Shown: piece after piece, positions 1 through 64,000 of the stretch
How positions within the stretch are numbered: the stretch's first letter is position 1
Layout: every line of letters starts with the position of its first letter
The notes under the pieces: model-generated
What the model saw: the letters and a program-made list of their open reading frames with translations, nothing else
Told to the model about the DNA's origin: nothing
Database searches by the model: none
Made by a program: the position numbers and the translations under genes
Assembly: GCA_000492175.2 (NCBI GenBank)
Contig: CP097573.1
Coordinates: 3,410,001-3,474,000 of the forward strand
DNA length: 64,000 nt
From: Firmicutes bacterium ASF500
GTDB taxonomy: Bacteria; Bacillota; Clostridia; Oscillospirales; Oscillospiraceae
Reading direction: 5' to 3'

Positions 1-370
1 AGCATGGCGCCGTTGCACCAAACTGTTACTTCCCTCCGAAATATCAAAATGTTCTTTATGCGTGGAAAGCCTTGATTTTACTGGCTTTTCGCTCCTCTTC
101 TCGGATTATTTTTCTCCTCGGATAATGCGCCTTATCCGAGATCTCAGATAAGGCGCAATTATACACCACCCAGAGGTTGGTGCATTGCGTTCTCCGAAGG
201 CTCCTCGCCGGAGGGCTGTGATTTTCCGCAGTCATAGTCTGCTCCAAATCATACAGGGGACGCTACGCTTCCCCTGCGCTGGCTGCCGCCAGCTACCCTT
301 TTGTGGACTTGCCCTCTGGGGACACCTTGCGCTGCAAGCTGTTCCCAGCCGACAAGTTTCATAAAATATG
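1..370. other. non-coding flank of mobile-element remnant
   Basis: I see no convincing gene here; the short minus-strand reading frames show no recognisable protein features. The stretch contains the nested palindrome described separately and then a GC-rich segment. It lies beside relaxase and IS sequences, so it is probably part of the same acquired element. The window begins inside it, so its true extent is unknown. Confidence 0.4.
120..157. repeat. nested palindrome, possible recombinase site
   Basis: Two overlapping palindromes are visible. Positions 120-137 read GGATAATGCGCCTTATCC, palindromic except for one mismatched pair. Positions 126-157 form a 32-bp palindrome centred on GAGATCTC (138-145), with arms beginning TGCGCCTTATC and one mismatched pair. 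A further half-copy of the unit continues to about 162. Such an array of head-to-head sites could be a recombinase or regulator binding site at the edge of a mobile element; that role is inferred only from position and symmetry. Confidence 0.55.
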
Positions 371-400
371 CTATCTTTTCGATAGGCGATGAAGTATAAT
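371..400 (+). promoter_or_regulatory. promoter with operator-like inverted repeat
   Basis: A perfect -10 box TATAAT lies at 395-400, 38 bases before the start codon of the metallo-hydrolase gene. The inverted repeat CTATC-N5-GATAG (371-385) covers the expected -35 position, and the -35 hexamer itself is poor. This arrangement suits a promoter controlled by a dimeric regulator, which is an inference. Confidence 0.5.
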
Positions 401-438
401 GAAGATGACAACAAATTAGAAATTGTAGAGGTTAATTT

Positions 439-1233
439 ATGAAAATCATATCATTGGTAGAAAATAGAACGAAATCAGATTGTATGGTAAAACATGGACT
501 ATCACTTTATATCGAAACAAGGACACATAAAATTTTATTTGATTTAGGTCCAGACAATACATTGTTTGACAATGCAGTTAGAAGAAATATTGATATTTCA
601 AAGGTGGATACGGTTATTGTTTCACATGGGCACTTTGACCATGGAGGTGCTTTGAAAAAGTTTTTAGAGGTCAATTCTTTAGCTAATATTTATGTACAGA
701 AAGAAGCTTTTGAACCACATTACAGCAAAATTTTATTTTTTAAAATACCTGTTGGAATTGATAGTAAACTCAAGTCAAATAGACAGGTGATACTGTTGGA
801 TGGCGATTATAAAATTGATGATGAATTATCATTGTTTACAGTGAGTAAAACAAATAAATTTTATTCTCCTGCTAATAATGCTCTTTATGGTGAAAATGGA
901 AAAGATAATTTTAGACACGAGCAAAATTTGATTATTTCAGAAAATCAAGTAGTACTTATTATGGGGTGTGGACATACTGGTGTTGTCAATATAATGGAAG
1001 AAGCAGAAAAGTATAAACCTGATTTTTGCGTTGGAGGTTTCCATTTATTCAATCCGCTCACAAAGAAAACAGTGTCAAAAGAATTGTTAAATGGCATTGT
1101 AACGGAACTTCAGAAATATAAAGATACTGAGTTTTATACTTGTCATTGTACAGGGAAGAAAGCATTTGACTATTTATCTCATCAAATGAGTAATATGCAC
1201 CATATGTCTTGTGGTGAAAGTGTTGAAATTTAA
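439..1233 (+). CDS. MBL-fold metallo-hydrolase
   Basis: This 264-aa protein has the metallo-beta-lactamase-fold signature SHGHFDHGGAL near residues 62-72 (HxHxDH, binding two metal ions). Later metal-ligand candidates are in GCGHTGV and GGFHLF. The length and motif spacing fit the subgroup annotated as dihydropteridine/RFaP-synthase-like or general MBL hydrolases; the substrate cannot be told from sequence. A weak GAGG-type ribosome site lies before the ATG. The gene is strikingly AT-rich compared with the GC-rich chromosome and sits next to relaxase and IS sequences, so it is probably acquired cargo. It appears complete and has its own promoter. Confidence 0.8.
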   Translation: MKIISLVENRTKSDCMVKHGLSLYIETRTHKILFDLGPDNTLFDNAVRRNIDISKVDTVIVSHGHFDHGGALKKFLEVNSLANIYVQKEAFEPHYSKILFFKIPVGIDSKLKSNRQVILLDGDYKIDDELSLFTVSKTNKFYSPANNALYGENGKDNFRHEQNLIISENQVVLIMGCGHTGVVNIMEEAEKYKPDFCVGGFHLFNPLTKKTVSKELLNGIVTELQKYKDTEFYTCHCTGKKAFDYLSHQMSNMHHMSCGESVEI

Positions 1234-1513
1234 TATTTTAGAAAGTTAAATTCTAATTTTTATCATTCTTTCACCGCCCATCTTCTTGCCCTTCGGACAA
1301 GAAGCATCCCTCGCTTTCAGCTCGGTCAATTCAAGTTTGTTATTCCACACACATCGGGTCAACTTGCCCCGAACTTTTATAACTAAATACCCGCCGCCCA
1401 CACAGCGGCACACCGAGCAGGAAATCTGAAAAAGGTCTCCTGCTTTTTTTCTGCCCAAAATGAGGTGGTAAAACGCCACCCCATCCACCAATTACCGAAA
1501 GGAGGGACACGAA
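1234..1513. other. intergenic region upstream of relaxase
   Basis: No gene is supported. A small inverted repeat GGTGG-N7-CCACC lies at 1464-1480, and a GAAAGGAGGG ribosome site directly precedes the relaxase start. In MobA/MobL systems the transfer origin is usually just upstream of the relaxase gene, so this stretch is the best place to look for an oriT remnant. No known oriT core is recognised. Confidence 0.35.
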
Positions 1514-2143
1514 ATGCCCTGTCCACACAACGAAATCACGATTGTGCAGCGCAGCCAGCGGCAGTCTGCGGTTGCTGCCGCTGCTTACCAAAGCGGCGAA
1601 AAGCTGTTCTGTGAATACGACCAGCAAGTGAAGCACTACCCGGAAAAGCGTGGTATCGTCCACAATGAAATCCTGCTCCCGGCAAATGCCCTGCCAGAGT
1701 ATGCAGACCGCAATACCTTATGGAACGCTGCCGAAGCGGTTGAGAAGCAATGGAACTCCCAGCTTGCAAGGCGGTGGGTGCTTACCATCCCCAGAGAGAT
1801 ACCGCCTGACCAGTACGCTGTCCTTGTCCGGGAGTTTTGTAAGCAGCAGTTTGTTTCCAAAGGCATAATCGTTGACTTTGCCATCCATGACCCCCATCCG
1901 CCGGGACACAATCCCCACGCCCATGTCCTGCTGACTATGAGGGCAATGGACGAACATGGGAAATGGCTTCCCAAGAGCCGCAAGGTTTATGACCTTGATG
2001 AAAACGGGGAACGGATAAAACTTCCGTCCGGCAGGTGGAAAAGCCACAAGGAGGATACGGTTGACTGGAATGACCAGAAGTATTGTGAAATCTGGCGGCA
2101 TGAATGGGAGGTCATCCAGAACCGCTATCTGGAAGCCAATGAC
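1514..2143 (+). pseudogene. MobA/MobL relaxase, truncated by IS
   Basis: The first 210 codons read as the N-terminal relaxase domain of the MobA/MobL family: AAAAAYQSGE near residues 15-24, and HNPHAHVLLTMR around 132-143 with the histidine cluster expected to bind the catalytic metal. Such proteins nick DNA at the transfer origin during conjugative mobilization. The reading frame meets the terminal repeat of the IS21 element exactly after codon 210 and then continues into insertion sequence DNA. The helicase/primase or C-terminal half is missing, and its continuation is not found on the far side of the IS. It is very likely non-functional for transfer, although the intact relaxase core could still be made. 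A strong AGGAGGG site precedes the ATG. Confidence 0.88.
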
Positions 2144-2218
2144 TGTCAACGCCAATATGAAATTGTAAGAAAACGCCGAAGAAATTTTGTAGTTTTTCGG
2201 CGGGGGTGGGTAACAAAA

Positions 2219-3016
2219 TCAGCAGCTGCCTTGCTCAAAAAGAGTGTTCACGATTTGCTGTTTCTGACGCATAAATTCTTTGCGTTCTTTCAGGCGGTAA
2301 GACTCACCCTTGATGTTGATAACGGTGCAGTGATGCAGTACACGATCCAGGATGGCGGAGGCGATGGTGACGTCGGCAAAGACCTCGTTCCACTGGGAGA
2401 AAGTCTTGTTGGAGGTAAAAACGGTAGACGTTTTTTCATACCGTCTGGCAATGAGCTGGAAAAAGAGATTTGCGCCCTGGATATCCATAGGGAGATAGCC
2501 GATTTCGTCAATGATGAGCATCCTGTACTTGGCCAGAACTTTGAGCTTGTCCGGCAGGCGGTTCTCAAAGTGGGCCTTTTTGAGCTGCTCAATAAGCTGG
2601 TGGCAGTTGATGTAGTAGGTGGAGAAACGGTGCTGTGCTGCCACCAGGCCCAGGGCGGAGGCCAAATGGGTCTTGCCCACGCCTGGCGGGCCGAGGAAAA
2701 CCACATTCTCCCCGTTCTCCAGGAAGCGCATGGTGGCCAACTCATCGATTTGGCGTTTATCGATGGAGGGCTGGAAAGAGAAATCGAAGTCGTCCAGGGT
2801 CTTCTTAATGGGGAAGCCAGACATCTGGATCTGCTTCTCATAGGCCCGTTTCCGCTTGGATTTGGCTTCTTCTGAGAAAATGTGATCCAAAACCTCCACA
2901 ATGTTGAGCTTGTCCGCCACCGCCCGTTCCAGGTAGTTGTCCAGAATCTCCAGGGTGTTTTTCATTTTAAGGGCTTCCAGGTTTTCCCTCAGCCTGTCCA
3001 TAGTAAATTCAGTCAT
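2219..3016 (-). CDS. istB: IS21 helper ATPase IstB
   Basis: This 265-aa AAA+ ATPase assists the IS21 transposase in target selection. The Walker A motif GPPGVGKT is near residues 111-118 and the Walker B IIDEIGYLP about 55 residues later, typical of the DnaC-like IstB family. The start chosen is the ATG that overlaps the istA stop by 8 bases (ATGACTGA), preceded by GAGGTG within istA; translational coupling of this kind is the rule for IS21. An earlier in-frame ATG would add MTRCC. Length and motifs are intact, so the element may be active. Confidence 0.93.
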   Translation of the reverse strand: MTEFTMDRLRENLEALKMKNTLEILDNYLERAVADKLNIVEVLDHIFSEEAKSKRKRAYEKQIQMSGFPIKKTLDDFDFSFQPSIDKRQIDELATMRFLENGENVVFLGPPGVGKTHLASALGLVAAQHRFSTYYINCHQLIEQLKKAHFENRLPDKLKVLAKYRMLIIDEIGYLPMDIQGANLFFQLIARRYEKTSTVFTSNKTFSQWNEVFADVTIASAILDRVLHHCTVINIKGESYRLKERKEFMRQKQQIVNTLFEQGSC

Positions 3017-4232
3017 ACAGCACCTCGTCATATCTGGATAAATCAGAGGGTTTCAAGGGGAAATCTATCACTTTGCCCTGTTCCAGCAGAATATTTTCTG
3101 CATCCATTGTCTGCTTCAACGTAAGCCTTCGGTAATGCTGAGGATTGACAACCATGTCCTTCCTTTGATACGATATTCGGTGCAGAGCGATCTGCTTGCC
3201 TTCATAGTAGGCCGCCAGCATACTGTCGAGGGCTACGACTGCCACATCTTTGCCGACATACTCCGCTGGCACGGAGTACTGATTGCCGGCGTAGGAGATG
3301 AGGCAGTCTTTTTGTACCCGCCTAAGGTTGATCTTGTCGATGATGTACTCTCTGGAGAGGGGACTCAACCCCTCCTTTTTCAGCCGCTCAAAAGGAACCT
3401 CGTTCGTGGTGGCATGAACTTTGCCATTGACCTTATTACACCAAGCCAAGGCTTGTCCATTCAAATCTGCCAGGCTGTTGTACTTGATCCCGACCATGAA
3501 GTTGTCCCGCACAAACTGCACCGTCCGCTCCACTTTTCCTTTCGTCTGGCCACGGTAGGGGCGGCACAGGATGGGCTTGAACCCGTAAAATCCCGCAAAG
3601 TCCTCAAACTGCCGGTTCAGAGTAGAGTCCTCCTGTTTCAGCAGCCGCTTAATGACCACCTGCTTCATGTTGTCGTACAGGATTTCCTCCGGGTACCCGC
3701 CAAAGTACCGGAATGCGTTCTGGTGACACCGAATCAGTGTGTTTGTGCTCATATCCGTTACAAATTCGATGTACCGCATCCGCGAGTACCCCAGTATCAT
3801 GAGAAAACAGTACAGCTTCTTCCACTTCCCATCCTCGTACACCAGGTGATCCTCGAAGAATCCCCAGTCCATCTGCCCCTGCTTTCCCGGCATCGTCTCA
3901 AACCGCACTGTTGCTTTCTCATTCAAGTCCATCTTCCGGCTGCTCACATACGCCTTGACGATGCTGTAGCCTCCGTCGAATCCCATTTCCCGCAGCTTCT
4001 CCAGGATCCGCAGCGCCGAATACGGCGCTTCCTCCAGCCACTCGTCCACGATCTGCTTGTACGGATCCATCTTTGTTGGCTTCGGTTCGCTCAATGTGTA
4101 CTCCGGCTTCTGCGGCGATTCCGCGTACCGCTTTGCCGTCCGCGGGTCCATGTGGTACTTCCGTCCCAGCTCCACATAGCTAAGTCCTTTCTGTCTGTCG
4201 CTTCGGATATCCATCCACTGTGCTCCTTTCAT
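3009..4232 (-). CDS. istA: IS21 transposase IstA
   Basis: This DDE transposase of about 407 aa joins IS21 ends to target DNA. An N-terminal helix-turn-helix region (LSYVELGRKYHMDPRTAKRY) precedes the RNase H-like core. The catalytic triad can be placed at the D of QMDWG, the D of ILYDNMK and the E of KGKVERTVQF. A C-terminal beta-rich domain follows. The ATG at 4232 has GGGAG upstream; an alternative ATG six codons later has AAAGGAG. The stop overlaps the istB start. No frameshift or internal stop is seen. Confidence 0.92.
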   Translation of the reverse strand: MKGAQWMDIRSDRQKGLSYVELGRKYHMDPRTAKRYAESPQKPEYTLSEPKPTKMDPYKQIVDEWLEEAPYSALRILEKLREMGFDGGYSIVKAYVSSRKMDLNEKATVRFETMPGKQGQMDWGFFEDHLVYEDGKWKKLYCFLMILGYSRMRYIEFVTDMSTNTLIRCHQNAFRYFGGYPEEILYDNMKQVVIKRLLKQEDSTLNRQFEDFAGFYGFKPILCRPYRGQTKGKVERTVQFVRDNFMVGIKYNSLADLNGQALAWCNKVNGKVHATTNEVPFERLKKEGLSPLSREYIIDKINLRRVQKDCLISYAGNQYSVPAEYVGKDVAVVALDSMLAAYYEGKQIALHRISYQRKDMVVNPQHYRRLTLKQTMDAENILLEQGKVIDFPLKPSDLSRYDEVLYD

Positions 4233-4355
4233 TTTCTGACTCCCTTTCCGGGCTCTTTTTCGCCCTATTGGGAGTCTATCTTTTTTTCGCCTCCTCCGCC
4301 ACAAAACTACATTTTTTCCTCGGCGTTTTTTTACATTTTATCACTGGCGCTGACA

Positions 4356-4421
4356 GGCCTCCGTTACTCGATTGTGGAGGCTGATGGGCACCTGAGCACA
4401 CAAGTTTTTTCGTTGTTCCAT
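4356..4421 (-). pseudogene. 5' stub of a gene cut by the IS
   Basis: The 22 codons starting MEQRKNLCAQVPISLHNRV, with a GGGAG ribosome site, run exactly into the right end of the IS21 element. The opening resembles small ribbon-helix-helix-like accessory proteins common in clostridial conjugative elements; this comes from memory of the family and is tentative. The rest of the gene is absent from the other side of the IS, where a relaxase in the opposite orientation is found instead. Confidence 0.55.
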
Positions 4422-4554
4422 GCTGCTGTCTCCCTTCTTGATGGTGAAGCAAGTATATCGGGAAAGCCAAACGAAAGCTATCACCACAACCACCAACGAT
4501 TCAGAGACAAAGCAAGCATAAGCGCCAATGTGAACAGAACGGAGGACGAGAAAA

Positions 4555-4593
4555 GCCCCCAGCCTGCTGGAACATCTCCTACAGGCTGGGGGC
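4555..4593 (-). terminator. rho-independent terminator
   Basis: The 12-bp stem GCCCCCAGCCTG with its complement is followed by TTTT on the minus strand. It overlaps the last codons and stop of the gene at 4579-5289. Confidence 0.8.
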
Positions 4594-5289
4594 GGGCGGC
4601 TTTTTCCTTTTGGGAGCTTTCTCTGGTGGGCTGGGCTGGCCCTCCATGGTGATCTGCCCATCTACCTGCGTCACAGCCTGACGGTCTCCATGTTCTTTAT
4701 CGGCAGCGGTTCGGATACCCTCTCCTTGGGATGTTTCAGCGGAAACCAGCCAGCCCTTTTGGAGCAGTCCATCCATAAGCTCAGCCACAAATTGATTCCC
4801 GATCTTGTTGCACCTGTCCTTGTCACAAAGGCGGCGGATTTCAAAGTGCTCCGCGACATGGACCGCAACAGGAGCTACGATATAGAGATTCCTGCGCGTT
4901 GTTCTGCATTTTTTCAGGATATACTCTGTAATCTCATCCCGCTTTGCCTCCAGCTCCGCCCGGTATCCCTCGTCGCTCAGGTCTCGGTATTCCTCATAGC
5001 GGTCAGTATGGTAACAACGAAAGGTCTGCGCTTTCGATAGCTGTTCCTGCAAAGACTGGATGTTGTCCTCATCCAGCACACCGCTGAAACTGCTGGGGTG
5101 CAGGTAGAGGTCCTGCTGGCCCTTAGTTACGGTGTCGCAGCACCCGTTGTGGCCCAGGGTGAGCGTCCAACCCAATGATTTGAACAGGCGGCGGCTTTCC
5201 TCTTTGAAGGCGGCCTTGTCAGAATCACTTGACCAACCGGAGACATAACCCTCGGTGTGGATGCGAAAATATACTTTCCGGTATGCCAT
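4579..5289 (-). CDS. hypothetical protein of mobile-element remnant
   Basis: This 236-aa soluble protein of unknown function starts MAYRKVYFRIHTEGY, with a GGAGGAAATT site just upstream of its ATG. No catalytic motif or membrane segment is recognised. The middle part is charged and helical, and the C-terminus is rich in proline and lysine (PPEKAPKRKKPPAPSL), which is probably disordered. It lies between the IS element and the tRNA gene and ends in a strong terminator that overlaps the coding sequence. The position suggests an accessory gene of the integrated element. It appears complete. Confidence 0.6.
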   Translation of the reverse strand: MAYRKVYFRIHTEGYVSGWSSDSDKAAFKEESRRLFKSLGWTLTLGHNGCCDTVTKGQQDLYLHPSSFSGVLDEDNIQSLQEQLSKAQTFRCYHTDRYEEYRDLSDEGYRAELEAKRDEITEYILKKCRTTRRNLYIVAPVAVHVAEHFEIRRLCDKDRCNKIGNQFVAELMDGLLQKGWLVSAETSQGEGIRTAADKEHGDRQAVTQVDGQITMEGQPSPPEKAPKRKKPPAPSL

Positions 5290-5341
5290 GTTGAATTTCC
5301 TCCTAAATTTTTAAACTTTTAATTGGCAGACAAATGAAAAA

Positions 5342-5388
5342 AGCCGCCCTCGGCCCATCGGATCATATCCGACAGGCCGAGGGCGGCT
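5342..5388. terminator. hairpin with T-rich flanks both sides
   Basis: The 14-bp stem AGCCGCCCTCGGCC pairs with its complement at 5375-5388. T-rich sequence follows on both strands (TTTTTTCATTT on minus, GGTTTTCTTTG on plus), so it could terminate in either direction. No intact gene ends here on either strand; it may have served a gene lost from the element. Confidence 0.6.
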
Positions 5389-5578
5389 GGTTTTCTTTGT
5401 TTGGAAGCTCCAGGGAATCGCTCGGGAGTTCGAACCCCTTCACTTTCTGGAACCCCTTCTAGAAGGGCTGAAAAGGGCTGTTTTGCATCTTTTTCACATT
5501 ATTTCAAAATAACGCTTCCAATAATTTCAAGTTGCAACTTTTTCGCTCTGTTTTTGCTGTATTCTTTTTAAAATATGG

Positions 5579-5606
5579 AAAACACCGCATTTTCATGCGG
5601 TGTTTT
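5579..5606 (-). terminator. terminator after tRNA-Leu
   Basis: A perfect 12-bp stem AAAACACCGCAT with a 4-base loop follows the tRNA by about 30 bases on the minus strand. The stem ends in TTTT. Confidence 0.8.
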
Positions 5607-5635
5607 CTGCCTGCATCTTTTTTGGCGACACAGGT

Positions 5636-5722
5636 TGGTGCGGCTGACGGGAGTCGAACCCGTACGCCCGTCCGGACACAAGCACCTCAAGCTTGCCAGT
5701 CTACCAATTCCAGCACAGCCGC
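5636..5722 (-). tRNA. tRNA-Leu (anticodon GAG)
   Basis: The minus strand folds as a class II tRNA: acceptor GCGGCTG pairs with CAGCCGC, the D arm contains TTGGTAGAC, and the anticodon stem CAAGC/GCTTG encloses loop TTGAGGT, giving anticodon GAG (reads CUC/CUU leucine codons). A long variable arm typical of tRNA-Leu and the T arm ACGGGTTCGACTCCCGT follow. The 3' ACCA is encoded (discriminator at 5639, CCA at 5636-5638). Its position next to an element remnant makes it a candidate integration target, though no duplicated 3' end is seen. Confidence 0.95.
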
Positions 5723-5752
5723 AGAACGTGACAGAAGCAAGTCACTTTTGAT

Positions 5753-5781
5753 ATTATACTGTCCTTGGCGGGATTTGTCAA
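5753..5781 (-). promoter_or_regulatory. consensus promoter of tRNA-Leu
   Basis: Reading the minus strand, -35 TTGACA (5781-5776), a 17-base spacer and -10 TATAAT (5758-5753) give a perfect vegetative promoter about 30 bases before the tRNA. Confidence 0.9.
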
Positions 5782-5840
5782 CGGGATTTTTCAATTCTGG
5801 GGCAAAAATTTATTTTTGTTCAAAAAGGCGATTTCCGATA

Positions 5841-5869
5841 TTGAAACATAGGCGCTCCGGTGCTATGAT
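5841..5869 (+). promoter_or_regulatory. promoter of GH13 gene
   Basis: -35 TTGAAA (5841-5846), a 17-base spacer and -10 TATGAT (5864-5869) lie 47 bases before the start codon at 5917. Confidence 0.8.
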
Positions 5870-5916
5870 AATCGCGGCATGGACCATGAATTTTGACCGG
5901 AAGGAGCGGGGACAGA

Positions 5917-7758
5917 ATGAAAAAGCAAACTGATTTTGACCGCCGTCTGGAGCGGCGCTATGACGAGCTGAAATGGCTGTACTGCGAGCTGTATCACAAC
6001 GATACCCAGGCCTTCGGATACTTTTTAAAAATGCTGAGGAGCTGCTGGAGCCAGCGGAAGCGGGCGCTTCGGGCCCAGGACAGCCTCCGGGAGGCCGACC
6101 CCGGCTGGTACCGCCGGCGGGAGCTGCTGGGCATGATGCTCTATGTGGACGCCTTTGCCGGAAATCTGAAGGGGGTCAAAGGGAAGCTGTCCTATCTGGA
6201 GGAGTGCGGGGTGAACTATCTCCACCTGATGCCCCTGCTGAACACCCCCAAGGGCCGTAGCGACGGGGGCTACGCCGTCAGCGATTTCCGGTCCGTCCGG
6301 CCCGATCTGGGTACCATGGACGACCTGGAGAAGCTGGCCGACGCCTGCCGGAAGCGGGGGATCAGTCTCTGCCTGGACTTTGTGATGAACCACACCAGCG
6401 AGGACCATGAGTGGGCCCGGCGGGCCCGGGCGGGGGAGAGCGGCTATCGGGAGCGGTATTTCTTCTACGACAGCTGGGCGGTCCCCATGGAGTTTGAAAA
6501 GACGGTCCCCCAGGTATTCCCCACCACGGCGCCGGGCAGCTTTACCCAGCTGGAGGACGGGCAGATCGTGATGACCAGCTTCTATCCCTACCAGTGGGAC
6601 CTGAACTACGCCAACCCCGCGGTGTTCAACGACATGACGGAAAATCTGCTGTTTCTGGCTAACCGGGGGATGGACGTGCTGCGGCTGGACGCCATTCCCT
6701 ACATATGGAAGGAGCTGGGGACCGATTGCCGGAACCTGCCCCAGGTCCACACCTTGTCCCGGATGCTGCGCATCGCCTGCGAGGTCGTCTGTCCCAGCGT
6801 TCTGCTGCTGGGGGAGGTGGTGATGGAGCCCTCCAAGGTGGCCGCCTATTTCGGCACCACCGAAAAGCCGGAGTGCCACATGCTCTACAACGTGACCACC
6901 ATGGCTACCACCTGGCACACCCTGGCAACCGGGGATGTCTCCCTGCTGAGGCGGCAGATGGAGGCCCTGTGCGCCCTGCCCAAGAGCTTTCTGTTTTTGA
7001 ACTACCTGCGCTGTCACGACGACATCGGCTGGGGGCTGGACTACCCCTGGCTCCGGTGGAGCTTCGGCATAGACGAGGTGGCCCACAAACGGTATCTCAA
7101 CGACTGGTTCACCGGCCGCTGGCCGGGGAGCGACAGCCGGGGGGAGCTGTACAACGACGACCCCCGTCTGGGGGACGCCCGGCTGTGCGGCACCACCGCC
7201 TCCCTGTGCGGCCTGGAGGCGGCGGTCTTTGAACAGGACCCCTTCAAGGTGGAGCGGGCGGTGGCCTGCGGCCTGACCCTCCACGCCTGGATGCTCTCCC
7301 AGAGCGGCATCCCCGTCATCTACAGCGGGGACGAGGTGGGCCAGCTCAACGACTACACCTATCACGACGACCCGGACAGGCGGGAGGACAGCCGGTATAT
7401 CCACCGGGGGGCCTTCCAGTGGGAGCTGGCCGGCCATAGAGATGACCTGGACACCCCCCAGGGCAAGCTGTTCCAGGGCCTGCGGCGGCTGGAGCAGCTG
7501 CGGGCGTCGGAGCCCTGCTTCGATGCCGGGGCGGACGTCTGGGTGGAGGACAGCGGCAGTCCCCATGTGCTGGCCCTGTGCCGCCGGACCGGGGAGCGGG
7601 AGCTGGTCTGCCTGTTCAATTTCAGCCAGAATTTTGTCCAGGCCGGGGTAAACCGGGAGGGGAGCTACACCGAGCTGATGTACGGCACGAGGTACGAGGA
7701 CATCCACAGTATTCAGCTTTGGCCCAACGGCTTTGCCTGGCTGCTGCGGGAGAGCTGA
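5917..7758 (+). CDS. amylosucrase-type GH13 glycosidase
   Basis: This 613-aa alpha-amylase-superfamily enzyme closely resembles amylosucrase (GH13_4), which cleaves sucrose and transfers or releases glucose. Catalytic residues can be placed: nucleophile D258 in VLRLDAIP, acid/base E300 in LLGEVV, and H367-D368 in CHDDIGW. The sucrose-specificity residues known from Neisseria amylosucrase also have counterparts: Asp in GRSDGGYAV (residue 116) and Arg in EDSRYIHR. No signal peptide is seen, so it acts in the cytoplasm. The ATG at 5917 has AAGGAG ten bases upstream. It lies just upstream of a sugar ABC importer and an alpha-galactosidase but has its own promoter and terminator. Sucrose hydrolase or phosphorylase activity is possible instead of glucan synthesis. 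Confidence 0.88.
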   Translation: MKKQTDFDRRLERRYDELKWLYCELYHNDTQAFGYFLKMLRSCWSQRKRALRAQDSLREADPGWYRRRELLGMMLYVDAFAGNLKGVKGKLSYLEECGVNYLHLMPLLNTPKGRSDGGYAVSDFRSVRPDLGTMDDLEKLADACRKRGISLCLDFVMNHTSEDHEWARRARAGESGYRERYFFYDSWAVPMEFEKTVPQVFPTTAPGSFTQLEDGQIVMTSFYPYQWDLNYANPAVFNDMTENLLFLANRGMDVLRLDAIPYIWKELGTDCRNLPQVHTLSRMLRIACEVVCPSVLLLGEVVMEPSKVAAYFGTTEKPECHMLYNVTTMATTWHTLATGDVSLLRRQMEALCALPKSFLFLNYLRCHDDIGWGLDYPWLRWSFGIDEVAHKRYLNDWFTGRWPGSDSRGELYNDDPRLGDARLCGTTASLCGLEAAVFEQDPFKVERAVACGLTLHAWMLSQSGIPVIYSGDEVGQLNDYTYHDDPDRREDSRYIHRGAFQWELAGHRDDLDTPQGKLFQGLRRLEQLRASEPCFDAGADVWVEDSGSPHVLALCRRTGERELVCLFNFSQNFVQAGVNREGSYTELMYGTRYEDIHSIQLWPNGFAWLLRES

Positions 7759-7785
7759 GGAGAGAGCACACAAAGCGTCTAAAAA

Positions 7786-7824
7786 CCGGCGGGACCGGGC
7801 GAAAAAAACGCCCAGTCCCGCCGG
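7786..7824 (+). terminator. terminator of GH13 gene
   Basis: Stem CCGGCGGGAC...GTCCCGCCGG with an A-rich loop is followed by CGCTTTT. It separates the GH13 gene from the ABC importer operon. Confidence 0.85.
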
Positions 7825-8057
7825 CGCTTTTGGCATAACACACCCCTTTTACGTTTTATACAAATGAAATCCTGTAAAATTGTACAGATTCAATGAATTT
7901 TTTGGTTATATTCCAGAATGTTGCCTAAAACTGCACCAGATGCGCCGTTTGCAACATTTTGGCATATTTGAAAAATTCAGCCTATTTACACCCTCGGGAA
8001 GTCGTATTATGATTTTGGCACAACCGCGGTAACAACATCAAGCAAAGGAGTGGAGTT
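7825..8057 (+). promoter_or_regulatory. AT-rich control region of sugar operon
   Basis: This 233-base AT-rich stretch must hold the importer promoter, but no hexamer pair is convincing. TATTAT near 8004 is a possible -10. An imperfect 16-bp palindrome, CTGTAAAATTGTACAG, near 7873-7888 and the repeated TTGCA/TGCAA words downstream could be operator sites for a LacI- or AraC-type regulator. No regulator gene is adjacent. Confidence 0.4.
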
Positions 8058-9356
8058 ATGAAGAGAATTTTCCGAACAAGCGCCTTTCTTCTGGTCGCTG
8101 TGCTGCTGCTGTCCCTGACCGGCTGCGGCGCGTCCGACGGAAAAACCCATCTGAAATTCCAGATCTGGGACGTGGCGCAGCGGGACAGCATGCAGGCCAT
8201 CTGTGACGCCTACACGGCCAAGAACCCCGATGTGGTGATCGAGGTACAGGTCACCAGCTGGAACGAGTACTGGACCAAGCTGGAGGCCGCCGCCGAATCC
8301 AACACCATGCCCGACATCTTCTGGATGCACACCAACCAGATCCTGTACTACTCCGACTTCGGCATGCTGGCCGATGTCACCGAGCTCTATGACGATGTGG
8401 AGCCCGACTACTACGCCAATCATTTCTCTGAAATTTCCATCGGCAACGCCCAGGGCAGCAACGGCCGGATGTACGGCGTGCCCAAGGACAAGGACAACAT
8501 CTTCCTGGTCTACAACAAGGAGATGTTCGACGCCGCCGGTGTGGCCTACCCCGACGAGAACTGGACCTGGGACGACCTGGTGAACGCCTCCCAGACCATC
8601 TATGACAAGACAGGGAACTACGGCTACTTGGCCTATAACGACGACCAGATGGGCTATTGGAGCTTTGTCTATCAGGCTGGCGGCTGTATCCTCACCGAGG
8701 ATAAGACCCGCGCCGGCTTCGACCAGCCCGGCACTAAGAAGGGCATGGAGTTCTATGTGGGCCTCCAGCAGAACGAGTGGTGCCCCAACCAGGCTTATTT
8801 CGCCGAAACCGCTCCGGGCACCGCATTCTTCTCCGGGATCGGCTCTATGTACATTGAGGGCAACTGGGAGCTGATGAACAAGTGCATCAACTTCCCCAAC
8901 ATGGACGGCAAGTGGGACATCGCCCCCATGCCCAAGTGCCCCGACCCCGTCAGCGGCGACGGCCGGGCCACCATCTCCAACGGCCTGTGCTACTCCACCG
9001 CCGCCCGGGGCAAGACGAAGGATATCGCCCTGGACGTGATTAAGTTCTTCGGCACCGAGGAAGCCCAGCTTCTGGCCAGCTCCTACGGCGCGGCCATCTC
9101 CGCCTACAACGGCACCGAGCAGCCCTACTTCGACGCCTTTGACAAGGCGGGCTATGACATCAACGTTGAGATGGTCATGGACCAGTTCGAGTACGGCGTG
9201 CAGAACGTGAACAACGCCGCCAAGCCCAAGTGGAAGAGCCCCGTGCTGGACGAACTGAACAAGGTCTACAACGGCCAGCAGAGCCTGGACAGCGCGATGG
9301 CCAACATGCAGAAGATCGTTGACACCGAGACCGCCAAGAAATTGGCGGGAGACTGA
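8058..9356 (+). CDS. sugar ABC transporter substrate-binding lipoprotein
   Basis: This 432-aa extracytoplasmic solute-binding protein is of the MalE/MsmE type. The N-terminus has a basic start, a hydrophobic stretch and the lipobox LTGC near residue 23, so the mature protein is tethered by lipidated Cys. LKFQIWDVAQRDSM and the FYVGLQ/EGNWELM segments match carbohydrate-binding family 1 folds. AAAGGAGTGG precedes the ATG. It is the first gene of an operon with two permeases. No importer ATPase is encoded here, as is usual where a shared MsmK-type ATPase sits elsewhere. The neighbouring GH36 and GH13 enzymes suggest raffinose-family sugars or sucrose as ligand (inference). Confidence 0.92.
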   Translation: MKRIFRTSAFLLVAVLLLSLTGCGASDGKTHLKFQIWDVAQRDSMQAICDAYTAKNPDVVIEVQVTSWNEYWTKLEAAAESNTMPDIFWMHTNQILYYSDFGMLADVTELYDDVEPDYYANHFSEISIGNAQGSNGRMYGVPKDKDNIFLVYNKEMFDAAGVAYPDENWTWDDLVNASQTIYDKTGNYGYLAYNDDQMGYWSFVYQAGGCILTEDKTRAGFDQPGTKKGMEFYVGLQQNEWCPNQAYFAETAPGTAFFSGIGSMYIEGNWELMNKCINFPNMDGKWDIAPMPKCPDPVSGDGRATISNGLCYSTAARGKTKDIALDVIKFFGTEEAQLLASSYGAAISAYNGTEQPYFDAFDKAGYDINVEMVMDQFEYGVQNVNNAAKPKWKSPVLDELNKVYNGQQSLDSAMANMQKIVDTETAKKLAGD

Positions 9357-9370
9357 GAGGAGGGCCCGCT

Positions 9371-10261
9371 GTGAAAGGAATGAAACTGTCCCCCGCCGCC
9401 CGGCGGGAGGAGAATTGGGGCTGGATCATGGTAGCCCCCACCATCCTGGGCCTGGTTATCCTGAACCTGTGGCCCTTCGTCCAGACCGTCTATACCAGCT
9501 TCTGCGAGCATCTGGGCTTCGGCCACTATAAATTTATTGGCCTGGGCAACTACGCCGAGATCTTCCAGACCCCCGAGGTCTGGAGGGCCACCTGGAACAC
9601 CATCCTGTTCTGTATCCTGACGGTCCCCGTGGGTCTGTTTCTGTCCCTTCTGGTGGCGATGCTCCTGAACGCCAAGATCAAGTTCAAGGGCGGCTTCCGC
9701 ACCATCTTCTTCCTGCCCATGGTCTGCGCCCCCGCCGCCGTCACCATGGTGTGGCGCTGGATCTTCAACGGCGAGTACGGCATTTTGAACCAGGTGCTGG
9801 GCGCCCATGTGGGCTGGATCACCGACGCCCGGGTGGTTATGATCTCCTGCGCCATCGTGGCGATTTGGAGCAACATCGGCTATGACGCCGTCCTCCTCCT
9901 GGCCGGACTTCAGAACATCCCCAAGACCCTCTATGAGGCCAACAGCATCGACGGCGCGGGCAAGGTGAAGCAGTTCTTCACCATCACCCTGCCCATGGTG
10001 TCCCCCACCCTGTTCGTGGTTATGATTATGCGCCTGATGTCCGCTGTCAAGGTGTACGACCTGATCTACATGATGGTGGAGGAGACCAACCCGGCGGTCA
10101 CCAGCGTGCAGAGCCTGATGTATCTGTTCTACCGCGAGTCCTTCGTCGCCGGCAGCCGCGGCACCGGCTCCGCCATTGTCATCTGGACCGTTCTGCTCAT
10201 CGGTATGATTACCGTGCTCCAGTTCTACGGCCAGAAGAAGTGGGTCAACTACGACGTGTAA
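9371..10261 (+). CDS. sugar ABC transporter permease, MsmF-like
   Basis: This 296-aa inner-membrane permease is of the MalF/MsmF family. About six transmembrane helices can be traced from IMVAPTILGLVILNLWPF onward. The EAA loop, which contacts the ATPase, is at EANSIDGAGKVKQFFTITLP. It starts 15 bases after the binding protein gene with GAGGAGGGCCCGCT upstream, in this case from a GTG (VKGMKL) or from the first ATG. It pairs with the next gene to form the translocation channel. Confidence 0.92.
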   Translation: MKGMKLSPAARREENWGWIMVAPTILGLVILNLWPFVQTVYTSFCEHLGFGHYKFIGLGNYAEIFQTPEVWRATWNTILFCILTVPVGLFLSLLVAMLLNAKIKFKGGFRTIFFLPMVCAPAAVTMVWRWIFNGEYGILNQVLGAHVGWITDARVVMISCAIVAIWSNIGYDAVLLLAGLQNIPKTLYEANSIDGAGKVKQFFTITLPMVSPTLFVVMIMRLMSAVKVYDLIYMMVEETNPAVTSVQSLMYLFYRESFVAGSRGTGSAIVIWTVLLIGMITVLQFYGQKKWVNYDV

Positions 10262-10273
10262 GGAGGGAGCAAG

Positions 10274-11113
10274 ATGAAAAACCGTTCTTTAGAGGCCGCT
10301 CAGAAGCGGATGACAGTGATCACCTACGCGGCGCTGATTATCGGCGCGCTCATCATGATCTTTCCTTTCCTGTGGATGATCCTCACCAGCCTCAAGACCG
10401 TCCCCGAGAGCATGAAGGTGCCTCCCACCATTTTCCCAGAGGAGGTGGTGACCGGCAACTTTGGAGACGCGATGAAGAGCCTGCCCTTCCTCAAGCTGTA
10501 TCTGAACACTGGCCTGATGATCTTCTTCCGGGTCATCTGCGCCGTGGCCTTCAGCTCCATGGCAGGCTACGCTTTCGCCATGCTGAACTTCCGGGGCAAG
10601 AAGCTGCTGTTCGGCATCGTGCTGGTGCAGATGTCCCTGCCATCCCAGATCTTCATCATCCCTCAGTATCAGATGGTGGCCAAGATGGGTCTGGCCAACA
10701 CCATTTTCGCCCTGGTCTTCCCCGGCCTGGTCAGCGCCTTCGGCGTGTTCTTCCTGCGGCAGACCTATATGGGCATCCCCAAGGAGATCGGCGAGGCCGC
10801 CTATCTGGACGGCTGCAACCAGTGGCAGACCTTCTATAAGGTCATGTTCCCCCTGACGGGCACCTCCGTGGCCGCCCTGACCATCTTCACCGCCGTGTTC
10901 GCGTACAGCGACCTGATGTGGCCCCTGGTGGTCAACTCCGACCTGGAGATGATGACCCTTTCCTCCGGCCTGGCCACCCTGCGCGGCCAGTTTACCACCA
11001 ACTTCCCCGTGCTGATGGCGGGCTCCCTGCTGGCAATGCTGCCCATGGTCATTCTCTATCTGATCTTCCAGCGCCAGTTCATCGAAGGGATCGCCTCCAC
11101 CGGCGGTAAATAA
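10274..11113 (+). CDS. sugar ABC transporter permease, MsmG-like
   Basis: This 279-aa partner permease is of the MalG/MsmG family. Helices begin at YAALIIGALIMIFPFLWMI, and the EAA motif reads EAAYLDGCNQWQTFYKVMFP. AAGGAGGGAGC lies ahead of its ATG, and only 12 bases separate it from the preceding permease, so the two are co-translated from one transcript. The C-terminus ends QRQFIEGIASTGGK, the usual form for this family. Confidence 0.93.
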   Translation: MKNRSLEAAQKRMTVITYAALIIGALIMIFPFLWMILTSLKTVPESMKVPPTIFPEEVVTGNFGDAMKSLPFLKLYLNTGLMIFFRVICAVAFSSMAGYAFAMLNFRGKKLLFGIVLVQMSLPSQIFIIPQYQMVAKMGLANTIFALVFPGLVSAFGVFFLRQTYMGIPKEIGEAAYLDGCNQWQTFYKVMFPLTGTSVAALTIFTAVFAYSDLMWPLVVNSDLEMMTLSSGLATLRGQFTTNFPVLMAGSLLAMLPMVILYLIFQRQFIEGIASTGGK

Positions 11114-11145
11114 GCTTTCTCTCTTTTCTCTCCCCCTTTTGAACG

Positions 11146-11171
11146 GCCCCGGCATTGTAACGTGCCGGGGC
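11146..11171 (+). terminator. hairpin between permease and alpha-galactosidase
   Basis: The 9-bp stem GCCCCGGCA/TGCCGGGGC has an 8-base loop but no proper T run. It may attenuate or stabilise the transcript ends rather than fully terminate. Confidence 0.45.
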
Positions 11172-11294
11172 TGTTCCACTAAACAAATTACGCCGGGAAG
11201 GGCGGCGTCGATTTGGCGGTTATGCCCTCTTGCTTCCCGGAAGAAAATCCCTTACAATCACCCAGATAAATACTTTTGCAGGGGGTATCCCTTT

Positions 11295-13481
11295 ATGATC
11301 GCTCTTGATCAGGAAAAGAATCTTTTCACCCTTCACACCCAGAACACCACCTATCAGATGAAGGCCGATCAGTTCCGTGTGCTGACCCACACCTACTACG
11401 GCCCCAGGATCAAAGGCGGCGATCTGTCCTACCTCGTCCGGTACGCCGACCGGGCCTGTGCCCCCAACCCCAGCGAGGCCGGCCTGGACCGGACCTACTC
11501 GCTGAACACCATCCCCCAGGAATTTTCCACCTGCGGCGTAGGAGATTTCCGTCTGCCCTCCATTGAGATGGAGCTGCCCTGCGGAAGCTGCTCCGCCGAC
11601 CTGCGCTATACCGGCTTCGAGCTGCGCCGGGGCAAGTACGCCCTGGAGGGCCTGCCCGCCTTCCGGGGGACGGAGGAGGAGGCCGAGACGCTGGTCCTCC
11701 TGTTGGAGGATACCGCCGCTCAGATTCGGGTGGAGCTGTATTACGGCGTCTTTGAGCAGTACGACCTCATTACTCGGGCCGTCCGGGTGGTGAATCTGGG
11801 GGAGGAGCCGGTACGCCTGCGCCAGTGCGCCTCCCTGTGTCTGGATTTTCTCCGGTCCGACCTGGACCTGATTACCTTCAACGGCTGTCACATGATGGAG
11901 CGCTCCCCCGACCGGGCTCCGCTGCGCTCCGGCGTTCAGGGGGTGGGCAGCGTCCGGGGGACCTCCAGCCACCAGCACAACCCCTTTGTGGTCCTCTGCG
12001 ACCACAGCGCCAGCGAGGATTACGGCCTGTGCTACGGGGCGGCGCTGCTGTACAGCGGCAATTTCCAGGCCCTGGCGGAGGCCAGTCAGTATGACAACGC
12101 CCGGCTGGTCATGGGTATCAACCCCTATCAGTTCTGCTGGACCCTGGAGCCCGGCCAGAGCTTCACTGCCCCCGAGGCGGCCCTGATCTGCTCCCCCAGC
12201 GGCTTCGGCCCCATGAGCCGCCAGTTCCACCGGGCCATCCGGGCCCACCTGATCCAGGACCCCTATGAGGGCAGACGCCGCCCGGTGCTCATCAACAACT
12301 GGGAGGCCACCTACTTCGACTTTGACGCCGACAAGCTGGTGGATTTTGCCAAGACCGCCGCCCCCCTGGGGGTGGAGCTGCTTGTGATGGACGACGGCTG
12401 GTTCGGCAAGCGGGACGACGACAACAGCGGTCTTGGGGACTGGACCGTCAACGAAAAGAAGCTGCCCGGGGGACTGGAGGCCCTGGTGCCCCGCATTCAG
12501 GAGCTGGGCATGTCCTTCGGCATCTGGATTGAGCCCGAGATGGTCAGCGAGGACAGCCAGCTCTACCGGGAGCATCCCGACTGGGCCCTGCGCATCCCCG
12601 CCCGGGTCCCCGCCCGGGGCCGGAACCAGCTGGTGCTGGACTTCTCCCGCCCCGAGGTGCGCCAGCGGGTCTATGGGCAGATCAAGGCCGTCCTGTCCAG
12701 CGCCGATATCTCCTACGTAAAGTGGGACATGAATCGCAGTCTGTCCGACGTGTGGTCCGCCGCCCTGCCCCCGGAGCGCCAGGGGGAGGTGTTCCACCGG
12801 TACGTCCTAGGCGTCTATGAGATGCTGGACCAGCTCCGCCATGACTTCCCCCACATCCTCATTGAGGGCTGCGCCGGCGGCGGCGGCCGGTTTGACGCCG
12901 GTATGCTCTACTACACCCCACAGATCTGGTGCAGCGACAACACCGACGCCATCGACCGCCTGCGCATCCAGTACGGCACCTCCTTCTGCTACCCCACCAG
13001 CGCTGTGGGGGCCCATGTCTCCGCCGTGCCCAACGAGGCGAACCACCGCGTCACCCCCCTGGAGACCCGGGGGACGGCGGCTATGTCGGGCACCTTCGGC
13101 TATGAGATGGACCCCAACAAGACCACCCCGGAGGAAAAGGAGGCCATCAAGGCCCAAATCGCCTTCTTCAAGGAGCACTATGACCTGATTCAGCGGGGGG
13201 ACTACTACCGCCTCACCGACCCCTTCGCCGAAGGGCCCTACACCGCCTGGGAGCATGTCTCCCCCGACAGGCGGGAGGCGCTGGTCTCGGTGGTCACCGG
13301 CCCGGTCCGGGCCGCCGCCCCCTTTATGACCCTGCGGCTCAAGGGCCTGGACCCGGAGCTGACCTATCAGGTCAACGGAGAGGGGGCCTATCCCGGCGAC
13401 ATCCTGATGGAGGCCGGGTGGCCGCTGCCCGAGCTGCTGGGAGATTACCAGTCCTTGCAGCTCTGCCTGAGCGCTGTCTGA
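11295..13481 (+). CDS. alpha-galactosidase, GH36
   Basis: This 728-aa cytoplasmic GH36 enzyme removes terminal alpha-1,6-galactose from melibiose, raffinose and related sugars. An N-terminal beta-supersandwich is followed by the catalytic barrel. The nucleophile is D478 in YVKWDMNR and the acid/base D548 in WCSDNTD; EGCAGGGGRFD is the conserved substrate loop. The ATG at 11295 is chosen because GCAGGGGG lies just upstream and the protein then begins as the family does; longer frames upstream lack a ribosome site. It follows the importer permeases and likely acts on the imported sugar, leaving sucrose for the GH13 enzyme when the substrate is raffinose. Confidence 0.94.
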   Translation: MIALDQEKNLFTLHTQNTTYQMKADQFRVLTHTYYGPRIKGGDLSYLVRYADRACAPNPSEAGLDRTYSLNTIPQEFSTCGVGDFRLPSIEMELPCGSCSADLRYTGFELRRGKYALEGLPAFRGTEEEAETLVLLLEDTAAQIRVELYYGVFEQYDLITRAVRVVNLGEEPVRLRQCASLCLDFLRSDLDLITFNGCHMMERSPDRAPLRSGVQGVGSVRGTSSHQHNPFVVLCDHSASEDYGLCYGAALLYSGNFQALAEASQYDNARLVMGINPYQFCWTLEPGQSFTAPEAALICSPSGFGPMSRQFHRAIRAHLIQDPYEGRRRPVLINNWEATYFDFDADKLVDFAKTAAPLGVELLVMDDGWFGKRDDDNSGLGDWTVNEKKLPGGLEALVPRIQELGMSFGIWIEPEMVSEDSQLYREHPDWALRIPARVPARGRNQLVLDFSRPEVRQRVYGQIKAVLSSADISYVKWDMNRSLSDVWSAALPPERQGEVFHRYVLGVYEMLDQLRHDFPHILIEGCAGGGGRFDAGMLYYTPQIWCSDNTDAIDRLRIQYGTSFCYPTSAVGAHVSAVPNEANHRVTPLETRGTAAMSGTFGYEMDPNKTTPEEKEAIKAQIAFFKEHYDLIQRGDYYRLTDPFAEGPYTAWEHVSPDRREALVSVVTGPVRAAAPFMTLRLKGLDPELTYQVNGEGAYPGDILMEAGWPLPELLGDYQSLQLCLSAV

Positions 13482-13489
13482 ACAAAATA

Positions 13490-13521
13490 GCCCCCGCCGG
13501 TCCTGACAGGCCGGCGGGGGC
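13490..13521. terminator. shared bidirectional terminator
   Basis: Stem GCCCCCGCCGG with its complement lies between the convergent alpha-galactosidase and histidine kinase genes. T- or A-rich flanks occur on both sides. Confidence 0.75.
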
Positions 13522-13526
13522 TTTGC

Positions 13527-16500
13527 TTATGTCATGATATCGTTCAGAGTCTGGAGCAGCTTTTTGATGTCGATGGGCTTGGAGATGTGCCCATTCATCC
13601 CGGCCCGGAGGGCGTCCCGCCGGTCCTCCTCGAAGGCGTTGGCGGTCATGGCCAGGATGGGGACGGAGGCCAGCTCTCGGTTTTCCAGGTCGCGGATGGC
13701 CCGAGTGGCGGTATAGCCGTTCATAATGGGCATTTGGACATCCATCAGCACCAGGTTGTAATACCCGGGTTGGGACGCCTTGAGCATATCCACAGCGATC
13801 CGCCCATTGGAGGCCACCTCCACGGTGAAGCCCGCCTCGGTGAGGATGGCGGTGGCGATCTCCTGGTTGAGCTCGTTGTCCTCCGCCAGAAGGATGCGGC
13901 CGGTGTGGCGTATCGCAGGGAGCTGGACGGGCTCGGCCTCCTGCTCCACGTTGGCGATGGCGTGGAGGCAGGCCCGCAGCTCGGACATGAACAGGGGCTT
14001 GCTGCAGAAGGCGGTGACGCCGGCCTCCCGGGCCTCGTCCTCAATGTCCTCAATGTCGTAGGCGCTGAGGACGATGATGGGGGCGGCCCCTCCTGTCTCC
14101 TTTTGAATCCGTCGGGCCACCTCGATGCCGTTCATGTCGGGGATGAGCCAGTCGATGATGTAGACGCCGTAGCTGTCGTTCCGCATGACGGCCTGACGGG
14201 TGCGCAGGACGGCTTCCTTGCCCGACAGGGTCCACTCCGCCCGCATCCCGAACTGCTGGAGCATATAGGACACGCTGTCGCAGGTGTTGAAGTCGTCGTC
14301 CACCACCAGGGCCCGGCAGTTCCGGAGCTCAGGGATGATCTGGACCTCCTTGGGCCCGGCGTGGAGGCGGAAGGTGAACCGGACGGTGAACTCAGAGCCC
14401 ACGCCCTGCTGACTGTGGACGTGGATGGCGCCGTTCATCATGTCCACGATGTGCTTGGTGATGGCCATGCCCAGGCCGGTGCCCTGGATGCCGCTGATGG
14501 TGGAGTTGCGCTCCCGCTCGAAGGGCTCAAAGATATGGGCGACAAACTCCTCGCTCATGCCGATGCCGGTGTCCTTGATGCTGAACTCATAGGTGGCGCT
14601 GCCCGCCGGCGCGCCGGGGCGCTGGGCGATGCGCATGCTGACGGTGCCGCCCGCGCCGGTGTATTTGATGGCGTTGCTCAGCAGGTTCAAAAGGACCTGA
14701 TTGAGCCGCAGTTTGTCGCAGTAGACATCCTCGTCCAGCACGTTCACCGTGTCGATGAAAAATTCCAGCTGCTTGGCCTGGATATCGGCCTGAATGATGC
14801 TGCGCAGGCTGTGCAGGATGTCCGGGAGACTGCACAGGGCTTCGTCCAGGTGCATTTTGCCGCTCTCAATGCGGCTCATGTCCAGAACGTCGTTAATCAG
14901 GCTGACCAGATGGTTGCCCGAGGTGAGGATTTTTTTCAGATACTCGCCCACCTGCTCCTTATTGTCCAGGTGCGTGAGGGCCAGGGTGGTGAAGCCCACG
15001 ATTGCGTTCATGGGGGTGCGGATGTCGTGGGACATGTTGGACAGGAAGGTGCTCTTGGCCCGGCTGGCCTGGTTGGCCTGGGTGAGGGCGTTTTTCAGGA
15101 TGGTGGTCTTTTCCAGCTCCCGGCGGGTCTCGTCGTCCACGTTGCGGAAGCCCAGGACCACCGCGCGGCTGTCCTCCCAGAGGCCGGCCCGGACGGCCTT
15201 CATCTGGAAGTATTTCAGCTCCTCGCCGTGGAGGGTGCGGTAGTTGACGGTGTAAGAGGGGCTGTCAATGAGGGAGCGGTCCAGCTCCTCCGGGGAGAGG
15301 GCCTCGCGCATCTGCTCCCGGTCCTCGGGGTGGACGCACTGGTCGATGTAGCTGTTCAGGCTTTCGACAATGGGGGACTGGCCGGTGAAGAGCTGCTCCA
15401 GAACCCCCGACTCGCTGTCGTAGACCCGGAGGGGGCCCCCCGCGCCGGTGTCCAGGTTGTAGTAGCACACCAGGCTGAAATCAATGCTCAGCGCCTGGAC
15501 CAGCTCGGCCTGGCGGCGCTCGAACTCGGTGCGCTCCTGCTGCTCCCGCAGCTTCTGGGCGGTGCAGTCCAGCAGGAAGCGCTGGTACACCAGCTCGCCG
15601 TCCTCCTCCAGCAGCTTGATGTTGCCCATGATGTGGAGGATGGTGCCGTCAGTATGCCGGACCCGGTACTCCAGGTTGACGCTGTCCCCCGGCTTTTCCA
15701 GGGAGCGGATGCAGTCCTGAAGCCGCTCCCGGTCCTCCTCGACGACGCTGGAGGCGATCATCTGGAAGCCGTTGGCCTCCAACTCACCCCGGGAGCTGTA
15801 GCCCAGGAGGGAGAGGGCGGCCCGGTTGATACTGAGAATGCGGGAGCCGTCCAGAGAGTGGGTGAGCACGCCGCAGTCCATGGTGGTGAACAGCCGCTCC
15901 AGGGCCTGACTCTTCTGGAGGATTTCCTCCTCATAGGCCCGCTCCTGGGTGATGTCGATGCCCACGCCCACCGTGCCCATCACGGAGCCGTCCAGGTCGT
16001 ACAGGGGGGACTTGTAGGTGGTGAGGGTCCGCATCCCCTCGCCGGTCTGGATGACCTCCTCGGCGATGCAGGTCTGCTCGGTCTCCATGACAATCCGCTC
16101 TGACTCGATGCAGGCGGGGTCGTCCTGCTCCACATCCCAGATGTAGGCGTGGCCCTGGCCCTGGACCTGATCCTTGGTCTTGTTGACCGTGCGGCAGAAG
16201 CTGTCGTTCACCTTCTCGTGGATGCCGTCCTTGGTCTTGTACCAGATCAGGTTGGGCACGCTGTTGATGGTGGCGTCCAGGAAGTGCTCCGACTGCCACA
16301 GGTCCCGGCTCTGCTTATAGCCCTGCTGCCACCGCAGGAAGCGGAACCTTAAAAGCTCTTCCGGCATGGGCACGGCCCAGACGTCGCTGAGGCGGGACAG
16401 ACTGCCCTCCAGAAGGGGGAGGTGCTCCGGCCCGGCCATCAGGATAATCTGGGCGGCGTCCTGCTTGGCGTCCAGGAGGGCGGGCAGGGCCTCGCACACC

Positions 16501-16676
16501 CCCGGCCCCCGGAGGTCGGCCAGAATGACATCCGCCCGGCCCGCCAGAGACAGGTCCGGCTGGCTGCTTTCGGTAAAGCTGTGGGCAAAATGACGGAAGG
16601 GGGGCATACCCTTCAGGGCCTCGGCGTCGGCCCGGTTCAGCCCCACCATATAAATATGGACAAAACAATGATACAT
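13527..16676 (-). CDS. hybrid sensor histidine kinase, PAS and dual receiver
   Basis: This is a 1049-aa signalling protein. In order: an N-terminal segment (about 1-110) that looks like a degenerate receiver fold; PAS-type sensor domains (roughly 125-520, including WYKTKDGIHEKVNDSF and LEYRVRHTDG); a HisKA dimerisation helix with the phospho-accepting H550 in MSHDIRTPMN; an ATPase domain with N-box LLNLLSNAIKYT and G-box GIQGTGLGMAI; and two receiver domains with phospho-acceptors D842 (IIDWLIPDMNG) and D979 (LMDVQMPIMNG). No transmembrane segment is evident, so it is cytosolic. The start at 16676 is chosen because AAGGA lies about 11 bases upstream. No output regulator is adjacent; phosphorelay to a distant HPt or REC partner is likely. 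Confidence 0.92.
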   Translation of the reverse strand: MYHCFVHIYMVGLNRADAEALKGMPPFRHFAHSFTESSQPDLSLAGRADVILADLRGPGVCEALPALLDAKQDAAQIILMAGPEHLPLLEGSLSRLSDVWAVPMPEELLRFRFLRWQQGYKQSRDLWQSEHFLDATINSVPNLIWYKTKDGIHEKVNDSFCRTVNKTKDQVQGQGHAYIWDVEQDDPACIESERIVMETEQTCIAEEVIQTGEGMRTLTTYKSPLYDLDGSVMGTVGVGIDITQERAYEEEILQKSQALERLFTTMDCGVLTHSLDGSRILSINRAALSLLGYSSRGELEANGFQMIASSVVEEDRERLQDCIRSLEKPGDSVNLEYRVRHTDGTILHIMGNIKLLEEDGELVYQRFLLDCTAQKLREQQERTEFERRQAELVQALSIDFSLVCYYNLDTGAGGPLRVYDSESGVLEQLFTGQSPIVESLNSYIDQCVHPEDREQMREALSPEELDRSLIDSPSYTVNYRTLHGEELKYFQMKAVRAGLWEDSRAVVLGFRNVDDETRRELEKTTILKNALTQANQASRAKSTFLSNMSHDIRTPMNAIVGFTTLALTHLDNKEQVGEYLKKILTSGNHLVSLINDVLDMSRIESGKMHLDEALCSLPDILHSLRSIIQADIQAKQLEFFIDTVNVLDEDVYCDKLRLNQVLLNLLSNAIKYTGAGGTVSMRIAQRPGAPAGSATYEFSIKDTGIGMSEEFVAHIFEPFERERNSTISGIQGTGLGMAITKHIVDMMNGAIHVHSQQGVGSEFTVRFTFRLHAGPKEVQIIPELRNCRALVVDDDFNTCDSVSYMLQQFGMRAEWTLSGKEAVLRTRQAVMRNDSYGVYIIDWLIPDMNGIEVARRIQKETGGAAPIIVLSAYDIEDIEDEAREAGVTAFCSKPLFMSELRACLHAIANVEQEAEPVQLPAIRHTGRILLAEDNELNQEIATAILTEAGFTVEVASNGRIAVDMLKASQPGYYNLVLMDVQMPIMNGYTATRAIRDLENRELASVPILAMTANAFEEDRRDALRAGMNGHISKPIDIKKLLQTLNDIMT

Positions 16677-16743
16677 AATCAAACACATCCTTTTCCAGCC
16701 CGCGGGGGACCAGGACAGAGTGATCCATACTATAGCGTGGTTC

Positions 16744-16772
16744 ACTATACCATATATAGAGGAGTAATGCAA
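16744..16772 (-). promoter_or_regulatory. promoter of hybrid kinase
   Basis: On the minus strand, -35 TTGCAT (16772-16767), a 17-base spacer and -10 TATAGT (16749-16744) lie about 68 bases before the chosen start. Confidence 0.8.
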
Positions 16773-16912
16773 GACCAGAGTGGCTAAAATGGTGGGAAAA
16801 ACAGGGGCCGGAGGCCCCGGGGCGGGGGGAGAAAAAGGGGGAAACGGCCATAGTGCAAAATAATAGTTTTGGCGGCAGGTCAAAATACGGCAAAATTTTT
16901 TCAAGATAGGTA

Positions 16913-16941
16913 TTGAATTTTGCTTTCATTTATGGTATCAT
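16913..16941 (+). promoter_or_regulatory. promoter of SH3-repeat protein
   Basis: -35 TTGAAT (16913-16918), a 17-base spacer and -10 TATCAT (16936-16941) lie 75 bases before the start codon, divergent from the kinase promoter. Confidence 0.75.
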
Positions 16942-17015
16942 CTCGTTGTGTAAAAGGGCGGGACCTTTTACGAGCAACTTTACACACCTATTTAAATCTA
17001 AGGAGGAAAACAAGC

Positions 17016-18251
17016 ATGAAACTGAGAAAGACCCTCAGCACCCTGCTGGCTGCCGCTCTGATGTGCGGTATGCTCAGCATCCCTGCCATGGCTGCCTCTC
17101 CGGAGAAGATCACTGGCGGTACCTACTACAACACCATCGACCTGTCCACCGCTCTGAATGAGGGCACCGCCGTTCTGGGCACCTATCACAGCAACGAGGC
17201 TGCCCGTCCTGTCCGCATCTACACCGTGCAGGCCGGCACCACTCTGACCGTGACCGGCGACCACTACATCACCGTTCACCCCGTCACCCTGCTGCCCGAC
17301 GGTACCTATGAGTTCAAGTCCCTGGTTGGCAACAGCAATGACCCCGCCCTGAAGGATCAGAGCGAGCTGTGGCGCAGCTGGACCTGGTACACCGGCCCCG
17401 CTGACACCGTCGTGAACAATCGTTTCAGCTCCATCGTTCTGAACAACAGCCACGCTGGTACCTGGATGCTCCAGGGCACCGACGTCATCCTGAAGGTTCT
17501 CCCCGTCCAGGTCGCTGACCAGGGCAACACCATCAGCGTTTACCAGGTTACCAGCCGCAACGGCCTGAATGTCCGCGCTGGCGCTGGCACCAACTTTGCC
17601 AAGGTCGGCTTCATGACCTACGGCACCCGTTTTGAGGTTGTTACCGCTACTGTCGCCAACGGCTGGGGCCAGCTGACCAACGGCAATTGGGTCTGGCTCG
17701 GCGGTGCCAAGTTCATCCAGTACAAGGGCTCCTGCGGCGTCATCGGCCGTCAGCAGGCTGTCTGGACCGCTGCTAACACCTATCGCGTCGTCGCCAACAC
17801 TCTGGCTATCCACGATGGTCCTGCCGCCGGCCACGCTGTCGTCGGTTCCGTCGCCAAGGGCAGCCTGGTCAACGTCACCGAGTACTACGGTGAGGACTGG
17901 GGCTACCTGGCCAACGGCGCTGGCTGGATTAACCTGGGCAGCAACGGCAACAATGCCAATGTTCAGTTCGCTGAGATCAAGTATGCCTCCAACATCGGCA
18001 ACGAGATCATCGCTCCCACTGACACCCACGTTCAGGCTCGCCTGTTCGTCGCTTGCGCCGATGGCATCATGCCCATCCGCGCTTACAAGACCGCTGACAG
18101 CGTCGTGATCGGCTACCTGTTCAACCAGGCTGACGGTTCCGCTGTGGACCTGGTCGCTGTTGACAACGACTGGGGCCAGCTGGCCAATGGCATGGGCTGG
18201 ATCTATCTGCCCGGCGCCGGCACCGTCGTCGCTGGTGACCGTCTCGCCTAA
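17016..18251 (+). CDS. secreted protein with SH3-like repeats
   Basis: This 411-aa exported protein has a signal peptide ending around SIPAMAA (residues 1-26). An N-terminal beta-rich region (about 30-170) is followed by three SH3b-like repeats: GLNVRAGAGTNFAKVGFM, then YRVVANTLAIHDGPAAGH, then MPIRAYKTADSVVIGYLF. Each ends in a W-G-Q/Y-L-xNG-WVWL-type strand. Such domains usually bind cell-wall peptides or glycans. No enzyme domain is attached. AAGGAGGAAAACAAGC precedes the ATG. The gene uses a narrow set of codons (many GCT, GTC, GGC, AAC) unlike its neighbours, which suggests high expression. It has its own promoter and terminator. Confidence 0.83.
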   Translation: MKLRKTLSTLLAAALMCGMLSIPAMAASPEKITGGTYYNTIDLSTALNEGTAVLGTYHSNEAARPVRIYTVQAGTTLTVTGDHYITVHPVTLLPDGTYEFKSLVGNSNDPALKDQSELWRSWTWYTGPADTVVNNRFSSIVLNNSHAGTWMLQGTDVILKVLPVQVADQGNTISVYQVTSRNGLNVRAGAGTNFAKVGFMTYGTRFEVVTATVANGWGQLTNGNWVWLGGAKFIQYKGSCGVIGRQQAVWTAANTYRVVANTLAIHDGPAAGHAVVGSVAKGSLVNVTEYYGEDWGYLANGAGWINLGSNGNNANVQFAEIKYASNIGNEIIAPTDTHVQARLFVACADGIMPIRAYKTADSVVIGYLFNQADGSAVDLVAVDNDWGQLANGMGWIYLPGAGTVVAGDRLA

Positions 18252-18325
18252 TTGTTCCCTGACCTAATTTGAAAGGCCAATTTAGTTTAGTTTAATTCCT
18301 TTTAAAAGGTCCCAACCAAACCAAA

Positions 18326-18363
18326 CCAAACTCCCCACCGGCTTATGCCGGTGGGGAGTTTGG
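18326..18363 (+). terminator. strong hairpin after SH3 protein
   Basis: A perfect 17-bp stem CCAAACTCCCCACCGGC with loop TTAT is preceded by tandem CCAAA units and a TTTAGTTTAGTTTAA tract. There is no long T run beyond the stem. Confidence 0.75.
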
Positions 18364-18399
18364 CTTATCTCCGGCTTTACCATTTCTTTCCGCAAACGA

Positions 18400-18428
18400 T
18401 TGACAGTCCGCAGTCCTGGCACTATAAT
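18400..18428 (+). promoter_or_regulatory. perfect consensus promoter
   Basis: TTGACA (18400-18405), a 17-base spacer and TATAAT (18423-18428) drive the isochorismatase-fold gene 30 bases downstream. Confidence 0.92.
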
Positions 18429-18457
18429 GGATGTAAAGTAAAAAGAGGAGGCGGCTT

Positions 18458-18979
18458 ATGCGCAAGATATTACTGGTCATTGACATGCAGAACGACTTCA
18501 TTAACGGCGCTCTGGGTACCCCCGAGGCGGAGGCCATCGTAGACCGGGTGGCCGGGCTGATCGAGACCTACCCGTCCCAAGACGTGATTGCCACCCGGGA
18601 CACCCATGCTGAAAACTATCTGGAGACTCAGGAGGGCCGCAATCTGCCCGTCACCCACTGCGTCAAAGGGACTCCCGGCTGGGAGCTCCATCCCAGGATC
18701 ACCGCCGCCCTCCGGGACGCCACCGTGCTGGACAAACCCACCTTTGGATCCAAGGAGCTGGCTGAGCGCCTGCGCCTGATGGCAGAGGGGGAGGAGCTGG
18801 ATATCACGCTGGTGGGCCTGTGTACCGATATTTGCGTGGTCTCCAATGCCCTGCTGATGAAAGTCTTTCTGCCGGAGACCCCCGTCCACGTGATCGCCTC
18901 CTGCTGCGCCGGAGTGACCCCCGAGAGCCACCAGGCCGCTCTGGACACCATGCGGATGTGCCAGATCCAAATTCAGTAA
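18458..18979 (+). CDS. isochorismatase-family cysteine hydrolase
   Basis: This 173-aa hydrolase of the isochorismatase/nicotinamidase superfamily has the likely triad Asp in LLVIDMQNDF (residue 9), Lys in VLDKPTFGS and Cys in GLCTDICVVSNA. The metal-site style motif RDTH and the overall length fit a nicotinamidase-like amidase that would return nicotinamide to NAD synthesis, but other amides are possible. AAGAGGAGGCGGCTT precedes the ATG. It is monocistronic, with a perfect promoter and its own terminator. Confidence 0.87.
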   Translation: MRKILLVIDMQNDFINGALGTPEAEAIVDRVAGLIETYPSQDVIATRDTHAENYLETQEGRNLPVTHCVKGTPGWELHPRITAALRDATVLDKPTFGSKELAERLRLMAEGEELDITLVGLCTDICVVSNALLMKVFLPETPVHVIASCCAGVTPESHQAALDTMRMCQIQIQ

Positions 18980-18980
18980 A

Positions 18981-19012
18981 AAATGCCCTGTACCGTGCGG
19001 TACAGGGCATTT
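18981..19012. terminator. bidirectional terminator
   Basis: A 14-bp near-perfect stem AAATGCCCTGTACC/GGTACAGGGCATTT lies between convergent genes, with T or A tracts on both sides. Confidence 0.85.
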
Positions 19013-19016
19013 CCAG

Positions 19017-19943
19017 TTATGCGGCCCTGGCCCGGTGGCCCTGCCGTTTTTTCTGCTGGCTTCGAACCACCACATAGACCATCATGATTACCGTAATAGC
19101 GTAGGGGATGATGTTGGTCAGGTCGGAGCTGATGTAGTCCTGGAGCCGCAGGCCGATGGCGTCGAAGAAGCCAAACATGAGAGCGGCCAGGTAGGCCTTG
19201 CTCGGATTGGCGGCACTGAAAATCACGCAGGCAAAGGCGATGTACCCTCGGGAGTTGGCCATATTCTCGGCGAAGGTGCCCTGGAGCTGTCCCAGAGACA
19301 GGTGGGCCCCGGCCAGTCCGCAGAGGATGCCGCACAAAATGCTGGCTAGCCATTTCATTTTCTCCGGCTGGATTCCGGCGGTGCGCAGGGTCTCTGGCTT
19401 CTCGCCAGCCGCCCGGAGCCAGAAGCCGTAGGGCGTCCGATAGACAAAGATCCACGCGGCGAGGACCAGAAGCCAAGTCAGATAGATGAATAGAGAGTTG
19501 TCGTTGAACACCGCCCCAAGGAAGGGGACGCGGTCCAGAAGGGGGATGTGGATGGTGGGGAGGGCGGGGTTGCCCTTGGTGCCCGCGGTGCCAAAGATGG
19601 ACCGGGAGAGGAAGGAGGTCAGCCCCAGGGCGAAGGTGTTGAGGGCGGTGCCGATGATGAACTCGTCCGAGCGGAACTGAACGGTGAACAGGGCGAAGAA
19701 GAGCCCTACCAGAACGCCCATAGCCAGCACCATCAGGATACCCATTCCGGCGGACTGGAACATATAGCTGCCCCAGACCCCGAAAAAGGCCCCCATGAGG
19801 ATCATGCCATCCATGCCGATGTTCATAATGCCGGCGTGCTCCGTCATCGCGCCGCCCAGCGCGGCCAGGGCCACCGGGGTGGCGCTGCGGAGCATCTGGT
19901 TAAAGGTGCCGGGGGAAAGAATGCTGCTAAAAATGTCATCCAT
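19017..19943 (-). CDS. BMP-type nucleoside ABC permease 2
   Basis: This 308-aa membrane permease is of the branched-chain-amino-acid/ribose transporter permease fold (BPD_transp_2), as in the B. subtilis NupQ/YufQ subunit. Multiple helices and the conserved EHAGIMNIGMDGMILMGAF segment near residues 31-49 are visible. It overlaps the upstream permease gene by 8 bases and is the last gene of the transporter operon. A basic tail (QKKRQGHRARAA) ends in the cytoplasm. Confidence 0.9.
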   Translation of the reverse strand: MDDIFSSILSPGTFNQMLRSATPVALAALGGAMTEHAGIMNIGMDGMILMGAFFGVWGSYMFQSAGMGILMVLAMGVLVGLFFALFTVQFRSDEFIIGTALNTFALGLTSFLSRSIFGTAGTKGNPALPTIHIPLLDRVPFLGAVFNDNSLFIYLTWLLVLAAWIFVYRTPYGFWLRAAGEKPETLRTAGIQPEKMKWLASILCGILCGLAGAHLSLGQLQGTFAENMANSRGYIAFACVIFSAANPSKAYLAALMFGFFDAIGLRLQDYISSDLTNIIPYAITVIMMVYVVVRSQQKKRQGHRARAA

Positions 19944-21024
19944 GGGACTGCTCCTCCTTTCGCACCAGACCGGCCCGGGCCTTTTTCCGCTGGGCCCCCG
20001 CCTGGATCGAGGTGAAAATGCCGTTTTCAGCGGCCATAAAGAAGATAATGACCGTCTGAATGATAAGATAAATTTGATTGGGCACCCCGGCGGACAGCTC
20101 CATGCCCTGGGCCCCGATCTTCAAAACGGCGAAGAAGAAGGACAGGAGAATGACCGTCACCGGGTCGTAGCGGGCAATCATCGCCACAGTGAGGCCTTCA
20201 AAGTAGTACTGATTGCTGATGCTGCTGCGGTAGAGGTGCTCCACACCGTAGACCCGGAACATGCCCACCAGACCGCACATGGCCCCGGAAATCAGCATAC
20301 AGAGGATGACGATTTTGTCCGTCTTGATGCCGGAAAAGAAGGCGAACCGGGGGTTTTGCCCGGTGAGTTTCATCTCAAAGCCCACGGCGGTTTTCTGCAT
20401 GATGTACCAGGTGAGGAAGGCCATCACGGCGGCAATCAGAATGGCGGTGGACAGGTTGGAGCTGGGAATGATGGTGGTGAACCAGTACCGGGGATCCAGC
20501 TGTCCCGTAGCGGCCACCATATTTCGGTTGGGGTTCTTCCAGGGCCCCTTAGCCAGGAACTGGCAGAAGCTGGCGGCGATGGTGTTCAGCATGATGGTGG
20601 TGATGACCTCGTTGACCTTGACTTTCACCTTCAGCACGCCGGGGATGAGGGCGTAGAACCCGCCCACCGCCATAGCGGCCAGGGCGGCGCAGGGGAGGAC
20701 GAGCCACCTGCTCTGTCCGTTCATCACCACGCCCACCTGACAGGCGGCGATAGCGCCCAAAAGCAGCTGGCCCTCGCCGCCCACGTTGAAGATGCCCACC
20801 CGGGAGCCCAGCACGCAGGCCAGGCCGCAGATACACAGCACCATGGCGTACTCCAGAAAATCCCCCACATGGCGGACGTTGGAAAAGGCGCCGTCCACCA
20901 TAGCGGCGTAGGCCTGGATGGGGTTGAAGCCGGCCACGGCCAAAATTACCGCGCCGATGATGAAAGCCAGCAGGACGCTGAGGGCCAGACTGGCGAAATA
21001 GCTCCCCTTGCCCCGGTTTTTCAT
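19936..21024 (-). CDS. BMP-type nucleoside ABC permease 1
   Basis: This 362-aa membrane permease is equivalent to NupP/YufP. The signature VGIFNVGGEGQLLLGAI lies around residues 75-91, and about nine or ten helices are predicted by eye. It overlaps the ATPase gene upstream by 4 bases and the second permease downstream, so all three are translationally coupled. With the ATPase and the lipoprotein it would import purine or other nucleosides. Confidence 0.9.
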   Translation of the reverse strand: MKNRGKGSYFASLALSVLLAFIIGAVILAVAGFNPIQAYAAMVDGAFSNVRHVGDFLEYAMVLCICGLACVLGSRVGIFNVGGEGQLLLGAIAACQVGVVMNGQSRWLVLPCAALAAMAVGGFYALIPGVLKVKVKVNEVITTIMLNTIAASFCQFLAKGPWKNPNRNMVAATGQLDPRYWFTTIIPSSNLSTAILIAAVMAFLTWYIMQKTAVGFEMKLTGQNPRFAFFSGIKTDKIVILCMLISGAMCGLVGMFRVYGVEHLYRSSISNQYYFEGLTVAMIARYDPVTVILLSFFFAVLKIGAQGMELSAGVPNQIYLIIQTVIIFFMAAENGIFTSIQAGAQRKKARAGLVRKEEQSHG

Positions 21025-22577
21025 GTGGACTCCCCCTCTCCCTGGCGGGTGCCGGTCATGCGGAAGCCGATTTCCTCCTTGGAGAAGGAGGTAAATTCTC
21101 CGGTGATCCGGCCCTCGTAGATGGTGATAATGCGGTCGGACAGGCGGAATACCTCGTCCAAGTCGGCGGAGCAGAGCAGGATGGCGCAGCCCTGATTCCG
21201 CTTCTCGATAATGCGGGTGTGGATGAACTCAATGGCCCCCACGTCCACCCCACGGGTGGGCTGGGCAATGACCAGCACGGGGGTGTCGAAGGAAAATTCC
21301 CGGGCGATGACCACCTTCTGCATGTTGCCGCCGGACAGGTCGCCCACGGTGGCGTCGATGCCCGCCCCCCGCATGTCGAACCGGTCGTAAATCTCCTGGG
21401 CGTAGCGCTGGATGGTGGAGGTGCGCTGGTGGAAGCCGAAAGCGTTGAAGCGGCCCTCCCGGTGCTTGCCGGTGAGGAGGTTGTGGGAGACGGAGGCGGA
21501 CCGGCTGACGCCGGTGGCCAGCCGGTCTTCGGGCACGTGGGCCAGCCCCACCGCCCGAATGTCCCCCGGGGAGCGCCCGGTCACGTCCTGTCCCCGGACG
21601 GTAATCCGCCCTGACTCCGGGGCTCGCATGCCTGTGATGGCCTCTAGAAGCTCGCTCTGGCCGTTGCCCTCAATGGCTGCGATGCCCAGAATCTCCCCCG
21701 CCCGGACCGAGAGGGACAGGCCGTTTACTGCCCTCAGCCCCCGGTTGTCCCGGACCACCAGGTCCTCCACCCGGATCAGCTCCTCGCCGGGGGAGCCCGT
21801 CTTTTGCAGCTGGTCGTAGAGGACGGGGCGGCCCACCATCATGGAGGCCAGCTGTTTTTCGTCCACCTCGCTGGTGTTTTTCACCCCCACCAGCCTCCCC
21901 TTCCGCATGACGCCCACCCGGTCGGAGATGGCCATGACCTCATAGAGCTTGTGAGTGATGATGATGACCGTCATGCTCCGCTCCTTCACCACCCGGCGGA
22001 TGACGGCGAAGAGCTCGTCGGTCTCCTGGGGGGTGAGGACGGCGGTGGGCTCGTCCAGAATGAGAATCTCGGCCCCCCGGAAGAGGGTCTTTAAAATCTC
22101 CACCCGCTGCTGGAGGCCCACGCCCAGCTCCTCCACCGGGGCGGAGGGGTCCACCACCAGGCCGTACTCCTCCACCAGGGCCTGGGTCAGAGCCTCGGCC
22201 TTGGCGTTGTCGAAGAGGAACCGGGCTCTGCGGGGCTCCCGGCTCATGACGATGTTCTGAGCCACCGTGAAGGAGGGCACCAGCATGAAGTGCTGGTGGA
22301 CCATGCCCACCCCCAGGCCGATGGCCGTCTTGGGGTCGAACCGCTCCACCTCCCTGCCCTGGATGAAGACCCTGCCGTCGGTGGGGGTGTTGATGCCGTA
22401 GAGTATGTTCATCAGCGTGCTCTTGCCCGCGCCGTTCTCCCCCACCAGGGCGAAGACCTCGCCCCGCTGGATCTCCAGGGAAACATCGTCGTTGGCCAGC
22501 ACGCCGGGGAAGGCCATGCTGATGTGTTCAAATTTTACTGCCGTATCCCGCAACGCGGTCCACCTCATTTCTTTCAT
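21021..22577 (-). CDS. nucleoside ABC transporter ATPase, tandem domains
   Basis: This is a roughly 510-aa double ATPase of the sugar/nucleoside class (like NupO/YufO). The first domain has Walker A GENGAGKST and a signature region written GVGLQQRVEIL, with Walker B ILILDEPTAVLTP. The second has AIEGNGQSEL in place of a standard Walker A and the signature LSGGNMQKVVIAREF, so one site is degenerate, as is usual in this class. The start is uncertain: ATG at 22577 is drawn, but a TTG at 22553 with GAGGTGG upstream gives a more typical N-terminus. It follows the lipoprotein gene after two hairpins. Confidence 0.9.
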   Translation of the reverse strand: MKEMRWTALRDTAVKFEHISMAFPGVLANDDVSLEIQRGEVFALVGENGAGKSTLMNILYGINTPTDGRVFIQGREVERFDPKTAIGLGVGMVHQHFMLVPSFTVAQNIVMSREPRRARFLFDNAKAEALTQALVEEYGLVVDPSAPVEELGVGLQQRVEILKTLFRGAEILILDEPTAVLTPQETDELFAVIRRVVKERSMTVIIITHKLYEVMAISDRVGVMRKGRLVGVKNTSEVDEKQLASMMVGRPVLYDQLQKTGSPGEELIRVEDLVVRDNRGLRAVNGLSLSVRAGEILGIAAIEGNGQSELLEAITGMRAPESGRITVRGQDVTGRSPGDIRAVGLAHVPEDRLATGVSRSASVSHNLLTGKHREGRFNAFGFHQRTSTIQRYAQEIYDRFDMRGAGIDATVGDLSGGNMQKVVIAREFSFDTPVLVIAQPTRGVDVGAIEFIHTRIIEKRNQGCAILLCSADLDEVFRLSDRIITIYEGRITGEFTSFSKEEIGFRMTGTRQGEGEST

Positions 22578-22581
22578 ATAG

Positions 22582-22626
22582 TCAAATAACTTGAAAAGAA
22601 TCTTTGATTCTTTTCAAGTTGTTTGA
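22582..22626 (-). other. AT-rich 21-bp hairpin before ATPase gene
   Basis: A perfect 15-bp stem AACTTGAAAAGAATC (22588-22602) pairs with 22606-22620 around a 3-base loop. One mismatch extends it to 21 bp per arm (22582-22626). It ends five bases before the first ATG of the ATPase gene on the minus strand, so it could protect the downstream mRNA or restrict ribosome access. Confidence 0.75.
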
Positions 22627-22638
22627 TTATAGGGATAA

Positions 22639-22671
22639 AAAGGGCGTGACATGGGAGGTGTCACGCCCTTT
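22639..22671 (-). terminator. terminator or attenuator inside transporter operon
   Basis: Stem AAAGGGCGTGAC/GTCACGCCCTTT is followed by TTTT on the minus strand, directly after the BMP lipoprotein gene. It would make binding protein more abundant than the ATPase and permeases through partial read-through. Confidence 0.8.
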
Positions 22672-22683
22672 GCGCACAGCGGT

Positions 22684-23751
22684 TTACCGGGTGGTCTCGA
22701 CCTTGATCTCGCCGGAGGCGATCTTCCCGGCCAGCTCCTCCACGGCGGATTTCACCTCGTCGGGGACCTGCTGGGTAGAGCCCTCCTCGCCGTAGCCGAT
22801 GCCCACATAGCCGGTGGACATATCGGCCACCCAGGTGGTGCCCCAGCGGCTGGCATCCCTGTCCAGGAGGGCGCTGATGGCGTCGTAGATGGAGCTGCCG
22901 ACCTCCTTCTTCATGGAGCAGGCGATCACCTCGGGGTCGATGTACTTCTGGTCGGAGTCCACGCCGATGGCGTAGAAGCCCTTCTCCTTGGCGGCCTCAA
23001 ACACGCCGTCGCCGGTGGCGGAGGCGATCTGGAAGATCACGTCGGCCCCCTGGTCGTTGAGGGCGATGGCGCACTCCTTGCCCGCGGCGGGGTCGGTGTA
23101 GGAGTTGGCATAGTTCTTCACCACGCTGATCAGGGTTCCGTTCTCGGAGGCGTAGTACTCGGCGCCCTGCTGGAAGCCCACGATAAAATCGTTGATGGTA
23201 GCCGCATCCTCACCGCCCACGGCGCCCACGACATCGGTTTTGCTGAGGGCGGCGGCGATGTATCCGGCCAGGAAGGAGCCCTCATTCTGGGCGTAGGTGA
23301 TGTTCAGCACGTTGGACACGGGGGCGCTGGTGGCGTTGTCAATCCAGATCCATTTCACGTCGGGGTAGTCGGGGGCCACCGTCTCCACGTCGTAGAACTC
23401 CCAGCCCACGCAGACCACCACGTCGCCGGCCTTAGAGCCGTCGGCGGCGTTGCGCATCTGGGTGGTGTGGTTCTCGCCGTTGCACTCAATGGTCTTGACG
23501 GAGACGCCCTTGTCCGCCCCCAGCTTGTCCACGCCCTCCTTGGAGGAGTCGTAGAAGGAGCGGTCGCCGAAGGTGTCGGCCACCACCAGGGTGACCTGGA
23601 GAGCGCTGGCGTCAGGGGCGGCGGGCGCGCCGGAGTTGGCGGGCTTGGATGTGGCGGGAGTACCTCCGCTGGAGGCCCCGCCCCCTCCGCAGGCGGCCAG
23701 ACTCATGACCATGGCGGAGGAGAGCAGAAGTGCAAGAAGCTTCTTTTTCAT
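22684..23751 (-). CDS. BMP-family nucleoside-binding lipoprotein
   Basis: This 355-aa basic-membrane-protein (BMP/PnrA-like) lipoprotein binds nucleosides outside the cell and feeds the ABC permease. The N-terminus MKKKLLALLLSS is followed by lipobox SLAAC near residue 21 and a Gly/Ser/Ala/Pro linker. VTLVVADTFGDRSFYDSSKEG begins the family fold, and DFIVGFQQGAEYY and FYAIGVDSDQKYIDP are typical ligand-site regions. GAGAGG precedes the ATG. It is the first gene of the operon and has a strong promoter. Confidence 0.93.
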   Translation of the reverse strand: MKKKLLALLLSSAMVMSLAACGGGGASSGGTPATSKPANSGAPAAPDASALQVTLVVADTFGDRSFYDSSKEGVDKLGADKGVSVKTIECNGENHTTQMRNAADGSKAGDVVVCVGWEFYDVETVAPDYPDVKWIWIDNATSAPVSNVLNITYAQNEGSFLAGYIAAALSKTDVVGAVGGEDAATINDFIVGFQQGAEYYASENGTLISVVKNYANSYTDPAAGKECAIALNDQGADVIFQIASATGDGVFEAAKEKGFYAIGVDSDQKYIDPEVIACSMKKEVGSSIYDAISALLDRDASRWGTTWVADMSTGYVGIGYGEEGSTQQVPDEVKSAVEELAGKIASGEIKVETTR

Positions 23752-23775
23752 AGTGATTACCTCTCATTCAAATTA

Positions 23776-23799
23776 TTGGCCCTTGGAAACCCGGGCCAA
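23776..23799 (-). promoter_or_regulatory. inverted repeat in bmp leader
   Basis: TTGGCCC...GGGCCAA flanks a short loop between the bmp promoter and its ribosome site. It could be an operator or a leader hairpin; it does not match a purine riboswitch. Confidence 0.4.
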
Positions 23800-23807
23800 T
23801 TTATTCA

Positions 23808-23836
23808 ATTATACCAAAAGCGGTCTTGTTTTTCAA
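23808..23836 (-). promoter_or_regulatory. promoter of nucleoside transporter operon
   Basis: On the minus strand, -35 TTGAAA (23836-23831), a 17-base spacer and -10 TATAAT (23813-23808). A GGTCTTG/CAAGACC inverted repeat (about 23822-23839) overlaps the -35 box and may be an operator. Confidence 0.85.
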
Positions 23837-23875
23837 GACCCGGAGGGCATATCCCAGAGAAATCAATTTTGCGTC

Positions 23876-23951
23876 TGTAGGGCGCGACGACCCCGGCGCG
23901 CCGTTTGCAAAATCTACCGATCAGCGGCGCGCCGGGTCGTCGCGCCCTACA
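23876..23951. repeat. TGTAGGG palindrome, GCGCGACGA type
   Basis: Paired copy: the left arm starts TGTAGGGCGCGACGACC and the right arm ends GGTCGTCGCGCCCTACA, around a spacer of about 20 bases. The arms are complementary to each other over about 28 bases apart from one base. The same arm type flanks the composite copy at 46571-46783. Confidence 0.85.
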
Positions 23952-24009
23952 AATGCGGCTTTATTTTCTCGAAATTGATTTCCCCGGGCATCTCCGGAGA
24001 AAAAAGAGG

Positions 24010-24029
24010 AGCGGGGGCTCCGGCCCCCG
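24010..24029 (-). terminator. terminator of nrdR
   Basis: Stem GCGGGGGC/GCCCCCGC is followed on the minus strand by TCCTCTTTTTT. Confidence 0.7.
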
Positions 24030-24037
24030 CCCATTGC

Positions 24038-24493
24038 TTATTTATCCTTCAGCAGATTATTCAGCTCGGCCAGGAAGGTGCCGATGTCCTTGAATTCGCG
24101 GTAGACCGAGGCGAAGCGGACGTAGGCCACTTCGTCCAGCGCCTTCAGCCGCTCCATGACCAGCTCGCCGATCCGGGCGGTGCTGACCTCCCGGTCCATC
24201 TGGTTTTGCAGGATCTGCTCGATCTCAGCGGCCAGGGCCTCCATGGACTGATAGGGGACGGGCCGCTTCTCACAGGCCCGGATGACGCCGCTCATCACCT
24301 TGTTCCGGTCGAAGCTCTGGCGGCTTCCGTCCTTTTTGATGACCATCAGGGGCAGGCTCTCCACCGTCTCATAGGTGGTGAAGCGCTTGTGACAGGACAG
24401 ACACTCACGGCGGCGGCGGATGCTGGCGCCCTCGTCAGCGGGGCGGGAATCGACGACCTTGCTCTCTAAATAGCCGCAGTAGGGACATTTCAT
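24038..24493 (-). CDS. nrdR: transcriptional repressor NrdR
   Basis: This 151-aa regulator represses ribonucleotide reductase genes according to (d)ATP/ATP level. The N-terminal zinc ribbon has its four cysteines in MKCPYCG and CLSCHKRF, with the RRRREC basic patch between. An ATP-cone domain follows ([19 protein letters not shown] onward). Length and layout match the family exactly. The ATG is preceded by AGGAGG. It is monocistronic with its own promoter and terminator; no reductase gene lies in the window. Confidence 0.97.
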
Positions 24494-24534
24494 GGCGCAT
24501 ACCTCCTGTTGTGTTTGTGGGTCCTTTCTGCCAA

Positions 24535-24563
24535 ATTATAACACAACATGGGCGGTCACGCAA
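24535..24563 (-). promoter_or_regulatory. promoter of nrdR
   Basis: On the minus strand, -35 TTGCGT (24563-24558), a 17-base spacer and -10 TATAAT (24540-24535) lie 41 bases before the start codon. Confidence 0.85.
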
Positions 24564-24566
24564 GGG

Positions 24567-25787
24567 CTAAAACGTCCAGTAACCAGGGTCGCCCGGGTCA
24601 ACTGGGCAGCGGTCAGGAGGAAAGGCCTGGCCGGAGGTGGTGGATATCATGGGATTGGCGGACCGGTCGTACCGGAAAGAGTCCTGGTAATAGACCATCT
24701 GCCGGCCGGACTCGTCGGTGTACAGGGCGGCGGCGCAGTAATCGCCGTCCTCCAGAACAATTTCCCGGGCATTGGTCCAGCATGGACCGGCGGCACTGCC
24801 ATAGGTCTCCTGAGGGAGGACGCCCGGTTCAAACCATTGGACCAGCTTCCGATCCCGGAACAGGCCGACCTGGAGGCTGGCCGGCGGCTCGGGCTCAAAG
24901 CGCTCGTCACCCAGGTGGACGGTGATGTTCAGTGCCTTCGGGGGCATGGTGTGATTGTTGTAGTTGGGGAAGGTCTGGATTCCTGCCGCACCTACAGAGA
25001 GGCCGCTGCTGTTGTAGAGGTCAAAATAGTCCCGCAGCAGCTGGGTCTGGGCCGTGCCGCCGCTGAGAAAGGACACCGACAGGGAGATTTTATTGCTGAG
25101 AGGGCAGGTGATCTCGCCGGAGAATGTGTGCCCCGGCCCCGGCTCCGCCGTCTGCTCCACCATGTCTATTCCGTTGCAGGCCGTAAAGAGGGCGGTCATC
25201 CCCTCTTCAAAGGTCTTGGGCGTCACTTGTACGGTAAAGGTGGCGGAGTTGGAATAGAAATCGGTATAGGCCAGCTCGACGGACCAATGGGAGGTCAGGT
25301 CGGCCTGCTCCTTCAGGCTTTCCTCCATCCGCTGGGTGGCGGCGCTGATCTGGCTGTCCACCGAGCCGGCGATGTTGTCAATGGACTGGCGCAGGCCGTC
25401 GTACCGCTGCTCCATCTCCTTGACCTTGGCGCTGGTCCCCACCAGCAGGGCCAGCATAATTCCGCACAGAGCGAAGAGGCAGCGGACCGACCACTTGTCC
25501 CACACCGATTTCTGGGGGACGGCCTGGTACCGGGACAGGATGTCCTCCACCAGCCGCTCCTGGTCCTGAGCGGGGCGCTCCGGACCGGCCTCCTCCACCC
25601 CCAACAGCCAGCCCACCGGGACGGAGAAAATTTTGCTCAGCGTAATCAGCTTGTCGATCTCGGGCAGGGAGGCGTCCGATTCCCACTTATAGATCGCCTG
25701 CCGGGACACCCCCAGCCGCTCCCCCAGCCCCTCCTGGGACAGGCCCAGCTCCTTGCGCTTTTGGGCGACGCGCTGTCCTAATGTCAT
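24567..25787 (-). CDS. membrane-tethered XRE-family regulator
   Basis: This 406-aa protein begins with an XRE helix-turn-helix (residues 1-60; LSQEGLGERLGVSRQAIYKWE), followed by a linker and a single hydrophobic segment (about 103-121, CLFALCGIMLALLVG). Next is a short coiled coil (VKEMEQRYDGLRQSIDNI) and a beta-rich C-terminal domain of about 250 residues with aromatic and Thr/Ser-rich strands. The likely topology is DNA-binding domain inside and sensor outside. The extracytoplasmic part matches no fold I recognise. GAGGGCGAGATT precedes the ATG. No adjacent target gene is obvious, so it may sense an envelope signal and act at distant promoters. Confidence 0.78.
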   Translation of the reverse strand: MTLGQRVAQKRKELGLSQEGLGERLGVSRQAIYKWESDASLPEIDKLITLSKIFSVPVGWLLGVEEAGPERPAQDQERLVEDILSRYQAVPQKSVWDKWSVRCLFALCGIMLALLVGTSAKVKEMEQRYDGLRQSIDNIAGSVDSQISAATQRMEESLKEQADLTSHWSVELAYTDFYSNSATFTVQVTPKTFEEGMTALFTACNGIDMVEQTAEPGPGHTFSGEITCPLSNKISLSVSFLSGGTAQTQLLRDYFDLYNSSGLSVGAAGIQTFPNYNNHTMPPKALNITVHLGDERFEPEPPASLQVGLFRDRKLVQWFEPGVLPQETYGSAAGPCWTNAREIVLEDGDYCAAALYTDESGRQMVYYQDSFRYDRSANPMISTTSGQAFPPDRCPVDPGDPGYWTF

Positions 25788-25940
25788 AATCTCGCCCTCC
25801 TTTCTGCCTCCAGACTACCATCCAAAACCGCCCCCTGACCACCAACTGAGGCTTATTTTTTCGTCAACCAGCGGTTTACATGGGTAAAATTATACCCTAT
25901 TTCGAGGTTAGAGGCAAGGGGAATGGGCAATTAGGAGGCT

Positions 25941-25957
25941 TGTAGGGGCGGAGTTCT
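25941..25957 (+). repeat. TGTAGGGG half-element
   Basis: A single left arm TGTAGGGGCGGAG with no facing partner merges directly into the -35 box of the next promoter. Confidence 0.6.
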
Positions 25958-25984
25958 TGACATTCCCGCCAGGGGGGATATAAT
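25957..25984 (+). promoter_or_regulatory. promoter of HAD hydrolase gene
   Basis: TTGACA (25957-25962), a 16-base spacer and TATAAT (25979-25984) lie 31 bases before the start codon at 26015. Confidence 0.88.
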
Positions 25985-26014
25985 GAACGGAGAAACAGCC
26001 GGGGAGGGCAAGAT

Positions 26015-26629
26015 ATGATTCGCAATATTATCTTGGACATGGGCAATGTGCTCATTCACTGGTGTCCCGAGCGCTTTGTGGAGCGGTACGGTCTTTCGGA
26101 GGAGGACCGCGCCCTGGTGCTCCAGGAGGTCTTTAACAGTGTGGAGTGGATTCAGCTGGACCGGGGGATTATCTCCTTCGAGGAGGGAATTGGAGCGATG
26201 TGCCGCCGCCTGCCGGAGCGCCTCCACACCGCCGCCCGGGAGCTGACCCTGGACTGGTGGAGGGACTGCCTTTTCCCCGTGGAGGGGATGGGGGAGCTGG
26301 TCCGGGAGCTGAAGGGGCTGGGGTATGGCATCTACCTCCTCTCCAACGCCAAGGCGGACCTGCCTCTGTACTTTGACCGCATCCCAGGCAGCGAGTGCTT
26401 CGATGGCCGGATCGTCTCCGCCGACTGGAAGCTGCTCAAGCCCCAGCCGGAGATCTATGAGCTCCTTTTGCGGCAATTCGGACTGAAAGCGGAGGAGTGC
26501 TTCTTCGCTGACGACATGTTTATCAATGTGGAGGCCGCCCTCCTGGTGGGGATGTCCGGGACCATCTTCCGGAGCGCAAAGGAGCTGCGCCGCGCCCTGA
26601 TCGAGGCGGGCGTCTGCGTCAAAGCGTAA
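26015..26629 (+). CDS. HAD-superfamily phosphatase, YihX-like
   Basis: This 204-aa HAD hydrolase has the nucleophile Asp in IILDMGNVL (motif I, residue 8), motif II LLSNA, the motif III Lys in KLLKPQPEIYELL and motif IV FADDMFINVEAA. The DxGN form of motif I resembles YihX-type sugar-phosphate phosphatases. Helical cap residues lie between motifs I and II. The start has a GGGAGGGCAAGAT site. It is monocistronic between a strong promoter and tandem hairpins. The substrate is unknown. Confidence 0.88.
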   Translation: MIRNIILDMGNVLIHWCPERFVERYGLSEEDRALVLQEVFNSVEWIQLDRGIISFEEGIGAMCRRLPERLHTAARELTLDWWRDCLFPVEGMGELVRELKGLGYGIYLLSNAKADLPLYFDRIPGSECFDGRIVSADWKLLKPQPEIYELLLRQFGLKAEECFFADDMFINVEAALLVGMSGTIFRSAKELRRALIEAGVCVKA

Positions 26630-26634
26630 AGGAA

Positions 26635-26657
26635 CACCGCCGCAGTCTGCGGTGGTG
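26635..26657 (+). terminator. hairpin after HAD gene
   Basis: Stem CACCGCCGCA/TGCGGTGGTG has one imperfect pair and only a short T tract, so it is a weak first terminator. Confidence 0.5.
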
Positions 26658-26715
26658 CTGTTATGGTTCCCTCCCCAATGCGCATTTTATCATGATAGAT
26701 AAAAACTTTGCAGGG

Positions 26716-26739
26716 ACTGCCGCAGTGATCCGCGGCAGT
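26716..26739 (+). terminator. second terminator after HAD gene
   Basis: Stem ACTGCCGC/GCGGCAGT is followed by TTTTTTATTTT. Confidence 0.85.
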
Positions 26740-26778
26740 TTTTTATTTTCGGCTATTCTATTTTTTCCATAAATCTGC

Positions 26779-26784
26779 TATAAT
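26779..26784 (+). promoter_or_regulatory. -10 box of murB operon
   Basis: A perfect TATAAT lies 34 bases before the murB start, with no good -35 hexamer at the expected place. Confidence 0.6.
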
Positions 26785-26818
26785 CAAACGATAAACATGA
26801 TTTGATTTGGAGGAGCCT

Positions 26819-27748
26819 ATGGAACGACTGGAGGAACTGAAAAAACTTCTTGCGGAGGACTGTCCGGGGCTGGAGCTGCGGGCAGACGAGCCCATGTCCA
26901 GGCACACAACCTTCCGTCTCGGCGGGCCGGCGGCGCTGATGGCTCTGCCCAAGTCAGTGAGCGAGGCAAAGTCGGTGCTGGGGGCGGCCCAAAAGGCGGG
27001 GGTGGAGCCCTTTTTCCTGGGAAATGGCAGCAATCTGCTGGTGTCTGACAGCGGGTATCCCGGCTTTGTGGTCAAGCTGGCCGGGGAATTTGAGGAGATT
27101 CGCCCGGGGCTTTCCCCGCAAAACGGAAAGCACCTTCTGCGCGCGGGGGGCACCGTACTGCTGTCTAAGCTGTCCAATCGGGCGCAGGAGCTGGGCCTCG
27201 CCGGCCTGGAGTTCGCCGGAGGTATTCCGGGCAGCGTGGGCGGAGCGGTCACCATGAACGCCGGGGCCTATGGCGGAGAGATTTCCCAAAGCCTGCTCCA
27301 GGTCCGCGCGGTGGACCGCAATGGAGAGGAACGGAATTTCCGCGCTTCGGAGTGCGGCTTCGGCTATCGAAAGAGCATTTTTTCCGGCGGTGATTTTCTC
27401 GTTGTTGAGGCCCTTTTCCAGCTGGAGCCGGGAGACCCGGCGGCTATCAAGGCCCGCATGGACGAGCTGACCGCCCAGAGGAAAGCGAAACAGCCCCTGG
27501 AGTACCCCAGCGCCGGGTCCATGTTCAAGCGCCCCCCGGGACACTTCGCCGCCGCCCTCATCGACCAGTGCGGCCTGAAGGGCCTCACCGTGGGCGGGGC
27601 TCAGGTGTCGGAGAAGCACGCCGGGTTCGTAATCAACCGGGGGGGAGCCGCCTGCGCCGATGTGCTGGAGCTGGTGCACCAGGTCCGGGAGCGGGTCCTG
27701 AGCCAGACCGGCGTGGAGCTGGAGATGGAGGTCAAGGTGTTGAAATGA
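26819..27748 (+). CDS. murB: UDP-N-acetylenolpyruvoylglucosamine reductase
   Basis: This 309-aa FAD enzyme reduces UDP-GlcNAc-enolpyruvate to UDP-MurNAc in peptidoglycan synthesis. The FAD-binding segments SRHTTFRLGGPA, GNGSNLLVSD and GIPGSVGGAVTMNAGAYGGE are clear. The catalytic Ser lies in YPSAGSMFKRP and a late Glu in the C-terminal domain (EMEVKV). The ATG at 26819 is chosen because GGAGGAG lies immediately upstream; an in-frame TTG four codons earlier lacks one. It heads the murB-rapZ-yvcK-whiA operon, a very conserved Firmicute order. A palindromic repeat separates it from rapZ. Confidence 0.96.
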   Translation: MERLEELKKLLAEDCPGLELRADEPMSRHTTFRLGGPAALMALPKSVSEAKSVLGAAQKAGVEPFFLGNGSNLLVSDSGYPGFVVKLAGEFEEIRPGLSPQNGKHLLRAGGTVLLSKLSNRAQELGLAGLEFAGGIPGSVGGAVTMNAGAYGGEISQSLLQVRAVDRNGEERNFRASECGFGYRKSIFSGGDFLVVEALFQLEPGDPAAIKARMDELTAQRKAKQPLEYPSAGSMFKRPPGHFAAALIDQCGLKGLTVGGAQVSEKHAGFVINRGGAACADVLELVHQVRERVLSQTGVELEMEVKVLK

Positions 27749-27750
27749 CC

Positions 27751-27825
27751 TGTAGGGGCGGCCTGTGGCCGCCCGTCCAAAGGGACTGGCGGCACGAGAG
27801 CGGGCGGCCACAGGCCGCCCCTACA
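27751..27825. repeat. TGTAGGGG palindrome between murB and rapZ
   Basis: Paired copy: the left arm TGTAGGGGCGGCCTGTGG continues to CCGCCCG, and the right arm is the exact complement ending CCGCCCCTACA. The arms flank a spacer of about 25 bases. It lies within the operon, so it is transcribed. Confidence 0.9.
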
Positions 27826-27864
27826 TTCGTTCATGCCATTTAAGATACCCAAAGAGAGAGTGAT

Positions 27865-28731
27865 ATGATGGAATTTGTAATTATTTCCGGTCTGTCCGGA
27901 GCGGGAAAGAGCAAGGCGGCCTCCTTCATGGAGGACATGGACTACTTCTGCGTGGACAATCTGCCCGCGCCGCTGATCCCCAAGTTTGCCGAGCTGGGCG
28001 TGGCGGGCTCCGGGGAGTATGACCGGGTGGCCCTGGTCACCGATGTCCGGGCGGGCACCAACTTCGACGGCCTGTTCCACGCCCTAGAGGCGCTGGGGCA
28101 GATGCAGTGCCCCTGCCGCATCCTGTTCATGGACGCCTCCAGCGAGACCATCATCAAGCGGTATAAGGAGACCCGCCGCGCCCACCCCCTGGCGGAGGAG
28201 GCGGACAGCCTGGAGGAGGCCATCGCCCTGGAGCGGCGGATGCTGGCCTCCCTCCGGGACCGGGCGGACAAGATCATAGACACCACCAACCTGTCCACCG
28301 CCAAGCTGAAGGGGGTGCTGCGCCAGATGTTCGGCCGGGCGGGGACCAACCAGGGGCGGATGGAGGTCCGGGTGAGCTCCTTCGGCTTCAAGCACGGGGT
28401 CCCCATGGAGGCCGACCTGGTTTTTGATGCCCGCTTTCTGCCCAACCCCTTCTACATGGCTCAGCTGCGCCCCCTCACCGGCCTGGACGCCGGGGTGCGG
28501 GACTATGTGTTCGCCAACGGCCAGGCGGAGGAGTTTTTAAACCGCCTGTGGGAGCTGGTGGGCTGGCTGCTGCCCAGGTATGAGGAGGAGGGAAAGACCT
28601 CCCTGGTTGTTGCCGTGGGCTGTACGGGCGGGCACCACCGTTCCGTCGCCATCGCCCACGCCCTGGGGGAGAAGATCAGGGCCCAGGGCTGGCCCGTGGC
28701 GGAGAGCCACCGGGACCTGGGACGGAACTAG
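27865..28731 (+). CDS. rapZ: RNase adapter protein RapZ
   Basis: This 288-aa P-loop protein is of the RapZ/YvcJ family. The Walker A is GLSGAGKSKA near residues 10-19 and a Walker B-like DVRAG follows. The C-terminal domain carries VAVGCTGGHHRSV, the conserved anion-binding loop. In Gram-negatives it regulates glucosamine-6-phosphate synthase through small RNAs; in Firmicutes (YvcJ) it binds nucleotides and affects competence and metabolism. It is followed 13 bases later by yvcK. Confidence 0.95.
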   Translation: MMEFVIISGLSGAGKSKAASFMEDMDYFCVDNLPAPLIPKFAELGVAGSGEYDRVALVTDVRAGTNFDGLFHALEALGQMQCPCRILFMDASSETIIKRYKETRRAHPLAEEADSLEEAIALERRMLASLRDRADKIIDTTNLSTAKLKGVLRQMFGRAGTNQGRMEVRVSSFGFKHGVPMEADLVFDARFLPNPFYMAQLRPLTGLDAGVRDYVFANGQAEEFLNRLWELVGWLLPRYEEEGKTSLVVAVGCTGGHHRSVAIAHALGEKIRAQGWPVAESHRDLGRN

Positions 28732-28743
28732 GAGGGATTTCTG

Positions 28744-29781
28744 ATGTCTGAATACCCCACCCTCCAGCAATGGGAGCGGGGCCCGAAAATCGTCGCCATC
28801 GGCGGCGGGACAGGGCTGTCCACCATGCTGCGGGGACTGAAACGATATACTCAGAACCTCACCGCCGTCGTCACCGTGGCCGACGACGGGGGCGGCTCCG
28901 GGCGGCTGCGCCAGGACCTGAGGATGCCCCCGCCGGGGGACATCCGCCACTGTATGGAGGCCCTGGCCAACACCGAGCCCGTCATGGAGAAGCTGCTGAC
29001 CTACCGCTTCCCCGAGGGCACCCTGGCGGGGCAGTCCTTCGGCAACCTGCTCCTGGCCGCCCTCAACGGGGTGACCGGCTCCTTCGAGGAGGCGGTCACC
29101 GAGATGAGCCACGTGCTGGCTATCACCGGCAAGGTCATCCCGGTGACCAGCGCCGACGTTCAGCTGGAGGCGGTCTTTGAGAACGGAGCCCGGGTGACTG
29201 GGGAGTCCCAGATCGCCGCCTTTAAGAAGGAACAGGACTGCCGCATCCACCATGTTGGCCTGATCCCCGACCACCCGAAGGCCACCCCGGCGGCCCTGGA
29301 GGCCATTGGGGAGGCCGACCTGATTCTGCTGGGTCCGGGGAGCCTGTACACCAGCGTGATCCCCAATCTGCTGGTGGAGGGTGTGGCCCAGGCGGTGGCC
29401 CGGGCGGACGCGCCTAAAATTTACATCTGCAACATCATGACCCAGGAGGGGGAGACGGAGGGCTACACCGCCGCCGACCACCTGGAGGCCCTGCTGGTCC
29501 ACGGCGCGCCGGGCCTGCTGGATCTGTGTCTGGCCAACACCGCCCCGGTGGACCCGGGTTTATTGGAGAAGTACCGGGAGGAGGATGCCGCCCCCCTGAA
29601 CGTGGACCGGGAGCGGATTGCCAGGCTGGGGCTGGAGCTGGTGGAGCGGCCGGTGGCCTCGGAACGGGGCAGCTACGCCCGCCACGACCCGGACCGGCTG
29701 GCCCGGGCAATTTTAGAGATCTACCGCCGCCGGGCCATGCGCATCTTCCGGGGCGAGCGGCGGTACATTTTGGAGGAGTGA
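28744..29781 (+). CDS. yvcK: YvcK gluconeogenesis/morphology factor
   Basis: This 345-aa protein is of the YvcK/CofD-like family. The opening VAIGGGTGLSTMLRGLK, then VVTVADDGGGSGRLR and PPGDIRHCMEAL, are diagnostic and form the UDP-sugar/nucleotide-binding site. In B. subtilis YvcK is needed for growth on gluconeogenic carbon and for cell shape, and it binds UDP-GlcNAc. AGGAGGGATTT precedes the ATG, and the stop is 2 bases before the whiA start. The gene is full length. Confidence 0.96.
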   Translation: MSEYPTLQQWERGPKIVAIGGGTGLSTMLRGLKRYTQNLTAVVTVADDGGGSGRLRQDLRMPPPGDIRHCMEALANTEPVMEKLLTYRFPEGTLAGQSFGNLLLAALNGVTGSFEEAVTEMSHVLAITGKVIPVTSADVQLEAVFENGARVTGESQIAAFKKEQDCRIHHVGLIPDHPKATPAALEAIGEADLILLGPGSLYTSVIPNLLVEGVAQAVARADAPKIYICNIMTQEGETEGYTAADHLEALLVHGAPGLLDLCLANTAPVDPGLLEKYREEDAAPLNVDRERIARLGLELVERPVASERGSYARHDPDRLARAILEIYRRRAMRIFRGERRYILEE

Positions 29782-29783
29782 CC

Positions 29784-30674
29784 ATGTCCTTTTCGGCGGA
29801 AGTGAAAACCGAGCTGTGCCGGGCTCCCCTGAGCCGGAGGTGCTGCGCCCAGGCGGAGGCCTACGGCTCGCTGCTCTACTGCAACACCTTCCGGGGGGAC
29901 GAGGTGCGGATTGTCACCGAGAACGGAGCCTTCGCCCAGCGCCTGCCCGCCCTGTTCAAAAAGGCCTTTAAGCTGTCCTTCGACCGCCTGCCCCAGGGGG
30001 AGGGAAAGCAGGTCTTTGCCGTCACCGACCCGGCCAAGCTAACGGCCATCCACCAGACCTTCGGCGCCGACCGGAACGCCCTGGCCCTCCACCTGAACTT
30101 CGCCGCGGTGGAGGAGAGCTGCTGCCGCGCCGCCTTCCTCCGGGGGGCCTTTCTGGCGGGGGGATCGGTCACCGACCCCCGGAAGGGCTATCACCTGGAG
30201 CTGGCTACCTCCCACCACAGCGTGAGCCGGGAGGTGCTGGCCCTCATGCGGGAGCTGGGCCAGGAGCCGAAGGCCGCTCAGCGCAAGGGCAACGCGGTGC
30301 TCTACTTCAAGCAGAGCGACCGGATTGAGGACTTTCTCACCTGCCTGGGCGCTCCGGTGGCCGCTATGGAGGTGATGAATGCCAAGCTGGAGCGGGACAT
30401 CCGGGGGAAGGTGAACCGCCGGGTGAACTGCGACGCCGCCAACCTGGACAAGGCGGTGGAGGCCGCGATGTCTCAGGTGGAGGCCATCCGCCGCCTGGAG
30501 CGGGAGGGCGTGCTGACCGCCCTGCCGGACAAGCTCCGGGAGGTCGCCGCCCTCCGCCTGGCCCACCCGGAGGACACCCTCTCCCAGCTGGCCGAGCGGT
30601 GCGACCCGCCCATCACCAAGTCGGCGCTGAACCACCGCCTGCGCAAGCTGGTGGAGCTGGGGAGGGAGAAGTAG
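29784..30674 (+). CDS. whiA: WhiA DNA-binding protein
   Basis: This 296-aa protein is of the WhiA family: an N-terminal LAGLIDADG-like domain (FLRGAFLAGGSVTDP) and a C-terminal helix-turn-helix (SQLAERCDPPITKSALNHRLR). It binds DNA and influences cell division and chromosome partition in Firmicutes. The ATG at 29784 has GGAGGAG just upstream, overlapping the end of yvcK. Its last 15 codons are partly duplicated about 800 bases downstream (31432-31471), where they now supply a ribosome site to another gene. Confidence 0.95.
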   Translation: MSFSAEVKTELCRAPLSRRCCAQAEAYGSLLYCNTFRGDEVRIVTENGAFAQRLPALFKKAFKLSFDRLPQGEGKQVFAVTDPAKLTAIHQTFGADRNALALHLNFAAVEESCCRAAFLRGAFLAGGSVTDPRKGYHLELATSHHSVSREVLALMRELGQEPKAAQRKGNAVLYFKQSDRIEDFLTCLGAPVAAMEVMNAKLERDIRGKVNRRVNCDAANLDKAVEAAMSQVEAIRRLEREGVLTALPDKLREVAALRLAHPEDTLSQLAERCDPPITKSALNHRLRKLVELGREK

Positions 30675-30678
30675 GGGC

Positions 30679-30759
30679 ATTGACGATGAAGAAGGAACCC
30701 GCTGTCTGGACATGGGCGACGGCTGGGAGCTGCAAATGTTCTATATGCCGAAAGGATAA
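30679..30759 (+). pseudogene. 3' fragment related to the next gene
   Basis: Directly after the whiA stop, 26 codons ending in TAA read IDDEEGTRCLDMGDGWELQM-FYMPKG. They are nearly the same as the C-terminus of the gene at 30877-31431 (NNEEGTRCLDMGDGWELQM-YYAPKG). Nothing of the remainder of the gene is present. It is a leftover of a duplication or deletion, not a gene. Confidence 0.8.
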
Positions 30760-30831
30760 CGTTAGAATGGGCGGCTCCAGGCCGATACGGGGAGAAACCG
30801 CCGCATGGTAAGCTGATGGAAGCCGGGGAAA

Positions 30832-30857
30832 TGTAGGGGCGGATATGATTCGCCCGC
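30832..30857 (+). repeat. TGTAGGGG single-hairpin half copy
   Basis: TGTAGGGGCGGATATGATTCGCCCG forms one arm of the palindrome family, with an imperfect internal stem and no facing partner. Confidence 0.65.
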
Positions 30858-30876
30858 TAAAGAAGAGGATATACAG

Positions 30877-31431
30877 ATGGACAAAAGTGAAAAACTGTTT
30901 CTTTGGCTGCTGATTGCCATTTTTGGGGCGTTTGCTTTGTTTGTGTGGGGGTATATGTCGATTCAAGAGTATCTCAGCCCCAGCCCGAAAAAAATCCTTT
31001 CCCGCATGGAAAGGCGGGACCCGGCGGCCGCCCAGGAGATGATAGATCATTATTCCGAGGATTTGAAAACCGTTGCGGCGGCGGCAGAAATCTTAGAGGA
31101 CGGCGAGTGGTGCTTCTACCCCTTAAATTATATTGTTGGTTCCTACAACTCTGACTGGTATGAGGAGAATGTACTGCACAAGATACCTGAAGAGCTGTTG
31201 GATGTTCTGCGGTCAATGGAAGAAAAATATCCAGAGTGCAAGAAAGATCTTGAGATGCGCAAAGGACAGGTCGGTATTGGACTGATGAATGACAGCAAAG
31301 GATTTTCCATTCTTTGTTATCCAGGAGGAAGTCTGATGAGCTATTCTAAGATCAACAATGAGGAAGGAACCCGCTGCCTGGACATGGGCGACGGCTGGGA
31401 GCTCCAAATGTACTATGCGCCGAAAGGGTAG
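30877..31431 (+). CDS. small membrane-anchored hypothetical protein
   Basis: This 184-aa protein of unknown function has one N-terminal hydrophobic segment (residues 8-27, FLWLLIAIFGAFALFVWGY) and a soluble helical/beta domain outside. No catalytic motif is recognised. AGAGGATATACAG lies before the ATG. A close 3' fragment lies upstream at 30679-30759, so this is the surviving member of a tandem pair. The stop codon is directly followed by a copy of the whiA tail. Base composition is less GC-rich than the neighbouring operon. Confidence 0.65.
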   Translation: MDKSEKLFLWLLIAIFGAFALFVWGYMSIQEYLSPSPKKILSRMERRDPAAAQEMIDHYSEDLKTVAAAAEILEDGEWCFYPLNYIVGSYNSDWYEENVLHKIPEELLDVLRSMEEKYPECKKDLEMRKGQVGIGLMNDSKGFSILCYPGGSLMSYSKINNEEGTRCLDMGDGWELQMYYAPKG

Positions 31432-31471
31432 TGAACTGCTGCGCAAGCTGGCGGAGCTGGGGAGGGGGAAG
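31432..31471 (+). repeat. duplicated tail of whiA
   Basis: GCGCAAGCTGGCGGAGCTGG and the following GGAGGGGGAAG match the last 40 bases of whiA (30632-30671) with few changes. The GGAGGGGGAAGC stretch now acts as the ribosome site for the gene at 31473. Confidence 0.85.
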
Positions 31472-31472
31472 C

Positions 31473-31949
31473 ATGGACAAGGCTGGAAAAGACGGGCGGA
31501 GCCCGGTGCTTCCCATCGTATTGAAGGACTCGGCTGATATGCTGATGGTTGGCCTGTTGTGTTGCGGCTTCTTTTGCTTGGTCATGCTTCTGTTCGGGCT
31601 GATGATGGGCTCCTGGTCCGTTTGCGGCCTATCAGCCCTGTTCCTGACTGTATATGGGACGATTTTGTATTGTCAGAAGCGCAGGGCGTTCATATTTGAG
31701 CGGGACCAGGTGACGGTCCAGACCGCCTTTTCTCAGGTGAGCTATTCGTATGAGGGGATGGACGCCTTGATCTGCCGTTCGGTGACCATGAGCCGGGCGC
31801 GCGGTAATTGGCCGGCCCGGCCCGCCCTGGCCCTGCGCCGCGAGGGGAAGGCGCTGGTCTGGGTGCCGCTCTCCTGGCGCGTTGTGCCGGAATTTCAACA
31901 GGCCGTGGCCTGGGTGGAGCAGCTGCCCATTCCCAGGCGTTACATTTAA
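31473..31949 (+). CDS. small two-helix membrane protein
   Basis: This 158-aa protein has two adjacent hydrophobic helices (about residues 25-65, LMVGLLCCGFFCLVMLLFGLMM and CGLSALFLTVYGTILYC), followed by a cytosolic beta-rich domain resembling a bacterial PH-like fold (RRAFIFERDQVTVQTAFSQV). The ATG at 31473 is chosen because the GGAGGGGGAAGC derived from the whiA tail copy lies right upstream; a longer frame would translate that duplicated tail. No function is assigned. Confidence 0.6.
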   Translation: MDKAGKDGRSPVLPIVLKDSADMLMVGLLCCGFFCLVMLLFGLMMGSWSVCGLSALFLTVYGTILYCQKRRAFIFERDQVTVQTAFSQVSYSYEGMDALICRSVTMSRARGNWPARPALALRREGKALVWVPLSWRVVPEFQQAVAWVEQLPIPRRYI

Positions 31950-31950
31950 T

Positions 31951-31974
31951 CGGGCGGCCCAGGCCGCCCTTACA
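31951..31974 (-). repeat. half copy of TGTAGGGG palindrome
   Basis: CGGGCGGCCCAGGCCGCCC followed by TTACA is a lone right arm with a one-base change in the terminal CCCTACA, just after a stop codon. Confidence 0.65.
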
Positions 31975-32000
31975 GAAAAAGAGAAAAGGAGAAAAAGATT

Positions 32001-32486
32001 ATGACTAACTGCACCTTCCGTCCCGCCGTGCCGGGGGATGAGGAACTGATTCTGAGCTTCATCCGCGCTCTGGCGGATTACGAGCACATGTCCGACCAGG
32101 TGATAGCCACTCCGGAAATTCTGCGGGAGTGGCTCTTTGAGAAAAAGACGGCGGAGGTCATTTTCGCCGAGGCGGAGGGGAAAGCGGTGGGCTACGCCCT
32201 GTTTTTCCACAATTTCTCCACCTTCCTGGGCCGGGCGGGCATCTATCTGGAGGACCTGTTCGTCCTCCCCGAGGAGCGGGGAAGCGGCTATGGAAAAGCC
32301 CTCTTGAAGGAGCTGGCCCGGATCACTGTGGAGCGGGGCTGCGGCCGGCTGGAGTGGGCGTGTCTCGACTGGAACCAGCCCTCCATCGACTTCTACACCA
32401 AGAAAATGCGCGCCGTCCCCATGGACGAGTGGACGGTGTACCGCCTGACAGGGGAGACCCTCTCCAGAGCCGCACAGCCTGAGTAG
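32001..32486 (+). CDS. GNAT-family N-acetyltransferase
   Basis: This 161-aa acetyltransferase has the GNAT fold. The acetyl-CoA loop reads LFVLPEERGSGYGKALL (motif A, R/QxxGxG/A) near residues 90-106, and WNQPSIDFYTKKM is the C-terminal motif B. The overall pattern is close to diamine (spermidine/spermine) acetyltransferases, so a polyamine or amine substrate is plausible but unproven. AAAAGGAG precedes the ATG. Confidence 0.88.
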   Translation: MTNCTFRPAVPGDEELILSFIRALADYEHMSDQVIATPEILREWLFEKKTAEVIFAEAEGKAVGYALFFHNFSTFLGRAGIYLEDLFVLPEERGSGYGKALLKELARITVERGCGRLEWACLDWNQPSIDFYTKKMRAVPMDEWTVYRLTGETLSRAAQPE

Positions 32487-32491
32487 GCGCA

Positions 32492-32733
32492 CAAAAGGCC
32501 CCTTTTCCCCGCAAGGGGGACGCCGCATCCGTAAGGCGGCAAAGCCGCCAACGGCTGCGCAGTGAAAGGGGCTGTCAGCGGAGCTGACTGAGGATTGCGT
32601 TCGGCGAAGCCGAACATACGAAGTAAACAAGGATTTGCAGAGACCTCGTATACTTCGTATATTTTGCTTCGCAAAATGCAATCCTCCGTCACGGCCCTTC
32701 GGGCCGCGCCACCTCCTTTCAAAAGGAGGCTTG
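32492..32733. repeat. long palindromic repeat, family B copy 1
   Basis: The outer ends are caaaaGGCCCCTTTTCC and CTCCTTTCAAAAGGAGGCTT. The interior has GGGGCTGTCAGCGGAGC-TGACTGAGGATTG and, further on, CAATCCTCCGTCACGGC and GCCGCGCCACCTCC. Copy 2 at 41660-41787 shares these internal words in inverted order. No gene is present in the 276 bases between the acetyltransferase and the next start. Confidence 0.7.
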
Positions 32734-32762
32734 CCGCCTGCGGGCGGGACGAGGGGGATACC

Positions 32763-33215
32763 ATGCCCAAACGTTATGAATTTCACAGCAAGCTGTCTCC
32801 GGAGGAGATATATGTCCGGTTGCGGGCCTATGCGAAACCAGGTGGTGTGTCCTATTCCGGGGACGATACATTCAGGTATAGACAGAAGCAGGACCGATTT
32901 TGGCTTGTTTACACCGGAAAGCTGCCCGCCAATGGTGTCATTCCCTTCCAGGCAAAGGTGAAAAACGAGGATGATGGGAGCCTGATCTCCGGCGGCTTTT
33001 TCCTGTGGTGCAGCTTTGGCCGGACCTTTTTGATCCTTGGCCTGATCGTCTTTATCCTAATGCAATTTACCGGAGTGCCTGTAGTGGTAGGATCAATTAT
33101 GATCGTCTTATGGCTGCTGATATGCGCTGGGCTGATATCTTGGGTGAACGCGATATTTTTTAAGAAGTGGCGGCAAGCCGTACTGGACTTTATCCAGCGG
33201 CATCTGTTGGAGTGA
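32763..33215 (+). CDS. small membrane protein of unknown function
   Basis: This 150-aa protein has a soluble N-terminal part (residues 1-75, beta-rich, containing FRYRQKQDRFWLVYTGKL) followed by two strongly hydrophobic helices (about 82-100 and 103-125) and a short basic amphipathic end. The ATG at 32763 is chosen because GAGGGGGATACC precedes it, while longer frames run through the upstream repeat. It sits 25 bases before dnaE and may be co-transcribed. No family is recognised. Confidence 0.6.
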   Translation: MPKRYEFHSKLSPEEIYVRLRAYAKPGGVSYSGDDTFRYRQKQDRFWLVYTGKLPANGVIPFQAKVKNEDDGSLISGGFFLWCSFGRTFLILGLIVFILMQFTGVPVVVGSIMIVLWLLICAGLISWVNAIFFKKWRQAVLDFIQRHLLE

Positions 33216-33240
33216 GATAGAGAAAGAGGAGGAACTGACC

Positions 33241-36200
33241 ATGTCCTTTGTCCACTTACACTTACATACTGAATTTTCCCTGCTGGACGGCGCCTGCCGG
33301 ATCAAGAAGCTGGTGGAGCGGGTGAAGGACCTGGGGCAAGAGGCGGTGGCGATTACGGACCACGGCTGTATGTACGGGGTGATCGACTTCTACCGGGCCT
33401 GCAGGGCGGCGGGGGTGAAGCCCATCATCGGCTGTGAGGTCTACGTGGCCCCCCGGGGCCGGATCCGCTTCCAGAAGGTCCACGAGTTCGACGCCGAGTC
33501 CTGGCATCTGGTTCTCCTGTGCCGGAACGAGGAGGGCTACCGCAACCTGTCCTACATGGTCTCAAAGGCCTATCTGGAGGGCTTTTACATCAAGCCCCGG
33601 ATCGACATGGACCTGCTCCGGGAGCACACCGGGGGGCTGATCGCCTGCTCGGCCTGTCTGGGCGGGGAGCTTCCCCGTCTGCTGCTGGCGGAGGAGTATG
33701 ACAAGGCCAAGGAGGTCGCCCTGGAGATGCGGGGACTGTTCGGCGAGGACGGCTATTACCTGGAGCTCCAGGACCACGGCATCGCCGCCCAGAAGCGGGT
33801 GAACGCCGGCCTTATCCGCCTCAGCGAGGAGACAGGCATCCCCCTCATCGCCACCAATGACGCCCACTACCTCCGGCGGGAGGACGCGGAGATGCAGGAC
33901 ATCCTCATGTGCATCCAGACGGGCAAGACCCTGGACGACCCCAACCGGATGAAGTTCGAGACGAAGGAATTTTTTGTCAAATCAGAGGAGGAGATGGCCG
34001 CCCTCTTCCCCGGCCACCCCGAGGCCATTGAAAACACGGCAAAAATCGCGGAATTGTGCAATCTGGACTTTGAGTTCGGCAAATACCACCTGCCCCTGTT
34101 CCAGCTCCCCGAGGGCTGGACCGACGGGGACGCCTACTTTGAGAAGCTCTGTCTGGACGGCTTCGCCCAGCGGTATCCGGACCAGCCGGAGGCGTATTTG
34201 AAGCAGCTGCGCTATGAGATGGACATGATCCGCAAAATGGGCTTTGTGGACTACTTCCTCATCGTCTCCGACTTCATCGGCTTTGCCAAGGGCCAGGGCA
34301 TCCCGGTGGGACCGGGGCGGGGGTCGGCGGCGGGGTCCATGGTGTCCTACTGCCTGAACATCACCGACCTGGACCCCATGAAGTACGGACTGTACTTCGA
34401 GCGCTTCCTCAACCCGGAGCGGGTGTCTATGCCCGATATCGACATCGACTTCTGCATCCGCCGGAGGCAGGAGGTCATCGACTACGTCAACCGGAAGTAC
34501 GGCGCGGACCATGTGGCCCAGATCGTCACCTTCGGCACCATGGCCGCCCGGGGCTCCGTCCGGGACGTGGGCCGGGTGCTGGGGGTGCCCTACGGCGAGG
34601 TGGACGCCCTGGCGAAGCTGATCCCCAGCGGCCCGGGGGCCCTGCATATCACTCTGGAGGACTCCCTAAAGCTGTCCAAGCAGCTCAAGGACGCCTACGA
34701 CGGCGACCCCAGCACCAAAAAGCTCATCGACACGGCAATGGCAATCGAGGGGATGCCCCGCAACACCTCCACCCACGCCGCCGGAGTGGTCATCACCCGC
34801 CGGCCGGTGGTGGACTACGTCCCCCTGGCCTCCAACGACGGCCTGCCTGTCACCCAGTACATCATGACCACTTTGGAGGAGCTGGGGCTGCTGAAAATGG
34901 ACTTCCTGGGCCTGCGCAACCTGACCATTCTGGACGACGCGGTGAGGATGGTCCGGGAGCGGGAGCCCGGCTTCTCCCTCCGGGACGTGCCGGACAACGA
35001 CCCGGCCACCATGGCGATGCTGTCCGAGGGCAAGACCGCCGGGGTGTTTCAGCTGGAGTCCGCCGGTATGACCGGCGTGTGCGTGGGGCTGAAACCCAAG
35101 AGCGTGGAGGACATCTGTGCCGTCATCGCCCTGTACCGGCCCGGGCCCATGGACTCTATCCCCCGGTTCCTGGCCTGTGCCCAGAACCCGGAGAAGGTGA
35201 CCTATAAACACCCCTCCCTGGTGCCCATCCTGTCCAATACCTACGGCTGTATCGTCTATCAGGAGCAGGTCATCCGCATTTTCCAGGACCTGGCGGGCTA
35301 CTCTCTGGGCCAGGCGGACATGGTGCGCCGGGCCATGAGCAAGAAGAAGGTCAAGGAGATCGAGAAGGAGCGGGAGTCCTTCCTCCACGGCGACCCGGCC
35401 CGGGGGATCACCGGCTGTGTGGCCAACGGCGTGGACGAGAGCGCCGCCCAGGCCATCTATGACGAGATGTATGATTTTGCCAACTACGCCTTCAACAAGG
35501 CCCACTCGGTGGCCTATGCCGTGGTGGCCTATCAGACCGCCTGGTTCAAGTGCCGCCACCCCAAAGAGTATATGGCCGCTCTGCTCACTTCGGTGCTGGA
35601 CTCCACTGAGAAGGTGGCCGAGTACATCGCCGAGTGCCGGGACATGGGCATCCCCCTTCTGCCCCCTGACGTGAATCAGTCCGGGGCCGACTTCACCGTG
35701 GTGGAGGAGGGCATCCGCTTCGGCCTGGTGGCGTTGAAGGGAGTGGGGCGGAACTTTATCGCCAATCTGCTGTCTGAGCGGGAGAAAAACGGCCCCTTCG
35801 CCGGCTTTATGGACTTCTGCGACCGGCTCTTCGACCAGGACATGAACCGCCGGATGCTGGAGAGCCTCATCAAAAGCGGGGCCTTTGACGCCATGGGCTG
35901 CCGCCGGTCTCAGCTGATGCAGATCTACGGCCAGGTGCTGGACGGCATCGCCGCCGCCCGGAAGCGGAATCTGGAGGGCCAGCTGGACCTGTTCGGCTTC
36001 GGCGGCGGGGAGGAGGAGAGCGCCCCCCTGCCCGACCTGGTCCTGCCCGACCTGCCGGAGTACACTCCCCAGGAGCTGATGACCATGGAGAAGGAGACCA
36101 CCGGCCTCTATCTGTCCGGCCACCCCATGGACCAGTACCGGGAGCTGGTCAAGGGCTTCGGGGCGGTGACCATCGGCTCCATCCTGTCCGACTTCGCCCG

Positions 36201-36711
36201 GGAGGAGGGCCCCCAGGTGTACCGGGACGACCAGCGGGTATCCATCGCCGGGGTGATCTCCACCTACCGCACCCGGACCACCCGGAACAACACCCTGATG
36301 GCCTATGTGAATCTGGAGGACGACACCGCCTCCATGGAGCTGATCTGCTTCTCTCGGACGCTGAACGAGTGCGGCGGCTATATCCGGGAGAACAGCGCCA
36401 TTCTGGCCGCCGGAAAAATCTCCGTCCGGGACGACAAGGAGCCCCAGCTGATGGTGGACAGCATCCGCCCCCTGTCCAACCTGGAGGAGGCCGCAGGGGG
36501 GGGGCAGACCCTCTATCTCCGTTTGCCCAGCCGGGAGGACCCCCGCCTGCGGAAGGTGCGGCTGGCCCTGTCCTTCTTCCCGGGGGAGAGCCAGGTGGTG
36601 CTCTATTTCGCGGACTGCAAAAAGCGGGTGGGCTCCCGCTGTGAGATTCACCCCGCCCTGCTCAAGGACCTGAAGGAGCGGCTGGGGGAGGAAAACGTGG
36701 TGGTGAAATAA
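33241..36711 (+). CDS. dnaE: DNA polymerase III alpha subunit DnaE
   Basis: This 1156-aa replicative-type polymerase subunit starts with an N-terminal PHP domain (HLHLHTEFSLLDGA, residues 4-17), possibly retaining metal-dependent exonuclease activity. The palm/fingers domain has the catalytic aspartates in MPDIDIDFC near residues 398-406 and VGPGRGSAAGS upstream. A helix-hairpin-helix segment and a C-terminal OB domain (VSIAGVISTYRTRTTRNN) follow. In Firmicutes with PolC this subunit extends primers; polC is not in the window. AGGAGGAACTGACC precedes the ATG. Length and domain order are normal. Confidence 0.96.
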   Translation: MSFVHLHLHTEFSLLDGACRIKKLVERVKDLGQEAVAITDHGCMYGVIDFYRACRAAGVKPIIGCEVYVAPRGRIRFQKVHEFDAESWHLVLLCRNEEGYRNLSYMVSKAYLEGFYIKPRIDMDLLREHTGGLIACSACLGGELPRLLLAEEYDKAKEVALEMRGLFGEDGYYLELQDHGIAAQKRVNAGLIRLSEETGIPLIATNDAHYLRREDAEMQDILMCIQTGKTLDDPNRMKFETKEFFVKSEEEMAALFPGHPEAIENTAKIAELCNLDFEFGKYHLPLFQLPEGWTDGDAYFEKLCLDGFAQRYPDQPEAYLKQLRYEMDMIRKMGFVDYFLIVSDFIGFAKGQGIPVGPGRGSAAGSMVSYCLNITDLDPMKYGLYFERFLNPERVSMPDIDIDFCIRRRQEVIDYVNRKYGADHVAQIVTFGTMAARGSVRDVGRVLGVPYGEVDALAKLIPSGPGALHITLEDSLKLSKQLKDAYDGDPSTKKLIDTAMAIEGMPRNTSTHAAGVVITRRPVVDYVPLASNDGLPVTQYIMTTLEELGLLKMDFLGLRNLTILDDAVRMVREREPGFSLRDVPDNDPATMAMLSEGKTAGVFQLESAGMTGVCVGLKPKSVEDICAVIALYRPGPMDSIPRFLACAQNPEKVTYKHPSLVPILSNTYGCIVYQEQVIRIFQDLAGYSLGQADMVRRAMSKKKVKEIEKERESFLHGDPARGITGCVANGVDESAAQAIYDEMYDFANYAFNKAHSVAYAVVAYQTAWFKCRHPKEYMAALLTSVLDSTEKVAEYIAECRDMGIPLLPPDVNQSGADFTVVEEGIRFGLVALKGVGRNFIANLLSEREKNGPFAGFMDFCDRLFDQDMNRRMLESLIKSGAFDAMGCRRSQLMQIYGQVLDGIAAARKRNLEGQLDLFGFGGGEEESAPLPDLVLPDLPEYTPQELMTMEKETTGLYLSGHPMDQYRELVKGFGAVTIGSILSDFAREEGPQVYRDDQRVSIAGVISTYRTRTTRNNTLMAYVNLEDDTASMELICFSRTLNECGGYIRENSAILAAGKISVRDDKEPQLMVDSIRPLSNLEEAAGGGQTLYLRLPSREDPRLRKVRLALSFFPGESQVVLYFADCKKRVGSRCEIHPALLKDLKERLGEENVVVK

Positions 36712-36718
36712 AAAACAT

Positions 36719-36746
36719 ATCCCCCGCACGGGCCGGGGCGGGGGAT
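36719..36746 (+). terminator. terminator of dnaE
   Basis: Stem ATCCCCCG/CGGGGGAT with a GC-rich loop is followed by TTTG. It is shared with the convergent protease gene. Confidence 0.75.
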
Positions 36747-36753
36747 TTTGCCG

Positions 36754-39150
36754 TCAGCTCTCGGTGTGGATGATGGCGGACGTCCAGCGGGGGACGTTGT
36801 ACAGGTCGGTGATGCGGTAGGCGGCCCGGGTGGTTCCGATCAGGGGCACGTTGCTGATGGTCAGCTCCTCCTCGGTGACGGTGATGGGGTCGCCCATCAG
36901 ATAGCTGTCCTGATACTGCATACCGGAGCCGTCAAGGGTGTAGTAGTCGCAAATGAACTCTAAAACATCCCCCGGCTGGAGGGCCTCCTGGGCCTTGGCT
37001 ACCGTGTCGGTCGCCCCGTCCTTGTAGACGGCCTGGACTCCGGCCACATAGCCGTAGGGGGTGTCATTGTCAAAGACCAGGATCAGCTCGGAGCGCTGGC
37101 CGTTGTGGAGCACAGGCACCCGGCCGGTGATGGTGTAGTTCTCCCCGTCGTCCACAGTGGACATGTGGTAGTAGGCCACCGGCTGGCCGTTGATGGCGAG
37201 CCAGGTGCCATCGTACTCCCCCTTCAGCGCGCCGTCCTCGTCAAACTCATAGACGTTGTCCAGCCCCAGGTCGATGAAGCCCTCGCCGTCGTCGTAGAAC
37301 ACGTTCAGCTCCAGGGAGTGGACCAGGGACCACTTCTCCTCGCTCAGATGGAGAACGGCGCTGCCGTCCCCCTTTCCGCTGTCCTGCCACTCCACCTCCC
37401 AGTCGTCCAGGTGGTGGTCCGCCACATATTGGGCGGCCTGCTCCATGTCGATGGACCGGTCGCTGAAAAAGCCGGAGCCCAGGACCAGTCCCAACAGCTC
37501 GGAGATGCCCTCCGCGTCGCCGCCGGGGTTTCCGGTGCCGAATATGCCGGACAGAGCGCCGATGGGGCTGGTCTGTGCCTGGGTGCCCGCGGCGCCGATG
37601 GTCTGCTGGTCAGCGAACTGCTGGATACAGCGGGCGTATGCGTCGTCCATGCCGATCTGCTTATAGGTCGCTACCGCCTGGGTCAGGGTGGACTGCTTCC
37701 GGTTCTGATAGGGGAAGTAGATGGAGATGCCGTAGGCATTGGTCATGTTGGAGGAGGTGCGGTTGTACTTCACCGCCCCGAGCAGGGTCTCTGTCAGGGC
37801 CTCCCCCTCCTTGATGCCCAGGTTTTGGGCCAGGTGGACCAGGTCGATCTGGTCGATCTTGCTGGACTGGGCGAACTCCCGGGTTCCGCTCCGGGCTCTG
37901 GAGACGGTCTGATACTCCTGGTTCTGAATCAGCTGGCTGGCGGCCCGGGAGAAGGCGGACAGGGGGGCGGGGAGGGTGACCTCCAGCTCAGCCAGGTCGA
38001 TGACTGAAAGGGTGGTCAGCTGGCCCCGGCACTTCTGGGCGCAGGTGTCTACAAAGGTGTCCACGATCCGCTGTCCCACCTCGATGGTGGGCATGGAGGT
38101 GTTGGCCCCGAGGGCGGTGAGCCAGTCGGTGTAGTACCAGCCCACGCCGGGCTCAGTCTCCTCCGAGGCGATGAGGTAGTCGGCGTACTGGGCCAGGGTG
38201 AGGGCGGTCTCCGCCGTAGCCATGAGGCAGGCGTCGAAGCCGATGAAGTCGAACTTCACCCCCGCCCGCTCCAGGGCCTGGTCCACCCCCGCCAGGCTCA
38301 TGGAGCCGGTGGAGGCAAATTTTTCGTCGTAGCCGTAGCCGCTGACCGAGCCCCCGCCGTGGTCCCACAGGATGAGCTCATACCGGCTGGCGGGGTAGCT
38401 CTTGGCGCACCACTGGATGTATCCCGCCAAAACGCCGGGGTCGGTCATGGACACGGCTCCCAGGTCCTTTTGCAGGCAGACCAGCTTGCCGTCCTTGACC
38501 TGCCAGATCTGGTTGACGGCGCTGCTCACCGCGCTGTTTTTCCAGCCCTTGCAACCGCCGGTGTAGACCAGGAGGTTGATGTTTTCCCCGAATTTGGCCC
38601 CCAGCATCTCCTGGAGGTCGGAGGTGCCCATCCCGGCCCGGGACTCCAGGTCGGTGCCGCACATGTAGACCATGATGGTGACGGTGTCCTTGCCGTTTCC
38701 AAGCAGCTTGGTGTATTTATCCCGGGCGCCGGGGGCCACGGTGGTGTCCAGACGGCCGGTGTTGGGCTGGAGCTTCCAGCCGGAGGAGGTACTGCCGGCG
38801 TTGAGGCCGCCCAGGAGGGAGGCCCAGCTGGAGCCCTGCCCGCCCTGGAACTGCTGGGTTCCGGCGGAGGGCTGTCCGCCGCTGGGGGCGGGCTGGGACT
38901 GCTGGCCGCCCTGGAGGGCGAACAGTCCGCCCCCGCCGCCCAGGAGCAGGGCCAGGAGCAGTGCGATCAGCTTGCTGCCTCCCCGGCTCCCGCCGCTTCG
39001 GGCCCCGGCGCTCTGGCGCTGTTCCTTGCGCTCCGCGTAGCCGCCGGCCTCGCCCACCGGGCCGGTCCCCAGGCCGGAGCCCCGCTTATGTACCTCTTTT
39101 CCGGGGCCGGTCACGTTCTTTTCCCGGCCTCTAGGTCTGTTGTCCTCCAT
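36754..39150 (-). CDS. clostripain-like (C11) cysteine protease, membrane-anchored
   Basis: This 798-aa protein carries a peptidase C11 domain: the catalytic His in YELILWDHGGGS and Cys in FIGFDACLMA are the family dyad, about 45 residues apart. Before it come a basic, Gly/Arg-rich cytosolic start, one hydrophobic helix (KLIALLLALLLGGGGGLFAL, near 70-89) and a low-complexity Gln/Gly/Ser/Pro linker. The protease is therefore anchored and faces outward. A long C-terminal beta-rich region (about 560-798) may gate or bind substrate. AAAGGAAGAG precedes the ATG at 39150. It is likely Arg-specific by family, with target unknown. Confidence 0.9.
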   Translation of the reverse strand: MEDNRPRGREKNVTGPGKEVHKRGSGLGTGPVGEAGGYAERKEQRQSAGARSGGSRGGSKLIALLLALLLGGGGGLFALQGGQQSQPAPSGGQPSAGTQQFQGGQGSSWASLLGGLNAGSTSSGWKLQPNTGRLDTTVAPGARDKYTKLLGNGKDTVTIMVYMCGTDLESRAGMGTSDLQEMLGAKFGENINLLVYTGGCKGWKNSAVSSAVNQIWQVKDGKLVCLQKDLGAVSMTDPGVLAGYIQWCAKSYPASRYELILWDHGGGSVSGYGYDEKFASTGSMSLAGVDQALERAGVKFDFIGFDACLMATAETALTLAQYADYLIASEETEPGVGWYYTDWLTALGANTSMPTIEVGQRIVDTFVDTCAQKCRGQLTTLSVIDLAELEVTLPAPLSAFSRAASQLIQNQEYQTVSRARSGTREFAQSSKIDQIDLVHLAQNLGIKEGEALTETLLGAVKYNRTSSNMTNAYGISIYFPYQNRKQSTLTQAVATYKQIGMDDAYARCIQQFADQQTIGAAGTQAQTSPIGALSGIFGTGNPGGDAEGISELLGLVLGSGFFSDRSIDMEQAAQYVADHHLDDWEVEWQDSGKGDGSAVLHLSEEKWSLVHSLELNVFYDDGEGFIDLGLDNVYEFDEDGALKGEYDGTWLAINGQPVAYYHMSTVDDGENYTITGRVPVLHNGQRSELILVFDNDTPYGYVAGVQAVYKDGATDTVAKAQEALQPGDVLEFICDYYTLDGSGMQYQDSYLMGDPITVTEEELTISNVPLIGTTRAAYRITDLYNVPRWTSAIIHTES

Positions 39151-39206
39151 GTTTCTTCTCTTCCTTTCCGTTGCGATTATAAGATTCAGGATGACTGACG
39201 GCGTTC

Positions 39207-39284
39207 TGTAGGGGCGGGTATTACCCGCCCGCTCCACTGGCGCGCGCCGCGCAATCGCGCGGGCGGATGATATCCGCCCCTACA
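39207..39284. repeat. TGTAGGGG palindrome with two unlike arms
   Basis: The left hairpin TGTAGGGGCGGGTATTACC leads to CGCCCG, and the right hairpin CGGGCGGATGATATCCGCCC leads to CTACA. Each arm closes on itself with a different loop sequence, so the arms are not mirror copies in the middle. Confidence 0.85.
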
Positions 39285-39289
39285 GGGCG

Positions 39290-41521
39290 TCATACATTCT
39301 GGTGATCGCTGTAGCTTGACTGAGGCGTCCGGCGGTTCTTTCGGAAACAGGCGTCGCACAGCCGCCCCCGGTGGTGGAGGGGGAGGGCTTTGCCGCACCG
39401 GGCGCAGAAGCGGATGTTGCTGCGCAGGCGGTGGAGCAGGATTTCATTGATCTCGTCGGCCACCCGCTCCCGGCTGTTGTAGAGCTTGTCCTCGTCCACA
39501 GGACAGCCGAAGGTCTTGGCGAAGGAGAAATAGAGGTCCAGCTTTTTGTAGTACAGCTCCAGCTCGGGCAGGGTGGCCTCCTCCTCGGAAAGGCCGGGCT
39601 GTTCCACCGCCTCCCCCTGCTGCCAGCGGCGGAGGAGCTGAAAAAAAAGCTCCCGCAGGGCCTCTTCGGTCTCGTCAAAGGGGATGTTGGCGGCGCGGAG
39701 CTCCTGCTCCTTGGACAGGACAAAGCCCATCTCCCGCAGCTTGGAGATGATGGTGATATATCGGGTGATGTCCAGCTTTTGATAGGGCTCCGCCGTGGGC
39801 ATCTGGTTCCACTGAGTCAGGACCTCCAAAAGGTCGAAATCCACCTGGAGGACCAGGTCGGAGAAGCCGGCCACGGCGTATTCCAGAGGCGGGACCACCG
39901 CCTCCAGCCCCGCCCGGATGGCGGGCAGGTTCTGGGTGGCCCCCACGAAGCCCTTGCTGTACATCCCGAACCGCCCCGCCCGTCCGGCGATCTGCTTGAT
40001 CTCCTCCGGTTTCAGCTCCCGGCGCTCAATGCCGTCGAACTTCTCCGTCTCCATAAAGATGATGCGCCGGATGGGCAGGTTCAGCCCCATGCCGATGGCG
40101 TCGGTGGAGACCACATACTCCATCCTTCCCTCCAGAAAGCCCTCCATCTGCTTCCGGCGGGTGGCGTAGGGGAGGGCGCCGTAGATGATGGCCGGCTCCT
40201 TGCCGCTCTGGCGCAGGTCCTCCGCCACGCTGAGCACCCCCACCTTGGAGAAGGTGATGAGGGCGTCACCCGGCTGGACCCGCTGGTAGTCGATGGTGTG
40301 GGACATGCAGATCAGCGGGGTGGTCCGCTGGTGGACCTCCACCGTGTAGCTGTCCCCACAGCTCTCGATGAGGCGGATCAGCAGCTCCTTGGCCTCCGGG
40401 GCGGCGCACAGGTGGACCTCCGGGGCCAGGACGCCCAGGATGGCCCGGGTCCAGGCATAGCCCCGCTGGCGGTCGGAGATCATCTGACATTCGTCGATGA
40501 CGGCCACCTCATAGCGCTGTTTCAGCTCCAGCTTTTCCGCCGTGGCGGCGACGTGGGTGTCCTCCTCCCGCCGGTCCTCCTCCTCCCCGGTGGACAGGGA
40601 GCACTCCACCCCCGCGTCCAAGAGGGTCTCCTGGGCCTCCAGGGCCAGCAGGCGCAGAGGGGCCAGATAGACCCCCGTTTTGGCCCGGATCAGCCGCTGA
40701 AAGCCGGTGTAGGTCTTGCCGGTGTTGGTGCCCCCCAGGTGGAGAACAAAGCGGCGGTGCATGGCCCGGGCCTCGGGGTACTCGTCCTTGGGGTTCAGGG
40801 CGATGAGCAGGGACAGGCTGGTGCGGATGGCCTGGGGGACATACCACACCGACCAGACGGTGGCCAGCCCCTCGGCCAGCAGCTGACGGGTGGGGAAGCC
40901 CTCCGCCCGGAGGAAAGCGTCCAGGTCGGCCTCGGGCTGAGCCTCGGAGAAGGCGGCAAGGACCTGCTTGGCGGTGTTGAGCAGCACCCGGGGATAGCGC
41001 TCAGAGACCCGGGCCGCCCTGGGGTGGTCGGGGTAGTCCCCCAGCCAGGCCCAGGCCTTGGTGAAGCCGCGGAAAATGTCCTGGAGCCGCTTGCCGTTGT
41101 ACTGCTCCTCCAGGGAGAGAAACTCGTCAATCCGGGAGGTGATCTGAGAGGAGCGCAGGCCCTTGCTGTTCTTGGCCGCCGGGAGGCGGGCGGCGATGGC
41201 GGTGTGGTAGCGGCTGGCCAGCAACCAGGCCAGGGAGCCGTCGGGCTCCACGGCCTGCCAGGCCTGGTCCAGAACGGCCCGGGCCCGCTTGACCGACTGG
41301 GGGACGGGCCGCGCCGGACTGTCCGCCCCGCTCTTCCGGTTGACGAACTGGGGGCCGCTCTCCGCCAGCAGTACGTCCTCCCTGTCCCAGACCCGGACGG
41401 GCCGTCCGCCGCGCATGAAAAAGAGGGGCTTGGGAAGCAGGGCCTTCATCAGCTCCGTGGTCCAGCCCCGCCGCTTCAGCGTGGGTACCGTCCAAAAATT
41501 ATCCCGGTTCTGTCTGGACAT
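39290..41521 (-). CDS. SUV3-like DExH RNA helicase with zinc ribbon
   Basis: This 743-aa superfamily 2 helicase is most like SUV3, the mitochondrial RNA degradosome helicase. The N-terminus holds a helix-turn-helix-like stretch (VPTLKRRGWTTELMKALL) and helical repeats. Motif I is GGTNTGKT near residue 266, motif II VIDECQM, motif V DAIGMGLNLP and motif VI QIAGRAGRFG. A C-terminal four-cysteine ribbon (CARCGK and CDAC) ends the protein. AAAGGGGG precedes the ATG at 41521. No exonuclease partner is adjacent. A bacterial role in RNA turnover is inferred only from the family. Confidence 0.85.
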   Translation of the reverse strand: MSRQNRDNFWTVPTLKRRGWTTELMKALLPKPLFFMRGGRPVRVWDREDVLLAESGPQFVNRKSGADSPARPVPQSVKRARAVLDQAWQAVEPDGSLAWLLASRYHTAIAARLPAAKNSKGLRSSQITSRIDEFLSLEEQYNGKRLQDIFRGFTKAWAWLGDYPDHPRAARVSERYPRVLLNTAKQVLAAFSEAQPEADLDAFLRAEGFPTRQLLAEGLATVWSVWYVPQAIRTSLSLLIALNPKDEYPEARAMHRRFVLHLGGTNTGKTYTGFQRLIRAKTGVYLAPLRLLALEAQETLLDAGVECSLSTGEEEDRREEDTHVAATAEKLELKQRYEVAVIDECQMISDRQRGYAWTRAILGVLAPEVHLCAAPEAKELLIRLIESCGDSYTVEVHQRTTPLICMSHTIDYQRVQPGDALITFSKVGVLSVAEDLRQSGKEPAIIYGALPYATRRKQMEGFLEGRMEYVVSTDAIGMGLNLPIRRIIFMETEKFDGIERRELKPEEIKQIAGRAGRFGMYSKGFVGATQNLPAIRAGLEAVVPPLEYAVAGFSDLVLQVDFDLLEVLTQWNQMPTAEPYQKLDITRYITIISKLREMGFVLSKEQELRAANIPFDETEEALRELFFQLLRRWQQGEAVEQPGLSEEEATLPELELYYKKLDLYFSFAKTFGCPVDEDKLYNSRERVADEINEILLHRLRSNIRFCARCGKALPLHHRGRLCDACFRKNRRTPQSSYSDHQNV

Positions 41522-41659
41522 GGTGCGTTCCCCCTTTCTGGCAAAATTTGAGCTCTGTTGAGCACTGTATAGTATAGCCCAGAAAGGGAGAATCCTCAAC
41601 GAAAAATTTTCGGGGGACAGGGTAATTGAATGAGCAAACAAATTGTGAACGGCCGGGGT

Positions 41660-41787
41660 CCAAAAGCCTCCCTCTCCGAGGGAGGTGGCACGGCGAAGCC
41701 GTGACGGAGGGAGTCCTCCGGAGGTTTGCGGGGGTGACTCCCTCAGTCAGCTTCGCTGACAGCTCCCTCGGGGAGGGAGCCTTTGGG
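41660..41787. repeat. long palindromic repeat, family B copy 2
   Basis: Ends CAAAAGCCTCCCTC and GAGGGAGCCTTTGG face each other. The interior has GGTGGCACGGCGAAGCCGTG, then ACGGAGGGAGT, and later ACTCCCTCAGTCAGC-TTCGCTGACAGC. The words GTCAGCGAAGC and CACGGCTTCGCC are shared with copy 1 in inverted orientation. Confidence 0.8.
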
Positions 41788-41794
41788 TGCGGTT

Positions 41795-41823
41795 TGTAGG
41801 GGCGGCCTGTGGCCGCCCCTACA
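41795..41823. repeat. TGTAGGGG palindrome, single hairpin
   Basis: TGTAGGGGCGGCC-TGT-GGCCGCCCCTACA is a solitary 29-base palindrome with a 3-base centre, the minimal intact form of the family, directly downstream of glpK. Confidence 0.9.
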
Positions 41824-41839
41824 TGAAATCCGCGAATGT

Positions 41840-43342
41840 TTAGGCTTCCTCCTCCTTCGCCCAGCCGTAGGAGCACCGGACGGCCCGGTTCCAGCCCCGG
41901 ATACGGGCGGTGCGCTCCTCCTGGGAGAGGGAGGGGAGGAAGGTGCGGTCGGTGGCCCAGTTTTGCCGGACCTCCTCCTTGCCGGACCAGTAGCCCACCG
42001 CCAGACCGGCCAGATAGGCCGCTCCCATGGCGGTGGTCTCCACGCAGGCGGGCCGGTTGACGGGTGCGCCGCTGATGTCCGCCTGGAGCTGCATGAGCAG
42101 GTTGTTGGAGCTGGCCCCGCCGTCGGCCTTGAGGGCGGCCAGCTCCACGCCGGAGTCGGCCCGCATGGCCTGGAGCACGTCGTTGACCTGATAGCACATG
42201 GACTCCAGGGTGGCCCGGATGATGTGGTATTTGTTCACCCCCCGGGTGAGCCCCACAATGGCCCCCCGGGCGTACTGGTCCCAGTGGGGAGCCCCCAGGC
42301 CGGTGAAGGCGGGGACCACATAGCAGCCGTTGGTGTCGTTCACCTTTCGGGCCATATATTCGGAGTCGGCGGAGGAGTCGATGAACCGCAGCTCGTCCCG
42401 CAGCCACTGGATGGAGGCCCCGGCCACAAAGATGGAGCCCTCCAGGGCGTACTCCACCCTGCCGTCCAGTCCCCAGGCGATGGTGGTGACCAGACCGTTT
42501 TTGGAAAAGACTGGCTTCTCTCCCACGTTCATCAGGAGGAAGCAGCCGGTGCCGTATGTATTTTTGGCCTCGCCGGGGGTGAAGCAGGTCTGACCGAAGA
42601 GGGCGGCCTGCTGGTCCCCCGCCGCCCCGGCGATGGGGACGGGCCCGCCGAAGAACTGGGGGTCGGCCTCGCCGTAGATACAGCTGGAGGGCTTCGCCTG
42701 GGGCAGCATAGCCGCCGGAATGTCCAGCTCGGCCAGGATATCCCGGTCCCACTCCAGGGTGTTGATGTTGAACATCATAGTGCGGGAGGCGTTGGAGTAG
42801 TCGGTGACGTGGACCCGCCCCTTGGTCAGCTTCCAGATCAGCCAGCTCTCCACCGTGCCGAAGAGGAGCTCGCCCCGCTCCGCCCGGGCCCGGGCGCCGG
42901 GCACGTTGTCCAGAATCCATTTCAGCTTGGTGCCGGAAAAGTAGGCGTCGATAATCAGGCCGGTCCTGGCGCGGAAGTCCTCCTCCAGGCCCTTGGCCTT
43001 CAGGCTGTCGCAATACCCGGCGGTGCGGCGGCACTGCCACACAATGGCCCGGCTCACCGGTTCGCCGGTCTGCCTGTCCCAAACGATGGTGGTCTCCCGC
43101 TGGTTGGTGATGCCGATGGCCGCGATGTCCGCGGCGGAGGCGTTCAGGTTGCGCATGGCCTCCTGAGCCACCTCCAGCTGAGTGGACCAGATCTCCTCCG
43201 CGTCGTGCTCCACCCAGCCGGGCTTGGGAAAGTACTGGGTGAACTCCTTCTGGGCCGAGCCGCACATCTCGCCCCTCCTGTTGAACAGGATGCACCGGCA
43301 GCTGGTGGTTCCGGAATCCAGCGCCATAATGTATTGTGCCAT
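41840..43342 (-). CDS. glpK: glycerol kinase
   Basis: This 500-aa FGGY-family kinase converts glycerol to glycerol-3-phosphate. The N-terminal ATP-site strand [15 protein letters not shown] is followed by [24 protein letters not shown] and GNNxM-type residues line the substrate pocket, and [13 protein letters not shown] is the phosphate-2-like loop. The length is standard. AAAGGAGGACACAGCA precedes the ATG. No glycerol facilitator or GlpD gene is adjacent. In Firmicutes, GlpK is activated by HPr-dependent phosphorylation of a His, which makes the enzyme I-like gene upstream notable. Confidence 0.97.
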
Positions 43343-43378
43343 TGCTGTGTCCTCCTTTTTCTGTGTTGGTTATGAAAA

Positions 43379-43408
43379 CAGCCCCTCCGCCCGCGGCTGG
43401 AGAGGCTG
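43379..43408 (-). terminator. terminator between enzyme I-like gene and glpK
   Basis: Stem CAGCC-CTCC / GGAG-GGCTG (with small bulges) is followed by TTTTC on the minus strand, after the stop of the upstream gene. Confidence 0.65.
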
Positions 43409-44170
43409 CTACGCGTGGATCAAAAGGGAGCCCTTGGGCCGTCCGTTGGCCTGGTACAGCTCCCGCAGCTGGTTCAGCTGCTCCGGCTCCGGGTCCACAT
43501 AGATGTTGCCGGTGTAGCCGTCCATCAGGGCCGGGTGACCCTCCCATTTGGAGATCAGGTCCACCTCCACAATGGCGGGGATGTGATAGGCCCGGACCAG
43601 CATAGCGGTATGGCTGTCCAGGCTGCCCTTCCGGGTGATGAGGCCCAGAAGCCGCCGCTGGTCGAAGTCCATCACCTCGCTGGGGAGGAAGTCCTCAGAG
43701 ACCAGAATGGCGGGCTCGTCCATCAGAAGGGTCTGACGGCCCCCCATCAGCGCCCGGAGCACCCGCTGGGAGATGTCCCGGATGTCCGCCGACCGGGCCT
43801 GCATATAGGGGCTGTCCATAGCGGAGAAGGCGGCGGAGAAGCTGATCTCCGCCATCTGAACGGCGTATTCCGCCGTGACGCCCTGGCCGTTGATCAGGCC
43901 CCGGACGGTCTCCACATAGTCGTGGTCCTCCAGAAGCATCCCGTGGATCAGGAAGATGGAGGCCACCCCCTCGCCCACCTGGTTCAGCGCCCGGTGATAG
44001 AGGGTGTTCAGCTCCAGGATGGCCAGCTGCTGGGCCCGGTGAAAGCGGTTGATCTCCTGCCTCCAGTCCCCCAGGGTGTAGAGTTGGACCTGGGGCGCGG
44101 GGCGGCGGTATACACACAGCTTCCCCGCCACGATCTGCTCCATGATTGCCTTGCCGGACAGAATCTGCAC
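43409..44170 (-). CDS. stand-alone enzyme I N-terminal-like protein
   Basis: This 253-aa protein resembles the N-terminal half of PTS enzyme I. A start like the phosphohistidine domain (ILSGKAIMEQIVAGKLCVY) is followed by a helical HPr-binding-like region (AQQLAILELNTLYHRAL), then the swivelling domain with RKGSLDSHTAMLVRAYHIPAI. The His of SHTAM corresponds to the active His of GGxTSHxAI. The C-terminal PEP-binding barrel (PEP-utilizers_C) is absent, so it cannot take phosphate from PEP alone. The start is taken as GTG at 44170, preceded by GGAGGTGG. It has a good promoter and a terminator and lies 66 bases upstream of glpK. Confidence 0.75.
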   Translation of the reverse strand: MQILSGKAIMEQIVAGKLCVYRRPAPQVQLYTLGDWRQEINRFHRAQQLAILELNTLYHRALNQVGEGVASIFLIHGMLLEDHDYVETVRGLINGQGVTAEYAVQMAEISFSAAFSAMDSPYMQARSADIRDISQRVLRALMGGRQTLLMDEPAILVSEDFLPSEVMDFDQRRLLGLITRKGSLDSHTAMLVRAYHIPAIVEVDLISKWEGHPALMDGYTGNIYVDPEPEQLNQLRELYQANGRPKGSLLIHA

Positions 44171-44218
44171 GCCGCCACCTCCCTCCGCTGTACGCCCCGC
44201 ACTTCTCATTATTCAGCT

Positions 44219-44247
44219 ATTATAGCGCCCCGGGCTTTGTTTGTAAA
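44219..44247 (-). promoter_or_regulatory. promoter of enzyme I-like gene
   Basis: On the minus strand, -35 TTTACA (44247-44242), a 17-base spacer and -10 TATAAT (44224-44219). Confidence 0.85.
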
Positions 44248-44358
44248 GGTAAGTAATTTCCAATTCAGCTATCTTTACTTAAAATTTATTTGGAGGGGGA
44301 CGGATCTGACTTATGGTTTGGGAAAAGCGGAGGGGTCCGAGGGATATACATATTTTGC

Positions 44359-44387
44359 TTTACTCCAGTAAACCGCTGTGCTATAAT
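44359..44387 (+). promoter_or_regulatory. promoter of aminotransferase gene
   Basis: -35 TTTACT (44359-44364), a 17-base spacer and -10 TATAAT (44382-44387). Confidence 0.85.
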
Positions 44388-44431
44388 AGCGGCAATTACC
44401 AAAGCGGAGAAAACATATGGAGGTTTGTTTC

Positions 44432-45613
44432 ATGGTATCTGAACGTATGAAGGGACTGGGCACCGCCCGGTCGGTAATTCGGGAGCTGTTTGAATACGGC
44501 AAACTGCGGGCCGCCCAGGTGGGGCCGGAGAATGTCTTTGATTTCTCCATCGGCAACCCCAGCGTCCCCTGTCCCGCCGCCGTCAATGAGGAGGCCGTCC
44601 GCCTGCTCAAAGAGCAGCCCGATCTCATCCACGCCTACACCAGCGCCCAGGGGGACCAGGAGTCCCGCCAGCGATTTGCCGATTCCCTGAACCGGCGCTT
44701 CGGAACCGGTTACACCGCCGGTCAGCTCTACCTCACCGTGGGGGCCGCCGCCTCCCTGTGCTGTGTGCTCAACGGCCTGAGCTGTCCCGGGGATGAGTTT
44801 ATCGTCTTTGCTCCCCATTTCCCGGAGTACAAGGTGTTCATCGAGGGGGCCGGGGCCAGGATGGTCCTTGTCCCCCCGGAGGTGGAGCGCTTTCAGATCG
44901 ACTTCGACGCCTTTGAGCGGGCTGTCGGCGAGCACACCAAGGGGGTGCTTATCAACTCCCCCAACAACCCCTCCGGCGTGGTCTACTCCCGGCAGACGCT
45001 GGAGCGGCTGGCCGGTATCCTGACCGAGAAGAGCCGGGAGTACGGCCACCCCATCTACCTCATCTCCGACGAGCCCTACCGGGAGATCGTCTATGCCGGA
45101 GTGGAGGTGCCCTGGGTCCCCGGCGTGTACCGGGACACCATTGTGTGCTACTCCTTCTCCAAGTCCCTGTCCCTTCCAGGCGAGCGCATCGGCTATGTGC
45201 TGGTGCCGGGGGAAGTTACGGACAGCGGCGATGTCTACGCCGCCGTGGCCGGGGCGGGCCGGTCCCTGGGCTATGTGAACGCCCCCAGCCTGTTCCAGCG
45301 GGTCACCTCCCTGTGCTGTGACATGACCTCCGACATCAAGGTCTATGAGGAGAACGCGAAGATTCTTGTGACCGCCCTGCGGGAGATGGGCTACCATGTG
45401 GCGGAGCCCAACGGGGCCTTCTACCTCTTTCCCCGCACCCTGGAGCCGGACGACCTGGCCTTCTGTGAGCGGGCCAAAAAGATGGACCTGCTCATTGTTC
45501 CCGGCACAGGCTTCGGAGCCCCAGGCCACACCCGCATTTCCTACTGTGTCCAGACCGACATGATCCGCCGCTCCCTGCCCAAATTCCGGGAGCTGGCCGA
45601 GTCCTACCGCTGA
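44432..45613 (+). CDS. PLP-dependent class I/II aminotransferase
   Basis: This 393-aa fold-type I aminotransferase resembles AspC/AspB-like enzymes. The cofactor Lys is in CYSFSKSLSLPGERIGYV. NSPNNPSGVVYS binds the substrate/cofactor and SDEPYREIVY carries the Asp that contacts the PLP ring nitrogen; the final RISYC supplies the carboxylate-binding Arg. An ATG at 44417 is possible, but the one at 44432 has GGAGG at the right distance. It is monocistronic. The amino acid specificity cannot be set from sequence alone. Confidence 0.9.
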   Translation: MVSERMKGLGTARSVIRELFEYGKLRAAQVGPENVFDFSIGNPSVPCPAAVNEEAVRLLKEQPDLIHAYTSAQGDQESRQRFADSLNRRFGTGYTAGQLYLTVGAAASLCCVLNGLSCPGDEFIVFAPHFPEYKVFIEGAGARMVLVPPEVERFQIDFDAFERAVGEHTKGVLINSPNNPSGVVYSRQTLERLAGILTEKSREYGHPIYLISDEPYREIVYAGVEVPWVPGVYRDTIVCYSFSKSLSLPGERIGYVLVPGEVTDSGDVYAAVAGAGRSLGYVNAPSLFQRVTSLCCDMTSDIKVYEENAKILVTALREMGYHVAEPNGAFYLFPRTLEPDDLAFCERAKKMDLLIVPGTGFGAPGHTRISYCVQTDMIRRSLPKFRELAESYR

Positions 45614-45662
45614 TATTACGACACCGGCCTGCCCTCAAAAATGGGGACGGGCCGGTGAAGCT

Positions 45663-46466
45663 TTATCTGCGGCCGGTCCGCTGCTCCTGGCGGCGCTGAA
45701 TGCCGGCCTGGGCGGCGTAGGGGCCGATCTCGGCCCAGGGGGCCAGGAAGGTGCGGATGCCCAGCCGGCGGGCTACCTCCGTCTTGTGCCGCAGGGTGTC
45801 CCCGTCGTCGAAGAGGACGAAGTGGGCCCCGTTCTCCCGGCTCATGTAGGTGAAGTACCGGGCACACAGCTCCCCGGAGAAGAAGACGGAGGGAGACAGC
45901 CGCCGCTTCAGCTCGGCCAGCTCCTGATCGTTGAGGGGCTGGCCGCTTCCGGTGGGGGAGGGGAGGTAGAAGTCCTCCGCCCGCTTCTCCAGGGCAAGAA
46001 CCACCCGGCTCTCCCCGAAGCGCTCCAGGGCTTCCTCCAGCCGCTTCTGGAGGGAGCCCCCCGACAGGGCGGAGGGGATCATCACCCGGGAGTGGGGGGC
46101 GTGGGCCCCGTACCGCTCCGGCACCAGGAGGGTCCAGCCCCGGCGGGCAAACTGCTCGTCCAGGCGGGCCGCGATCTGCTCCAGGGGGGGCAGGCAATTT
46201 TCAAAGTCCAGAATGGCCCCGGAGAAGCTCCTGGCCTGACACTCCCGAATGACCTCCTGGCACAGGGGACCGGTGGGGGCCAGCGGGCTGAACTCCTGGT
46301 CGTCCACCACCATCAGCCCGCCCTTGGGGGGCGCTGTTCCCTCAGACCGGAACAGATGGGCCCCCGGCCCCAGCCGGTAGGCCAGATGGGCCGGTGTGAC
46401 CCGCCACCCCTGAAGCAGAGGCAGCTGCCTGGGCGGCAGGGTGATAATAAAAGTGTCCTGTGCCAT
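45663..46466 (-). CDS. unrecognised protein, possible GH18-like barrel
   Basis: This 267-aa soluble protein has no signal peptide. The segment SGAILDFENCLPPL near residues 82-95 resembles the DxxDxE active-site strand of GH18-type barrels, and alternating hydrophobic strands (LMVVDDQEFSPL, VFFSGELCARYFTYM, AHFVLFDDGD) are consistent with a TIM barrel. The catalytic Asp series is incomplete, so activity is doubtful. Such proteins often occur near sporulation genes, but the context here gives no link. GGGGGAAGTCCC precedes the ATG. Confidence 0.5.
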   Translation of the reverse strand: MAQDTFIITLPPRQLPLLQGWRVTPAHLAYRLGPGAHLFRSEGTAPPKGGLMVVDDQEFSPLAPTGPLCQEVIRECQARSFSGAILDFENCLPPLEQIAARLDEQFARRGWTLLVPERYGAHAPHSRVMIPSALSGGSLQKRLEEALERFGESRVVLALEKRAEDFYLPSPTGSGQPLNDQELAELKRRLSPSVFFSGELCARYFTYMSRENGAHFVLFDDGDTLRHKTEVARRLGIRTFLAPWAEIGPYAAQAGIQRRQEQRTGRR

Positions 46467-46570
46467 GGGACTTCCCCCTTGTCCGAAGTTTCGTCCTGTG
46501 ATATACTACGCTGTACAGCCTATGAAAGCGGACGCGGGGTTAGAACCCCGCCCTGGGCCCCGCGGACGTT

Positions 46571-46783
46571 TGTAGGGCGGGACGACCTCGGCCCGCCGCC
46601 CACAGAGAGCGGAGGATTGATTTCGCCGCAGGCGAAATGTGCGGAGCAAGTGAGGGTTTAGAACCTCGTGTAGGGGCGGATATCATCCGCCCGCCGAACA
46701 TCGCCTGGACCTGACGGGCGGATAATATCCGCCCCTACAACGCACCCCTGAAGAACGGCGCGCCGGGGTCGTCGCGCCCTACA
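46571..46783. repeat. composite nested palindromes
   Basis: An outer pair of arms, TGTAGGGCGGGACGACC (left, from 46571) and GGGGTCGTCGCGCCCTACA (right, to 46783), is of the type seen at 23876. Between them, at 46669-46739, lies a complete inner element TGTAGGGGCGGATATCATCC...GGATAATATCCGCCCCTACA of the other type. A further word, GATTTCGCCGCAGGCGAAAT, forms its own small hairpin near 46617-46636. The region 46467-46839 holds no gene. Confidence 0.85.
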
Positions 46784-46839
46784 CACGCTTAAACTCTCTC
46801 GAAGAGGGGGCCATTAGAGCGCATAAAGGAGAACATATC

Positions 46840-47346
46840 ATGTCCCTATCCCCCATCCCCCGAGGGGTCTACCCCTCTATAACCCACATATCCCCCGAGG
46901 CCCTGGCGGAGAGGGGCGTCAAGCTGGTGCTGGCCGACCTGGACAACACCCTGGTACCCTACAAGGTGACGGTCCCTCCCGCTGAGGTAATCGCCTGGAA
47001 GGAGGCGCTGGCGGCGGCGGGAATCACGCTGTTCCTGTTGTCCAACAGCCGCAAGCCGGGCCGGGCGCAGAAATTCGCCGAACAGCTGGGCATCCCCTAT
47101 CAGGGCCACTCGGGCAAGCCGAAACGAGCGGGCTATCTCAGGGCCATGGAGCGGATGGGGGCGAAGCCCGAGGAGACCGTCATGGTTGGGGACCAGATCT
47201 TCACCGACACCCTGGGGGCCAACAACGCCGGGGTGACCCCGCTGCTGGTTTTGCCTATTCGGCTGGCGGGCAACCCGGGGCGTTACATCCGGTATGCGGC
47301 GGAAACCCCCTTCCGTCTGTTGGGAAAAGGGAGGCCCTTCTTGTGA
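46840..47346 (+). CDS. YqeG-family HAD phosphatase
   Basis: This 168-aa HAD IIIA-type protein has the motif I nucleophile in LVLADLDNTLVPYK (Asp near residue 32), motif II LFLLSNSRK, the Lys in HSGKPKRAGY, and the motif IV acidic pair in MVGDQIFTDTLGANNAG. YqeG homologues are found next to cell-cycle and ribosome genes and act as phosphatases of unclear substrate. AAAGGAGAACATATC precedes the ATG. Its stop overlaps the GTG start of the AP endonuclease gene. Confidence 0.92.
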   Translation: MSLSPIPRGVYPSITHISPEALAERGVKLVLADLDNTLVPYKVTVPPAEVIAWKEALAAAGITLFLLSNSRKPGRAQKFAEQLGIPYQGHSGKPKRAGYLRAMERMGAKPEETVMVGDQIFTDTLGANNAGVTPLLVLPIRLAGNPGRYIRYAAETPFRLLGKGRPFL

Positions 47347-48197
47347 GTGCAAAATTCGGCCCCGCGGGCAATTCGGAGAGTTTTTCCAGGGTCCACAAGT
47401 CCTCCCTGGCCGCCCCCAAGTGGATTGCCGGCTTTGGCCTGGACTGCTACGAGTATCAGTGCGGAAAGGGGGTCCACGTGGGGAAGGAGACCGCCGTCAA
47501 AATCGGCGAGAACGCCCGGGCGGCGGGGATATCCCTGTCCCTCCACGCCCCCTACTTCATCAACCTGGCCAACCCCGACCGGGATGCCCTCCAAAAGACC
47601 ATCGGCTACATCACCGCCGGATGTCAGGTGGCGGACTGGATGGGGGCGGGACGGGTGGTCATTCACTCGGGGGCGCTGATGAAGCGTGGACGGAGCCAGG
47701 CGCTGGAGACGGCGAAACAATCTCTGGCCGAGGTCATTGCCGCCTGCGACGGGCAGGGGTTTGACCATATCGCCCTGTGCCCCGAGACCATGGGCAAGAT
47801 CAACCAGCTGGGCGACCTGGACGAGGTGCTGGAGCTGTGTACCCTGGACCGGCGGCTGGTGCCCTGTATTGACTTCGGCCACCTCTACGCCCGCTCCCTG
47901 GGGGCGGACGACGGGGCGGAGGCCTTTTCCCGGATGCTGGACCGGGTGGCGGAGGTCCTGGGCCCCGACCGGGCCGGCACCTTCCACAGCCACTTCTCCC
48001 ACATCGAGTTTACCCCCAGCGGCGGCGAGAAGTGCCACCGCACCTTCGACGGCGACGGGGGCTACGGTCCAAGCTGGACCCCGCTGGCGGCGGAGATTGC
48101 CCGCCGGGGCTGGTCGCCCACCTTCATCTGTGAGTCCGCCGGCACCCAGGCGGAGGATGCGCTGACTATGAAACAAACCTATGAGGCGCTTTTATAG
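47343..48197 (+). CDS. nfo: AP endonuclease IV family protein
   Basis: This 284-aa zinc-dependent TIM-barrel endonuclease cuts DNA at abasic sites. The metal ligands can be seen: LHAPYF, VVIHSGA, LCPETMG, CIDFGHLYAR, FHSHFSHIEF and ICESAG supply the family's His/Glu/Asp set. The GTG start overlaps the yqeG stop by 4 bases (GTGA), so translation is coupled. Its stop codon lies inside the left arm of a palindromic repeat (48193-48271). Confidence 0.93.
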   Translation: MSAKFGPAGNSESFSRVHKSSLAAPKWIAGFGLDCYEYQCGKGVHVGKETAVKIGENARAAGISLSLHAPYFINLANPDRDALQKTIGYITAGCQVADWMGAGRVVIHSGALMKRGRSQALETAKQSLAEVIAACDGQGFDHIALCPETMGKINQLGDLDEVLELCTLDRRLVPCIDFGHLYARSLGADDGAEAFSRMLDRVAEVLGPDRAGTFHSHFSHIEFTPSGGEKCHRTFDGDGGYGPSWTPLAAEIARRGWSPTFICESAGTQAEDALTMKQTYEALL

Positions 48198-48271
48198 GGG
48201 CGGCCTGTGGCCGCCCGCCGCTCTAAAATGTTTCCCCTTAATAATGCGGGTGGCCACAGGCCGCCCCTACA
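48193..48271. repeat. TGTAGGGG palindrome overlapping a stop codon
   Basis: The left arm TATAGGGGCGGCCTGTGG contains the TAG stop of the endonuclease gene (one base altered from TGTA). The right arm GGGTGGCCACAGGCCGCCCC leads to TACA. The spacer is about 30 bases. Confidence 0.85.
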
Positions 48272-48295
48272 CAATCATCCGAAGGAGCGAAAAAT

Positions 48296-49360
48296 ATGAA
48301 CCACATCGAAAAAATCGCCGCCAAGCTGGCGGATTTTGGGCTGGACGCCATGATGATTACCAGTGAGTCCGGGGAGCGGTACGCTCTGGGCTTCCACGGG
48401 GAGGGGCTTCTCCTCGTTACCCGGGAGGGGGCCCAATACACCACAGACGGGCGGTACATCGAGGCCGCCCGGGAGCAGATCGACGGGGCGGAGGTCCTGT
48501 TGACCACGCCGGACAAGGGGCATATGGCCTTTGCCAGGGAATACATCGAGGCCAAAAAGCTCCACAACGTGGGCTTCGAGAGCGGGGCCGTGACGGTGGA
48601 CGGCCACAAGAAGTACGCCCAGGCTCTGCCCTGCGTCCTCACCCCCGCTCAGGACCTGCTGGACGGCCTGCGGGCTTCGAAAGACGAGGGGGAGCTGGCC
48701 CTGATGCGTCGGGCCCAGGAGATTACCGACGAGGCATTCAAGGCCATTTTGAACTTCATCCGTCCCGGCATGACCGAGCGGGAGATCGCCGCCCGGCTGG
48801 TCTATGAGCTGCTCAGCCGGGGGGGAGAGAAGGTGTCCTTCGACCCCATCGTGGCCGCCGGACCCAACGGCTCCCGGCCCCACGCCGTCCCCGGCGACCA
48901 GATTGTGGACGCGGGGATGTTTATTACCATGGACTTCGGCTGCAAGGTGGGGGGCTACTGCTCCGACATGACCCGCACCGTGGCCCTGGGCCAGCCCACT
49001 GAGGAGATGGAGGCGGTGTACAACGCCGTCCTGGCCGCCCAGAAGGCGGGCATCAACGCCGCCCGGGCCGGGGTCACCGGCCAGGAGATCGACGGCGCCG
49101 CCCGGAAGGTCCTCCAGGAGGCGGGGTATGGGGAGTATTTCTCCCACGGCTTCGGCCACTCCCTGGGGGTGGACATCCACGAGGCCCCCAGCGCCAGCTC
49201 CAAGGAGACCCGCCCCATGCCCGCAGGTGCGGTCATCTCCGCCGAGCCGGGGGTCTATCTTCCGGGGAAATTCGGCGTGCGTATCGAGGACGTGCTCATT
49301 CTCAACGAGACCGGCTGTGAGGACATCACCCGGTCGCCCAAGGACCTGATCGTGCTGTGA
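48296..49360 (+). CDS. M24 aminopeptidase P-like peptidase
   Basis: This 354-aa Xaa-Pro-type peptidase has an N-terminal creatinase-like domain (residues 1-125) and the pita-bread catalytic domain. The five metal ligands are placed in ITMDFGCKV (Asp), YCSDMTRTV (Asp), GHSLGVDIHE (His), SAEPGVYLPG (Glu) and VRIEDVLIL (Glu). It probably trims Xaa-Pro ends of cytosolic peptides. AAGGAGCGAAAAAT precedes the ATG. The next gene starts across its stop codon (TGATG). Confidence 0.94.
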   Translation: MNHIEKIAAKLADFGLDAMMITSESGERYALGFHGEGLLLVTREGAQYTTDGRYIEAAREQIDGAEVLLTTPDKGHMAFAREYIEAKKLHNVGFESGAVTVDGHKKYAQALPCVLTPAQDLLDGLRASKDEGELALMRRAQEITDEAFKAILNFIRPGMTEREIAARLVYELLSRGGEKVSFDPIVAAGPNGSRPHAVPGDQIVDAGMFITMDFGCKVGGYCSDMTRTVALGQPTEEMEAVYNAVLAAQKAGINAARAGVTGQEIDGAARKVLQEAGYGEYFSHGFGHSLGVDIHEAPSASSKETRPMPAGAVISAEPGVYLPGKFGVRIEDVLILNETGCEDITRSPKDLIVL

Positions 49361-49872
49361 TGGACCACGAAAAAACCTGCTGCTTCACCGGCCACCGGCC
49401 CGACAAGCTGCCCTGGGGGGAGGAGGAGTCCGACCCCCGGTGCCTGCGGCTGAAGGAGGCCATCGCCCGGGCGGTGGAGGACGCCTATGTGTCGGGGATC
49501 CGGCGCTTCATCACCGGCATGGCCCGGGGGATCGACTTATACTGCGCCGAGGCGGTGCTGGCTCTGCGGGAGACAGAACAGGACATCGCTCTGGAGTGCG
49601 CCCGGCCCTGCGAGACCCAGGCGGACAGCTGGCCGGAGGAACAGAAGCGGCGCTACCAGTCCATCCTGGACCGGTGCGACTTTGAGATCCTGGTCCAGCA
49701 TCACTACGACCGCTTCTGCATGATGCGCCGCAACCGGTACATGGTGGACCGGTCCTCCCGGCTCATCGCCGTCTACAACGGAGCGCCCAAGGGGGGCACC
49801 TTCCAGACCCTGGCCTACGCCATGAAGAAGGGGCTGACCATCCACACCATCGACCTGGAGGACTTCCTATGA
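49360..49872 (+). CDS. SLOG-family (DUF1273/YpsA-like) protein
   Basis: This 170-aa Rossmann-like SLOG protein has the opening CCFTGHRPDKLPW, then FITGMARGIDLYCAEAVLAL and RNRYMVDRSSRLIAVYNGAPKGGT, all marks of the YpsA/DUF1273 subfamily. SLOG proteins bind nucleotide-like ligands; YpsA in Firmicutes has been linked to cell division, but the ligand is unknown. The ATG overlaps the upstream stop, and the last 4 bases overlap the queH start (ATGA), so it is part of a coupled operon with pepP-like and queH genes. Confidence 0.88.
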   Translation: MDHEKTCCFTGHRPDKLPWGEEESDPRCLRLKEAIARAVEDAYVSGIRRFITGMARGIDLYCAEAVLALRETEQDIALECARPCETQADSWPEEQKRRYQSILDRCDFEILVQHHYDRFCMMRRNRYMVDRSSRLIAVYNGAPKGGTFQTLAYAMKKGLTIHTIDLEDFL

Positions 49873-50453
49873 ACACCCTGATGCACATCTGCTGCGCCCC
49901 CTGCGCCAACCGGCCCATCGCCCAGCTCCGGGAGGAGGGCCTGTCCGTCACCGGCTTCTGGTTCAACCCCAACATCCACCCCTACACCGAGTATCAGGCC
50001 CGGAAGCGGACGCTGGAGGAGTATGCCAGGGAGATTGGCATGAAGCTGGCCGTCGGCGGGACCTACGACCTGCGGCCCTTCATCACCGCCGTGGCGGGGG
50101 ACATCGACGGCCGGTGCGCCTACTGCTACCGGGTCCGCATGGAGGCGACGGCCAAATACGCCGCCGAGAACGGGTTTGACAGCTTCACCACATCCCTGCT
50201 CATCTCCCCCTACCAGAACCACGACGGAATTGCCGCCGCCGCCCGGGAGATGGGGGAGCGATACGGCGTGGCCTTTCTCTACCGGGACTTCCGCCCCCTC
50301 TTCCAGGAGGGACAGCAGTTTGCCAGGGACCACGGGTTTTATATGCAGAAGTACTGCGGCTGTATCTTCAGCGAGGAGGACCGGTATATGGCCGCCAAGC
50401 GGAAGAAAAAGCGGACCGGCCCTTGCGCTTCCGGCGGGAAAGAGGTATACTGA
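49869..50453 (+). CDS. queH: epoxyqueuosine reductase QueH
   Basis: This 194-aa protein is of the QueH family (DUF208), which performs the last step of queuosine tRNA modification (epoxyqueuosine to queuosine). Conserved Cys pairs lie in MHICCAPCANR (N-terminal CC), DGRCAYCYRVR and QKYCGCIF, consistent with an iron-sulfur/redox site. The ATG overlaps the SLOG gene stop by 4 bases. A promoter for the next gene lies in its last codons. Confidence 0.94.
   Translation: MNTLMHICCAPCANRPIAQLREEGLSVTGFWFNPNIHPYTEYQARKRTLEEYAREIGMKLAVGGTYDLRPFITAVAGDIDGRCAYCYRVRMEATAKYAAENGFDSFTTSLLISPYQNHDGIAAAAREMGERYGVAFLYRDFRPLFQEGQQFARDHGFYMQKYCGCIFSEEDRYMAAKRKKKRTGPCASGGKEVY
50423..50451 (+). promoter_or_regulatory. 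promoter inside end of queH
   Basis: -35 TTGCGC (50423-50428), a 17-base spacer and -10 TATACT (50446-50451) lie 54 bases before the next start. Confidence 0.65.
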
Positions 50454-50504
50454 AATCACAAATAGGGCGGTGCGCCCAAAAACAGTGAATAGGAGAGGAA
50501 GCAT

Positions 50505-52298
50505 ATGAGAAAGCGCAGATTCCTCAGCGCCCTGGCGGCTCTGGCCCTGGTGTTCACCCTGAGCCCGGCGGTCCGGGCGGAGGGGGCGGCTCCGGCGGTG
50601 TCCTCCAACCGGGGGGGACACGAGTATGTAAATGGCCGGCGGTGGGCCCAGCCCGCCAAGTCCTACCTCTATGAGAATCAGTCTGGCGGACTGACCCGGG
50701 TGGAGTATATCGAGGACCACGTGGTGGTGGAGGACTATGACGCCTCCTTCGGCCTCCAGTCCAGCCGGACGCTCCCGGCGGAGCTCCCCCTGTGGGGCGG
50801 CTTTTTTGCCGGGGAGAAGTATAACTTCCTGATCTTCGGCCAGGAGAACAAGGAGGAGGACGACGGCAAGGAGGTCATCCGCGTCGTCCAGTACGACAAG
50901 AGCTGGAACCGCCTGGGGCAGGCCAGCCTCCAGGGGGCCAACACCATCGTCCCCTTTGACGCGGGGGCGCTCCGCTGCGACGAGTACGGCGGATACCTCT
51001 ATATCCGCACCAGCCACAAGATGTACACCGCCAAGGACGGGCTGAACCATCAGGCCAACGTGATGATCGCCCTGCGGCAGAAGGACATGGAGATTACCGA
51101 CTCCTTCTGGAAGGTGATGAACGTGAGCTACGGCTATGTCAGCCACTCCTTCAACCAGTTTGTCCTGATCGACCAGGAGGGCCGCATCGTCACCCTGGAC
51201 CACGGCGACGCCGGTCAGACCCGGGCGGCGGTTCTGCTGCGGTACAACGCCGAGGCCGGGAAGGACAGCTTCCAGGAGGGGGTCAAGGTGCCTCTGGAGG
51301 ATGGCTATTACACCTGGAGCTATGTGAGCCGGGTGGATGTTCTGGCTTTCCCCCAGGCCGCTGAGCACTACAACGACACCGGCTGCGCCCTGGGCGGCTT
51401 CGCCGAGACCTCCAAGGGCTATGTGACTGCCTATCAGTTCGACGGTACCGCCTCCTACCTGGGCGTGGACAGCCGGGACCTGTATCTGTCCACGGTGAGC
51501 AAGGACCTGAAGAGCCCTGAGACCGTCCAGCTGACCACCGGTCAGAACGTCTCCAACCCCCAGCTGGCCCCCACTGGACTGGAGGGTGGCTATGTGCTGT
51601 GGAACACAGTGGACCAGAAGAGCTGGTACAACTTTACCTTCGGGGACACCCTCTACTACGCCTCCTATGACGCCAACGGTGCTGTGGGCCAGATCCAGAC
51701 CGCCCCGGGACAGTTGTCCGACTGCCAGCCCATCTTCTGGCAGGGCAAGGCGGTGTGGTACACCACCGACAACTCCGTCCCCACCTTCTACCTCCTGGAC
51801 GGAGCCGGCGTGACCGCCCGCAAGGCCGGTACCGCCGCCGCGCCCGACCCCGACCCCGTTCCCGATACCGCCACGGCCCACGCCTCCACCCAGCTGGTGC
51901 TGGTGGACGGCAAGAGCGTGGAGTTCCAGGCCTACGCCCTCCTGGATGAACAGGGGAACCCCACTAACTATGTGAAGATGCGGGACCTGGCCTATGTGCT
52001 CAACGGCACGGGGGCCCAGTTCGAGGTGGACTGGGACGGCGGCGTGGTGGTCACCACCAAGACGCCTTACACCGTCAGGGGCGGGGAGATGACCACCCCC
52101 TATGAGGGAAACCAGCCCTGTACCTCCGTTGAGAGCGCCACCAACGTGGACGGAAAGCTCGTCCGCCTGGACGCCTTCACCATTTACGACAGTCAGAATA
52201 ACGGCTACACCTACTACAAGCTGAGGGACCTGGGCAGCGTCCTGGGCTTCGGCGTAGACTGGGTAGACGGGCAGGGCATTACGATCAGCACCCGCTGA
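50505..52298 (+). CDS. secreted stalk-domain protein
   Basis: This 597-aa exported protein has a basic start and signal peptide ending near SPAVRAEG (residue 25). A long region with repeated beta strands (about 40-440; FDAGALRCDEYGGYLYIRTS, FNQFVLIDQEGRIVTLDHG) is probably a beta-propeller. A Pro/Asp linker (PDPDPVPDTA) precedes two copies of a copper-amine-oxidase-N-like stalk motif, YVKMRDLAYVLNGTG and YYKLRDLGSVLGFGVDW. Such proteins are common on clostridial surfaces and their ligands are unknown. AGGAGAGGAAGCAT precedes the ATG. It is monocistronic with its own promoter and terminator. Confidence 0.8.
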   Translation: MRKRRFLSALAALALVFTLSPAVRAEGAAPAVSSNRGGHEYVNGRRWAQPAKSYLYENQSGGLTRVEYIEDHVVVEDYDASFGLQSSRTLPAELPLWGGFFAGEKYNFLIFGQENKEEDDGKEVIRVVQYDKSWNRLGQASLQGANTIVPFDAGALRCDEYGGYLYIRTSHKMYTAKDGLNHQANVMIALRQKDMEITDSFWKVMNVSYGYVSHSFNQFVLIDQEGRIVTLDHGDAGQTRAAVLLRYNAEAGKDSFQEGVKVPLEDGYYTWSYVSRVDVLAFPQAAEHYNDTGCALGGFAETSKGYVTAYQFDGTASYLGVDSRDLYLSTVSKDLKSPETVQLTTGQNVSNPQLAPTGLEGGYVLWNTVDQKSWYNFTFGDTLYYASYDANGAVGQIQTAPGQLSDCQPIFWQGKAVWYTTDNSVPTFYLLDGAGVTARKAGTAAAPDPDPVPDTATAHASTQLVLVDGKSVEFQAYALLDEQGNPTNYVKMRDLAYVLNGTGAQFEVDWDGGVVVTTKTPYTVRGGEMTTPYEGNQPCTSVESATNVDGKLVRLDAFTIYDSQNNGYTYYKLRDLGSVLGFGVDWVDGQGITISTR

Positions 52299-52313
52299 AC
52301 CAAATAAAAACCA

Positions 52314-52349
52314 CAGTCAGCCGCCGCGTCTTGATGCGGCGGCTGACTG
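52314..52349 (+). terminator. terminator between stalk gene and recQ
   Basis: A 14-bp stem CAGTCAGCCGCCGC with its complement lies 15 bases after the stop. The reverse strand carries the better T run. Confidence 0.7.
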
Positions 52350-52365
52350 CGTTGCAGGTGATGAA

Positions 52366-54204
52366 ATGGACAAGCATGAGGTTCTCAAGCAGTATTTCGG
52401 CCACAGTACCTTCCGCCAGGGGCAGGAGCGGCTGATCGACGGCATTCTGTCCGGCCAGGACGTGCTGGGCGTGATGCCCACCGGCGGGGGGAAGTCCATG
52501 TGCTATCAGGTGCCCGCCCTGCTTCTGCCGGGGCTGACCCTGGTGGTGTCCCCCCTGATCTCCCTGATGAAGGACCAGGTGGCCGCCCTGAAGGAGGCCG
52601 GAGCGCCCGCCGCCTACATCAACAGCTCGCTGACAGGGGAGCAGCTGCGGACGGTGTACAGCCGGGCCCGTCAGGGGGCCTATAAGCTGATCTACATCGC
52701 CCCGGAGCGGCTGGAGGGGGAGGGCTTCGCCGCCCTGGCCCGGGAGGCGGACCTGTCCCTGGTGGCGGTGGACGAGGCCCACTGCGTCTCCCAGTGGGGT
52801 CAGGACTTCCGGCCCAGCTATCTGAGAATCCGGGAATTTGTGGACAACCTGCCCCGCCGCCCGGTGCTGGCCGCCTTCACCGCCACCGCCACCGGCCAGG
52901 TGCGGGAGGACATCGTCCAGCGGCTGGGCCTGCGGGAGCCGGTCCGGGAGGTCACCGGCTTCGACCGGCCCAACCTGTTTTTCGACGTGCGCCACCCCAG
53001 AAACAAGATGGAGGAGCTGACCCGCCTGCTCCGGGAGCGGGAGGGGCGGTGCGGCATCATCTACTGCGCCACCCGGGGCGGAGTGGACCGGGTGTGCCGG
53101 GCGCTGGAGGACAAGGGCGTCCCCGCCGCCCGCTACCACGCGGGGATGGAGGACGGGGAGCGGCGGGCCAGTCAGGACGACTTCCAGTTCGACCGCAGGC
53201 CCGTCATGGTGGCCACCAACGCCTTCGGAATGGGCATTGACAAGTCCAACGTCAGCTTTGTCATCCACTACAACATGCCCAAGAGCCTGGAGGCCTATTA
53301 CCAGGAGGCGGGCCGGGCCGGCCGGGACGGCGAGCCGGCGGACTGCGTGCTGCTCTACTCCGCCGGGGACGTGACCACCGCCCGGTTCCTCATCGAGAAC
53401 GGCGGCGAGGAGCTGAGCCCGGAGGACCGGGCCGAGGTCCGCCGCCGGGACTACGAGCGGCTCAATCTCATGGTGGACTACTGCAAGACCACCGGCTGTC
53501 TCCGAGGATACATTTTGGACTACTTCGGCCAGGAGCACGGCCCGGACTGCGGAAGCTGCGGCAACTGCGTCGGGGAGTACACCCAGGAGGACGTGACCGT
53601 CCCCGCCCAGATGATCCTGTCCTGTGTCCTCCGGGTGCGGGAGAAGCTGGGCTACTACGTGGGCAAGACGCTGATCGTCCGCACCCTCCGGGGCAGTCGG
53701 GACCAGCGGGTGCTGGAGCTGGGGCTGGACGGCCTGTCCACCTACGGCCTGATGAACAAGCTCGCCGCCTCCCGCATCCGGGAGATCATGGACTTTTTGG
53801 AGCTGGAGGGCTGTCTGCGCCTCAACCCGGCCCACTCTACCCTGGAGCCGGCGGGGGAGGCCCGGGCGGTGCTCTTCCAGGGGAAGCGGCTGTCCATGTC
53901 CGTCCGGAAGGACCGGGCGGAGGAGCGGGCGAAGGAGAAGCGCCGGACGCCCGCCCCGGCGGGAGAGGCCCCGGAGGAGCTGACAGCCGCCCTCAAGGCG
54001 GTGCGGAACCGCCTGGCCCAGCGGGAGGACGTGCCCGCCTACATCGTGTTTTCCAACGCCACCCTCACCGATATGGCGGCAAAGCGCCCCCGGAGCATGG
54101 AGGCCCTGCTGGAGGTCTCCGGCGTGGGCCGGGTGAAGGCGGCGAAATACGGCGCGGCCTTTTTGGAGGCCATCGCCCAATTTGAGGCAGGAAAAAAACT
54201 GTAA
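52366..54204 (+). CDS. recQ: ATP-dependent DNA helicase RecQ
   Basis: This 612-aa RecQ helicase acts in recombination and fork repair. Motif 0 (FRQGQERLI), Walker A TGGGKSM, DEAH-type box [11 protein letters not shown] and motif [12 protein letters not shown] are present. The zinc-binding cysteines follow ([11 protein letters not shown]...CGSCGNC). A winged-helix domain and a C-terminal HRDC domain ([19 protein letters not shown]) complete the family layout. The start ATG has a weak GCAGGTGATGAA site. A promoter for rpsB lies right after its stop. Confidence 0.95.
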
Positions 54205-54211
54205 AAAAAGC

Positions 54212-54240
54212 TTGCATTCCCTGGAAGAAAGTGATATACT
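54212..54240 (+). promoter_or_regulatory. promoter of rpsB
   Basis: -35 TTGCAT (54212-54217), a 17-base spacer and -10 TATACT (54235-54240), leaving a leader of about 110 bases before rpsB. No autoregulatory S2 structure is clearly recognised in it. Confidence 0.85.
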
Positions 54241-54355
54241 ACTCTGGCATTATGTGTGGGAGTGCGGATTTTTCGCCCGGTGCCCGGAGAATCTCCGGGT
54301 TGGCGGAGAATATGATGCCCCCAGAAGAATAACTGAAAAACAGGAGGAAAAAACT

Positions 54356-55084
54356 ATGGCAGTCGTATCTATGAAGCAGCTGCTGGAGGCCGGCGTTCAC
54401 TTCGGCCACCAGACCCGCCGGTGGAACCCCAAGATGGCCACCTACATCTACACGGAGCGCAACGGGATCTATATCATTGATCTCCAGAAGACCGTGAAGA
54501 AGCTGGAGGAGGCCTATAACTTCGTCCGTTCCCTGGGTGAGAAGGGCGAGACTCTGCTCTTCGTGGGCACCAAGAAGCAGGCTCAGGAGGCCATCAAGGA
54601 GGAGGCCAGCCGCGTCGGCATGTACTGGGTGAACGCCCGGTGGCTGGGCGGTATGCTCACCAACTTTAAGACCATGCGGGGCCGCGTGGACCGCCTGGCC
54701 CAGCTGAAGAAGATGCAGGAGGACGGCACCTTCGACATGTTGCCCAAGAAGGAAGTCATCAAGCACATGGGCGAGATCGCCAAGCTGGAGAAGTACCTGG
54801 GCGGCGTCACCGAGATGCGCAAGCTCCCCGGCGCCCTGTTCGTGGTGGACCCCCGCAAGGAGCGCAACGCCATCAACGAGGCCCGCAAGCTCCACATCCC
54901 CATCGTGGCTATCGTGGACACCAACTGCGACCCCGACGAGATCGACTATGTGATCCCCGGCAATGACGACGCCATCCGCGCCATCAAGCTGATCTCCTCC
55001 GTCATGGCCAACGCCATCCAGGAGGGCAAGCAGGGCCAGGACGCCCCCGCCGCTGAGGCTGAGGCTCCCGCCGCTGCGGAGTAA
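54356..55084 (+). CDS. rpsB: 30S ribosomal protein S2
   Basis: This 242-aa small-subunit protein, uS2, is identified by [20 protein letters not shown] near the N-terminus, [13 protein letters not shown] and [19 protein letters not shown]. An Ala/Glu-rich acidic tail closes it. AGGAGGAAAAAACT precedes the ATG at 54356; a longer frame upstream reads the leader. It precedes tsf in the conserved order. Codon use is biased to C-ending optimal codons, as expected for high expression. Confidence 0.98.
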
Positions 55085-55106
55085 TGATGAATTTTTCGGC
55101 CAACTG

Positions 55107-55188
55107 TGTAGGGGCGGCCTTTGGCCGCCCGCACGTTGGACGCTGTATCCAGAGCAGTTGAAACGGGCGGCCAAAGGCCGCCCCTACA
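55107..55188. repeat. TGTAGGGG palindrome between rpsB and tsf
   Basis: Paired copy: the left arm TGTAGGGGCGGCCTTTGG leads to CCGCCCG, and the right arm CGGGCGGCCAAAGGCCGCC leads to CCTACA. The core TTTGG/CCAAA replaces the TGTGG/CCACA of other copies, changing both sides of the stem together. Confidence 0.9.
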
Positions 55189-55229
55189 GACTGCTCTCCT
55201 ATTGATTAAACTTAGGAGGTTATTAAGTT

Positions 55230-56150
55230 ATGGCAATCACCGCAAAAGACGTACAGAAGCTGCGCGAGATGACCGGCGTGGGCATGATGGACTGCAAGAA
55301 GGCCCTGGTCGAGGCCGACGGCGACTTTGACAAGGCCATCGAGTGGCTGCGCGAGAAGGGCCTCGCCGCCCAGACCAAGAAGGCCGGCAAGGTGGCCGCC
55401 GAGGGCGTGTCTATGGCGATCGTGGCCGACAACGGCGTGGGCGTGCTGATTGAGGTCAACTCCCAGACCGACTTCGTGGCGAAGAACGACGTGTTCCAGG
55501 GCTTCGTCAAGGATGTGGCTACCGCCGTCGCCACCCAGGACCCCGCCGACGTGGAGGCCCTGAAGAACTGCACCTACCCCGGCACTGACCGCACCATCGC
55601 CGATGTCACCGCCGACAAAGTGCTGGCTATCGGTGAGAACATCCAGATCCGCCGCTTTGTCCGCTACGCCGAGGGCGTCAGCGTGCCCTACGTTCACATG
55701 AACGGTAAGGTGGGCGTGCTGGTTAACCTGGCCGTCGAGGGCATCGACGCCGACAAGGTGGTCGAGCTGGGCAAGGACGTGGCGATGCAGATCTGCGCCA
55801 TGAACCCCGCCTATCTGGACAAGTCCAACGTGAGCCAGGAGATCCTGGACAAGGAGAAGGAAATCCAGCTGGCTATTATGGCCAACGACCCCAAGATGGC
55901 CGCCAAGCCTGACAAGGTGAAGGAGGGCATCGTCATGGGCAAGCTGGGCAAGTACTATGAGGAGAACTGCCTGCTCCAGCAGGCCTTCGTCAAGGAGAAC
56001 AAGGTCTCCGTGGAGAAGCACGTGGAGGCCGTCGCCAAGGAGCTGGGCGGCAAGATCACCGTCAAGGCATTTACCCGCTTCGCCACCGGCGAGGGCATCG
56101 AGAAGAAGGAGGACGACTTCGCCGCCGAGGTCGCGTCCATGATTAAGTAA
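55230..56150 (+). CDS. tsf: elongation factor Ts
   Basis: This 306-aa guanine nucleotide exchange factor for EF-Tu has an N-terminal UBA-like domain (VQKLREMTGVGMMDCKKALVE, the classic TGVGMMDCKKAL signature), followed by the core with IEVNSQTDFVAKNDVF. Length is typical. AGGAGGTTATTAAGTT precedes the ATG. It follows rpsB with a palindromic repeat in the 145-base gap and ends in a strong terminator. Confidence 0.98.
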   Translation: MAITAKDVQKLREMTGVGMMDCKKALVEADGDFDKAIEWLREKGLAAQTKKAGKVAAEGVSMAIVADNGVGVLIEVNSQTDFVAKNDVFQGFVKDVATAVATQDPADVEALKNCTYPGTDRTIADVTADKVLAIGENIQIRRFVRYAEGVSVPYVHMNGKVGVLVNLAVEGIDADKVVELGKDVAMQICAMNPAYLDKSNVSQEILDKEKEIQLAIMANDPKMAAKPDKVKEGIVMGKLGKYYEENCLLQQAFVKENKVSVEKHVEAVAKELGGKITVKAFTRFATGEGIEKKEDDFAAEVASMIK

Positions 56151-56169
56151 GCAGGACTGATTGGAACAG

Positions 56170-56201
56170 GGGCCTGAGTCGTATTACTGTGACTCAGGCC
56201 C
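56170..56201 (+). terminator. terminator of tsf
   Basis: Perfect 11-bp stem GGGCCTGAGTC/GACTCAGGCCC followed by TTTT. Confidence 0.92.
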
Positions 56202-56250
56202 TTTTGCATACGCTCTGAGCGCTTCTGGAGCGGAGGAAAGGAAGGGTATC

Positions 56251-57819
56251 ATGGATCAAAGCGCCGCGTTTCGGTGGCCCGCCGTGCCTGGGCCGTGGAA
56301 AAAGATTTCACCTGCCTTTTGGCTGGCATTCCTGACGGCTGGTGTCGGAGGGTTTATCACCCACCTTTACATCTTCACCAACCTCCTGCCCAACCACGAC
56401 AGCATCGGGGGCCTGTTCACCTATAACGACATGCTGGACATTGGCCGCTGGGCCTCCAGCCCTATGTCGCTGCCCAGCACCTTTTTTCAGCTCCCGGTGG
56501 TCATCGGACTGCTGTCGGTGCTGGCGCTGGGGGCGGCGGCAGGACTGACCGTCCGGGTGCTGGAGATTAGCCACCCCGTCCATATTGTGCTGACCTCCGC
56601 CCTGATGGTCACCTACCCCGCCGCCTGCGCCATCTTCTCTTACCTCTTCACCGCCGACGCCTACTTTATGGCCCTGTTCCTCAACGCGCTGGCCGTCTGG
56701 TGTACCAAGAAATACCGCTGGGGCTGGGCTGCCGCCATCCTGATGATGACATGGGCCTGCGGCACCTATCAGGCGTTCATCTGCTATGCCATCGGCCTGT
56801 TCCTGATCGACTGCATCCTGGCTCTGCTCAACGGGGAGGAGGTTCCCGGGGTGGTGGTTCGGGGGCTGAAATACATCGGGATTTGCCTGACCAGCCTGGC
56901 GCTGTACTATGTGGTGCTGAAAATTGTCCTGATGGTCACCGGCACGGAGCTCGCCGACTACCAGGGGCTGAGCGGCCTGGGGCTGACCAGTCTGGCGGAA
57001 TATTTCAGCCGTATCCCGGAGGTCTATCAGATCTTTTTTGACTATCTGCTGACTCCGAGCTTTTTGGACAGCTTTTTCTGCTTTGTCCTCCAGGCCGGTT
57101 TTGTCTATGCCGCCGCCGCTCTGGTGGTTCTGGCGGTGATGAACGGCCTGCTTCGGGACCCACTCCGGCTGCTGCTGACGGCGGCGGGGGCGGCCCTGCT
57201 GCCCCTGGCCCTGAATTTCGTCGCCCTCCTGGCCGCCGGGGGGGAGGTCCACCACCTGATGATCTACGCCTTCGTGCTGGTCTTCGTGCTGGGCATCAAG
57301 CTCACCGAGCTGATTATGGCCCGGCTGATCTCCGCCGGGAGGCCTGGCTGGACCGGGGTGTTCTGGCCTAACCTGGTGCTGTGCGCGGCGCTGGTCTGGT
57401 GCGGGTTCTGTACTGACAACATCGCCTATCTGCGGATGGAGCTGCGCTATGAGAACTCGCTGGCTCTGGCCAACCGCATTGCTGCCCGGGCGGAGAACCT
57501 GGCGGGCTATACCCCGGACGCCCCCATCGCCGTTGTGGGCCGCCTGCCCATCGACCTGTACGGCCAGACTCTGCCTGAGCTCTCGGAGTACGACGCCATC
57601 ACCGGCACGGACGGCTTTCTGTTACAGTGCTACTACTCGGGACGGGACGTGCTGGAGTACTGCATTGGTCTGCCAATGTCTCAGTCAACGGCGGAGCAGT
57701 GGGACGACCTCTATAAATCCGGTATTTTGTACCAGACCCCCAACTGGCCCGATCCGAACTGTATGTTCATGTTTGAGGGGATGGTCGTGGTAAAGCTGTC
57801 GGATGTGTATATTGAGTGA
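56251..57819 (+). CDS. GtrII-like multi-pass membrane glucosyltransferase
   Basis: This 522-aa integral membrane protein has about ten hydrophobic helices. The N-terminal periplasmic-side segment FTNLLPNHDSIGGLFTYND, after the first helix, and the D/E-rich short loops fit the Glucos_trans_II (GtrII) family, GT-C enzymes that add glucose from a lipid carrier to surface polysaccharides. The C-terminal 140 residues (ANRIAARAENLAGYTPDAPI onward) form a soluble domain outside. AAAGGAAGGGTATC precedes the ATG at 56251. The partner genes GtrA and GtrB are not adjacent. Confidence 0.75.
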   Translation: MDQSAAFRWPAVPGPWKKISPAFWLAFLTAGVGGFITHLYIFTNLLPNHDSIGGLFTYNDMLDIGRWASSPMSLPSTFFQLPVVIGLLSVLALGAAAGLTVRVLEISHPVHIVLTSALMVTYPAACAIFSYLFTADAYFMALFLNALAVWCTKKYRWGWAAAILMMTWACGTYQAFICYAIGLFLIDCILALLNGEEVPGVVVRGLKYIGICLTSLALYYVVLKIVLMVTGTELADYQGLSGLGLTSLAEYFSRIPEVYQIFFDYLLTPSFLDSFFCFVLQAGFVYAAAALVVLAVMNGLLRDPLRLLLTAAGAALLPLALNFVALLAAGGEVHHLMIYAFVLVFVLGIKLTELIMARLISAGRPGWTGVFWPNLVLCAALVWCGFCTDNIAYLRMELRYENSLALANRIAARAENLAGYTPDAPIAVVGRLPIDLYGQTLPELSEYDAITGTDGFLLQCYYSGRDVLEYCIGLPMSQSTAEQWDDLYKSGILYQTPNWPDPNCMFMFEGMVVVKLSDVYIE

Positions 57820-58114
57820 AAATTTCAGACTGTATGTGTATATAGGATAACAGCTTCCCGGTGCGAGGGCCCGGGAAGCTGTCTGCTTTCCTGGAAAAAT
57901 TTTGACAAAAGCGGTAGGCGAATCGTCCGTTTTTTTAGTATATTTATTCGGTGACGGAAATGCGGAAAAGCACTTCCCTTTCTGGAGGAGCTATGGTATA
58001 CTTTTCTCAAAGTCTATCGTCCATCCGTTCAGCGCGGCGCGAAAGCCGGCAAGCGGAGCGAGCGGCTTTTCTTCTGTATGTCAGCAAAAAAAACAGAAAA
58101 GGAGCGAAAGGGAC
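57820..58114. other. intergenic region before chemoreceptor
   Basis: It holds a terminator hairpin at 57851-57881, then about 230 bases with no supported gene. TATACT at about 57999-58004 is a possible -10 with a poor -35 17 bases upstream. No riboswitch that I know is recognised, including cyclic-di-GMP types. Confidence 0.45.
57851..57881 (+). terminator. terminator of GtrII-like gene
   Basis: Perfect 11-bp stem CAGCTTCCCGG/CCGGGAAGCTG followed by TCTGCTTTCC. Confidence 0.8.
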
Positions 58115-60235
58115 GTGTGGGGAAAGAAAGTGGACCCCTCCGTCAGCGGAGGGATCAAACGGAGCCTGAATAGGAAGATTTTGAGGAGTACCACCCTGAA
58201 TATCCTGATTTTGGTGGTTGTGTGCTGCGCGATTATGGCCCTTTCCATGCAGTCGCTTGCCAACAGTATCCTCTTGGACAGCCTTCAGCCCATGGCCCGG
58301 CAGTCGGCCAAGACTGTGGAGGCCAACATTCATATGCTGGCCGACCGAATGATGACCATTGCCGGCGACCCCCGGCTGGAGACGGTTTACGCCGAGGGAC
58401 CCGCCAGTCCGCCGGAGGTACCGAACGCGCCGGAGACGCCCGAGGGGGAGGAGCCGGGGACTGAGACGCCGGCCGAGACTCCAGAGGAGCCGGACAGCCG
58501 CGTCCCGGACGCCGCAGCCACCGAGGCCAGCCGCAGGGAAGTCCTGGAGGAAGCGGCGGAGATTTATGAACTCTATACCATCGCGCTGTACGGCCTGGAC
58601 GGGCGGCTGATTCAGGGGATCGACGGCGCGCCCGAGAGCCTGGAGAGCACGTTCCTGTCCCTTTTACAGGAGACCGACAACCTGACCACCTATTCCTCCA
58701 CCATCTTCCAGGGCAAGCTGGGCGTTATGATGGGCATGCCGGTGAAGGAGGAGGGGGAGACCGCCTTCTATGTGATGGGCGTCTATAAGTACGACACCCT
58801 CAACGATGTCATCAGCAGCATCAACCTGGGCCGGACAGGCACGGCTTACATGGTCAGCGAGGACGGCACCGTCACCGGCCACCCTGACCAGTCCCTGGCC
58901 TTGAACAGAAGCTCGCTGTCCCAGCTCAGCGGCGGCAACAGCGAGGCGGTGGAACGGGTGACCACCGGGGAGACGGGGGCTACGGAGTTCCCCATCAACG
59001 GAAAGCAGATGCTGGTGGCCTTCTCACCCATCCGGGGAACCCAGTGGTCGCTAGTCATTCAGATTCCCAAGGCGGATTACAATCACTTTATCAACGCGGC
59101 GATGCTGGTGGCCGTGCTGGCGACCATGGCGGTGCTGGTCATCTCCATGCTTCTGGTCCTGCGTCTGGCCCGGTCCATCTCCCGCCCGGTGAAGCGGGTT
59201 ACCGACCGCATGGTGGCCTTCTCCAACGGCGACCTGCATACCGAGGTCACCCTCCTCAATACCGGGGATGAGCTGGAGGTCATGACCCAGACCCTGAGCG
59301 ACACCCTGGAGAGTATGAACCAGTACTTATCCGATGTTCAGCTGGTGCTGAACCGGGTGGCGCGGGGCGACCTGCGTGCCGAGCCTCATGAGGGCTATAA
59401 GGGCGACTTCGTGCTGATCCGCAGCAGTCTGGTCACCATCACCGAGTCGATGAATGAGACCATGCTGGGCCTGCGCTCCGCCGCCGACCGGCTGACTTGT
59501 ATGGCCGCCGGGCTGAGCGGCCAGTCCGCCCAGCTGCACCAGGCCTCTCTGGAGCAGAACCAGTCCACCGAGGAGCTAGTGGACGAGGTGACCCGCGTAA
59601 AGGAGCGGCTGGCCGACGTGACCGTGAGCAGCGGCCAGACCCGGACCCAGACGGAGGAGATCATTCAGCGGGTCCAGGGGGCCAATGAGCAGATGGCCGC
59701 GCTGTCTTCCGCCATGGACGACATCAGCGCCAACGCCCAGCAGATCACCAAGATCGCCAAGGACATTGAGGATATCGCTTTCCAGACCAATATCCTGTCC
59801 CTCAACGCCTCAGTGGAGGCCGCCCGGGCCGGGGCGGCGGGCAAGGGCTTCGCGGTGGTGGCCAACGAGGTGAAGCGGCTGGCCGCCAAGAGCGCCGAGG
59901 CCGCGCAGAGCGCCACCGGGATGGTCAACAACACCAAGGCCATCATCCAGACCGGCGTGGAGCTGACGGCGGACACCGCCGGCTCCCTCCGGGCCATCTC
60001 CGATGTTTCCGCCCAGATCGGCGCGATCTCCGACCAGCTGGCGGCGGCGGTGGAGGGCCAGGAGGCTGCCCTGACCGTGATGGAGGCCCGGATCGCTACC
60101 ATCTCCGATATCGCGGACCGCAACCTGCAAAACGCGGGGGAGACGGAGCTGTCCAGCAGCTCCCTGGCCCAGGAGGCCGAGGCCCTCCAGTCCCAGGTGA
60201 AAAAATTTGCTTTGAAGGAGAAGAGCGCCAAATGA
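58115..60235 (+). CDS. methyl-accepting chemotaxis protein
   Basis: This 706-aa chemoreceptor has a first helix (about 27-49, TLNILILVVVCCAIMALSM), a Cache-like outer sensor domain (about 50-325), a second helix (about 330-350), HAMP domain, and a cytosolic signalling coiled coil with the hairpin tip DIAFQTNILSLNASVEAARAG. The sensor domain contains a Pro/Glu/Thr-rich acidic insert of about 45 residues (near 92-137, repeats like ETPEGEEPG), unusual for dCache. The GTG at 58115 is chosen from AAAGGAGCGAAAGGGAC upstream; no ATG lies nearby in frame. The stop overlaps the next gene (ATGA). No chemotaxis kinase genes are in the window. Confidence 0.9.
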   Translation: MWGKKVDPSVSGGIKRSLNRKILRSTTLNILILVVVCCAIMALSMQSLANSILLDSLQPMARQSAKTVEANIHMLADRMMTIAGDPRLETVYAEGPASPPEVPNAPETPEGEEPGTETPAETPEEPDSRVPDAAATEASRREVLEEAAEIYELYTIALYGLDGRLIQGIDGAPESLESTFLSLLQETDNLTTYSSTIFQGKLGVMMGMPVKEEGETAFYVMGVYKYDTLNDVISSINLGRTGTAYMVSEDGTVTGHPDQSLALNRSSLSQLSGGNSEAVERVTTGETGATEFPINGKQMLVAFSPIRGTQWSLVIQIPKADYNHFINAAMLVAVLATMAVLVISMLLVLRLARSISRPVKRVTDRMVAFSNGDLHTEVTLLNTGDELEVMTQTLSDTLESMNQYLSDVQLVLNRVARGDLRAEPHEGYKGDFVLIRSSLVTITESMNETMLGLRSAADRLTCMAAGLSGQSAQLHQASLEQNQSTEELVDEVTRVKERLADVTVSSGQTRTQTEEIIQRVQGANEQMAALSSAMDDISANAQQITKIAKDIEDIAFQTNILSLNASVEAARAGAAGKGFAVVANEVKRLAAKSAEAAQSATGMVNNTKAIIQTGVELTADTAGSLRAISDVSAQIGAISDQLAAAVEGQEAALTVMEARIATISDIADRNLQNAGETELSSSSLAQEAEALQSQVKKFALKEKSAK

Positions 60236-60675
60236 AACGAATTCTTGTCATGGGTCTGAGCCTGCTTCTGACGGCCTCCCTCCTGGCCTCCTGCGGAGGT
60301 CAAACGGAGCTCCAGGACGGCTATTATACCGCCCAGGCCGCCGCTTTCAGCCACGGCTGGAAGGAATATGTTACCATCCTGGTCAAGGGAGGGGCCATTC
60401 TTTCCGTGGAATACAACGCCGAGAACGCCAGCGGATTTATCAAGAGCTGGGACAACGCCTATATGCAGACCATGCTCCACACCAACGGCACCTATCCCAA
60501 CGAGTACACCCGCAACTACGCGGGCCAGCTTCTGGACGGTCAGGGCGAGGGGACCATTGACGCGATCTCCGGGGCGACCTCTTCCCACAGCTCCTTCCAG
60601 CTTCTGGCCGAGGCCGTTCTGGAGCAGGCCCGGAAGGGAGACTCCAGCATCGCCATCGTGGATACGGCCCACTGA
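60232..60675 (+). CDS. FMN-binding-domain lipoprotein
   Basis: This 147-aa lipoprotein has lipobox LLASC near residue 20. After it, the domain shows VTILVKGGAILSVEYNAENASG and DAISGATSSHSSFQLL. The latter is the [D/S]GATxS flavin-attachment motif, in which the Thr is covalently flavinylated by ApbE-type transferases in FMN_bind proteins. It begins within the last codons of the chemoreceptor gene, a close coupling that suggests one function, such as redox or electron-acceptor sensing (inference). Confidence 0.85.
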   Translation: MKRILVMGLSLLLTASLLASCGGQTELQDGYYTAQAAAFSHGWKEYVTILVKGGAILSVEYNAENASGFIKSWDNAYMQTMLHTNGTYPNEYTRNYAGQLLDGQGEGTIDAISGATSSHSSFQLLAEAVLEQARKGDSSIAIVDTAH

Positions 60676-60689
60676 GGCGGAAAACAGCG

Positions 60690-60718
60690 TTGACATCCGG
60701 TCTGTTTTCCTGTATGAT
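60690..60718 (+). promoter_or_regulatory. promoter of rnpB
   Basis: TTGACA (60690-60695), a 17-base spacer and TATGAT (60713-60718), 7 bases before the RNA 5' end. Confidence 0.92.
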
Positions 60719-60724
60719 AGGGGA

Positions 60725-61075
60725 CGCAGTAAGCTGGACAGCCGCGCGGGCGGGGCGAAAGGCCCGTCTGTGAGGAAAGTCCGGGCTCCGCAGGGCAAGG
60801 ATAACGGGTAACACCCGCCGGGGGCGACCCTAGGACAAGTGCAACAGAAATAGACCGCCTGTCCCGATGGACAGGTAAGGATGGAAAGGTGAGGTAAGAG
60901 CTCACCCGATGGCGTGGAAGCGCCCATCGCTGTAAACTCTATCCGGAGCAACGCCGTGGAGGGACATACAGGCCGGCCCGGCCGTTCCAGGGAGGCGGCT
61001 TGAGCGTACTGGCAACGGTGCGTCGAGATAGATGGCTGTCTTAAAAGACAGAACCCGGCTTACAGGCTTACTGCA
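60725..61075 (+). ncRNA. rnpB: RNase P RNA, bacterial type A
   Basis: This is the catalytic RNA of RNase P, which trims the 5' ends of tRNAs. The conserved core elements are clear: GAGGAAAGTCCGGGCTCC (CR-I), AACAGAAATAGACCGCC, GTAAACTCTATCCGGAGCAA, and the 3' GACAGAACCCGGCTTACAGG. Helix P1 can be drawn between 60726-60734 (GCAGTAAGC) and 61066-61074 (GCTTACTGC), which sets the ends to within a few bases. It has a strong promoter and is followed by a hairpin at 61088-61115. Confidence 0.96.
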
Positions 61076-61087
61076 CCAGAAGCAAAT

Positions 61088-61115
61088 ACCGCCGCCCTAA
61101 CAACAGGGCGGCGGT
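61088..61115 (+). terminator. hairpin after rnpB
   Basis: Stem ACCGCCGCCCT/AGGGCGGCGGT, with little T run on this strand. It is shared with the convergent coiled-coil gene. Confidence 0.65.
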
Positions 61116-61119
61116 TCGC

Positions 61120-61839
61120 TTATGCCTCCACGTTAATCTCCGGGGCCGGGGCGGGTTCGGCGGCGGCGGAGGCGTACTGCTGGATGGCGGCGTCCACGGT
61201 GGACTGGGTCTGTTCGGTGAGGCCGGTCAGCTGCTGGCGCAGCTCCATCCGGGAGGCCTGGAGCTGGTCCTGGACGCGGTTGTCCACCGCAGCCTCCCGC
61301 GCATAGCCGGACTCCCGGAGAATCCGCATAGCCTGGCGGTTTCTCAGCTGGTGGCGCAGGCGTTTGGCCTCGCGGTCCCGCTTCTCCCGGGCCAGGCGGG
61401 CCTGGCGCTTTTCCTCCAGCCGCTCCTGGGAGAGCTCCCGCCGCTTCCGTCCCGCCCGGTTCACCGTCTTTTGCAGCTGGTTGATGACGGCCTGAATGCG
61501 GTCGGCGTTGTCGCTGTCGCTGCGCTTGGCGGCCCGGAGCTGGGCGATCTGCCGCCGGGCATAGCCGGAGGCGGCGTCCACCTCCCCCAGGCTCCTGGCC
61601 CGGGCCAGACGGGAACAGGCCATAATGGCCGCGTCGCCGTACCGGCGGCTGTTTTTGGGGAGCTTGAACTGCTCCTTCCGCTGTTCGATCTGCTCCCTGG
61701 CGTCCTTCATCATCTCGGCCAGGTCGGGCTGACGCTCCCGCTCCTCCCGAAGGGCGGCGGAGAGCCCGTCGTCCTGGGCAGGGGCGGTCGGCTGGACCGG
61801 ATAATACCCGCCGCTCCCGGCGGCGCTTATGGTGCTCAC
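61120..61839 (-). CDS. coiled-coil protein of unknown function
   Basis: This 239-aa, highly charged helical protein has no signal peptide or membrane segment. Residues about 40-200 are rich in Arg, Glu, Gln and Lys in heptad-like order (RRELSQERLEEKRQARLARE, QLRNRQAMRILRESGYARE); the tail has Ala/Pro/Glu repeats. A GTG at 61839 is preferred because GGAGGAGGAG lies 5 bases upstream; the family is unknown to me. It is monocistronic and convergent with rnpB. Confidence 0.6.
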   Translation of the reverse strand: MSTISAAGSGGYYPVQPTAPAQDDGLSAALREERERQPDLAEMMKDAREQIEQRKEQFKLPKNSRRYGDAAIMACSRLARARSLGEVDAASGYARRQIAQLRAAKRSDSDNADRIQAVINQLQKTVNRAGRKRRELSQERLEEKRQARLAREKRDREAKRLRHQLRNRQAMRILRESGYAREAAVDNRVQDQLQASRMELRQQLTGLTEQTQSTVDAAIQQYASAAAEPAPAPEINVEA

Positions 61840-61947
61840 AGGCGCTCCTCCTCCCATTGAAAACGGTATATAATATGGTTATCGGCCAGAGGAGGGTGTT
61901 TCGATAGTGAGGGAGGAAAAATTTACAGCGCTGGGGGAATCTTTCCC

Positions 61948-61976
61948 TTTACATCTGTGCCGGGGTATGGTAAACT
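61948..61976 (+). promoter_or_regulatory. promoter of degV-family gene
   Basis: -35 TTTACA (61948-61953), a 17-base spacer and -10 TAAACT (61971-61976). Confidence 0.8.
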
Positions 61977-62022
61977 AATTGTACAAATCTAATTTAAAAG
62001 ACCACGTATGGAGATGAAACAC

Positions 62023-62856
62023 ATGAGTTTTAAGATTGTAGTGGACAGCTGCTGCGACCTGACCCCTGCCATGCTGAAGGACCCCGTCTTTGTCAAGGTC
62101 CCCCTGACCATCCGCTCCAACGGCAGTACCTTTGTGGACGACGAGACCTTTGACCAGGCGGACCTGCTCTGGTCCATGCGGCAGAGTGAGGACGCCCCCT
62201 CCACCGCCTGCCCCTCCCCCCAGGCTTACCTGGACGCCTATCAGGGCGCGGACGATGTGTATGTGGTCACGCTGACCGCCCTGCTCAGCGGCTCCCACAA
62301 CAGCGCCGAGCAGGCCCGTATACTGATGGAGGAGGACCGGCCGGAGGTGAATGTCCATGTGTTCAACTCCTGCTCCGCCGCCTCCGGAGAGGTGCTGGTG
62401 GCCCTGGCCATCCAGCGCCTGGCCTCCGCCGGGATGCCCTTCAAGCGGGTGGTCACCGAGGTGGAGCAGTTTATCTCTCAGATGCAGACCCTGTTCGTGC
62501 TGGAGTCTTTGGAGAACCTGCGGAAAAACGGCCGGCTGACCAAGCTCCAGGCGGTGATCACCGGGGCGCTGAAGATCAAGCTGTTCATGGGCGCCACCCC
62601 CGAGGGGGAAATCTGCAAGCTGGGACAGGCCCTGACCATCAAGCAGGCGCTGGGCAAGATGGTGGACAAGGTGGCCGCCGACGCCAGCCACGTGGGCCGC
62701 ACCCTGGCTATCTGCCACTGCAACTGCCTGGAGCGGGCTTTCCAGGTGAAGAGCATGATCGAGGCCAAGTGCAAATTCGCCCACATCCTGATTACCGAGG
62801 CCGGGGGCATTACCAGCGTCTACGCCAACGACGGCGGTATCGTCATCGCGTATTAA
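62023..62856 (+). CDS. DegV-family fatty-acid-binding protein
   Basis: This 277-aa protein is of the DegV family, which binds a fatty acid and in related species (FakB) hands it to the FakA kinase for phosphorylation. The N-terminal strand KIVVDSCCDLTP, TALLSGSHNSAEQARILM and the C-terminal two-layer domain with TEAGGITSVYANDGGIVI mark the family. The ATG at 62023 is chosen from GGAGATGAAACAC; an ATG five codons earlier would place the ribosome site inside the gene. It has a good promoter and terminator. FakA is not in the window. Confidence 0.92.
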   Translation: MSFKIVVDSCCDLTPAMLKDPVFVKVPLTIRSNGSTFVDDETFDQADLLWSMRQSEDAPSTACPSPQAYLDAYQGADDVYVVTLTALLSGSHNSAEQARILMEEDRPEVNVHVFNSCSAASGEVLVALAIQRLASAGMPFKRVVTEVEQFISQMQTLFVLESLENLRKNGRLTKLQAVITGALKIKLFMGATPEGEICKLGQALTIKQALGKMVDKVAADASHVGRTLAICHCNCLERAFQVKSMIEAKCKFAHILITEAGGITSVYANDGGIVIAY

Positions 62857-62861
62857 AAAAT

Positions 62862-62886
62862 CCGGCTCCCCCAACGGGGGAGCCGG
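62862..62886 (+). terminator. terminator of degV-family gene
   Basis: Perfect 11-bp stem CCGGCTCCCCC/GGGGGAGCCGG. The T run is weak (TCATTTG). Confidence 0.75.
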
Positions 62887-62908
62887 TCATTTGAAAGGAG
62901 AAATGGCT

Positions 62909-63484
62909 ATGCCGATGACCCGAGAGCAGGCCTGGGACCTGCTGACGACCTACAACAAGGAGCCCTTCCATCTGCGCCACGCCGTAACGGTGGAGCGCGT
63001 TATGGGCTGGTACGCCCGGGAGCTGGGCTATGGGGAGGAGGCCGGGTTCTGGTCAATTGTGGGCCTGCTCCACGACCTGGACTTCGAGCAGTGGCCCGAG
63101 GAGCACTGCGTCAGATCTCAGGAGCTGATGCGTCAGGCCGGGGTGGAGGAGCCCGTTATTCGGGCCACCGCCAGCCACGGCTGGGGGCTCCGGGTGGACA
63201 TCAAGCCGGAGCACGAGATGGAAAAGGTCCTCTACGCCTGCGACGAGCTCACCGGCCTCATCGGAGCGGCGGCCCTCATGCGGCCCTCCAGGAGCGTGGC
63301 GGACATGGAGCTGAAATCGCTGAAAAAGAAGTTCAAGGACAAGCGCTTTGCCGCCGGATGCTCCCGGGAGGTAATCGCCAGCGGGGCGGAGTTGCTGGGC
63401 TGGGAGCTGGACAAGCTCCTGGATATGACCCTGCGGGCCATGCAGGCGGAGGAGAGCGCCATCGAGGCGGAAGCGCCGGCGTGA
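62909..63484 (+). CDS. HD-domain hydrolase
   Basis: This 191-aa protein has an HD-type phosphohydrolase fold. Metal-binding residues can be read in HLRHAVTVERVM (His), VGLLHDLDFEQWPEEH (the HD pair near residues 54-55) and DELTGLIGA (Asp near 107). The HDIG-like spacing suits nucleotide or phosphoester substrates, not identified here. The ATG at 62909 is chosen because AAAGGAGAA ends the right distance before it. An acidic Ala-rich tail ends the protein. Confidence 0.85.
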   Translation: MPMTREQAWDLLTTYNKEPFHLRHAVTVERVMGWYARELGYGEEAGFWSIVGLLHDLDFEQWPEEHCVRSQELMRQAGVEEPVIRATASHGWGLRVDIKPEHEMEKVLYACDELTGLIGAAALMRPSRSVADMELKSLKKKFKDKRFAAGCSREVIASGAELLGWELDKLLDMTLRAMQAEESAIEAEAPA

Positions 63485-63496
63485 TATGTAGACCGG

Positions 63497-63763
63497 TCAA
63501 CCCAGAATCCATTGCAGCATCAGCAGCAGTCCAAAGCCGGGCAAACCCAGCAGACCCAAGACCAGGGCGTTGACCAGGTTGACCCCCAGATGAATGCCGA
63601 TGAACTGGCTCACCTGGGCGAAGAGTGCCAGGACGGCCAGCCCCACCGAGGACCGCAGAGCCAGGTGGAGCAGCCGGGTGGCTGGCCGGCGCAGCAGGAC
63701 CAGCGCCGCGCACAGCACCAGTCCCGCCAGACACCAGGCCAGATATCCGGGGATGGGGTTCAT
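63497..63763 (-). CDS. bofA: BofA-family sigma-K processing inhibitor-like
   Basis: This 88-aa hydrophobic protein has two or three transmembrane helices (LAWCLAGLVLCAALVLL and LVNALVLGLLGLPGFGLLLML). The C-terminal GxxHLGVNLVNALVLGLLGLPG is the BofA signature. In Bacillus it holds the SpoIVFB protease inactive in the forespore outer membrane. It overlaps the yaaL-like gene by 4 bases (ATGA), the same order as the B. subtilis recR-yaaL-bofA region, which suggests that this organism is, or descends from, a spore former. Confidence 0.88.
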   Translation of the reverse strand: MNPIPGYLAWCLAGLVLCAALVLLRRPATRLLHLALRSSVGLAVLALFAQVSQFIGIHLGVNLVNALVLGLLGLPGFGLLLMLQWILG

Positions 63764-63996
63764 GTGGTCCCCTCCAGCTCTTTGACCCGGCGGAGGAGAT
63801 AGTTGTAGCGGGCCTGGAGGGCGTTGATCTCGAAGACGTAGGACTCGATCAAATCGCTGTCGCTGGCGGTGTTGAAGCCGCCGTAGGCCTGACTGATCAG
63901 GGCCCGGGTGTGGGACAGGGAGTCCAGAAGCTCCCGGCGGGCCTGGTGGTTGGGGTCGCCCCGGCGGAGGCCGGACCGTTTGACTGATTGTGCCAT
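63760..63996 (-). CDS. yaaL: YaaL-like (DUF2508) protein
   Basis: This 78-aa helical protein has RRELLDSLSHTRALISQAYGG followed by VFEINALQARYNYLLRRVK, the pattern of DUF2508/YaaL. The function is unknown; it is conserved beside bofA and often recR. The start ATG lies 4 bases from the window edge, so its ribosome site is outside. It is translationally coupled to bofA. Confidence 0.82.
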   Translation of the reverse strand: MAQSVKRSGLRRGDPNHQARRELLDSLSHTRALISQAYGGFNTASDSDLIESYVFEINALQARYNYLLRRVKELEGTT

Positions 63997-64000
63997 AGAG

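Follow-up and report, generated by a model that had tools for sequence, protein, structure and literature searches.

Palindromic repeats in the window

The DNA analysed here, referred to as the window, is a 64,000-nucleotide stretch of the genome of Firmicutes bacterium ASF500 (G000 in our genome set). Its genes include murB, rapZ, glpK, rpsB and tsf. Short palindromes with TGTAGGG and CCCTACA ends lie at ten sites, and the families are called A1, A2 and B (Table 1).

Table 1. Repeat elements of the window, with the analyses by which each was identified.
Position	Strand	Feature	Basis
23876..23951		B-family REPIN, TGTAGGGCGCGACGACCCCGGCGCGCCG ... inverted copy	inverted repeat, direct reading, folding
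25941..25951	+	foot or half copy TGTAGGGGCGG, no hairpin at thresholds used	word count, reading, hairpin scan
27751..27825		A1-family REPIN between murB and rapZ	inverted repeat, reading, folding
30832..30856	+	single A2-like REP hairpin	reading, hairpin scan
31951..31974	-	single degenerate A1-like hairpin, altered foot TGTAAGG	direct reading
39207..39284		REPIN with mixed arms: GGTATTACC type on the left, A2 on the right	inverted repeat, reading
41795..41823		29-nt double-foot REP behind glpK, a single perfect palindrome	inverted repeat, folding
46571..46783		B-family REPIN split by second repeat and nested A2 REPIN	reading, hairpin scan
46669..46739		A2-family REPIN nested in B element	inverted repeat, reading, folding
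48193..48271		A1-family REPIN	inverted repeat, reading, folding
55107..55188		A1-like REPIN (CCTTTGG) between rpsB and tsf	reading of spacers, folding

The initial annotation proposed a dispersed palindrome family, and this family is real. The window contains 21 copies of the word TGTAGGG compared to 6.3 ± 2.7 in shuffled sequence, and none of 100 shuffles reached 21. Seven inverted repeats with TGTAGGG-type ends coincide with places that the annotation had named. When folded as single-stranded DNA, six elements gave z-scores between −6.7 and −9.6. All ten sites were read, and the copies are not uniform. The foot at 25941 has no hairpin at the thresholds used, that of 31951–31974 is altered, the arms of 39207–39284 come from two families (GGTATTACC and GATATCATC) and the B element at 46571–46783 is interrupted.

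Pairing in the stems was compared using 12 hairpins, selected by place and left foot, that gave nine distinct rows. Standard pairs were found in 71 of 72 pair cells; in slid controls, 32–60% of cells paired. Changes on both sides of a pair occurred in eight cells, compared to 2.9 after shuffling (0 of 500 shuffles reached eight). The number of pairs with a both-side change (2 vs 1.6) and of further pair types (4 vs 4.1) was not above the shuffled value. The folded form is thus kept while the stems vary, as had been claimed, and covariation in the window rests on two inner pairs.

The paired elements are units of 71–82 nt with terminal inverted repeats of ~25 nt. Each arm is a hairpin in its own right, arms of different families combine within one element, and single hairpins and the 29-nt double foot are also present. 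The GTAG tetranucleotide stands at the foot of a 20–40-nt hairpin, as is usual for GTAG REPs. A scan for hairpins behind GTAG, rather than GTAGGG, was unspecific (44 vs 31–69 for permuted words). Rfam matched RNase P and a tRNA in the window and nothing at the repeat elements. No T run was found behind the elements that were read. The repeats are GTAG-type REP palindromes, often arranged as facing pairs (REPINs).

Some elements touch neighbouring features. The 27751 REPIN begins 3 nt past the murB stop codon, and the left foot of the 48193 REPIN, ATAG, provides the TAG stop codon of ORF 47343–48197. The foot at 25941 directly precedes a TTGACA...TATAAT-like promoter.

Copies across the genome and at equivalent sites

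The copies in the genome far exceed those of the window from which the family was first described. Thus, TGTAGGGGCGG occurs 225 times in G000 and the reversed word 26 times. Exact copies number 169 for family B, 117 for A2 and 57 for A1. Gene context was sampled for 39 element groups, 10 of them from 264 kb and 29 from the first 30 TGTAGGGGCGG matches in the list; genes were predicted from codon usage in the present analysis. Whereas 75% of random 75-mers overlap a predicted gene by more than 15 nt, 33 of the 39 groups do not. The claim that all copies lie outside coding sequence therefore holds for most; the exceptions include the 39207 element, which has 30 nt in common with a predicted gene. 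The groups lie mostly between genes of the same direction (27/39), with six between convergent and four between divergent genes, and two undetermined. By row count, 24 of the 39 groups are at least 60 nt long, as expected of inverted doublets with a short spacer, a few being merged clusters. Many dispersed, mainly intergenic copies are a hallmark of GTAG REPs and REPINs. The likeness to REP/BIME elements pointed out initially is thus borne out by GTAG foot, hairpin, inverted pairing, mainly intergenic position and several hundred copies.

Equivalent sites were read in other genomes. The rpsB-tsf spacer was read in 29 other genomes. A paired element from a different family occupies it in 12, three of these having a GCAG or GTGG foot. 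The remaining 17 have a plain G+C hairpin with, in most cases, T-rich sequence behind it. Upstream of rapZ, some other species have other GTAG-type elements. Both spacers were considered as clean empty sites and rejected: whole spacers differ between species and, in part of 29 rapZ loci, the upstream gene is not murB (by eye). Hence, these spacers yield no target-site evidence. The sister species G082 has the mixed 39207–39284 REPIN in common with G000 but lacks the 23876–23951 REPIN at the orthologous site. At the corresponding position in G082, nothing matches the 293-nt stretch that contains the 46571–46783 element. In the G082 copy of the 41795 double foot, T-A is replaced by C-G in both feet and the loop is the reverse complement. 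At the few sites where presence and absence could be compared between G000 and G082, there was no recognisable duplication, clean junction or perfectly clean empty site.

A RAYT gene outside the window

As first noted, no helper transposase is encoded in the window. A RAYT-like (TnpA_REP) gene, for a protein of 171 aa, does exist 0.8 Mb outside it (G000:C1:2609623). The protein matches NCBIfam model NF047646 (REP_Tyr_transpos) with an E-value of 2.2e-16 and 60 bits. This model was the best for all seven proteins tried, at 60–75 bits; because these scores are under the curated cut-off of 80, the model alone supports the term 'RAYT-like'. The motifs of the G000 protein are NHIH, WQ and YIDTNP. 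Other RAYT genes also have DHVH or DHIH, and one has FQ. Residues H87, H89 and Y152 are invariant among 38 aligned RAYT proteins, and among solved structures TnpA_REP (4ER8; E 8e-13) is the family's best relative. Taking motifs, the 4ER8 match and cognate REPs together, the gene is a RAYT, and it probably encodes the enzyme that copies the palindromes. In G000 only the B family has a cognate RAYT; none was found for A1 or A2.

Pfam Y1_Tnp alone misses the G000 RAYT (E 0.023). Its genome search gave only an IS200 gene, so that relying on this model would have led wrongly to 'no RAYT'. We also considered the product of this gene, an IS200/IS605-type TnpA (G000:C1:2803995), as the helper. It shares the HUH-Y1 class but scores as IS200 (153.8 bits against a cut-off of 55), and its 3.4-kb locus contains no TGTAGGG. 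It was rejected.

RAYT genes contain a hairpin pair

The reading frame of the G000 RAYT gene holds an inverted pair of REP hairpins that flank the HUH-coding segment and match the B elements of the window. Its upstream hairpin and the left hairpin of the 23876 element have the same sequence over 28 letters. We read 51 RAYT loci of the genus. Two were without HUH and seven had one anchor, leaving 42 with both protein anchors. A downstream hairpin, between HuH and Y, is present in 42/42 of these genes and an upstream hairpin also in 37. The seven one-anchor loci have both hairpins (three), downstream only (one), upstream only (two) or none (one). Seven distinct downstream hairpins, selected by the geometry of the upstream partner, pair in 56 of 56 cells.

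The two hairpins of one gene agree at 0.93, compared to 0.55 between genes and a maximum of 0.69 in 10,000 permutations. The own partner was the best match for only 24 of 37 genes because families are shared between genes. Third codon positions are identical in 374/384 cases in the hairpins and 420/720 around HUH, in groups picked by family, which makes the comparison partly circular. The in-gene hairpins are translated in different frames in different genes, and the encoded loop sequence is therefore free. In gene L206 the downstream hairpin is present three times.

In other genera of the order, a GTAGGG hairpin was seen by eye on both sides in 26 of 28 loci (both anchors were found in 18). 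At least 13 nt are shared in 21 of the 28; under the null, shared stretches reach 12 nt at the 95% point and 28 nt at most. Outside the gene, a GTAG or GTGG hairpin lies within ~1 kb of 11/42 genus RAYT genes, including that of G000. For the remaining 31, such hairpins were found only inside the gene in the ~1 kb searched.

Copy number follows the embedded family

Copy number follows the family embedded in the RAYT gene (combined rank test, 0 of 10,000 permutations; the statistics ignore kinship). The median copy number of five families is 12.5 in genomes with a RAYT and 0 in those without. Here, 34 genomes rather than 36 were counted as having a RAYT, since G011 and G074 have weak IS200-like matches only. 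Tested singly, families A2, F and C gave a clear result, B was marginal (p 0.052) and A1 failed (p 0.81). G026 embeds A1 yet has no exact dispersed A1 copy. Similarly, G083 (B), G032 and G070 (both C) have no copies of the embedded family beyond the gene itself. B copies are also present where the data show no RAYT embedding B, in G005 (109 copies), G024 (80) and G082 (43), whose assemblies are 95, 75 and 82% complete. Present RAYT and present families therefore often disagree.

Covariation of hairpin family and the helix behind HUH

The helix block behind HUH and the hairpin family are correlated (r 0.66, partial r 0.60, 0 of 2000 permutations; again, the statistics ignore kinship). The N and C blocks correlate too (partial r 0.16 and 0.28), and shared ancestry therefore plays a part. 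A single locus gives a closer comparison. Here, 13 genes form 78 pairs; 11 were clustered by downstream gene (L184 and L207, with one anchor, were dropped) and L183 and L174 were added by sequence. Helix identity is 60% in 19 same-family pairs and 24% in 47 different-family pairs, with 12 intermediate pairs left out, whereas the C-terminal blocks are 86% and 79% identical. Comparing the RAYT genes of G000 and G082 in 50-nt steps, identity is 48–64% across hairpins and helix but 92–100% in the C-terminal coding part. It is 96% in the step before the first hairpin and 74% one step earlier. From these alignments, the in-gene pair, HUH segment and recognition helix most likely behave as one specificity module that either stays nearly unchanged or is replaced as a block.

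Interpretation

On this sequence evidence we consider, with a probability of roughly 0.85, that the repeats belong to several families of non-autonomous REP/REPIN elements and were spread by RAYT-type HUH tyrosine transposases, whose genes contain an in-frame REPIN. In G000 the B family would be cognate to the RAYT still present. A1 and A2 match RAYTs of other species of the genus (A2, the sister species) and were probably left by an earlier RAYT of the lineage. In the RAYT's own REPIN, one GTAG hairpin precedes the first helix and the inverted partner directly follows HUH. The enzyme would bind the single-stranded hairpin by its GTAG foot, using the helix following HUH, cut beside it and move or copy the REPIN elsewhere. 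The direction of copying, and whether the in-gene pair acts as template or binding site, are suppositions within this scheme.

More tentatively, a RAYT gene of this order may combine enzyme and substrate in a self-matching specificity cassette, the in-frame REPIN and the adjacent recognition helix fitting each other as lock and key. This cassette would be swapped as a block between RAYT genes, each swap starting a new genome-wide REPIN family. Dispersed families would therefore record the past RAYTs of a genome.

The in-gene pair may instead be autoregulatory, RAYT binding its own gene or mRNA to limit expression, with dispersed elements derived by internal deletion. The matching pair at similar places and near-identical third positions within families agree with this, as do the binding of folded single strands by RAYTs, described in the parts of PMC8266576 considered, and a size series from in-gene pair (~170–230 nt) through REPIN (70–80 nt) to double foot (29 nt). 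On casual reading, no obvious RAYT-segment remnant was noticed in the spacers of dispersed copies. We regard an autoregulatory role as somewhat unlikely, though compatible with spread by RAYT.

We doubt a little more that the hairpins are chance decorations, REPs that, as in other genes, jumped into the sequence, here at two tolerant surface loops, and have no role. The repeated hairpin of L206 and the free loop sequence suit this idea, and passages of PMC6006769 place the subclass 2.4 insertion region at the periphery of a structural model, where it may matter little. Against it stand the filling of both positions in 37/42 genus genes and 26/28 loci of other genera, the presence of the downstream one in 42/42 genus genes, the far beyond chance match within a gene and, with the circularity stated above, the third positions.

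It is improbable that the hairpins are host signals (terminators, attenuators or mRNA stabilisers) and not mobile elements. The 17 rpsB-tsf spacers with a G+C hairpin look as if the element had replaced that hairpin, and same-direction gene pairs prevail; but the window elements lack a T run, and differing families at one spacer, a copy number that varies among species between 0 and 169 for one family, and the RAYT association, fit mobile elements better. A host role after insertion is possible. The MITE alternative raised initially, here derived from a DDE-type insertion sequence with TGTAGGG ends, gained no positive support and is very improbable: the paired elements resemble such units in length and terminal repeats, but their arms are hairpins, single, double-foot and mixed-family forms occur, no target duplication could be made out where a few sites were set against G082, matching ends lie in RAYT genes and the IS200-type locus has none.

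The closest known repeats are GTAG REPs and REPINs (PMC2817692, PMC3116915, PMC3733652), which have the same GTAG foot, 20–40-nt hairpin, inverted doublets around a spacer that is short and variable, mostly intergenic position, many copies, several families per genome and, sometimes, a TAG stop provided by the foot. Look-alikes such as TGTAGGAGCGGATTCATCCGCGAT in Pseudomonas entomophila are tabulated (PMC2817692). Unlike the hosts in that literature, the present one is an Oscillospiraceae-type Bacillota, a gut bacterium; 'Firmicutes' and 'Clostridi' are absent from the main texts of PMC3733652 and PMC2817692. The families here also share one GTAGGG foot and differ in the inner part of the stem, and several occupy one spacer in different species.

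The closest enzymes are TnpA_REP subclass 2.4, or RAYT group 4 (Quentin et al., 2018; PMC6006769). According to the passages considered, these share [ND]H[IV]H, WQ and YIxxNP motifs, similar length, long and double-foot REPs and in-frame REPs between HuH and Y; the subclass 2.4 motifs NH[IFV]H, WQ and YIxNNP are found in the RAYTs here. REP insertions in tnpA_REP genes are thus already published. Here, by contrast, a second hairpin precedes HUH, and the pair therefore brackets the HUH-coding segment. Those passages also describe flanking REPs, whereas an outside hairpin accompanies only 11/42 genes here. We found no published account of a two-sided pair or hairpin-helix module; helix-hairpin covariation and block difference are absent from the passages of PMC6006769 considered.

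E. coli TnpA_REP (4ER8) also has HUH and a C-terminal Tyr, and the helix behind HUH aligns with its stretch holding alpha-3, where K82 contacts the REP bulge (parts of PMC8266576). As that source describes them, E. coli REPs have a stem bulge, unlike the repeats here, and by the papers' general description they lie beside the gene and not inside it.

How RAYTs recognise REPs, and how new REP families originate, is unsettled in the literature considered. Dozens of RAYT genes are available in this order, and each carries its probable target within its own sequence. Enzyme-target pairs are thus suggested by reading alone, and the natural series of helix against hairpin makes the recognition code testable at the bench. 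The in-gene pair also opens the joint change of enzyme and target to study. Some conserved-looking residues, VG in the first loop and PT before the helix, may partly be translated DNA foot rather than protein constraint.

Repeat elements in the window and the genome

All ten sites at which the initial annotation had placed TGTAGGG palindromes were inspected directly; the motif occurs 21 times in the window against 6.3 expected. The elements are facing hairpin pairs of 71–82 nt, single hairpins, one 29-nt palindrome and one nested case, in which an element of family A2 lies within one of family B (the REP hairpin families A1, A2, B, C and F are told apart by the inner stem). Single-strand folding of six elements was far better than that of shuffled sequences. 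Compensated changes on both sides of the stem, also proposed initially, were seen in 12 aligned hairpins and rest on two inner pairs. At 48193–48197 a degenerate foot, ATAG, is the source of the TAG stop of ORF 47343–48197; the available text of PMC3733652 describes the foot of other GTAG REPs likewise supplying stop codons. Within 25941–25985, a half foot copy lies directly 5' of a near-consensus TTGACA...TATAAT promoter-like sequence preceding ORF 26015. By eye, a second palindromic repeat outside the GTAG family, consisting of GAGGATTG, a TTCG/CGAA hairpin and an AAG..AGG stretch, apparently occurs twice.

Coordinates of the features discussed (window positions unless a contig is given)
Feature	Position	Remark
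29-nt palindrome	41795–41823	foot on both sides
Nested element	46669–46739	inside 46571–46783
Second palindromic repeat, GAGGATTG	32585–32691 and about 46608–46668	latter copy inside split B element
rpsB-tsf spacer comparison	55084–55230	loci without paired element: L090–L092, L094, L096–L098, L100–L109
RAYT-like gene of G000	C1:2609623–2610129	12-protein profile match, E 6e-58

The ASF500 genome (G000; one contig of 3,665,928 bases, with the window at C1:3410001–3474000) holds more copies beyond the window: TGTAGGGGCGG occurs 225 times, compared with 26 for the reversed word. Exact inner-stem copies number 169 for family B (GTAGGGCGCGACGACC), 117 for A2 (GATATYATC) and 57 for A1 (GGCCTGTGGCC), with zero matches for each reversed control; families F and C of the genus have no exact match anywhere in this genome. 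The elements lie mainly outside coding sequence, as first noted: 33 of 39 groups examined avoid predicted genes, whereas 75% of random 75-mers overlap one, the gene positions being an uncurated codon-usage prediction made for this analysis. By RapZ, the nearest named genomes carry Flintibacter, Lawsonibacter, Colidextribacter, Pseudoflavonifractor and Flavonifractor labels; Lawsonibacter is a member of the Oscillospiraceae.

A RAYT-like gene outside the window

A Pfam search of the ASF500 genome found one Y1 transposase, an IS200-type gene. No TGTAGGG lies near it, which rules it out as the helper. In its locus, L031 (C1:2802495–2805851), this IS200-type TnpA gene adjoins, by eye, an ORF resembling a DDE-type transposase, and the hairpins beside it (GGACCACCCG..CGGGTGGTC) are unlike the REP families. 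Across the genus, PF01797 also gave weak matches to a second kind of gene. Of 64 genomes, 36 had a match to a profile built from 12 of these, although in two the match was weak and IS200-like. The best model for the match in ASF500 is NF047646 (60 bits, below the 80-bit cut-off), the protein carries HUH, WQ and YIxxNP motifs, and the nearest solved relative of the family is TnpA_REP 4ER8; on these sequence features we class the gene as RAYT-like. Thus, the initial statement that the window lacks a helper transposase stands, but the genome has a candidate, and the missing helper would sit outside the window.

Most RAYT genes of the genus contain a hairpin pair

In the RAYT reading frame, an upstream GTAG hairpin starts 102–165 nt before HUH and an inverted downstream hairpin ends 59–89 nt past the HUH start. 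Both protein anchors were present in 42 genes of the genus; the downstream hairpin was found in all 42 and the upstream one as well in 37. The seven one-anchor loci had both hairpins (three), the downstream (one), the upstream (two) or neither (one). In ASF500, the left in-gene hairpin equals the window element at 23876 over 28 identical letters. Over a dozen inner-stem types occur in the genus, and the two hairpins agree at 0.93 within a gene and 0.55 otherwise (permutation maximum 0.69). The hairpins are translated in differing frames from gene to gene; therefore, the encoded protein sequence is not what is conserved. Third codon positions in same-family genes were identical at 374/384 sites in hairpins and 420/720 around HUH, a partly circular comparison since the groups were picked by hairpin family. 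One RAYT (L206, genome G031) has three in-frame downstream hairpins with a longer loop. The ASF500 gene (L187) has an extra B-type pair 5' of the gene (−661 to −582 from HUH), and the G069 gene also has a B-type pair upstream.

REPs, REPINs and RAYTs are already established in the accessible text of PMC2817692, PMC3116915, PMC8049555 and PMC3733652. That of PMC6006769 describes in-frame REPs within subclass 2.4 tnpA_REP genes; as a rule they lie between HuH and Y, so the downstream hairpin seen here is already on record. Within the accessible openly licensed PubMed Central literature, we found no account of an upstream hairpin or a pair around HUH, of matching between both hairpins and the recognition helix, or of exchange at a fixed locus.

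A 38-protein profile matched 101 of 394 genomes of the order at E 0.001 or better, some weakly. Among the best 28 loci outside the genus, GTAGGG hairpins were seen by eye on both sides in 26; at L220 the two hairpins also match but the upstream foot is altered, and no pair was seen by eye at L234. The two sides shared a stretch of at least 13 nt at 21 of the 28. G041, from another family of the order, contains TGTAGGGGCGG 57 times, and its RAYT (L236) likewise encloses a hairpin pair, so the REP/RAYT system extends beyond this genus.

The hairpin family correlates with a helix of the enzyme

According to the accessible text of PMC8266576, alpha-3 of E. coli TnpA_REP makes contact with the REP. 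The block behind HUH in the genus RAYTs aligns with the stretch containing this helix, and in this respect they resemble the E. coli enzyme. That block correlated with hairpin family at r 0.66 (partial r 0.60 controlling for the N and C blocks; 0/2000 permutations); partial r was 0.38 for the HUH block, 0.16 for N and 0.28 for C, all in statistics that ignore phylogeny. GATATYATC hairpins pair with helix QMKRxVSK, GCGCRCATTGYGCGC hairpins with GMKEAVTK, and two CTGTG-loop families with QFKGSxTK. In a single-locus set of 13 genes, mostly grouped through the downstream gene, the helix was 60% shared in 19 same-family pairs and 24% in 47 different-family pairs.

At this locus we compared the ASF500 RAYT with that of its sister species G082 (L180), and the two differ as a block. 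Before the first hairpin, identity was 96% in the adjacent 50 nt and 74% in the preceding 50; the far upstream flanks gave no alignment. Identity fell to 48–64% across both hairpins and the helix, was 92–100% in the C-terminal coding part and 84–100% into the next gene, the last alignment step excepted. The ASF500 helix is shared 57% with G018 and 52% with G083, which have B-type hairpins at another locus, compared with 43% for G082. We interpret the difference in hairpins and helix block as a putative module replacement, although the same stretch may instead have been under strong divergent selection.

Dispersed copies loosely track the embedded family

Copy numbers were counted as exact matches in genomes of mixed completeness. 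Among 34 RAYT genomes, a combined rank test associated copy number with the embedded family (0/10,000 permutations). Single-family tests gave p 0.0007 for A2, below 0.0001 for F, 0.0023 for C and 0.052 for B; A1 showed no association (p 0.81). Median copies of the five families were 12.5 with a RAYT and 0 without. Seven of the 30 genomes without a RAYT had more than five copies, and six of these seven were less than 90% complete. The dispersed families track the embedded family, loosely. Against tracking, exact A1 hairpins in G026 are confined to the gene itself, and G005, G024 and G082 are rich in B copies with no B-type RAYT in the data. RAYT turnover, surviving old copies, cross-mobilisation or missing sequence could cause such mismatches.

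Element sites differ between relatives

Presence and absence, and family differences, at compared sites make movement of the elements likely. Neither the 23876 element nor the 293-nt stretch that holds the 46571 element is present in G082; the 39207 element and the 41795 palindrome are common to both genomes, the latter with compensated changes in its feet. No target duplication was recognised at the sites compared with G082. By eye, about seven of 29 relatives carry differing GTAG- or GCAG-footed elements 5' of rapZ and others none; in some, the gene upstream is not murB. The rpsB-tsf spacer, also inspected by eye in 30 genomes including that of the window, holds paired elements of different families in 13 and a plain G+C hairpin in 17. 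The plain hairpin, mostly CAGCGCCCGCCC..GGGCGGGCGCTG and mostly followed by T-rich sequence, is absent where an element is present. Between whiA and a GNAT gene, the window has 1.3 kb (30666–31986), compared with a different stretch of ~340 nt at locus L032.
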